Origin: a virus
Virus record (IMG/VR): IMGVR_UViG_3300044731_000589
Span: 1-24,638 of that record
DNA length: 24,638 bases
Strand: one strand, 5' to 3'
Made by a program: the position numbers and the translations under genes. A model generated the notes under the pieces. That model worked only from the letters and a program-made list of their open reading frames with translations. It was not told the DNA's origin and did no database searches. Below, piece after piece: positions 1 to 24,638 of the stretch (its first letter is position 1; every line of letters begins with the position of its first letter).

Positions 1-305
1 ATTGACATTGTAGCCGCAGGAACCGTATAAAAGCCATCTCCGCCAAAATAGTTTACTTTTTGCTGAATTATGCCAGCTGTTGTCGGGCTATTATTACAAA
101 TTGCCTGCAATCGGTCGAGCCTGCAAAGGTCATAAGTCGAAAAGGGTACATATTCCCAGACCGTCCGATCTAAAATTTCTTTTGTCGGTTCTCTGAAAAT
201 ATCGTCTACTTTGAAGGGATGCACTCCCGAATTGAGAGAACCCCACGCGTAAACGTCTGTTTTTGGCTTATTTTCGCCCGATATAACGGCTTTTCTTCTA
301 CTCAT
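1..305 (-). CDS. Portal protein, N-terminal part (runs off the left edge)
   Basis: An open frame begins with ATG at 305 and continues past base 1, giving about 101 residues. It reads MSRRKAVISGENKPK at the N-terminus and later WEYVPF, LDRLQAI and TAGIIQQKVNYFGGDGF. The last stretch resembles the early segment of phage portal proteins, where helices are followed by a hydrophobic-aromatic strand with a Gly-rich turn. A portal forms the dodecameric ring at the capsid vertex through which DNA passes. Position right after the protease/capsid block supports this. The start overlaps the stop of the preceding 66-residue gene by 8 bases, suggesting coupling. The gene is cut by the window, so the core fold cannot be checked; another head protein is possible. 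Confidence 0.6.
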   Translation of the reverse strand, partial: MSRRKAVISGENKPKTDVYAWGSLNSGVHPFKVDDIFREPTKEILDRTVWEYVPFSTYDLCRLDRLQAICNNSPTTAGIIQQKVNYFGGDGFYTVPAATMS

Positions 306-498
306 TGATATTATCTGTCGTTTCTGCTTTAAAGTTGTCTACTGGCTTATTTTTTGGCTTTTTGCCTACCAACTCAACACCTTTGAAACCTATATGATAT
401 AAGTGCTCGAGCTGCTCCTGAGTTGCCTTTGACAAATGTACGGTAAATTCTGTATTATAAACCGTACAATCGATGAATTTTTCTTTTACTTTAAACAT
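298..498 (-). CDS. Small phage protein of unknown function, 66 aa
   Basis: A 66-residue protein starting with ATG at 498 (MFKVKEKFIDCTVYN). The first part alternates hydrophobic residues like beta strands, followed by a helix with ATQEQLEHLYHIGFKGVEL; the C-terminus is charged and disordered-looking. Small proteins of this style, with a 'T.EQL..LY..GF' helix, are familiar among Bacteroidetes phage structural genes, but I know of no function. It sits between the terminator at 518-545 and the portal-like gene, overlapping the latter by 8 bases. It may be a head-associated accessory factor. Confidence 0.65.
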   Translation of the reverse strand: MFKVKEKFIDCTVYNTEFTVHLSKATQEQLEHLYHIGFKGVELVGKKPKNKPVDNFKAETTDNINE

Positions 499-517
499 AA
501 AAACAGATTTTTAATTT

Positions 518-545
518 AAAAAAGGGAGAGGATAAAAACCCTCCC
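518..545 (-). terminator. Intrinsic terminator after the 577-1110 gene
   Basis: On the minus strand GGGAGGG (545-539) can pair with CCTCTCCC (531-524), giving a 7-bp stem with one G-T wobble and a short T-rich loop, followed by six T (523-518). This is a classical rho-independent terminator. It lies inside the head gene cluster, so it may work partially and lower expression of the portal relative to the capsid. Confidence 0.65.
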
Positions 546-576
546 CCTCCGTATGAATTTCCCCAAAATCCAATAA

Positions 577-1110
577 TTAGACTGGAATATTTACTGTCGA
601 AGCTAATGGAATAGCTTGAACGGTACCACGTGAAGTCAAAGTAATAGTAGACTGGTTTTGGTCGTTGATCGCTGTTCCAGTAACCGTTTCGAAGTTGGTC
701 AGCTGAGCAGGGTAAGCAATGCCCAAAGTTGTTAAAACATCTGGAGCGCCCCACATCCAGCGAGTGCCGTTGTTCTCTTCGTGAATTACGATAAAACCGC
801 AGCAACAATCTTGCAGCTCCTTAATTGCCTCTCTCGTTGCCAAAGCGTGGCACGGAAATACAGCAACCAAAGTTTGAGTAATTACAGTATTACAGTTTAC
901 TCTTTCGCCAGTTTCCGTAAAGTTGGCAGTTTCTTGATAAGGCTCAAACTCATAGAATTTAGTAGCTCCTACCATTGTGATCGTATCAATCTCGCCAGCC
1001 GTGATGTTTAAAGCGGATACGTCCTCTTTCGAAGCGACCCAAAACTTTGCTAAACCACCAGCGCAGGCGTTTGCGCAATCTATTGTTAAACCTGTTGTTA
1101 AACAGCTCAT
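577..1110 (-). CDS. Phage structural protein following the capsid gene, 177 aa
   Basis: ATG at 1110. The protein opens MSCLTTGLTIDCANACAGGL, then has strands with polar/hydrophobic alternation, a helix ATREAIKELQDCCCGFIVIH and a C-terminus rich in Thr/Val/Ile (STITLTSRGTVQAIP). This layout (Cys-containing N-terminus, 'GGL' turn, two beta regions around a central helix) matches a family often seen just after capsid genes in Bacteroidetes phages; a tail-tube or other virion protein is the most likely role, inferred from position and beta content. Seven cysteines in 177 residues, three in a row at the end of the helix, are unusual. Followed directly by a terminator. Confidence 0.7.
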   Translation of the reverse strand: MSCLTTGLTIDCANACAGGLAKFWVASKEDVSALNITAGEIDTITMVGATKFYEFEPYQETANFTETGERVNCNTVITQTLVAVFPCHALATREAIKELQDCCCGFIVIHEENNGTRWMWGAPDVLTTLGIAYPAQLTNFETVTGTAINDQNQSTITLTSRGTVQAIPLASTVNIPV

Positions 1111-1136
1111 ATTTATATTTTTATTAGGTTAAAAAA

Positions 1137-2126
1137 TTAGTATGCAACCGTGATCAGGTCTGAGTGCTTATAGTTGAAACCAAGATAAAATCTTGATTTT
1201 ACTTTCAATTTCTCATCCTCCTCATCGTGCCAAGCAATTGCCTGATTGATCGGGTTAGCAATGTCAGTACCCAAAACGAAATTTGTTCTCTCAGTGTAAA
1301 GCACAAAGTTAGCGTCTTGAACATTTAAGTAGCTGTCTGCATATTGCTGCCAGTCGTACATTGGTTTAACCTCAATGCCATTAAATGTCAACCTTTGAGC
1401 GCCATTAGTAAGGAGTGTCAAGTGAGCCGCTGAGCTAACACCATTATTTTGCAAATCTTGCAAATATTGTCTGTAAACATTAGCAGAAACCAAAAGCACC
1501 TTTTGAGCCTCAGGAACAGCCGCCAAAACATTAGAGCTATTTTCCCACACTGCAGTCAATAGATCGATACCGTCACCAGCACCAAGCGGAGTACCTGAGT
1601 TTGAATTGATATAAGGAACTAAGTTACCAGCAACCAATTGCGGAATATAAACAGACCACATACCGTCTGTAATGTTAACAGCATCGTCAACACTTGCTTT
1701 GTTACCAAAGAAAGCAACTTTCAACATCTGTTTGCGCAAAGCCTGCACCATACGAGTCATTAAGATCTGCATAAAGATAGTGCCTTCCAAGTTGCTGCTA
1801 TTGCTTCCCGCTTTGAGCTTTTGCTTATAAACAGTACCGACAAATTCGTCATAACAAAGCTCAAGATTAACTTTGATTTCATCAACTTCGATACATCTTT
1901 CAAACAAGCCGAGTGAACCCTTTGGAGTCCATCCGCAACCGCCTGACAGCTGCATAATATCCTCCATAGCGCCAACGTAGCCAATTTGTTGCTTATTGTT
2001 TACGAGTACCATTGTCTCGAAAATGTCTTCTATTTCAGCGTCAAAAAATACTGGTTTAAAAAGCATTTCCTGCGCCTGAGTGCCTACAAGTCCAATTCTG
2101 AACTGTCCAGCTTCAAAAGTTGCCAT
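1137..2126 (-). CDS. Major capsid protein (HK97-fold candidate), 329 aa
   Basis: ATG at 2126. The product has the length of a typical major capsid protein and the usual order: a short N-terminal arm, an extended region (DAEIEDIFETMV), a long spine-like helix (GTIFMQILMTRMVQALRKQM, about residues 115-134), then the mixed alpha/beta A-domain region with EAQKVLLVSANVYRQYLQDL and a C-terminus alternating strands (KVKSRFYLGFNYKHSDLI). It follows a ClpP-type prohead protease and a beta-rich protein, the classic head-module setting. Assignment rests on pattern and context, not on a catalytic motif; a different abundant virion protein is the main alternative. Confidence 0.72.
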   Translation of the reverse strand: MATFEAGQFRIGLVGTQAQEMLFKPVFFDAEIEDIFETMVLVNNKQQIGYVGAMEDIMQLSGGCGWTPKGSLGLFERCIEVDEIKVNLELCYDEFVGTVYKQKLKAGSNSSNLEGTIFMQILMTRMVQALRKQMLKVAFFGNKASVDDAVNITDGMWSVYIPQLVAGNLVPYINSNSGTPLGAGDGIDLLTAVWENSSNVLAAVPEAQKVLLVSANVYRQYLQDLQNNGVSSAAHLTLLTNGAQRLTFNGIEVKPMYDWQQYADSYLNVQDANFVLYTERTNFVLGTDIANPINQAIAWHDEEDEKLKVKSRFYLGFNYKHSDLITVAY

Positions 2127-2158
2127 ATATTTAAAATTTTGATTTGTGAGTTAATAAA

Positions 2159-2932
2159 TTAAACAAGTGTCCAAGTTACTGTCAAAGTAATAGAACCTCC
2201 GTCGCTTACAAAGTTAATATCCCCAGTCTGAGCGCCTGCTCCGAGATTGCCGTCAGCAACCGCAGACAAAGTGTATTTGTTGCCTGGATAGATAACACCT
2301 GCAAATTGTGGAAGCGTTGCAGTCAATACGTCAGCCACTGGAGTAGCACTTGCAACGGTCAAAACCGTAAAGCCAGTATTGTGCAATTCAACTTGGAAAG
2401 GAATGTCTGCACCGTCTGGGAAAGTTCCGAGCGCCAAAGTAGTAATACCAAGCGCACCGCCAACTGCTGAAAGAGAAAGGACTGGATTAGCCAGAGCCTC
2501 AGTGTCAATTGACAAACTTCCGCCGTTATATGCAAAGCTAAATTTCTTAGTACAATCGCAACCGAGCAAATCGCTTTCTCCGATGCTGATCTCGATAATT
2601 ACAGACCAATCAGAACCATTTAGACCAGTTACATCAAGTGTAAGCTCGTCAACTACACCAGTGCCAACTGCAGTAACAAAATTACCTTGACCGTCTGTAA
2701 TTTGAACCTTTACATATTTTGTATCGTAGTCATCAGTTGGAGTGTTAAACTCGATTGTAGTTACACCCTCAACGGTTGACATATCCAGATCAAGTTGAAT
2801 ATCGCAGCAACCGCCACAATCCTCAATTTTTAGGATTTCAGCATTGGCAGCATTAGCCAAAGGATTTGTGCGAGAGAAAAAGAACTCCTCGCTGTTCCCC
2901 TCTTGATAAAAGTTTTCTTTATTAAATGACAT
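2159..2932 (-). CDS. Beta-rich virion protein between protease and capsid, 257 aa
   Basis: ATG at 2932. Residues 1-35 are polar and Asn/Glu rich. Two beta-sandwich-like segments follow (about 45-130 and 150-257), the second with alternating Val/Thr strands ending in GSITLTVTWTLV, resembling Ig-like or CARDB-like folds. Cysteines cluster as CGGCC (about residues 39-43) and CDC (about 126-128), suggesting a metal site or disulfides. The place between prohead protease and major capsid is often held by scaffold or decoration genes; the beta composition favours a decoration or head-fibre protein over a helical scaffold. No family recognised. Confidence 0.6.
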   Translation of the reverse strand: MSFNKENFYQEGNSEEFFFSRTNPLANAANAEILKIEDCGGCCDIQLDLDMSTVEGVTTIEFNTPTDDYDTKYVKVQITDGQGNFVTAVGTGVVDELTLDVTGLNGSDWSVIIEISIGESDLLGCDCTKKFSFAYNGGSLSIDTEALANPVLSLSAVGGALGITTLALGTFPDGADIPFQVELHNTGFTVLTVASATPVADVLTATLPQFAGVIYPGNKYTLSAVADGNLGAGAQTGDINFVSDGGSITLTVTWTLV

Positions 2933-2938
2933 TTTATG

Positions 2939-3913
2939 TTAGTTTTTGATAAGTGAGTTAATAAATTTTGAAGCCTGCACGATCTGGTCCTGAGTGAAAC
3001 CGATTTCCGCAGTTTTTTCCGCTTTTACGTCGCTTTTATAGCTAATTTTCGCCTGAATTTCAGCCTCCAAAGCTTCGAGTTTGAGTTGTTTTTCTTCGAG
3101 CTGTCTGTCCAGAGCTTCGATTTTTGCCTCCAATTCGGCTGTATCATCGCTCTTAACTTCCTCTTTTGCCTCTACGGCTGGCTCTTCGGCTTTGTCCTCA
3201 ACAACGGGAGCTGGCTCGACTTCCTGCTCAGTTATTTCTGCCTTAAAACCAAACATATTAGCGAGCTGCTGGAGAAAAGTCTTTTTTTCAACTTGCATAC
3301 TGTTTTTGATTTGATTTGGAATGTTTTTAAATTTTGCCTCCGCTCTGATCATTGCGTAGGTTTCTTCATATATAGAGTTTTCGTCTTTTTTTTCTTCGAC
3401 TATGCTGTCAATAAAGCCCATTTCGAGCGCTTCCTCAGCAGTCAACCAAGTTTCAGCCGACATCATTTTTTTAACTTCCTCCAGAGTCTTGTCTTTGCTG
3501 CCTCCGATTAGCTTTCCTTTGCTTTCGAGCTGAGCCGTATAAATCGCAGCCATTTGCTCGTCAAACATTCTTAAAAGCTCGATGGTCTTTTCAAGTTCAA
3601 AGACGTTCCCCTCAACTCCGCCCCAGCTGTTATGCATCATAAAAAAGGAGTTTTTAGTCATTTCCTTTTTCTTTCCTGCCATTAAGATTATAGTCGCAGC
3701 ACTGGCAACAATCCCGATGCCTCTGGTTGTGGTTTTACCTGAGTATAAGGCGATCATTTCAGAGATTGCCATTCCCTCAATAATAGATCCGCCAGAGCTT
3801 GATATATTGATAAGCACGTCCTGACCGCCAGCCTCATTCAAAGCCTTTTTTACCGTGTCTTTCGTTTCGGTATCTTTGCTACCTATTGTGCCGAAAATGT
3901 TTAATTCAAACAT
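2939..3913 (-). CDS. ClpP-type prohead protease with C-terminal scaffold-like tail, 324 aa
   Basis: The likely start is ATG at 3913 (MFELNIFGTIGS); an in-frame TTG at 3934 lies inside the promoter box and is rejected. Residues 1-190 show the ClpP/crotonase fold of S14/S49-like phage proteases: the strand-turn VLINISSSGGSIIEG, the nucleophile region GIVASAATIILMAG (Ser in A-S-A) and the His region FFMMHNSWGG. The C-terminal part is a Glu/Lys/Ala coiled coil (about 225-285), as in capsid proteases fused to a scaffold that is cleaved during maturation. It cuts capsid precursors inside the prohead. First gene of the head unit, behind a terminator and a promoter. Confidence 0.88.
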   Translation of the reverse strand: MFELNIFGTIGSKDTETKDTVKKALNEAGGQDVLINISSSGGSIIEGMAISEMIALYSGKTTTRGIGIVASAATIILMAGKKKEMTKNSFFMMHNSWGGVEGNVFELEKTIELLRMFDEQMAAIYTAQLESKGKLIGGSKDKTLEEVKKMMSAETWLTAEEALEMGFIDSIVEEKKDENSIYEETYAMIRAEAKFKNIPNQIKNSMQVEKKTFLQQLANMFGFKAEITEQEVEPAPVVEDKAEEPAVEAKEEVKSDDTAELEAKIEALDRQLEEKQLKLEALEAEIQAKISYKSDVKAEKTAEIGFTQDQIVQASKFINSLIKN

Positions 3914-3931
3914 TGATTTATAGATTTTGAA

Positions 3932-3939
3932 CAAAAATA
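3932..3939 (-). promoter_or_regulatory. Bacteroidetes-type promoter (-7 box) for the head operon
   Basis: The minus strand reads TATTTTTG, an exact match to the TAnnTTTG -7 element of Bacteroidetes, 18 bases before the protease ATG. A TTTG about 16 bases upstream (around 3956-3959) could be the -33 element, at a slightly short spacing. Its place directly after a strong terminator supports an independent head transcription unit. Confidence 0.5.
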
Positions 3940-3971
3940 ATCAGTCATTTGCTCACAAAAAAACGATAAAT

Positions 3972-4002
3972 AAAAAAACCGCTACCCAGTTAAGGATAGC
4001 GG
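3972..4002 (-). terminator. Strong intrinsic terminator between lysis and head modules
   Basis: On the minus strand CCGCTATCC (4002-3994) pairs with GGGTAGCGG (3987-3979), 8 of 9 positions matched, with a 6-base loop, followed by seven T (3978-3972). It lies about 50 bases after the glucosaminidase stop and just before the head promoter. Confidence 0.85.
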
Positions 4003-4053
4003 CAAACTTAAAAAACTAATGGAATTGCCACATACAAAGACAAATATAAATCT

Positions 4054-4572
4054 TTATTTCAGATCATAGCGCCAAAGCTTATTTTTTTCAATTACTGAGA
4101 TTAAAATTTCGGCGTATTTTGGATGCGTTGCATATCCGCACTTTTTCAAACCTCGTGCCCAACTTTTATAATCAGTCCTTTTGAGCTTTGTCAGGTGTCT
4201 GTAATGCTTTGATGTTAACAGTCTGGAATGATCCCGATATGACCACCACGCTGAGCGGTAAACAACAAAGCGATCTTTCGGAGTGTCGTCTTTGTAAACT
4301 GCATATCTTTCTTTCCTGCCTTTATGCCATTTAACCCCGAAATGGTTATTGTGTTTTCGGGCTAAACTTGACCGTCCGCAGTTGCTCTCGATTATTCCCT
4401 GAGCTAATGTTATACTGACTGGAATATTGTAAAGCCTCGCTTCCGTTTGCGCTGTCTTTAAATACCTTTCGATGTATTGCTCAATGTGATTTTTTGGAGG
4501 TTGCTTTTTTAGAGCTGGAAAGGTTGCCGCCGATAATAGCAGCGCTGTTAAAATTAAGATTGTCGATTTCAT
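4054..4572 (-). CDS. Secreted GH73-type N-acetylglucosaminidase endolysin, 172 aa
   Basis: ATG at 4572. Residues 1-20 (MKSTILILTALLLSAATFPA) form a Sec signal peptide. The mature part has the GH73/FlgJ-type signature SITLAQGIIESNCGRSSLA with the probable catalytic Glu62, followed by NNHFGVKWHKG, a second-shell motif of this family, and WWSYRDHSRLL and GYATHPKYAEIL further on. It should cleave the glycan backbone of peptidoglycan and be delivered by the Sec system, so it needs no large holin pore to reach the wall. The first 92 bases overlap the end of the upstream 89-residue gene. Last gene before the terminator at 3972-4002, consistent with the end of a lysis operon. Confidence 0.88.
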   Translation of the reverse strand: MKSTILILTALLLSAATFPALKKQPPKNHIEQYIERYLKTAQTEARLYNIPVSITLAQGIIESNCGRSSLARKHNNHFGVKWHKGRKERYAVYKDDTPKDRFVVYRSAWWSYRDHSRLLTSKHYRHLTKLKRTDYKSWARGLKKCGYATHPKYAEILISVIEKNKLWRYDLK

Positions 4573-4750
4573 AGTGTGTGTTTAAAAGTTGTTCATTGAG
4601 TTGTTTGATTACGTCTTTAAATGTAAAAGGGAAACAAGTGTATTCCCAAAGATAGAACTCACATTGTTCATCTGTCCAGTCGGGTTTAAAATGTTTTACC
4701 CATTCAATGTAAGTCATATCATTTGCCATTGATAATGTTAGCTCTTCCAT
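4481..4750 (-). CDS. Small phage protein of unknown function, 89 aa
   Basis: ATG at 4750; internal Met8 and Met12 are alternative starts. The core WVKHFKPDWTDEQCEFYLWE followed by YTCFPF looks like a small helical domain seen in other Bacteroidetes phage and prophage proteins ('TDEQ..F.LWE.T.FPF'); no function is known to me. The C-terminus turns into a Ser/Lys-rich tail (SSSKKATSKKSH) exactly where the frame overlaps the signal peptide of the glucosaminidase, so this tail is probably a by-product of overlap rather than a selected domain. Confidence 0.65.
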   Translation of the reverse strand: MEELTLSMANDMTYIEWVKHFKPDWTDEQCEFYLWEYTCFPFTFKDVIKQLNEQLLNTHYEIDNLNFNSAAIIGGNLSSSKKATSKKSH

Positions 4751-4862
4751 TGTGTTGTGTTTTTAAATTAAAATTGCGTTTTTGAATTATCCCCTGAACG
4801 CTAACAGTGCCAACATACGATTTGGAATACTGATTAGTATTATCTTCGTTCCATACTCAGCG

Positions 4863-5069
4863 CTAAGCAGAGGGCTTATAAGTTTCGTTGTAGTATTTTT
4901 CTGAGTCTCCTGCATTTAAATTAGATGAATAACCTTCAATATAAGCATCTACAATCTGCTGTTTTTCCATTTCTTTAGCTTTTTCAATTATTTCATAAGC
5001 TAAATCAAGATAATCTATTCCATTATCTGTTAATTCATCAATTAACCATTCTACTGCTGTCTGTTTCAT
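4863..5069 (-). CDS. Small phage protein of unknown function, 68 aa
   Basis: ATG at 5069, overlapping the stop of the upstream 55-residue gene (ATGA). Helical, with AVEWLIDEL at the N-terminus and EIIEKAKEMEKQQIVDAYIE followed by EKYYNETY. Short proteins with 'A.EMEK.QI.DAY..G' and 'YYNETY' endings recur in many phages, especially of Bacteroidetes, but their role is unknown to me. Sits in the lysis-region cluster of small genes. Confidence 0.72.
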   Translation of the reverse strand: MKQTAVEWLIDELTDNGIDYLDLAYEIIEKAKEMEKQQIVDAYIEGYSSNLNAGDSEKYYNETYKPSA

Positions 5070-5233
5070 TTTAAGGGTTTTATTTCCGTAATGGAGTCGT
5101 TAACAAAAAATATTTTTAAAGTGTCTGAGCCATTGAAAGGCTGCTCTGGTGCCTTGTATTCCTGCTGAAACTCGCAGCGTAATAATTGCCATACCAAGAT
5201 CGCTAAAATTATTACCGTGATTAAATCTCTCAA
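5066..5233 (-). CDS. Small single-pass membrane protein in the lysis region, 55 aa
   Basis: An open frame starts with TTG at 5233, overlapping the TGA of the SPOR-like gene, and ends with TGA overlapping the ATG of the next gene. It encodes one hydrophobic helix (LITVIILAILVWQLL, residues 4-18) followed by a short polar tail (CEFQQEYKAPE...). The stop/start overlaps at both ends argue for a real, translationally coupled gene despite the non-ATG start. Length and shape (N-terminal anchor, short periplasmic tail) would suit an inner-membrane lysis accessory such as a small spanin-like or pinholin-like protein; that is inference from position. The start codon is the weakest point. Confidence 0.55.
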   Translation of the reverse strand: MRDLITVIILAILVWQLLRCEFQQEYKAPEQPFNGSDTLKIFFVNDSITEIKPLK

Positions 5234-5544
5234 TCCTTAGTTATAAAAGGGTAAAAAGTAGCGACCTGCTCTCTTGTACGTCTGCAGATAAAAGCGTCTT
5301 TGTGCGCCCTCTGCCAAGTTGCGATCATAAAGTCGGCCTCTTCCTCTGTTTCATACACAAATAAAATTCTGTAATATTCGCCTTGCTGCTCAACCATTGC
5401 TTTGTCGAGCGTACACATAGCCAAATGTTCGGCTCTGATATATTGCGGAGTCTTTGTGCTCATAATCTGGATGCAATACAAAGTGTCCGAGCTTTGAGCC
5501 ATTGCGCTAACTGAAAGCGCCAAAATAAAAAATAAAGTTTTCAT
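5230..5544 (-). CDS. Secreted SPOR-domain-like protein, 104 aa
   Basis: ATG at 5544, preceded by an AACCTTATT leader. Residues 1-17 (MKTLFFILALSVSAMAQ) are a signal peptide with an AxA-Q cleavage site. The mature part follows the SPOR beta-alpha-beta-beta-alpha-beta order: LYCIQIMST, a helix EHLAMCTLDKAM, the hallmark YYRILFVYETEEEADFMIAT strand-turn-helix and AFICRRTRE. SPOR domains bind glycan strands stripped of stem peptides at the division septum. In a lysis region it could direct or sense wall damage together with the GH73 enzyme encoded three genes later. Family assignment is by pattern; no fixed catalytic residue exists to confirm it. Confidence 0.7.
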   Translation of the reverse strand: MKTLFFILALSVSAMAQSSDTLYCIQIMSTKTPQYIRAEHLAMCTLDKAMVEQQGEYYRILFVYETEEEADFMIATWQRAHKDAFICRRTREQVATFYPFITKD

Positions 5545-5574
5545 AATAAGGTTTTAAAAAATGATAAAAAGTGT

Positions 5575-6021
5575 TTAGAAAGGAAGCTCATCGACATACT
5601 CGACCAACTTCGCTAATATTTTTCTTTCGAGTTCGTCCTTACCTGCATTCATATACTCCGCAGCCTCAGCAGCGTCTACCATTTTGTGACCGTTGACTTT
5701 AAGCTCAGTAATTAAATGCTTAGTGGTCATATTGACAAAGTTTTCGTCTGGATGCTTAAAAAAGTCTGCTCTCGCTTCGACGCAATACTCCCAGCCAGAT
5801 ACATAATGATAAAACAAAACTTCGCTATGTACAATATTCGGAGCGATCAGTCTGTCTCTGGGTATAAAGTGCCGCAAATTTTCGCCTTTGTATGTGTACT
5901 CTATAATAGCACGTTTGTTGAGGCTCTTTTCGTGTGTCAGCTCGACAACCTTAACAAAAAGTAATTGATTTGTGTAGCCAGTCTCGAGTGAATGGTGTGT
6001 GATTTCTGCGAATGCAAACAT
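5575..6021 (-). CDS. Unknown phage protein with SSB-like acidic tail, 148 aa
   Basis: ATG at 6021. The first half is beta-rich (TNQLLFVKVVELTHE, IIEYTYKGENLRHFIPRDRL), the second has a helix near EFVNM-like residues 95-125 and a charged helix GKDELERKILAKLVEYVDE. It ends in DELPF, close to the DDIPF-type tail of SSB proteins that recruits repair and replication partners; the phage SSB in this window also ends in DLPF. No OB-fold pattern is evident to me. The gene follows the structured leader at 6028-6077, shared with the Gp157 gene. A role in DNA metabolism is possible but unproven. Confidence 0.7.
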   Translation of the reverse strand: MFAFAEITHHSLETGYTNQLLFVKVVELTHEKSLNKRAIIEYTYKGENLRHFIPRDRLIAPNIVHSEVLFYHYVSGWEYCVEARADFFKHPDENFVNMTTKHLITELKVNGHKMVDAAEAAEYMNAGKDELERKILAKLVEYVDELPF

Positions 6022-6027
6022 AGAAAT

Positions 6028-6077
6028 AAGGTTTTTAAGTTTTAAAAGTTCGGTTTTATAGGTTGACCGAAAACCTT
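6028..6077 (-). promoter_or_regulatory. Structured leader RNA motif, copy A
   Basis: On the minus strand an inner stem TTCGGT (plus 6071-6066) with ACCGAA (6054-6049) and an outer stem AAGGTT (6077-6072) with AACCTT (6033-6028) can form in the leader just before the ATG at 6021. The same architecture, with a changed base pair, occurs at 23015-23063. A regulatory leader or protein-binding operator is likely; it might also act as a weak attenuator. Confidence 0.5.
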
Positions 6078-6081
6078 TTTT

Positions 6082-6363
6082 TTATTTAACTAATGAAAGA
6101 TAGTATTTAAAATCATAGCTTTTAACGCTAAGAAACATAATCATATCATTTGCAGACATTCCAATTGCAGAACCTAATCTTTCAATTTTAGCAATTGAGT
6201 CAGCTGGCAATACTGAATAGATAGAACGGTATTGAGCCCATTCAACACCCTCGCAACCTTTAGAAAGGTTTTCTGATACAAGATCAGATTTAATGCTGTT
6301 AATCATTGATTGAGTGTTTACAATCTGTGATTTCATTTCTGTGAAAATTGTTCTTAAGTACAT
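6082..6363 (-). CDS. Unknown small protein downstream of promoter copy A, 93 aa
   Basis: ATG at 6363, about 46 bases downstream of the predicted start site of the promoter at 6416-6423. Mostly helical: QIVNTQSMINSIKSDLVSEN, then a loop GCEGVEWAQYRSIYSVLPAD and a helix IAKIERLGSAIGMSANDMIM. The last part resembles a small DNA-binding or regulator helix pair only loosely. First gene of a two-gene cassette (this gene, structured leader, 148-residue gene) mirrored by 23266-22528. More AT-rich than the structural genes. Function unknown. Confidence 0.65.
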   Translation of the reverse strand: MYLRTIFTEMKSQIVNTQSMINSIKSDLVSENLSKGCEGVEWAQYRSIYSVLPADSIAKIERLGSAIGMSANDMIMFLSVKSYDFKYYLSLVK

Positions 6364-6409
6364 AGCTTTAAGTTTTAAAAGTGTTAAAATAATTCCCTTT
6401 CGTTGTATG

Positions 6410-6432
6410 TTGATACAAAGATAGAACTACTT
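6410..6432 (-). promoter_or_regulatory. Promoter copy A (TATCTTTG -7 box at 6416-6423)
   Basis: The minus strand carries TATCTTTG, an exact TAnnTTTG match, inside a 23-base stretch identical to 23312-23334. The AT-rich bases upstream (to about 6490) are also alike between the two sites, including a poly-A/T tract. No clear -33 TTTG is visible at standard spacing. The whole gene-free stretch 6364-6495 is leader plus promoter. Confidence 0.65.
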
Positions 6433-6495
6433 ATTTAATAAAAAAACATTTTAGCAAAAAACTTTCTGAAAATTGTAATTTTTTTTTCATTTCGC

Positions 6496-6822
6496 CTAAA
6501 AATCGAAGTGATTTGGCAAAAAATACCCCGAATGATTACTCAATATGTTATAAATTGCCGTTTCCTCAACTGGCAGAACCTTTGTTAATTCAGTAACCGC
6601 AACCGCCTTTTTTTCGTACCGCTCCAAATATTCTGGATAAACCTTAATAACGACATAGCGATTGATCACCGATTGCCTTACAATATTGTACTTAAGCAAA
6701 TAAAAAATAATCGCCTGCAGGTTTTTGATTTCCCCGAGCTTTTCCTCCAGTTCCGCAGCTAATAAGTGACAAAATAAGCGCCTCGAGTTTTTCTGCCTAT
6801 CCCTCGTAAGGTTTATAATCAT
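6496..6822 (-). CDS. Unknown helical protein after the tape measure, 108 aa
   Basis: ATG at 6822, overlapping the stop of the 78-residue gene by 4 bases. A basic N-terminus (MIINLTRDRQKNSRRLFCHL) leads into helices LLAAELEEKLGEIKNLQAII, then a strand-like YVVIKVYPEYLERYEKK and a C-terminal helix with LPVEETAIYNILSNH, which could be a small winged or HTH-like unit. No family recognised. Last gene of the tail transcription block before the promoter at 6416. Confidence 0.65.
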   Translation of the reverse strand: MIINLTRDRQKNSRRLFCHLLAAELEEKLGEIKNLQAIIFYLLKYNIVRQSVINRYVVIKVYPEYLERYEKKAVAVTELTKVLPVEETAIYNILSNHSGYFLPNHFDF

Positions 6823-7055
6823 AGCTCTAAATTTCTAAAATACATAATAACTTTGCCCTTGCAGGCTGCACAGCTTAAATCTTTTTTCATTCGCTTCTCG
6901 ACATTCTCGCCCCTCTGGAATACTTTAATAAACCGATAATAAAAGTAAAACATTCTTTCGAGATCTGAATAAGGTATTAACATTGCTGACTTATTGCGCT
7001 CAATTATTTCCTTAACCTCTGGCAGGTGTTCCGCTGGAATTTCTCTAATATACAT
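6819..7055 (-). CDS. Small protein with a single CxxC knuckle, 78 aa
   Basis: ATG at 7055, 11 bases after the tape-measure stop. Residues 1-50 look helical (LPEVKEIIERNKSAMLIPY, LERMFYFYYRFIKVF); the C-terminal third is basic and holds CAAC (about residues 62-65) followed by KGKVIMYFRN. One CxxC alone is half of a zinc ribbon, so dimer-bridged metal binding or no metal at all are both possible. Position directly after the tape measure suggests a tail-assembly or tail-tip accessory role. Function unknown. Confidence 0.65.
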   Translation of the reverse strand: MYIREIPAEHLPEVKEIIERNKSAMLIPYSDLERMFYFYYRFIKVFQRGENVEKRMKKDLSCAACKGKVIMYFRNLEL

Positions 7056-7066
7056 ATTAAACTATT

Positions 7067-10000
7067 TTAAAATGATGCTGTCGCTCTGATTTCTTTCCTT
7101 TCGTTCCGCCCTTTTTCCACGTCATCGTCGGTGCTGGCTGTATAAATAACTTGCAGGCGGTCAATTCGCCCCTGAGTTTCCAAAACAAGATCCTGCATAA
7201 CTTTTAATCTGTTTTGCTCCTCGCCTGCTCTGTTGAGGCTATCTTGCAGGAATGCAGAAGGAGCACCCACCACGCCACCGAGCGCAAAGTTTGGTATCCG
7301 TGCCGCCTTTAATGTTGAGTAACCAATACGCCTTTGCTGCTCTTGATTAAGCACCACCTCGCCAGTTTTAAGCGTTGCCAGTACATTATCTCCATTACTG
7401 AGGGGCTTTATATTGCCTGAGCTTGTTACACGCCCACCGTCCGCAAATTGTACAACCTCCCCGCTCAATTTACCAACTACTCCACCCTTTGCAAGTGGCT
7501 GAGCTGCGATTAAAGCCGTTTGCGCTGCCCCGATAACTCCTATTATAGCCGCCTCAACAATCTGAGCGCCAGTTGCAAGCTTCAAAGGATTTCCGCCAGC
7601 AGTTAGTGCCGCAGTAACAGCCAAAGCAGTATTTATTATAGACTGAATTATAGCAATTGCTTTTTGTCTTTTTGCGTCTCGCTTTCTCGCTTCCTCCTTT
7701 GCTCTTTCGATTGCTGCCTGATTTGCTATTTCAGCATCGAGCTGCTCCTGATAAAAACGACGTCTTAATCCAGTACTATTTTCGAGTTCCTCTTGTAGTC
7801 TTTCCTGCCTTTGCTGACTGCGCTCAATGTCGGCATCGAAAGCGGCTTGCTGCCTTTCGTTTGCAACGGCAAAAGCCTCGCCTATTAAATCAATACCCTC
7901 TTTAAAATAGCCTAAAACCTGAGCGAATTGATCCTGCCTAATCTTTGTCTGTTCAGCTGCATTTTTCTCGACGTCCTCAGTTTGTTTTCGCTCCTGCTCC
8001 GATAATTCAGTAAATAATTTTTGTCTGGCTAACAAGATTTTATCATATTCATCCTGAGTAATTCCAACTTTTAGCTTTCCGTTTTCGTCTAATAGCTGAG
8101 CCTCCGCATCATTAAAAGCCTGAATTTGGTTTCTTATATTAGCAATTTTATCGATTGTCTCCTGCTCGCTTGCAAGTTTCATCAACTGCTCCTCTTTTTT
8201 GGCATCTGTTTCCTGAGCCAAAGCCTTATTCAAATTCTCTTGATTTTTGAGCTGGGTCATTTCGCCTTTTTCCTGAATGAAGTTAATCTCCTCAGTTAAG
8301 AAAAAGTCCCGCAATTCTTTTAATTTATCCGCCTGCTCTTTTGCTTTGTCGAGTTGCTTTTGGTTTTCGTCGGAATTAACTTTGTCGATCGCATTATTCT
8401 TTTGGATTTCGTATTGAATAAGGATTTCAGCCTGAGCTTTTGCAACCGCTTCAATCTGGATAGTGTTGTCCTTTCTCGCTTGTATTACTTCTTTCGATCC
8501 ATCCCCAAAAGTTTTAATCAATTCTTTCTCCCTTTGCTGAGCTTGTAAAACTAAATCGTCGTACTGCTTTTGGAGTCCTGCTTTTTGTTGTTCAAAGTTA
8601 TTATTTATTTCTGCCAGTTCACGTTGGTAACCGTCTTGTATATTTTTAATTCTTTCCTCAATAGCTTTTGCACTAAGGTCGGACAAAAGTGCCGCCCTTT
8701 GTTTGGCGTTTTTCTCCTCGTCCTCTTGAAACTTTTTCCGATCCTCAGAAAGTTTTTTTGCACCCTCAGCCGCTGCCTCTTGCTGTTTTTTTAATAATTC
8801 GAGATCTACTTTTAAAAGTTTTTGTTTTGTCTTTTTCTCTTCCTCAACTTGTACGACATTGCCAGCTTTTTTTGCATCGTTATAACCTTTGCTGAATGCC
8901 TCCGCAATAGTCATTCCTGCCTTTCCGATTTCCGCTTGCTGCTTTCTTAAATCCTCAATAGCGGTTTTAACATTAGCGCCAAAAACCCCTTTGACTTGTT
9001 CCGCAAATATTTGAGCCTCCAAAAACAAAGATTGAAACGTATTTACAAAACTTAATCCAACTTGCTGCAATGCTGAAACAACCCCCGCAAAAACATTAGG
9101 CAGGTCATTAAATACGCCAATAATATTTGTTATTACAGTGCTTATATTTGTAAATACTGACTGTAAAAAAGGACTTTGCTTTATCACATTACCCACTATG
9201 TCATACCAACTCGCAAGGGCATTTAATAAAATTGGAAATAAAGTCGCTATACCCGTAAGCGGTCCTAATAAAAATTTTACAGCAACTCCCAAAAAATTAA
9301 ACTGAACGCCACCGATTTTTAAATTTTCGAAGACCTTTCCAAATGAAGTCGATAATCTGCTAAAGCTATCTGTCAAAGGCTTAAACAAATCTATAATTTC
9401 CGCAATAACAAGAAAAAATCCAGTTTCAAGTTGTTTGCCAAAATTGCTAATACCCCCAGTCGATTTTTCAATCCTTTGCGCTGTTTCAATTTGCGACAAT
9501 GCCAGCTCCCTATTTGTGTTAACAGCATCCATATTTTTTTTAGAAAACTCTGTAATCTCACCGCTCGCACTTTGAAAGGCTTCTGGATATTCAGTTATTG
9601 TTTTAAGGTATTCGTCAGCATTGCCACGTCCCTCGACAAGCGTTCCCTCTAATTTTTTTAACGCCTCCTCAAAGCTAATTCCTAAATTTTTACTAAGTGA
9701 CTGAGCCGCTGCAGATATTGTTCTCGCATCTGTATTGAAAGTTTCAGCCAATGCCGTTGTCGATGCTGTCAGCGTGTTAAGGTCTTCATCGTAGGCACCA
9801 GAAAATTCAGCAACCGTGTTTTTGGTTTCATTAATTTTAGAAATAAACTGGTCTAGCTTTTGGATAGCCTGCCCGATCAACTTCGCACCTTGGAATGCTA
9901 CAAAGCCACCGATTAAAGCCTTACCAAATCCGCTTAATTGCCCCTCGCTATTTCTTAATTGACTTGAAAAAGCCTCAAAGCCTGGAATAGTTTGATTTAA

Positions 10001-10456
10001 AGATCGTGTGAGCCTGCCTAATGTTTTAGGATAGTTACCGACATTTCGCTGGAACTGCCCGACCTGACCGTCTACATTTTTAAGAGTTTTGTCAAGTTGT
10101 TGGATTTCTTTTTGCATTTTGTCCAACTCCTCAGTCGTTTTCGAGCCGTCTAAAGCCGCATTTTTAAACTCTTTCCGTAGTTTATTGAGCTTTGCCGCAA
10201 GTGCATCGTAGGCACCGACCGCTTTTTCGGGTAAAAATGACTTGTTTACGTCATCCTGAGCCTTTTTTAGCGCCTTTTGTTGTGCAACTAACTGACCAAG
10301 CTTATCTCTAAGCTCCATAACCTCTTTTGCACCCTCCTCAGTCGTTTGGTCAAGTGCATTTATTTCTGAATTTGTTTGCTTTATAGCTGCATTTAGCTGG
10401 TTTATTGACTGTATTCCATCAATCGAAATAGTAAAACCGACTACTGTGTTGGACAT
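7067..10456 (-). CDS. Tail tape-measure protein, 1129 aa
   Basis: ATG at 10456, one base after the stop of the 706-residue tail gene. Long Gln/Lys/Glu coiled coils occupy about residues 15-140 and 540-930. A hydrophobic stretch (LGVAVKFLLGPLTGIATLF and following residues, about 385-430) and a second near the C-terminus (AIAIIQSIINTALAVTAAL through AAIIGVIGAAQTALIAAQ, about 930-990) are typical of tape measures that insert in the host membrane during DNA delivery. The C-terminal region has the Gly-rich FADGGRV and GDNVLATLKTGEVVLN motifs seen in Bacteroidetes phage homologues. Its length should set the tail length; at roughly 1.5 angstrom per residue the tail would be long and non-contractile or contractile, undecided. 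Confidence 0.93.
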   Translation of the reverse strand: MSNTVVGFTISIDGIQSINQLNAAIKQTNSEINALDQTTEEGAKEVMELRDKLGQLVAQQKALKKAQDDVNKSFLPEKAVGAYDALAAKLNKLRKEFKNAALDGSKTTEELDKMQKEIQQLDKTLKNVDGQVGQFQRNVGNYPKTLGRLTRSLNQTIPGFEAFSSQLRNSEGQLSGFGKALIGGFVAFQGAKLIGQAIQKLDQFISKINETKNTVAEFSGAYDEDLNTLTASTTALAETFNTDARTISAAAQSLSKNLGISFEEALKKLEGTLVEGRGNADEYLKTITEYPEAFQSASGEITEFSKKNMDAVNTNRELALSQIETAQRIEKSTGGISNFGKQLETGFFLVIAEIIDLFKPLTDSFSRLSTSFGKVFENLKIGGVQFNFLGVAVKFLLGPLTGIATLFPILLNALASWYDIVGNVIKQSPFLQSVFTNISTVITNIIGVFNDLPNVFAGVVSALQQVGLSFVNTFQSLFLEAQIFAEQVKGVFGANVKTAIEDLRKQQAEIGKAGMTIAEAFSKGYNDAKKAGNVVQVEEEKKTKQKLLKVDLELLKKQQEAAAEGAKKLSEDRKKFQEDEEKNAKQRAALLSDLSAKAIEERIKNIQDGYQRELAEINNNFEQQKAGLQKQYDDLVLQAQQREKELIKTFGDGSKEVIQARKDNTIQIEAVAKAQAEILIQYEIQKNNAIDKVNSDENQKQLDKAKEQADKLKELRDFFLTEEINFIQEKGEMTQLKNQENLNKALAQETDAKKEEQLMKLASEQETIDKIANIRNQIQAFNDAEAQLLDENGKLKVGITQDEYDKILLARQKLFTELSEQERKQTEDVEKNAAEQTKIRQDQFAQVLGYFKEGIDLIGEAFAVANERQQAAFDADIERSQQRQERLQEELENSTGLRRRFYQEQLDAEIANQAAIERAKEEARKRDAKRQKAIAIIQSIINTALAVTAALTAGGNPLKLATGAQIVEAAIIGVIGAAQTALIAAQPLAKGGVVGKLSGEVVQFADGGRVTSSGNIKPLSNGDNVLATLKTGEVVLNQEQQRRIGYSTLKAARIPNFALGGVVGAPSAFLQDSLNRAGEEQNRLKVMQDLVLETQGRIDRLQVIYTASTDDDVEKGRNERKEIRATASF

Positions 10457-10457
10457 T

Positions 10458-12578
10458 TTATACCGTGTTTATTTTTGCTTCTAAAATTGTACTTTGAATA
10501 TTGGCATCCGCCCCGACTTCCTTATTATCTAAAACAAAATATGTCTTTGTGCTTTGATTTTTCGCCACGTCAAAGGTATTTATTTCCTGCAGGATATAAG
10601 TATTGTTATTTATAAAGATTTTGTCTCTAAAGGTCAAATTTTGGATTTTAAGCACGTCCCAAAGTATAAACAATTCGAGATATTTCCCTCCGCTTCGCCT
10701 GACCATTTCCGAAAGATAAAACCTTTTTAGCAACCCAGCCACCGCCAGACCGTTAACAGTTACATCCCCAAAGCTGAGCGAGGTCTGAAAGCCGATTGTA
10801 TCATTGTAATCAATCATATAATTGAGCGGGGTTTTATAGTCAGTAACTGAGGTACCGTCAAAAACATTTATAGTTCCGTTTTCATCTCCAGTTGAAACTG
10901 GATCGGACACTAATAAGCGAGGAAGCATTTGAGAAACAACTTCTGTACCCGTTCCAGTTTCTAAAAAGTTTGTAGCCCATACAATCGGAAGCATTGGTGT
11001 TTTTGTGCTGTTTACGTTTACAATCTCGCTATCTGCCACAACTAAAGTCGGAGCAAAAAAAGGATTTTCGACAACTGTTTCGCCAACTTTAAACCTATTA
11101 GTCGGGAACTGATAGCGAGCCTCTAATATTCCTAAATTAGCATTGAGATTAAGCGCCTCAACCGTCGGGTCGTTGCTGTCATCTTTCCATTTTAGTCTGA
11201 GCTGGCTTAATTGCTTAGTGTCGCTTACTAACTCCCCGCCCTTGCTTAAATCTACAAAAGGAGTATAATCTAAACCCTTTTGCGCTGTATAAAATCCATC
11301 TTCGAGCTGTAATGATGCGGGTCTGCTTTCCAGAATAAAATCGTCCGCAGGCTCAATATAAACCGTCCTGCTGCCCTCGTTTGTTTCGAATACTAAATTA
11401 AAAGCGTGAGCGAGCCCTCGAATTAAATCAATAACTTTGAGAGATGGGTCTATAACATATTTTAAATTCAGGTTAAAGCCGTCTACTATTTCAGCCTCAC
11501 CGATTATATCGATATAATAATTTGCATCCGCACCGCCAAACGTTCCGCCAAAACCAAAATATAAATTATCGCCTGCAGACATTTGAACAACAGTTTCAAA
11601 ATAATAATTTGAATCTACGTTTATTGTTGGTGTGCCTAATAAAATAATTGGAGCTATGTTTACAGCATAAAAAAAATCTGCTTGACCAGTTGCTGTTACA
11701 TTATATATTTCAGCCGTAAACCTTATTAAAAAAAATCCATTTGTCGGAGCTGTATAAATTCCTGTTGTATTGTCATAAGGATTAGGACCAATTAAAGGGA
11801 AAACAGTTTGATTTGTGCAAATAATTTGATTGCCTGGAAAGGTATAAGGAACTGCAAGCTCGTTAAAACTTGCATTTAAATAGTCTTCTCCATATTGCCC
11901 CATTAAATACCTACTCAATATTGGCACTGGCATAATAAGACGTTCCGCAAAAGCTGAGCTAAAGAAAAACGAAATCATTGTATACCCTATCGAGTTGAAT
12001 ACCTTATTCAATACATCGACTACAAATATTGCAGGGTGACTGTCTTCCAAAGCATCGAGCTGCCCCAAAGTCGTATAATCTTTGAGCTTTAAAGGTAAGT
12101 ATTTAAAATCGTCTGTCGGATAACTATTATACCAATGAGTAAGGTTGTCCAGATAGGAATAAGTATGAGCCGTGAAAGGTAAATCCTTTATAAGCAAATC
12201 ACCTATTCGAGTACTCCAGTCTGCATTGTTTCCGTAAAAAGCAATTTTATAACTTTTGCCCTGCCAGAAATATTGATCTTGCCTCAAAGTAACCGACTGC
12301 AATTGGCAGCGCCCGATAAAAAAGGGCAGACCGTCCACTTCGATACTCGCAGACAAAAAAGCCTGCTCATTTATTGTAAAAATTGCAGGGTCATAGAATT
12401 GATTAAAAATATTATCATTGTGCTTCGTTCCTGGCAGCTCAAAAGAATACTCCGACCGACTGCCTGAGTTAATAGCCAAACCTTCCCGACTTCTTAGCGA
12501 ATAAGTCAAAGGCAAATTTAAACCGTTTGGAGGCAACTCAGCGACCTGACCGTCAATTATAATTTTAATGTCTGCCAT
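10458..12578 (-). CDS. Large tail-tip protein with an inserted jelly-roll-like domain, 706 aa
   Basis: ATG at 12578, adjacent to the stop of the 428-residue gene. Residues 1-200 (starting MADIKIIIDGQVAELPP, with SREGLAINSGSRSEYSFELP) and 370-700 form the conserved tail-tip frame found upstream of tape measures in Bacteroidetes phages. Between them, about residues 255-365, lies a segment TTGIYTAPTNGFFLIRFTAE ... MSAGDNLYFGFGG whose order matches C1q/TNF-like jelly rolls. Such inserts usually bind receptors or carbohydrates. The protein probably sits at the tail tip and contributes to host recognition. The core has no enzymatic motif I can see. Codon use and strand agree with its neighbours. 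Confidence 0.75.
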   Translation of the reverse strand: MADIKIIIDGQVAELPPNGLNLPLTYSLRSREGLAINSGSRSEYSFELPGTKHNDNIFNQFYDPAIFTINEQAFLSASIEVDGLPFFIGRCQLQSVTLRQDQYFWQGKSYKIAFYGNNADWSTRIGDLLIKDLPFTAHTYSYLDNLTHWYNSYPTDDFKYLPLKLKDYTTLGQLDALEDSHPAIFVVDVLNKVFNSIGYTMISFFFSSAFAERLIMPVPILSRYLMGQYGEDYLNASFNELAVPYTFPGNQIICTNQTVFPLIGPNPYDNTTGIYTAPTNGFFLIRFTAEIYNVTATGQADFFYAVNIAPIILLGTPTINVDSNYYFETVVQMSAGDNLYFGFGGTFGGADANYYIDIIGEAEIVDGFNLNLKYVIDPSLKVIDLIRGLAHAFNLVFETNEGSRTVYIEPADDFILESRPASLQLEDGFYTAQKGLDYTPFVDLSKGGELVSDTKQLSQLRLKWKDDSNDPTVEALNLNANLGILEARYQFPTNRFKVGETVVENPFFAPTLVVADSEIVNVNSTKTPMLPIVWATNFLETGTGTEVVSQMLPRLLVSDPVSTGDENGTINVFDGTSVTDYKTPLNYMIDYNDTIGFQTSLSFGDVTVNGLAVAGLLKRFYLSEMVRRSGGKYLELFILWDVLKIQNLTFRDKIFINNNTYILQEINTFDVAKNQSTKTYFVLDNKEVGADANIQSTILEAKINTV

Positions 12579-13865
12579 TTAGTTTGATTGAACACTGATA
12601 TAATTAGCCTCAACAAATTGGACAACCACGTTTAAAAGTTGATCGTTTTCGCTTAGTGTGATCTTGCTGTCCTGAATTACAACTGCAATAAGTCCGTCGC
12701 TCGTTTCCATATAAACCTCTGGACTACTTAATAACTCAGCTATCCAAGCGCCCTCCGCCTCGCTATAAAAAGAGCTTTCAACTTCATACTCTTTCGTCAC
12801 TTCCTGAAATATTTTAAACATTCCTTTGTCGTAGCTTGTCGAAGGTGGTGCGCTGGTTGCCCAACTAAGCGGCTTTTGTGCCGTGTCGCTCTTTGTTTTT
12901 TCCTCTACTTTCTTTTTGCTCGTAAAGGTGTAAGCATCCGCACCGCCTAACCTATTAAGCCAGTGTAAGCGAACTCGCCTTTCATTGCAGCACTCAACAA
13001 CTTTGTACATATATTTAACTCCGTGCAATACGAAAGTCGAAGGGAGCGTCAAATTTCCAGCTTGTATTGAATAATAATATCCAGTCGGTATCCCCGTCAT
13101 TGGATTGCTCGGTGTCATTGTAGTGGCTTGCAGCTGTTGAATGCCTGCCCCGATTGTTCTTGGTGTGAGTGTTGAGCCAGGAGTTATTTGAATAAAGCCA
13201 GCGGTACCGACCACTGTTTGGTTAGCATCATAAACAATAACCCTCAGCGCATTTGTAGTGCTGCTCGGCACGTATGACATTGTCAAATTTTCACCGCTGC
13301 AAATAGGTATCGGATTATTTGTTTTTGTCGTTGCAGTTGGATAAACACTTCTTTGATTAGTTAAAAAATACTTATCATAAACGCCTCCGACCGTTGGATT
13401 GTCAATAATATAATCATTCATACTCATATTATTCCAGTTCCTCGTTTGTCTTGTGCCTGCGATTGCAGGGTAGCCAGTGCTCACCGTGTCAGTCGTTACA
13501 AATTGCGTCAATAGCCCCGTTGTTGGATCATTGTAGTAATAGCTAACTATAATCCCGACCCTCGTATGAATGTCAGCGCTTGCAACCTCATAAGCTGCAT
13601 TTAAAGTATTTAGAAAGACCGTTGTTTTTTGCTGTCCTTTTGGTGCGCTGTATGTCTGTAATACCTTTGCCACGTCAAAGACAAAATAATAAGTCGTGCC
13701 GATATTATAGGCTGGAGCTTTCTGCATTGATGTTACCCCAACGCCGTCGACCACTATTGAAGCCTGAGCCAAAACAAGCGGATCGGAGGAAGTCATCGAC
13801 ATAACAAAAACATTAGGTCTATACTGCGAGTTAAGCGTAAAGAGCGGAGCTGTTACTAATGGCAT
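12579..13865 (-). CDS. Tail-tip/minor structural protein, 428 aa
   Basis: ATG at 13865; its stop abuts the ATG of the 706-residue gene. The protein is beta-rich and Thr/Ser/Asn-rich, with fibre-like composition in residues 60-270. Around residues 295-315 it carries YKVVECCNERRVRLHWLNR followed by LGGADAYTF, a motif recurrent in Bacteroidetes phage tail proteins ('W.N.LGG.D.Y.F'). The C-terminal part (EVTKEYEVESSFYSEAEGAW onward) is mixed alpha/beta. Together with the next gene it probably builds the tail tip or baseplate. Exact role unknown. Confidence 0.7.
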   Translation of the reverse strand: MPLVTAPLFTLNSQYRPNVFVMSMTSSDPLVLAQASIVVDGVGVTSMQKAPAYNIGTTYYFVFDVAKVLQTYSAPKGQQKTTVFLNTLNAAYEVASADIHTRVGIIVSYYYNDPTTGLLTQFVTTDTVSTGYPAIAGTRQTRNWNNMSMNDYIIDNPTVGGVYDKYFLTNQRSVYPTATTKTNNPIPICSGENLTMSYVPSSTTNALRVIVYDANQTVVGTAGFIQITPGSTLTPRTIGAGIQQLQATTMTPSNPMTGIPTGYYYSIQAGNLTLPSTFVLHGVKYMYKVVECCNERRVRLHWLNRLGGADAYTFTSKKKVEEKTKSDTAQKPLSWATSAPPSTSYDKGMFKIFQEVTKEYEVESSFYSEAEGAWIAELLSSPEVYMETSDGLIAVVIQDSKITLSENDQLLNVVVQFVEANYISVQSN

Positions 13866-13867
13866 AG

Positions 13868-14179
13868 CTATTTTTTTAATAGGTCGTTTGCTTCTGGATC
13901 GTTAGCCACATTAGCATTAAAATTATTTATAAAGGCTTCGTCTGTCTGAGCCCCTGCGCTTTGAGTTTTAATTGAAACCCTAACAACCGAAAACTGTCCG
14001 CTTGTGTTTGCTGCCTCGTACTTTGTTTTATAGACAAGTGGGTAAAGAATAACATTGTAAAGCTTTTCCGCTGCATTGCTCCAAAAAGTATAAACCGAAT
14101 ATGTTAAATTTCTATTGCCTGCCTTTTCAAGCTGCTCATTGAGATCGTCTTTTAATTGTGTTGCTTGTTCGAGTGTCAT
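13868..14179 (-). CDS. Small tail-region protein, 103 aa
   Basis: ATG at 14179, overlapping the stop of the connector-like gene by 4 bases. An N-terminal helix (LEQATQLKDDLNEQLEKAG) is followed by strands (LTYSVYTFWSNAAEKLYNVI, FSVVRVSIKTQ) and a C-terminal helix. Size and position between a gp10-like protein and the tail-tip genes suggest a head-tail joining or tail component. No family recognised. Confidence 0.65.
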   Translation of the reverse strand: MTLEQATQLKDDLNEQLEKAGNRNLTYSVYTFWSNAAEKLYNVILYPLVYKTKYEAANTSGQFSVVRVSIKTQSAGAQTDEAFINNFNANVANDPEANDLLKK

Positions 14180-14721
14180 TGCTCAAAATATTTAATTTTT
14201 AGTGAATTTGAATTTTTCTTTTTTACCTCTGCAAAGCTACTTAAAAACATTACATTTATAACTTTTGTCAGTGCCTCCGAAATAAGCGCCTCAACCTCGT
14301 CTGAACTTTCCTTTATACCTTTTTCAACTGCGCCAGTCTTACCGTCCAAAGGCATTCCGAATTTTTTGTGCTTTCGAGCTATTGCAAAAGCGATCCGCTC
14401 CGCCTCCTTGTCATTGGCATTAAACCTTAGCTTTGCATACATCTTTAAACCGTCAATATATTTCGAACTCTTCGCCCCTGATCCTGGACTGTATGGAATG
14501 CGATTTGCGGGAACTCCATAATTCAATATCATACCATAGTCGAGCAGAGTAAACTCAATAAAGGCACTTGTAACTGTCGCATTTACGCTATAATCAATCG
14601 AATTAACCAAAGCGCCAGTAAGGTTTCGCCCCTGCATAATAAAGGCTTGTTTGACCGCTTTTTTTACGACCTCGCCGACCTGCTCCCCGAGCCTTTGATA
14701 TATGTCCTTTGTATCTGTCAT
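14176..14721 (-). CDS. Tail completion/neck protein, HK97-gp10-like, 181 aa
   Basis: ATG at 14721, overlapping the upstream stop by 4 bases. The N-terminal helix (EVVKKAVKQAFIMQG) and the segment LTGALVNSIDYSVN recall the 'TG.L..SI...V' signature of HK97-gp10-type neck proteins; LLDYGMILNYGVP matches the 'Y...L..G..' strand-loop that follows in that family. The C-terminal half is helical and charged. Such proteins seal the portal-tail junction. The match is by pattern only, and a longer than usual C-terminus leaves room for another tail function. Confidence 0.5.
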   Translation of the reverse strand: MTDTKDIYQRLGEQVGEVVKKAVKQAFIMQGRNLTGALVNSIDYSVNATVTSAFIEFTLLDYGMILNYGVPANRIPYSPGSGAKSSKYIDGLKMYAKLRFNANDKEAERIAFAIARKHKKFGMPLDGKTGAVEKGIKESSDEVEALISEALTKVINVMFLSSFAEVKKKNSNSLKIKYFEQ

Positions 14722-15572
14722 AATATCGTAATAGAATTACTTATTTGGCTTGCTGTACCTACTATGTTAGTTGCTATTACCTCGCAGGTTATTGTTTCGC
14801 CTGAGTCAATCAATTGAGTTGTATATTCGCTCGTAGTTTCGCCTGAAATGTCAATACCGTTTCTTTTCCATTGATAACTATATGTTATTGGAATAGTGCC
14901 AGACCATACCCCTTCGTCAGTTACTTTTAAAAGATTACCAACAATATTACTTCCGCCTATTGTCGGAGGGGTTGTATTAACTGGAGCTTGAAATTGCGCA
15001 TTTTCATAGTCAATTGTAAGCGGTGGCATATCGTCATAAGGAGCAGGAAGCCCCGCAACATTTACCGTATCGGTTGGACAATCCCAAACGTACCAAAGGT
15101 TGAAAGCCACATCTACTAATACTAAATTTTCATTGTGAGCGTCACTCAAATAGTCGATTGTGATCGGGTTCTGTATGCCTGCACTCATTCCGTTAACTGG
15201 CAACCTCGCTATCCTATTAAACTCCGATATAATATTTATTGCCAGCGCTTCCATTTCCGCCTGAGCCTCAATTATTGACTGATTGATATAGCTACCGTCG
15301 TTCTCATAATATTGTGGTCTACTAATAACCAACCTGCAGCGTAAATTGCCCTTGACCGATTTTTCTTTTACCTCGATTGTCGCAGTTGGGTACATAAATT
15401 GCACCGCAGGATATAGCCTACCGAGTGCATTGTCGCCCGTCCAATTGTTCGAAATATTTGCATTGATGTCGGAGTACCATCCGTAGTGATAAAAGCCAAT
15501 ACGCCCAGCTGTTTGTTGGTTTATTCCGATGCAAACAACATTAAAAAGGTTTGATATCTGGACTATATTCAT
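14718..15572 (-). CDS. Tail-region protein with a C-terminal Ig-like domain, 284 aa
   Basis: ATG at 15572, overlapping the stop of the 57-residue membrane protein. Residues 1-190 are an alpha/beta domain (YPTATIEVKEKSVKGNLRCR, a helix IIEAQAEMEALAINIISEFN, then LVLVDVAFNLWYVWDC), of a size and layout that would suit a tail-terminator-like or connector protein. Residues 200-284 form a phage Ig-like domain: PTIGGSNIVGNLLKV, the core YSYQWKRNGIDI with its buried Trp, and ITCEVIATN with its Cys. Ig-like extensions decorate virion surfaces and are thought to bind carbohydrates weakly. The domain is dispensable in most phages, so it may have been gained. Confidence 0.7.
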   Translation of the reverse strand: MNIVQISNLFNVVCIGINQQTAGRIGFYHYGWYSDINANISNNWTGDNALGRLYPAVQFMYPTATIEVKEKSVKGNLRCRLVISRPQYYENDGSYINQSIIEAQAEMEALAINIISEFNRIARLPVNGMSAGIQNPITIDYLSDAHNENLVLVDVAFNLWYVWDCPTDTVNVAGLPAPYDDMPPLTIDYENAQFQAPVNTTPPTIGGSNIVGNLLKVTDEGVWSGTIPITYSYQWKRNGIDISGETTSEYTTQLIDSGETITCEVIATNIVGTASQISNSITIL

Positions 15573-15742
15573 AAACTATTGTGAAATTTTGAGCCCGTCC
15601 AACCGAGCAAAAAGAGTAATATTGCGCTTACTGCCTTAACTATATCTCCGCCTGCAAAAATTGCAATAATTAGCGCCAGCGTTCCAAAGATACAACTTAT
15701 TAGAACTATTGAGTTCAAAAATACTTTTGGATTAACTCTCAT
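15569..15742 (-). CDS. Two-helix small membrane protein, 57 aa
   Basis: An ATG at 15742 opens a 57-codon frame whose TGA overlaps the next ATG (ATGA). It encodes two hydrophobic helices: SIVLISCIFGTLALIIAIFA (residues 11-30) and VSAILLFLLGWTG (about 38-50), separated by GGDIVKA, with a basic start (MRVNPKVF). The reading frame fills the gap between the frameshift gene and the Ig-containing gene without leftover sequence. Two helices with a short turn fit a small holin or a virion-membrane protein, but the position inside the tail cluster, far from the lysis genes, leaves the role open. Confidence 0.75.
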   Translation of the reverse strand: MRVNPKVFLNSIVLISCIFGTLALIIAIFAGGDIVKAVSAILLFLLGWTGSKFHNSL

Positions 15743-15744
15743 TT

Positions 15745-16029
15745 TTACGATTTTTTACTATGTACTTCCGATAATCTTTTTTGATAATCTGCCTCCGCTT
15801 TGCAGGCTGCTAAATATGTGAAAGCCTCGTATAAATCCGCCTGCTCTGCTGACTGTAATGGAGTGAGCGTTGGCTGGTTAAATATTCCACTTTCTGCAAT
15901 TGATTTTAATGTCAGGTACCATCCAAAACTGTCGTTTAATTTTTCGATGCCTGCTTTTCTCTCATCAAATCCTGAGCTGCCATATAAATTTGCATATTTT
16001 GTTGAGATATTTCGCTTCGTTTCAGCAAA
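15745..16029 (-). CDS. C-terminal extension read by probable -1 frameshift (94 residues)
   Basis: This frame overlaps the end of the 254-residue gene and has no ATG anywhere; the only possible starts are GTG at 16137 or TTG codons before the T run. It continues from the nine-T run (16035-16027) to a stop at 15745 and encodes a mixed region (FDERKAGIEKLNDSFGWYL) and a helix (YEAFTYLAACKAEADYQKRL). If ribosomes slip back one base at T-TTT-TTT, the fusion would have about 318 residues (224 + 94). The pattern matches G/GT tail-assembly chaperones. Alternatives are an independent gene from a weak GTG, or an indel in the T run. Confidence 0.65.
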   Translation of the reverse strand, partial: FAETKRNISTKYANLYGSSGFDERKAGIEKLNDSFGWYLTLKSIAESGIFNQPTLTPLQSAEQADLYEAFTYLAACKAEADYQKRLSEVHSKKS

Positions 16030-16700
16030 AAAAAAGCAACCTTTAGGCAATTTTCTAAGTTCCAAGACATAAACATCTCCTCCCTTTTGAGCAGTTTGTC
16101 GCTGTACATTTCGCCCTCCTTCCGTACCAATACGCACATAATTTTAGCCAGTGCGCCCCAGTTGCCATTATCCAGAGCTTTGAGATTAGCTTCGAACTGC
16201 GATGCCTCTGCAAACTCAATTAACGTGCTTTTTTCCATATATCGCATAGGTAAATACCAAAGCTCACCATCTACCATTAAGACATTAGTATATTCTGGCT
16301 CCTCATATTTATTCATTATTCGAATAATAGTCGAGTAAAGGTACTCCAATTGCCCAACGTTCATACCCTCTCCGTGCTTACCGCCTCCGAGTATTACTTC
16401 CTCCGATATACCCACCGCAAAGTGAGCAACCACCCTCGCAAAGTACGGATAGACCTTTCTGTACATCACAACATCGTCGCAAGCGTGGACCGCCTCGTCA
16501 AATTCCTTCCAAGCTTTCTCTTTTTCCTGCTCAGTCTCAGCGCTATTTCTCGCAATTGATGCCGCCTCAATACGTTTGAACTCTGCAGGCATTGTAGGCT
16601 CGACAAAGGTCATAAAGTCGATATACTGCTTTAAGGTTATGTCCGCAAGTTCGGAAGGGAAAGTGAAAGATCCGCCTTTCGATATGCTTATATTATACAT
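15936..16700 (-). CDS. Tail-assembly chaperone-like protein (zero-frame product), 254 aa
   Basis: ATG at 16700, overlapping the upstream stop by 8 bases. It starts MYNISISKGGSFTFPSELAD then ITLKQYIDFMTF, a short strand region leading into helices, and is helical to the end (about residues 55-250). Phage tail-assembly chaperones share this style: an N-terminal strand element, a helical body and a slippery site near the 3' end. Here the site is the T run at codons 222-225 (VAFFLL). The chaperone would coat the tape measure during tail assembly. The gene lies about 5.5 kb upstream of the tape measure, farther than usual, which weakens the identification. Confidence 0.65.
   Translation of the reverse strand: MYNISISKGGSFTFPSELADITLKQYIDFMTFVEPTMPAEFKRIEAASIARNSAETEQEKEKAWKEFDEAVHACDDVVMYRKVYPYFARVVAHFAVGISEEVILGGGKHGEGMNVGQLEYLYSTIIRIMNKYEEPEYTNVLMVDGELWYLPMRYMEKSTLIEFAEASQFEANLKALDNGNWGALAKIMCVLVRKEGEMYSDKLLKREEMFMSWNLENCLKVAFFLLKRSEISQQNMQIYMAAQDLMREKQASKN
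16027..16035 (-). promoter_or_regulatory. Nine-T slippery site for -1 frameshifting
   Basis: On the minus strand the zero frame reads GCT TTT TTT TTG, so T-TTT-TTT forms a perfect X-XXY-YYZ heptamer. Slipping back one base joins the 254-residue frame to the ATG-less downstream frame. I saw no convincing downstream pseudoknot. Confidence 0.6.
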
Positions 16701-17019
16701 TCTTTTTGCGTCCTTTTTTTGGTATTAAATCGCCGTCTGTTTCATCTATTGCCAGCAAGTTTGTCGGCTCTTCCATCTCCTCTCTTTTCTTTGCCGCCTC
16801 CATTAGTCCGATAGGTTTTGGCTTTGGTTTCGCCTGCTCATTTAATACGGTTGTAGGCTTAACCTCTTTTTTAAATTTGCTGTCCCTTACCTTTTGACCG
16901 TGATTTTGTTTAAGGTAGTTAGCCGTTTGATTAAATAGCGCCTTTGTTGTAAAATCGTGGCTGTAAGCGTTTAAGATCGCCATCCATTGCGCTCCGATCT
17001 GGAGTTCCTCATTTGTCAT
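16693..17019 (-). CDS. Unknown protein upstream of the chaperone-like gene, 108 aa
   Basis: ATG at 17019. The N-terminal half is helical (ELQIGAQWMAILNAYSHDF, LFNQTANYLKQNHGQKV); the second half is Lys/Pro/Glu rich and looks disordered (KPKPKPIGLMEAAKKREEME) with a basic end KKGRKKNV. Such tails are common in scaffold-like or nucleic-acid-associated small phage proteins. It overlaps the next ATG by 8 bases. No family recognised. Confidence 0.65.
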   Translation of the reverse strand: MTNEELQIGAQWMAILNAYSHDFTTKALFNQTANYLKQNHGQKVRDSKFKKEVKPTTVLNEQAKPKPKPIGLMEAAKKREEMEEPTNLLAIDETDGDLIPKKGRKKNV

Positions 17020-17040
17020 AATAATTGAATTTTGGAGTTA

Positions 17041-17376
17041 TTAAAATGGCAGGTCTTTTTCCTCTGCCTCGTTATTGCTTTGAGTGTTTGCTTTGGCACC
17101 AGTCAAGACCTTGACCATATAAGCCTTAATCATTGTTTTTTTGTCCTCAGTATAATTTATTTCGCCCTCTACGTAAACTGTCTCGCCCTTTTTAGCTTCG
17201 AGCTTCCACCACGCTAAGACAGCGTGCCAGTATGTTTGCTCCACCCATTTTTTATTATTGTCATAATATCCCGACGTTGTAGCCAAATTTAATTTTGTGA
17301 AGGGCTTGCCGTTTTTGGCTTCCTTTGTTTCGGTGTCTGAGCCTAAGCGCCCGACTAATGTAACTTTGTTGATCAT
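17041..17376 (-). CDS. ssb: Single-stranded DNA-binding protein, 111 aa
   Basis: ATG at 17376. It begins INKVTLVGRLGSDTETKEAK, the first OB-fold strands of bacterial-type SSB, then FTKLNLATTSGYYD, EQTYWHAVLAWWKLE and GETVYVEGEINY, all in the family order. After a short Gln/Asn linker it ends EEKDLPF, matching the acidic DDIPF tail that recruits partner proteins. It coats single-stranded DNA during replication, recombination or repair. At 111 residues it is shorter than host SSB (usually 140-180), as in phage versions. Its place between large terminase and tail genes is unusual for a replication gene and suggests late co-expression. Confidence 0.95.
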   Translation of the reverse strand: MINKVTLVGRLGSDTETKEAKNGKPFTKLNLATTSGYYDNNKKWVEQTYWHAVLAWWKLEAKKGETVYVEGEINYTEDKKTMIKAYMVKVLTGAKANTQSNNEAEEKDLPF

Positions 17377-17383
17377 AATTTTT

Positions 17384-18814
17384 TTATCCGTATGCTAAAA
17401 TGTTTCCATTTTGATTGTCTACTAAGTACCTAACAGCATATCGCAAAGCGTCCAGAGCGTGGTCGTGTATTTGGAAAGGCTCGTTTGTCGGATTGCCGTC
17501 TTTATCCTCCTTAAATCTATACTGTCCAATCTCAAAGATAACATTTTTTGCTGAATTTACAATATAAATATCATATTCGAGTACTTTTAATATGCCATAA
17601 TAGACGGAATTTGAGCCCTTTGCGGTCGGTTTTACATTAAAATACTGCCTTAGATCTTGTATTATTTCAGGTCGTGCGCTGTCTGCAATGACAACCGAAC
17701 CCCTCGATAATTTTAGCCAGTGCATTTCCTGAGCTAATTGTCCAGATGTTAATCCAGTTTTATAAATTGCTTCATTTACATAGAGCCTTTTATTTACTTT
17801 GTCTATCTTGACGTGTACCATTGCAGTCGGTTCGTTATATCCAAAGTCCAGACCATAGGCATCGAGCCCCTTAATAGCATCAAATTCAGTTTGAGTAATA
17901 GTTTTAAAGCGTGGATAAACTAAGCCGCCCTCAAAAGGTTTCGGATCTTGCTGGTAAAGAGCGTGGAAAGCTCTGGGGTTCGCTGACTTAATCTCGTTTA
18001 ATCTGTTTATTGAGTGCTTTTCCTCCCATAGCGCCTCGCCAATCTCTCTCGGATCTTGCTCGCTTAATTCGCCCTCAGCTATTGCAGGGAGCGACAATAC
18101 TGTCCACTCGTTATTATTGTTCAAAGTCTTTAAAATTCGCCCGCTTAGATCGTCTAAATTCCACCTTGTTTGAGTTACTATTATTTGGCTGTCATTATGC
18201 AAGCGAGTTAAAAAAACCTGAGTAAACCAATCCCATACCCTCGCCCGATATGTTTGGCTTTCCGCTTCCAAAGCGTCCTTTATAGGGTCATCAATTATGC
18301 CAATATCCGCAGGTGTTCCAGTTAGTGAGCCACCGACCCCGACAGACTTATAAAAACCTTTGTGCCCGACAATTTCAAATATATCTGAGTTCCTTAAATA
18401 GCTTCCTATTGCAGCCGTGCGAATATTGCTTCCATTCAATTGCGTATCTGGAAAAATATCTCCGTACTCGTCCGAGTCAATTATCCTTTGTACGTCTCTG
18501 TTAAAGCTCGTAGCAAGTGATGCCGAATAAGAGCAACCGATAACCTTTAATTTTGGATTTGTGCCAAGTAAAAAGGCAGGTAATCGCCTTGATGTCAATT
18601 CACTTTTTCCGTGCTGAGGTGGCATAAAAACCATTAGCTTTTTGATTTTCCCCTCTGCAAATTTCTGTATGTATTCAATCAATAAATCGTGATGCCAGTT
18701 AAATTGGTAATCGCTTTTTGTGTATTCAACAAACTCCCTAAAGTCATATTTTGCTATATGCTTACTTATCTCTTTCGAGCTTAAGGGCAATTTCTTTAAG
18801 TTGTTTGAGCTCAT
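17384..18814 (-). CDS. terL: Terminase large subunit, 476 aa
   Basis: ATG at 18814, overlapping the small terminase by 53 bases. The ATPase half has Walker A MPPQHGKSE (Gly69-Lys70-Ser71), Walker B IGIIDDP (Asp175-Asp176) and the coupling motif TQTRW (214-218). The nuclease half has the acidic residues of the RNase H-like fold: Asp323 in GLDFGYNEP, Asp378 in VVIADSARPE, and Asp451/Asp455 in DHALDALRYAV. The enzyme pumps DNA into the prohead through the portal and cuts the concatemer. Length and all motifs are complete. Confidence 0.97.
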   Translation of the reverse strand: MSSNNLKKLPLSSKEISKHIAKYDFREFVEYTKSDYQFNWHHDLLIEYIQKFAEGKIKKLMVFMPPQHGKSELTSRRLPAFLLGTNPKLKVIGCSYSASLATSFNRDVQRIIDSDEYGDIFPDTQLNGSNIRTAAIGSYLRNSDIFEIVGHKGFYKSVGVGGSLTGTPADIGIIDDPIKDALEAESQTYRARVWDWFTQVFLTRLHNDSQIIVTQTRWNLDDLSGRILKTLNNNNEWTVLSLPAIAEGELSEQDPREIGEALWEEKHSINRLNEIKSANPRAFHALYQQDPKPFEGGLVYPRFKTITQTEFDAIKGLDAYGLDFGYNEPTAMVHVKIDKVNKRLYVNEAIYKTGLTSGQLAQEMHWLKLSRGSVVIADSARPEIIQDLRQYFNVKPTAKGSNSVYYGILKVLEYDIYIVNSAKNVIFEIGQYRFKEDKDGNPTNEPFQIHDHALDALRYAVRYLVDNQNGNILAYG

Positions 18815-19127
18815 CCAAGTTTAATTTTGTTAGGTCATTATTAACCACCTCGATCGGAGCACCTTCCGCCCCAGTTATCTCAGTCCGTTGTGTTGCTTTG
18901 CCAAAGGTGTAACTCAAAAGCATATCGACCGCTTTTAAATCGCCTTTGAGCGCCTTATTGACCACTACCGACATAAGACCGTCAATTAACTGCGTTCCGT
19001 TCTTTTCCTGACTGAGCAGGTCTTGAAGTACGACTTTAATATCTCGAAGCGATCCTTTTTTCCTGCCTGCAGGATTTCCGCTTTGACCCTTTTTGAATTT
19101 TGTGTGCTCTGGTGGTACTCCTTTCAT
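18762..19127 (-). CDS. Terminase small subunit candidate (DUF5681-type), 121 aa
   Basis: ATG at 19127. The N-terminus TKFKKGQSGNPAGRKKGS is the DUF5681 signature, a basic motif frequent in small phage proteins encoded immediately before large terminase. The centre (LRDIKVVLQDLLSQE, LMSVVVNKALKGDLKAVDML) is helical, and the C-terminal helix LTKLNLDELKQLKEIALKLE could serve oligomerisation or contact with the large subunit. Small terminases recognise the packaging site and stimulate the ATPase. Placement and overlap with terL strongly support this role. Confidence 0.82.
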   Translation of the reverse strand: MKGVPPEHTKFKKGQSGNPAGRKKGSLRDIKVVLQDLLSQEKNGTQLIDGLMSVVVNKALKGDLKAVDMLLSYTFGKATQRTEITGAEGAPIEVVNNDLTKLNLDELKQLKEIALKLERDK

Positions 19128-19138
19128 TTTTCCCTGCT

Positions 19139-19531
19139 TTATCCCTGCAAATTTGAATTAAATACTTTTTCTCTGTCGATAATAACTTGAAGCATATTTT
19201 TTAAAATACACTCTACAACCCTTCTATCATTTTTAATATCTACTAAAATATCGCAGCTATGTAAATCAATTGCATCCATATAAAAAATGTCGCTGTCATT
19301 ATCTTGACTTTCAAATTTATTCCTATCAATATATTTTTTGTCAATAGCAAAAACAAAGCATCCGTGAAGATTAGCTCTGTCAAAAGAGTTCGTCAAATAT
19401 ATTCCATTGCAATCATTGTATTCAACACAAAGCTTTTTGCTTTCGAGGATTAAATCAAATCCGTAAAGGTCTGTTCCGTGATAAAAATAATTATCATTTT
19501 GAAATTTTCGACTATCTGTAATCAATTGCAT
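19139..19531 (-). CDS. ADP-ribosyltransferase-like protein, 130 aa
   Basis: ATG at 19531. The segment YFYHGTDLYGFDLILESKKL followed about ten residues later by NGIYLTNSFDRANLHG follows the order of H-Y type ADP-ribosyltransferase folds: strand with His-Gly-Thr, helix, then a Tyr in a strand and a helix with Asn/Ala. Later strands (CFVFAIDKKYI, FYMDAIDLH) fit the fold core, and Glu/Asp candidates near the C-terminus could complete the triad, but I cannot fix the third residue. Such enzymes modify host or phage proteins or nucleic acids; DUF3990-type small proteins are the closest style I recall. The gene is AT-rich, sits between packaging genes and looks like an inserted accessory gene. Confidence 0.5.
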   Translation of the reverse strand: MQLITDSRKFQNDNYFYHGTDLYGFDLILESKKLCVEYNDCNGIYLTNSFDRANLHGCFVFAIDKKYIDRNKFESQDNDSDIFYMDAIDLHSCDILVDIKNDRRVVECILKNMLQVIIDREKVFNSNLQG

Positions 19532-19542
19532 ATAATAATATT

Positions 19543-19728
19543 TTAATTTTGGCTTTCTAATTTCTTAATCATTGTGGTTATTGTTTCCATCCGCCCCTGA
19601 ATTTTGTCGAGCTTATCCTCGATTAGATCGTCCGACGGATTAGTCAAAACAAACCAGCTGAGCATCTCGCTGCAGCCTCGCAAATATTCGTACTCCCTGC
19701 GGAGCCTTGTCCTATCGTTCCGTGTCAT
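19543..19728 (-). CDS. Small coiled-coil protein, 61 aa
   Basis: ATG at 19728, overlapping the upstream stop by 4 bases. Arg-rich start (MTRNDRTRLRREYEYLRG), a hydrophobic patch EMLSWFVLTNP, then a heptad-like helix LIEDKLDKIQGRMETITTMI. This suits a small coiled-coil accessory protein or a scaffold-like factor. No family recognised. Confidence 0.65.
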   Translation of the reverse strand: MTRNDRTRLRREYEYLRGCSEMLSWFVLTNPSDDLIEDKLDKIQGRMETITTMIKKLESQN

Positions 19729-20189
19729 CCCTCTATTTGTTTAACTTTCCTAATTGCCCAGTCCACACCCTCAGTTCCGCCCCAGCAGTCCCAAACTATT
19801 GTTCCGCACCCCTCCTCATAACTCTTCCCCGCAAACCTCCTAAACCTTTGAAACGCTGCCATTCTTTTGATTGTGTCGAAGCTTATCGGTTCTCTATTTG
19901 CTAACTGATTAGCTCGAGCCCATCCTACTGGAGTTCCGCATCCTCTCGGGTTGCCTGTTTCATCCCTCCACTTTAAAGCCCTCTTTGCGTTTGTTGTCGC
20001 TGCCTGTGGATAATCTGTGAAAGTTTCCTGAGCTAAAATATTCTTTTGCGCTTGCTTTTCGTATGTGACGAGACAAACTGCATACCGTTGTTTCTGGTCT
20101 GGGTAGTCTGTATTCATATTTTCGTCCGACATACAGCGGTCAATAAATTTGTCGACGTCTTCTGTTGGTCTGGGTGTGGGTATTGGCAT
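19725..20189 (-). CDS. Widespread phage protein of unknown function, 154 aa
   Basis: ATG at 20189. Two recognisable modules: residues 1-45, MPIPTPRPTEDVDKFIDRCM with DYPDQKQRYAVC, seen as an N-terminal extension in many phage head proteins; and residues 58-154, with YPQAATTNAKRALKWRDETG, CGTPVGWARANQLANRE, ISFDTIKRMAAFQRF and WDCWGGTEGVDWA. The second module also recurs in phage head or packaging genes. Conserved Cys and Trp residues suggest a compact fold. Function is not known to me; a role near packaging is inferred from its neighbours. A possible hairpin lies upstream at 20222-20238. Confidence 0.75.
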   Translation of the reverse strand: MPIPTPRPTEDVDKFIDRCMSDENMNTDYPDQKQRYAVCLVTYEKQAQKNILAQETFTDYPQAATTNAKRALKWRDETGNPRGCGTPVGWARANQLANREPISFDTIKRMAAFQRFRRFAGKSYEEGCGTIVWDCWGGTEGVDWAIRKVKQIEG

Positions 20190-20221
20190 AGTTATTTTTT
20201 ATCTTTTTGTCTTTGCTATAA

Positions 20222-20238
20222 ATCCAAGAAAACTTGGT
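20222..20238 (-). terminator. Weak hairpin between methyltransferase and the next gene
   Basis: The minus strand has CCAAG-TTTT-CTTGG with flanking A and T bases, a 5-bp perfect stem just after the methyltransferase stop and followed by ATTTATAG. It may be a weak terminator or processing site; the T tract is short. Confidence 0.3.
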
Positions 20239-20239
20239 T

Positions 20240-21406
20240 TTATATTATTTGTCCGTTTCGTTTAATTGTTAAAGTAGGGTCGAGCTTTTTCATTCTGTCG
20301 ATAATTACTTGGCAGTATTTGGGTTCTAACTCCATACCGTAACATTTACGTTTAAGTTGGTGAGCTGCTACCATTGTCGAACCTGAGCCGAGAAATCCAT
20401 CATATATAATATTGCATTCATAATTTTCTAATATTTTAATATTTAAACCAACTGGCTTTTGGGTAGGGTGTACTCTTTTATGTAATTCCAATTCTCTACT
20501 TCCTTCCCTACTTAAACCGTTCCATAAATATTCGTAAAGTCTTGATGCTTTATTAAATGAAGTCCAAGCCATTTCAAAATCTGCAAAATTGCCAGTATTT
20601 TTTTTGTACCATACAATCCATCCCATTGATGGGGGTAAAAAATCAGTAAAATAATTACCTCCAAAAATAATATAGTTTTCAAAACCTAATGAAATACAAG
20701 TATTATAAAAATTCCTTGCTGTATCTGTTGTGTCATCCCCTATAATTTCAGAAAATCCCTTAGTACTATTTACAACTTTACCAGATTTACCTCCAAATTT
20801 TAATGCGCCCCCGCCACCGACACTTGTATTATTTACAACTTTTATCCCATAAGGAGGGTCAGTAAATACCATATCCGCCTTTTGCCCATTCATCAACTTT
20901 GCAACCGCATCGCTGTCGGTACTATCACCACAAAGCAACCTATGTTCGCCAATCTCGAATAAATCCCCAATGACTATGTCAGTTTCGATGCCTCCGTCTG
21001 GTACTTCGTAATCGTCCTCCTCCGCTTCGAGTATTTGCTCCTCAGCTTCAAAATTTGGCACTTCCAGACCCCACTCTTCCAATTCCACAGCGTCCCACTC
21101 ATTCGCAAGCATATCCCAGTCCCACTCGCCAGTATTTGCATTCAAACGTATATTAAGCTCCTTCTCGTCCTCCTCGCTAAGGTCAACAATTACGCACTCA
21201 ATCTCCTTATACCCCAATTTTTTTAACTCCCTGACCCTAAAGTGACCGCCTACAATATACCCCGTTTGCTTATTGAAGATTATCGGCTCAACAACTCCAA
21301 ACTTTTCGAGGCTCGCTTTCAGGTGCTTTTCCTGCTTTGCCGTGCTTTGTCTGGGATTGTATGGAGCTGGCGTTAATTCAGATAATTTCTTTTTCTCTAT
21401 TATCAT
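20240..21406 (-). CDS. ParB-like domain fused to DNA methyltransferase, 388 aa
   Basis: ATG at 21406, overlapping the upstream stop by 4 bases. Residues 5-90 are a ParB/Srx-type domain with YNPR (16-19) and the core GYIVGGHFRVRELKKLGY. Residues 140-388 are an amino-methyltransferase of permuted beta class: motif IV TDPPYG (Asp183-Pro-Pro-Tyr186), a recognition region 190-300, HPTQKP (313-318), then motif I DGFLGSGSTMVAAHQLKR and GMELEPKYCQVIIDR. It should methylate adenine N6 or cytosine N4. Such fusions are frequent in phages and protect the genome against host restriction or mark DNA for other steps. All key residues are present. The region encoding residues 195-300 looks more AT-rich than the ends. 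Confidence 0.92.
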   Translation of the reverse strand: MIIEKKKLSELTPAPYNPRQSTAKQEKHLKASLEKFGVVEPIIFNKQTGYIVGGHFRVRELKKLGYKEIECVIVDLSEEDEKELNIRLNANTGEWDWDMLANEWDAVELEEWGLEVPNFEAEEQILEAEEDDYEVPDGGIETDIVIGDLFEIGEHRLLCGDSTDSDAVAKLMNGQKADMVFTDPPYGIKVVNNTSVGGGGALKFGGKSGKVVNSTKGFSEIIGDDTTDTARNFYNTCISLGFENYIIFGGNYFTDFLPPSMGWIVWYKKNTGNFADFEMAWTSFNKASRLYEYLWNGLSREGSRELELHKRVHPTQKPVGLNIKILENYECNIIYDGFLGSGSTMVAAHQLKRKCYGMELEPKYCQVIIDRMKKLDPTLTIKRNGQII

Positions 21407-22029
21407 AACTCAATCAAAGTAAAATTTATCAATTGATTAGCGGAAAAAATCTTTATTGCCTCGAACCAACGTGCATCGGGTACCACCATACAACCAGCTG
21501 ACCAGTTATCGACAAAAGACCCGACTCCGCCCCTATGAAAGTTTATGCCATACCAGCCCTTTGTTTTTACTGTCTTATCGAGCTTTCTGTCTTTGTTCCC
21601 ATCCCGATAAATCTCAATAGCACCCGATTGATAAAAGTAAGGAGCACCCAGCCATAAGGAAGACCACGACCCAGATGTGACAAACTTATGACTTCCGATT
21701 ACTTGCTGCTCGCAGGCAACCGCTGCACCAGTAATGCCGCCAACGGTTAGCGGGTTAAAAATATAAAAATCGCCTGGAGTAGTTGAGCAGGGCAATATCA
21801 TATCGGCAACTCGATTATTAAATCTCACTACATAGTCCGCAAATTTGTTGTCGAAGCTTTGGTCGGTTCTAATCCAGACTAAGTCATTAACTGGCTTTAC
21901 CCAGCCTCTTATGTTCATTTCGGCATCAATCCATTGCTTAGCCCCGCCTAATGTAAGCGGTCCGACTATTCCGTCAATGGCTCCAGTATAATAGCCTCTG
22001 TCTTTTAAAATCTGTTGAAATCCTTTCAC
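21403..22029 (-). CDS. Peptidoglycan-binding, L,D-transpeptidase-like protein, 208 aa
   Basis: The start is GTG at 22029; no upstream ATG exists in this frame, and the frame opens directly in a peptidoglycan-binding repeat (FQQILKDRGYYTGAIDG followed by IVGPLTL, residues 4-27). The C-terminal part shows the L,D-transpeptidase/YkuD-style active site: INFHRGG (His165) and NWSAGC (Ser177-Ala-Gly-Cys180), with a central strand region (SGAIEIYRDGNKDRKLDK). It could cut or rejoin peptide cross-links. The motif lacks the usual His in S-H-G-C, so it may be a hydrolase variant. No signal peptide is seen. Preceded by a TATATTTG promoter box. Confidence 0.72.
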   Translation of the reverse strand: MKGFQQILKDRGYYTGAIDGIVGPLTLGGAKQWIDAEMNIRGWVKPVNDLVWIRTDQSFDNKFADYVVRFNNRVADMILPCSTTPGDFYIFNPLTVGGITGAAVACEQQVIGSHKFVTSGSWSSLWLGAPYFYQSGAIEIYRDGNKDRKLDKTVKTKGWYGINFHRGGVGSFVDNWSAGCMVVPDARWFEAIKIFSANQLINFTLIEL

Positions 22030-22045
22030 AATCTTTTGTAATTTT

Positions 22046-22075
22046 ATACAAATATAAAAGTATTTTGTATTTTTG
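22046..22075. promoter_or_regulatory. Divergent promoters with an inverted repeat
   Basis: The 72-base gap between divergent genes has two TAnnTTTG boxes: TATATTTG on the minus strand (22056-22049) and TATTTTTG on the plus strand (22068-22075). ATACAAATA (22046-22054) and TATTTTGTAT (22061-22070) form an imperfect inverted repeat spanning both, a possible operator. Confidence 0.55.
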
Positions 22076-22101
22076 TGCTATTAACCTAAAAAATATTTAC
22101 T

Positions 22102-22434
22102 ATGTCTTCATTAAAAACCTGCGTCGTTATTTCGGCTGAGCTAATTTCTGAAATTGGCAAAATCCTTCAGGATAAAAAAGTTTTATTCGCTGAGGTTGTC
22201 GGGCTGGTTCCTGAGCTTATGAAATTGCCAAAATTCGTTACTAATATTGACGAGGCTATTGCAGAGCTTAAAGCTGGCATTTCACCTCAATACAGCGAGG
22301 AAATTAAATTGGCAGTGGCTGAAAAGTTAGATCTACCTAATGACAAAGCGGAGCTAATTGTCGAGCAGTGCATTAACTGGCTTATCGTGACTTCTTCCGT
22401 TGTGTTTCAGGTTGTCAAAGTTTCAAAAAAATAG
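22102..22434 (+). CDS. Plus-strand moron-like protein of unknown function, 110 aa
   Basis: ATG at 22102, the only plus-strand gene in the window. It has its own promoter box (22068-22075) and a terminator directly behind it. The product is mainly helical: CVVISAELISEIGKILQDKK, FAEVVGLVPELMKLPKFV, a helix IDEAIAELKAGI, and a second helical half ending in CINWLIVTSSVVFQVVKV, which is hydrophobic enough to be membrane-associated or buried. No signal peptide, no catalytic motif. Independent promoter and terminator with opposite orientation are the features of a moron gene, often expressed from a prophage to change host properties; that is inference. Not recognised. Confidence 0.75.
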   Translation: MSSLKTCVVISAELISEIGKILQDKKVLFAEVVGLVPELMKLPKFVTNIDEAIAELKAGISPQYSEEIKLAVAEKLDLPNDKAELIVEQCINWLIVTSSVVFQVVKVSKK

Positions 22435-22481
22435 TGTTTAAATAGTTTGTTTGTTTGGTCTTTCTAAGTGATTAAAAAGTG

Positions 22482-22512
22482 AAAGCCCCGCAGTGATTGC
22501 AGGGCTTTTTTT
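22482..22512. terminator. Bidirectional intrinsic terminator between convergent genes
   Basis: AAAGCCCCGCA (22482-22492) and TGCAGGGCTTT (22498-22508) form a stem of 10 matched pairs with one C-A mismatch and a 5-base loop; on the plus strand it runs into seven T. On the minus strand the same stem is followed by a T-rich stretch (CACTTTTTAA). It closes both the plus-strand gene and the Gp157 gene. Confidence 0.85.
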
Positions 22513-22527
22513 ATTATACAGTATTTG

Positions 22528-23007
22528 TTATCGAATATTGAGCGAGTAATTTTCTACAATTAAAGCTCCTTGCACTTCCTGACCGCTCTCGAGTGCTTCC
22601 TTAATAGCTGTCTTGTTTGGCTCTGTCTTAATGCGCAAAAATTCAGCTCCTAACAAACTTTCATCCGTGATGCTTACTGACTTACTTTTGCGGCTCGATA
22701 TTGTCACAAAAGCCGTTTTAATTTGACCGTGGGCAACAACTGACTCGAGTAGTCTGTCCGCTAATTTGTCGGCTGAGTTTTCGTATCGTTTAGCCAGATC
22801 CTGCAAGCGCTTTGCTTCCGCCTTAATCATCTCTGACTGCGACTTTAATTGCTTAATGACATAGACATAGCCTTCACCCTTAGTAAGTCGCTCAGACTCG
22901 GTAATTTCGAGTGCTGCTTCGAGTTCTGGAGTCATCTCGCCTCCGTTGTTTTCAATTTGGCTGTAAACTTCATAAAGTTCAGCATCGATGTTAAATAGAT
23001 TTTTCAT
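22528..23007 (-). CDS. Siphovirus Gp157-family protein, 159 aa
   Basis: ATG at 23007. It begins LFNIDAELYEVYSQIENNGG, then a long coiled coil YVIKQLKSQSEMIKAEAKRL with DLAKRYENSADKLADRLLES, then the basic beta end ITSSRK-like segment (VTISSRKSKSVSITDES) and EPNKTAIKEALESGQEVQGA with the final strand VENYSLNIR. This order is that of the Gp157 family (PF05565), found in siphovirus early genes and linked to replication or phage-resistance phenotypes. Directly preceded by the structured leader copy B and by a small promoter-driven gene. Length (159) is typical. Confidence 0.88.
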   Translation of the reverse strand: MKNLFNIDAELYEVYSQIENNGGEMTPELEAALEITESERLTKGEGYVYVIKQLKSQSEMIKAEAKRLQDLAKRYENSADKLADRLLESVVAHGQIKTAFVTISSRKSKSVSITDESLLGAEFLRIKTEPNKTAIKEALESGQEVQGALIVENYSLNIR

Positions 23008-23014
23008 AATAAAT

Positions 23015-23063
23015 AAGGTTTTAAAAAGTTAAAAAATACGGTTTGAGGCTGACCGTAAACCTT
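23015..23063 (-). promoter_or_regulatory. Structured leader RNA motif, copy B
   Basis: On the minus strand an inner stem TACGGT (23057-23052) with ACCGTA (23042-23037) sits next to an outer stem AAGGTT (23063-23058) with AACCTT (23020-23015), just before the Gp157 ATG. Compared with copy A at 6028-6077, one stem pair is swapped T-A to A-T while pairing is kept. Confidence 0.5.
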
Positions 23064-23071
23064 TGATTTTT

Positions 23072-23266
23072 TTATAAGCTATCGCATAATTCTACAAAAT
23101 CATTTTCTGGCATTCTATCCATTAAAATATCAATACAAATATCAAAAACATATTCAGCACTTTTTTCGAAATTATCTTTTAGTTTTTTTACTTCAATAAT
23201 TAAATCATTAGTTGATAATGTATTTAATTTTTGCGCTGCAATTGTTTTGAAATTTTCAGTTGTCAT
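23072..23266 (-). CDS. Unknown small protein downstream of promoter copy B, 64 aa
   Basis: The likely start is ATG at 23266 (MTTENFKTIAAQKLN); an in-frame TTG at 23320 lies inside the promoter box and would give an unlikely extension. AACCTTACTATTATG precedes the start. The protein is acidic and helical (LSTNDLIIEVKKLKDNFE, AEYVFDICIDILMDRM). It is AT-rich like the 93-residue gene that occupies the same position in the other cassette, but the two proteins do not look alike. First gene of the promoter-leader cassette leading to the Gp157 gene. Function unknown. Confidence 0.6.
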   Translation of the reverse strand: MTTENFKTIAAQKLNTLSTNDLIIEVKKLKDNFEKSAEYVFDICIDILMDRMPENDFVELCDSL

Positions 23267-23311
23267 AATAGTAAGGTTTTTTGTGTGATTGTTAATTGCT
23301 TTCTGAATAAC

Positions 23312-23334
23312 TTGATACAAAGATAGAACTACTT
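23312..23334 (-). promoter_or_regulatory. Promoter copy B (TATCTTTG -7 box at 23318-23325)
   Basis: 23 bases identical to 6410-6432 contain TATCTTTG on the minus strand. The start site would lie near 23311, leaving a leader of about 45 bases before the ATG at 23266. The AT-rich upstream bases (to about 23392) are related to those of copy A. Confidence 0.65.
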
Positions 23335-23392
23335 TTTATATTTTTACTCTTTTGCTAAAAATATTTTTCGAAAATTTGATTTTTTTTTCTGT

Positions 23393-23911
23393 TTAGGGCT
23401 TTTTTCGTGCTTTTTCTGCACTTTTTGCCTTAAAATACTCAAATTTTGCCCTTAATGCCAGTTTAAAAGCATCTCTTTTGTCCTGCTCAGATTTCAGACC
23501 TTTGTAATTTAAAAGCTCAAGACCGTGATTTCTGGCTTCCGACTTTGTGATCAGGTCTGACCACTTCATTCCCTTGTCAGCTGGACTGACTGAATAAACT
23601 CCAATGCTGAGCCTATACTTTGCATAATCGACCGACATTTGTGAAACTGCCTGATTTTTCCCTACGTCCCGACTAATTTTCTCCCTGCCAGAGGTCGAGC
23701 GCACTTTCGGGCTTATAAAGGTGTGATTTGTTTCGTTGCTGTTCTCAATACAGATAAAAGCCTCAATGTTATTGTCTGCGATCTTATCGATAAATTGGAC
23801 AAAGTCAATAAATGTTTTCATTTTCTGAAAGTCTGCGATATTGTCATTTATTACGCAAACATAAAAACCGTTCTCCCTGAATGCAGGATCAACCCCGACG
23901 TAAATAATCAT
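23393..23911 (-). CDS. RuvC-like Holliday-junction resolvase, 172 aa
   Basis: ATG at 23911, overlapping the upstream stop by 4 bases. RNase H-like fold with VGVDPAFRENGFYVCVI (Asp8), the second acidic site FICIENSN (Glu56), the helix VGKNQAVSQMSVDYAKYR and the C-terminal acidic pair EQDKRDAFKLAL (Asp144/Asp147). This order is the RuvC/phage resolvase pattern. It should cut branched DNA during replication or before packaging. The Lys-rich end (KAKSAEKARKKP) may bind DNA. Length fits the family. The promoter region 23321-23392 follows it. Confidence 0.82.
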   Translation of the reverse strand: MIIYVGVDPAFRENGFYVCVINDNIADFQKMKTFIDFVQFIDKIADNNIEAFICIENSNETNHTFISPKVRSTSGREKISRDVGKNQAVSQMSVDYAKYRLSIGVYSVSPADKGMKWSDLITKSEARNHGLELLNYKGLKSEQDKRDAFKLALRAKFEYFKAKSAEKARKKP

Positions 23912-24111
23912 TGCTCACTGGCTTTGACTTCCTCCAAAAATTGTTCCCACGTTTTGCCCTTCATTTTTTTAACCCAATCTTTGCGAATGAAGGCATCCCT
24001 TACAGGGTGGTAAATATATTGTACGCCCTCCAGATTTATGCCTCCAAAGTGGCGACCTATTGCGATATAAGGCTGTTTCGAGCCTTCCAGAATAACAATT
24101 GCTTTTATCAT
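23908..24111 (-). CDS. Unknown small protein, 67 aa
   Basis: ATG at 24111, overlapping stops on both sides by 4 bases. A compact alpha/beta protein: IKAIVILEGSKQPYIAIGRH, then INLEGVQYIYHPVRDAFI and a C-terminal helix TWEQFLEEVKAS. No known motif. The tight coupling to the transglycosylase and resolvase genes supports real expression. Confidence 0.65.
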   Translation of the reverse strand: MIKAIVILEGSKQPYIAIGRHFGGINLEGVQYIYHPVRDAFIRKDWVKKMKGKTWEQFLEEVKASEQ

Positions 24112-24569
24112 AGCTTTTTATATTTGTTTAGGTAGTTTAAAGTTGCATTGCTTTTATAGCCCTCTGAGCCTCCGCACCACATTCGAGCGAGTTCTTCATA
24201 CGTCGGGTACCTACCGTGCTTTTGTGCAAAGGTATGGCAGAAAATACCCATTGTAGCCCAGAAAACGTGCTTTGATTTTTCAAGGTTAAACATATCATTA
24301 TGTGAGTAACCTAATAGGTCTGTCATTCCTGAGCCTTTGACGCAAATATTATAAATTTGGTAGCGTCCGAAGCCGTGACCGTTTGCCTCAACCACGCTGT
24401 CTGTATTATTGGACTCAATTTGTCCAATTTTGCGAATGAACTCGCTGTCGCAGGTGTCACGGTAAACTATCCGCTCAATAACTTTGACTTGTACCTCTGG
24501 CTTTTGCTTTGTCTGAATGCAGCCGAAAAGACAGACTGCTAATATTGTAAATCCGATTAGTTGTTTCAT
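24108..24569 (-). CDS. Lipoprotein lytic transglycosylase-like protein, 153 aa
   Basis: ATG at 24569, overlapping the upstream stop (TAATG). Residues 1-17 (MKQLIGFTILAVCLFGC) are a lipoprotein signal with lipobox LFGC and acylated Cys17. After a short linker the SLT/lysozyme-like core has IGQIESNNTDSV with the probable catalytic Glu52, GHGFGRYQIYN and a C-terminal LARMWCGGSEGYKSNATLNY, a signature of this phage family ('W.GG..GY...ATL.Y'). It should cleave glycan strands from the membrane face. A lipid-anchored wall enzyme away from the lysis block may act early, at DNA entry or in superinfection control; this is inference. Confidence 0.82.
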   Translation of the reverse strand: MKQLIGFTILAVCLFGCIQTKQKPEVQVKVIERIVYRDTCDSEFIRKIGQIESNNTDSVVEANGHGFGRYQIYNICVKGSGMTDLLGYSHNDMFNLEKSKHVFWATMGIFCHTFAQKHGRYPTYEELARMWCGGSEGYKSNATLNYLNKYKKL

Positions 24570-24638
24570 TAGATTTGAATGTTATATTTTTTAAAGTATT
24601 TTAGAATGTCCTCAGGCGAAATATAGATGTTTCCTTTT
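24569..24638 (-). CDS. C-terminal end of a possible HTH/excisionase-like protein (cut by the right edge)
   Basis: An open frame enters from the right edge and ends in TAA overlapping the next ATG. The 22 visible residues start GNIYISPEDILKYFKKYN, like the wing and last helix of small MerR/excisionase-type HTH proteins ('.YIS.ED.LKYL'). Too short for more than a guess. Confidence 0.4.
   Translation of the reverse strand, partial: KGNIYISPEDILKYFKKYNIQI

Follow-up and report, generated by a model that had tools for sequence, protein, structure and literature searches.

The window analyzed here is a stretch of 24,638 bases from an IMG/VR virus record, in which nearly all genes lie on the minus strand. 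A 90-nt promoter repeat, D1, occurs in two copies (6397-6486 and 23299-23388), each heading one operon with one short element in its first intergenic gap. The Bacteroidetes-type -7 box TATCTTTG lies inside D1 on the minus strand, at 6416-6423 in operon 1 and at 23318-23325 in operon 2. Operon 1 continues with a 93 aa gene (6082-6363, minus strand), element A (6050-6077, minus strand) and a 148 aa gene of unknown function (5575-6021, minus strand), and ends at a minus-strand intrinsic terminator, GCCGCTATCC..GGTAGCGGTTTTTTT, read from the sequence at 3973-4003. Members of the 93 aa gene family occur in other phages both with and without the element. Operon 2 has a 63 aa gene (23072-23263, minus strand), element B (23038-23063, minus strand) and a Sipho_Gp157 or Mu Gam-like gene (22528-23007, minus strand; PF05565, E 2.1e-30; phrog_253, E 2.7e-36). 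Its end is marked by a terminator hairpin with a T-run on both sides, assigned from the sequence to neither strand (22483-22508), between the Gp157 gene and a converging plus-strand gene (22102-22434). Elements A and B lie approximately 250 and 340 nt downstream of their respective -7 boxes, and the ATG of the next gene follows 28-30 nt downstream. No toxin gene was recognised among the genes next to A and B.

Element A is 28 nt long (AAGGTTTTCGGTCAACCTATAAAACCGA, read 6077-6050) and element B 26 nt (AAGGTTTACGGTCAGCCTCAAACCGT, read 23063-23038). Both follow a predicted consensus, xxGG-UUU-nCGGU-NAN-CCyy-(n)AA-ACCGn', and the conserved unit is, on comparison of copies, an H-type pseudoknot of 26-33 nt. 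Its parts are a stem S1 of 3-4 bp (xxGG/CCyy), loop L1 (UUU), a stem S2 of 5 bp (nCGGU/ACCGn'), loop L2 (NAN) and loop L3, which ends in AA. On the minus strand, element A comprises S1a at 6077-6074, L1 (UUU) at 6073-6071, S2a at 6070-6066, L2 (CAA) at 6065-6063, S1b at 6062-6059, L3 at 6058-6055 and S2b at 6054-6050. The corresponding parts of element B are S1a at 23063-23060, L1 at 23059-23057, S2a at 23056-23052, L2 at 23051-23049, S1b at 23048-23045 and S2b at 23042-23038. CM R1 scored element A at 46.1 bits (E 1.1e-10), A being part of its training set, and element B, which is outside that set, at 31.5 bits (E 8.4e-7).

A preliminary description made from the window alone had proposed a structured leader in two copies, in which an outer stem AAGGTT/AACCTT directly adjoins an inner stem. 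Two near-identical elements are indeed present, they precede unrelated genes (148 aa of unknown function, and Sipho_Gp157), and the inner stem nCGGT/ACCGn' corresponds to S2, with its outermost pair swapped from T-A in A to A-T in B. That description had worked on the plus strand, whereas the elements and genes are on the minus strand, and it missed the stop codons of the small genes which, in the minus-strand sense, lie 4 nt before A and 8 nt before B. The outer stem was not borne out; the 5' AAGG pairs instead with the loop CCU, forming S1, and this pairing shows covariation. AACCTT belongs to an A/T-rich leader, AAACCTTATTn0-4ATG, which also stands ahead of an element-less gene at 5544 and of many MKTL-family genes with no adjacent element; it is missing downstream of most copies outside the window and is not conserved near the ATG. 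The reported loop motif GG(T/C)TG is found there as plus-strand sequence, but it is the complement of CARCC on the minus strand, that is, of L2 and the 3' strand of S1. The two adjacent stems are thus replaced by a pseudoknot. The broader proposal of an RNA structure kept independently of the flanking coding sequence and common to other phages is strongly supported by the outside copies and their covariation.

From the window alone, the case against chance is weak. A 17-mer core allowing up to 3 mismatches gave 2 matches vs 0.20 expected, with 2 or more matches in 3 of 100 shuffles, and folding z-scores of single copies were modest (-1.1 to -2.1). The case is strong once outside copies are added. 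Searching viral contigs for exact occurrences of the pattern AAGGTTTNCGGTCANCCTN{0,8}AAACCG gave 47 stretches outside the window, and those with readable genes lie nearly all in short intergenic gaps, in sense orientation to the genes. A looser core, and scans freeing one part at a time, were used to learn which positions are fixed. At least 121 non-redundant core matches were found in viral contigs; these counts are samples rather than totals, the loci are partly phylogenetically dependent and ORFs were called by simple rules. Carriers number more than 100 different phage sequences, among them two cultured marine phages, Polaribacter phages P12002L and P12002S. A scan of host genomes gave 33 non-redundant matches, about 8 of them in phage-like or mobile contigs. 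The pair n-n' that closes S2 is formed in 109 of 121 viral-contig matches, among the matches listed, vs just 17 of 33 host-genome matches, which suggests that most host matches are due to chance. Well-supported copies are almost confined to phages and usually occur once per genome; a search of 48 records gave one match each in 43, eight in a 111.7-kb record (G001), three in another (G004) and two in each of three more, and the window carries two. No significant match was detected in the reference phages T4, SPO1, KVP40, P-SSM2, S-PM2, HTVC008M and phi38:1, nor in Flavobacterium phages 11b and 1/32 or a Rhodobacteraceae phage. BLAST matches in Enterococcus, Bacillus, Puniceispirillum, Acidianus and plasmids lay inside or antisense to genes where inspected and were judged to be chance.

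Covariation was assessed in 67 distinct motifs chosen by core sequence alone and compared with 5000 shuffles. The n-n' pair is standard in 59 of the 67 (shuffled 27.9±3.7, maximum 41) and the third pair of S1, x1-y1, likewise in 59 of 67 (shuffled 41.2±2.6, maximum 51), so that both exceed all 5000 shuffles and two interleaved helices with covariation are found, as the H-type class has them. The fourth S1 pair did not reach significance in the 67 motifs (32 vs 27.1±3.5), and control column pairings stayed near shuffle levels save x1-n' (31 vs 20.8±3.0). In alignment A2 (36 rows) this pseudoknot has 93.2% paired cells and slid structures at most 54%, but since the A2 rows were partly selected for pairing, the test on 67 motifs is the cleaner one. 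A nested hairpin, GGUUU/AAACC, can be drawn in every core match; it is broken in L184 and L091, which keep the pseudoknot, and was rejected. On this comparative basis we are highly confident that the element exists and folds as predicted.

Freeing single parts of the pattern showed where the sequence may vary. S1 was found as CAGG/CCTG, CTGG/CCAG, AGGG/CCCT, ACGG/CCGT and ATGG/CCAT, with GACG/CGTC a likely further variant. Freeing L1 in the viral contigs gave no convincing match without UUU, and the genuine matches with L2 freed all read NAN and are three bases long. Scans with S2 freed gave mostly chance matches, the exception being L184 with a compensated S2 (CCCGT/ACGGG). Another variant, L189, combines a compensated S2 (GGGGU/ACCC) with a GGCGAAAGCC hairpin within L3.

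Placement relative to genes was determined for 104 well-supported instances among the matches listed, counting a stop codon as near when it lies at most 13 nt upstream and closes an ORF 30 or more codons long, and a start codon as near when it lies at most 40 nt downstream. Among these listed matches, 86 of 104 begin 3-13 nt past a stop codon vs 8% of random positions, and the spacing peaks at 5-8 nt. A near stop was found in 89 of the 104 listed instances; 66 of these have a near start as well and the other 23 do not. A further 11 have a near start only and 4 have neither, so that a start codon within 40 nt is present in 77. The operon usually runs on past the element. What follows may be a gene, a tRNA, a terminator or a promoter, the last three being frequent where the next start is distant. 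The next gene is a tRNA gene in L051, L306, L311 and L324 (ARAGORN) and, by reading of the sequence, in L155, L326 and L338. An intrinsic terminator lies 15-60 nt beyond the element in L063/L353, L304, L310 and L501, while terminators within 150 nt downstream are not enriched (4 of 104 among the matches listed vs 6.4%). In G001, seven of the eight matches stand directly ahead of a TTGACTTT promoter, and the element of L351 also directly precedes a promoter. In clostridial-type loci the element is a few nt ahead of a Shine-Dalgarno sequence. A tie to one gene family was considered and rejected, as downstream genes fall into 79 clusters for 104 instances and upstream genes into 83 clusters for 113, among the matches listed.

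The gene upstream of the element is more often promoter-proximal than others. Among the matches listed, 61% of the upstream genes have a promoter-like site in the 150 nt before them; for the remaining genes on the same strand the figure is 23% (Fisher p 6e-11). The gap in front of the upstream genes is also wider, with a median of 121 vs 29 nt. Some upstream genes are not promoter-proximal, e.g. a capsid-like gene in L343. The two Polaribacter phages allow a direct comparison, in which the upstream gene and the element are identical bar one base at a free position of L2. P12002S has an extra gene right after the element, and the following gene thus displaced, which adjoins the element in P12002L, has no element in front of it. 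In this pair, the element keeps to the gene before it even though the gene after it differs. Given this and the 23 of 104 listed instances without a near start, two functions suggested in the preliminary description, a leader of the downstream gene and the operator of a translational repressor, are poor candidates for a general explanation; as a rule across loci, assigning the element to the downstream gene as its leader is probably wrong. Of 31 homologues of upstream genes that have no element, 10 carry an intrinsic terminator within 90 nt, vs 3.7% of ORFs (p 1e-7). At L585 the next gene is convergent, so the transcription unit ends there. Our tentative reading, which draws mainly on L585 and on a tRNA-linked family, is that a terminator is used where the unit ends, and often the pseudoknot where the unit continues.

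No Rfam 15 family matched the element, with cut-offs of E<=5 for the window and E<=1 for 16 other loci, and no description of it was found in the literature searched, which is not proof of absence. The element is a real, apparently undescribed phage RNA, recurrent and strongly constrained; apparently it has stayed unlisted because it is short and pseudoknotted, and so hard for nested covariance methods, and occurs mainly in uncultured phages. It joins a specific RNA fold to a specific location, past a stop codon and often the first after a promoter, and offers a testable handle on operon control in phages with few recognisable regulators. The preQ1-I riboswitch (RF00522) is an H-type pseudoknot of ~34 nt with a short U-containing L1 and an A-rich L3, in whose consensus the C that pairs with the ligand stands immediately ahead of the 3' strand of P1. 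The resemblance is one of size and topology only, since the invariant bases differ, any of A, T, G and C can stand ahead of the 3' strand of S1 in the motifs collected, RF00522 gave no match and there is no tie to queuosine genes. In phage lambda, the nut sites (nutR lies behind cro) sit in the untranslated stretch of RNA that comes just after an operon's first gene; they consist of boxA and a boxB hairpin and are bound by N and Nus factors. The element shares this placement, but it is a pseudoknot of another sequence. Intrinsic terminators occupy the same slot behind homologous genes, yet the element has no GC hairpin with a U-run, and genes or tRNAs come directly next. Type III toxin-antitoxin RNAs (ToxI-like) are tandem pseudoknots before a toxin gene, unlike the single copies here, which are negative in Rfam. 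STAXI (RF01728) is a short pseudoknot near mobile-element genes of Enterobacteriales, in 2-3 repeats with UUCG loops (PMC2864571), and differs from the element, which occurs as single units with other loops and sequence and no RF01728 match. The put RNAs of phage HK022 lie in two copies behind early promoters, with putR about 270 nt from the start, require no protein factor and include an RNA triple helix in their structure (PMC9378689). They suppress pausing and termination through contact with the beta' zinc-binding domain. Like put, the element is a phage cis RNA that often lies behind a promoter, and the window has two copies, one per D1 promoter; unlike put (~70 nt, two stem-loops, lambdoid phages) it is a single pseudoknot of 26-33 nt in phages of several host kinds. 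There is one put per operon past its early promoter; for the element, a promoter-like site precedes the upstream gene in 61% vs 23%, an association that is not universal. HK022 put is the closest system in position and logic and STAXI the closest described mobile-element pseudoknot motif, but the element is not a member of put, STAXI or preQ1-I, each differing in a defining feature that was compared.

The element probably steers the expression of the remaining gene cluster. Our best guess, a tentative one, is a put- or nut-like RNA acting on the transcription complex. The ribosome would halt at the stop codon, the untranslated element would fold on leaving RNA polymerase, and the folded element would act in cis on the elongating complex; the remainder of the operon would then be transcribed or its output adjusted, as with nut or HK022 put RNAs. 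Existence and predicted fold, sense orientation, stop-codon spacing, promoter association and the terminators that occupy its slot in homologues without it are the steps backed by sequence comparison, while we infer RNA polymerase as the partner, an effect on elongation and its sign (antitermination over attenuation). The strict bases of L1, L2 and S2 suggest a specific, widely conserved partner, which leans toward RNA polymerase or the ribosome over a plain roadblock. A further claim, that a protein-independent pseudoknot of 26-33 nt reprograms RNA polymerase in several bacterial phyla and represents a new minimal fold for processive antitermination, is one we consider rather unlikely. If the element does act on RNA polymerase, the ribosome or an exonuclease in several phyla, it could serve as a portable genetic part. 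Several observations go against antitermination. In G001 the element sits immediately before a promoter from which the next gene could be transcribed independently, the slot shared with terminators suits a 3'-end structure equally, terminators are not enriched downstream, some upstream genes are not promoter-proximal, and neither sequence comparison nor Rfam links the element to a known antiterminator.

The main rival to a put-like role is protection of a 3' end. The pseudoknot would halt 3'-to-5' exonucleases (PNPase, RNase R) and thereby make the upstream gene's mRNA more stable at places where a terminator would be unusable because further genes follow in the operon. The terminators found at the corresponding place in homologues without the element put this explanation close behind the best guess. 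In P12002L and P12002S the element stays beside the upstream gene, and in several loci it is flanked by a small gene and a tRNA, where it would lie close to the 3' end of the mRNA once the tRNA has been processed. We nevertheless consider it somewhat unlikely, since the sequences of L1, L2 and S2 are kept among widely differing phages more strictly than a roadblock needs, and L063/L353, L304, L310 and L501 are already end-protected by an intrinsic terminator 15-60 nt on. A compact H-type fold with invariant loop bases could instead be an aptamer for a ligand or an RNA-binding protein that regulates downstream translation, like preQ1-I-type riboswitches or the T4 gene 32 pseudoknot; this would suit the clostridial-type loci and the start codons within 40 nt in 77 of the 104 listed instances. 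The diversity of downstream genes, the tRNAs that come next in several loci and the promoters in G001, the rarity of the element right in front of the MKTL gene (a few of 33 loci), and a ribosome-binding site that is not covered by S2b make it unlikely. Attenuation, with the element as a weak terminator cutting transcription past the first gene, is a function from the preliminary description that keeps some standing, in view of the homologues with terminators in the same slot and the elements directly before promoters in G001 and L351. The absence of a consistent U-run past S2 (e.g. ...ACCGG-AGAAAGGAGG in L121, L322 and L327) and the tRNA and protein genes directly downstream render it improbable.

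Near confinement to phages, usually as a single copy per genome and in many gene contexts, would also be expected of an RNA decoy against host RNA-guided or RNA-antitoxin defence, like RNA anti-CRISPRs and pseudo-antitoxins, but the same core recurs across phages of very different hosts and a decoy would not be expected to be so closely tied to stop codons and promoters, which leaves this very improbable. Pseudoknots at a similar spacing past a codon are known to stimulate recoding. An element 4-10 nt past the stop could therefore promote read-through or frameshifting, and the frame is open from the gene upstream of copy A into the 148 aa gene. Open extensions of at least 20 codons are, however, as common after the elements (31%) as after 930 control stops (32%), the spacer modulo 3 is distributed 24/32/33, all three stop codons are used and tRNAs come next in several loci, so that recoding is the reading to which we give the least credence. 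Hardly more credible is a DNA-level signal (an operator or recombination site) or a chance or mosaic repeat. Phage modules do recombine between genes, and the folding scores of single copies are modest; the changes in the two interleaved stems are nevertheless compensated, and the copies lie in sense orientation at a set position past the stop codon.

The leader AAACCTTATTn0-4ATG precedes three genes on the minus strand of the window (5542-5554, 6019-6034 and 23005-23021), three matches against 0.01 expected, and it also stands ahead of many homologous genes without an adjacent pseudoknot element. A lone plus-strand gene (22102-22434, 110 aa) converges on the Gp157 gene, and the two are separated by a terminator hairpin that is flanked by a T-run at either end.

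Among the outside loci, a nicotinamide phosphoribosyltransferase-like gene was found immediately 5' of the element in L507, L514, L523, L540 and L562, and in L507 the element is followed by a PRPP-synthetase-like gene; these assignments were made by eye, that in L562 from the C-terminus alone. Another recurring order is a small wHTH-like gene, the element and often a tRNA (L155, L302, L306, L311, L324, L326, L328 and L338). These small genes are homologous to each other in most of the eight loci. Their same-genome paralogues lack the element, several having terminators or hairpins.

A variant element with a compensated stem S2 and a GGCGAAAGCC hairpin inserted in loop L3 was detected in L189 (~1683-1725), behind a capsid-gene homologue. 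Phages related to the window carry copies with a broken S2, in which ACCA replaces ACCG (L584:2290-2317, the same copy as L604:1308-1335) and CGCT replaces CGGT (L587:1467-1494). These copies could possibly represent decaying elements.

In L084, L152 and L314, from a tRNA-rich large-phage subfamily, a common box CTTTGGTGT..AACACA lies upstream of the element, and the two may form a piece of a larger RNA. In the 111.7-kb record G001 (L556, L557), a sigma70-like promoter, TTGACTTTCTCTAAAA(N)TGATA, was observed ahead of dozens of genes, with further hairpin or pseudoknot-like elements, such as CCTTGGGGTGAGGATAAAAAGCCCC, immediately 5' of it. A Type-P5 twister ribozyme (RF02684, 54.6 bits) was detected on a MAG contig (L293:3954-4008, minus strand), ~275 nt downstream of an element copy.
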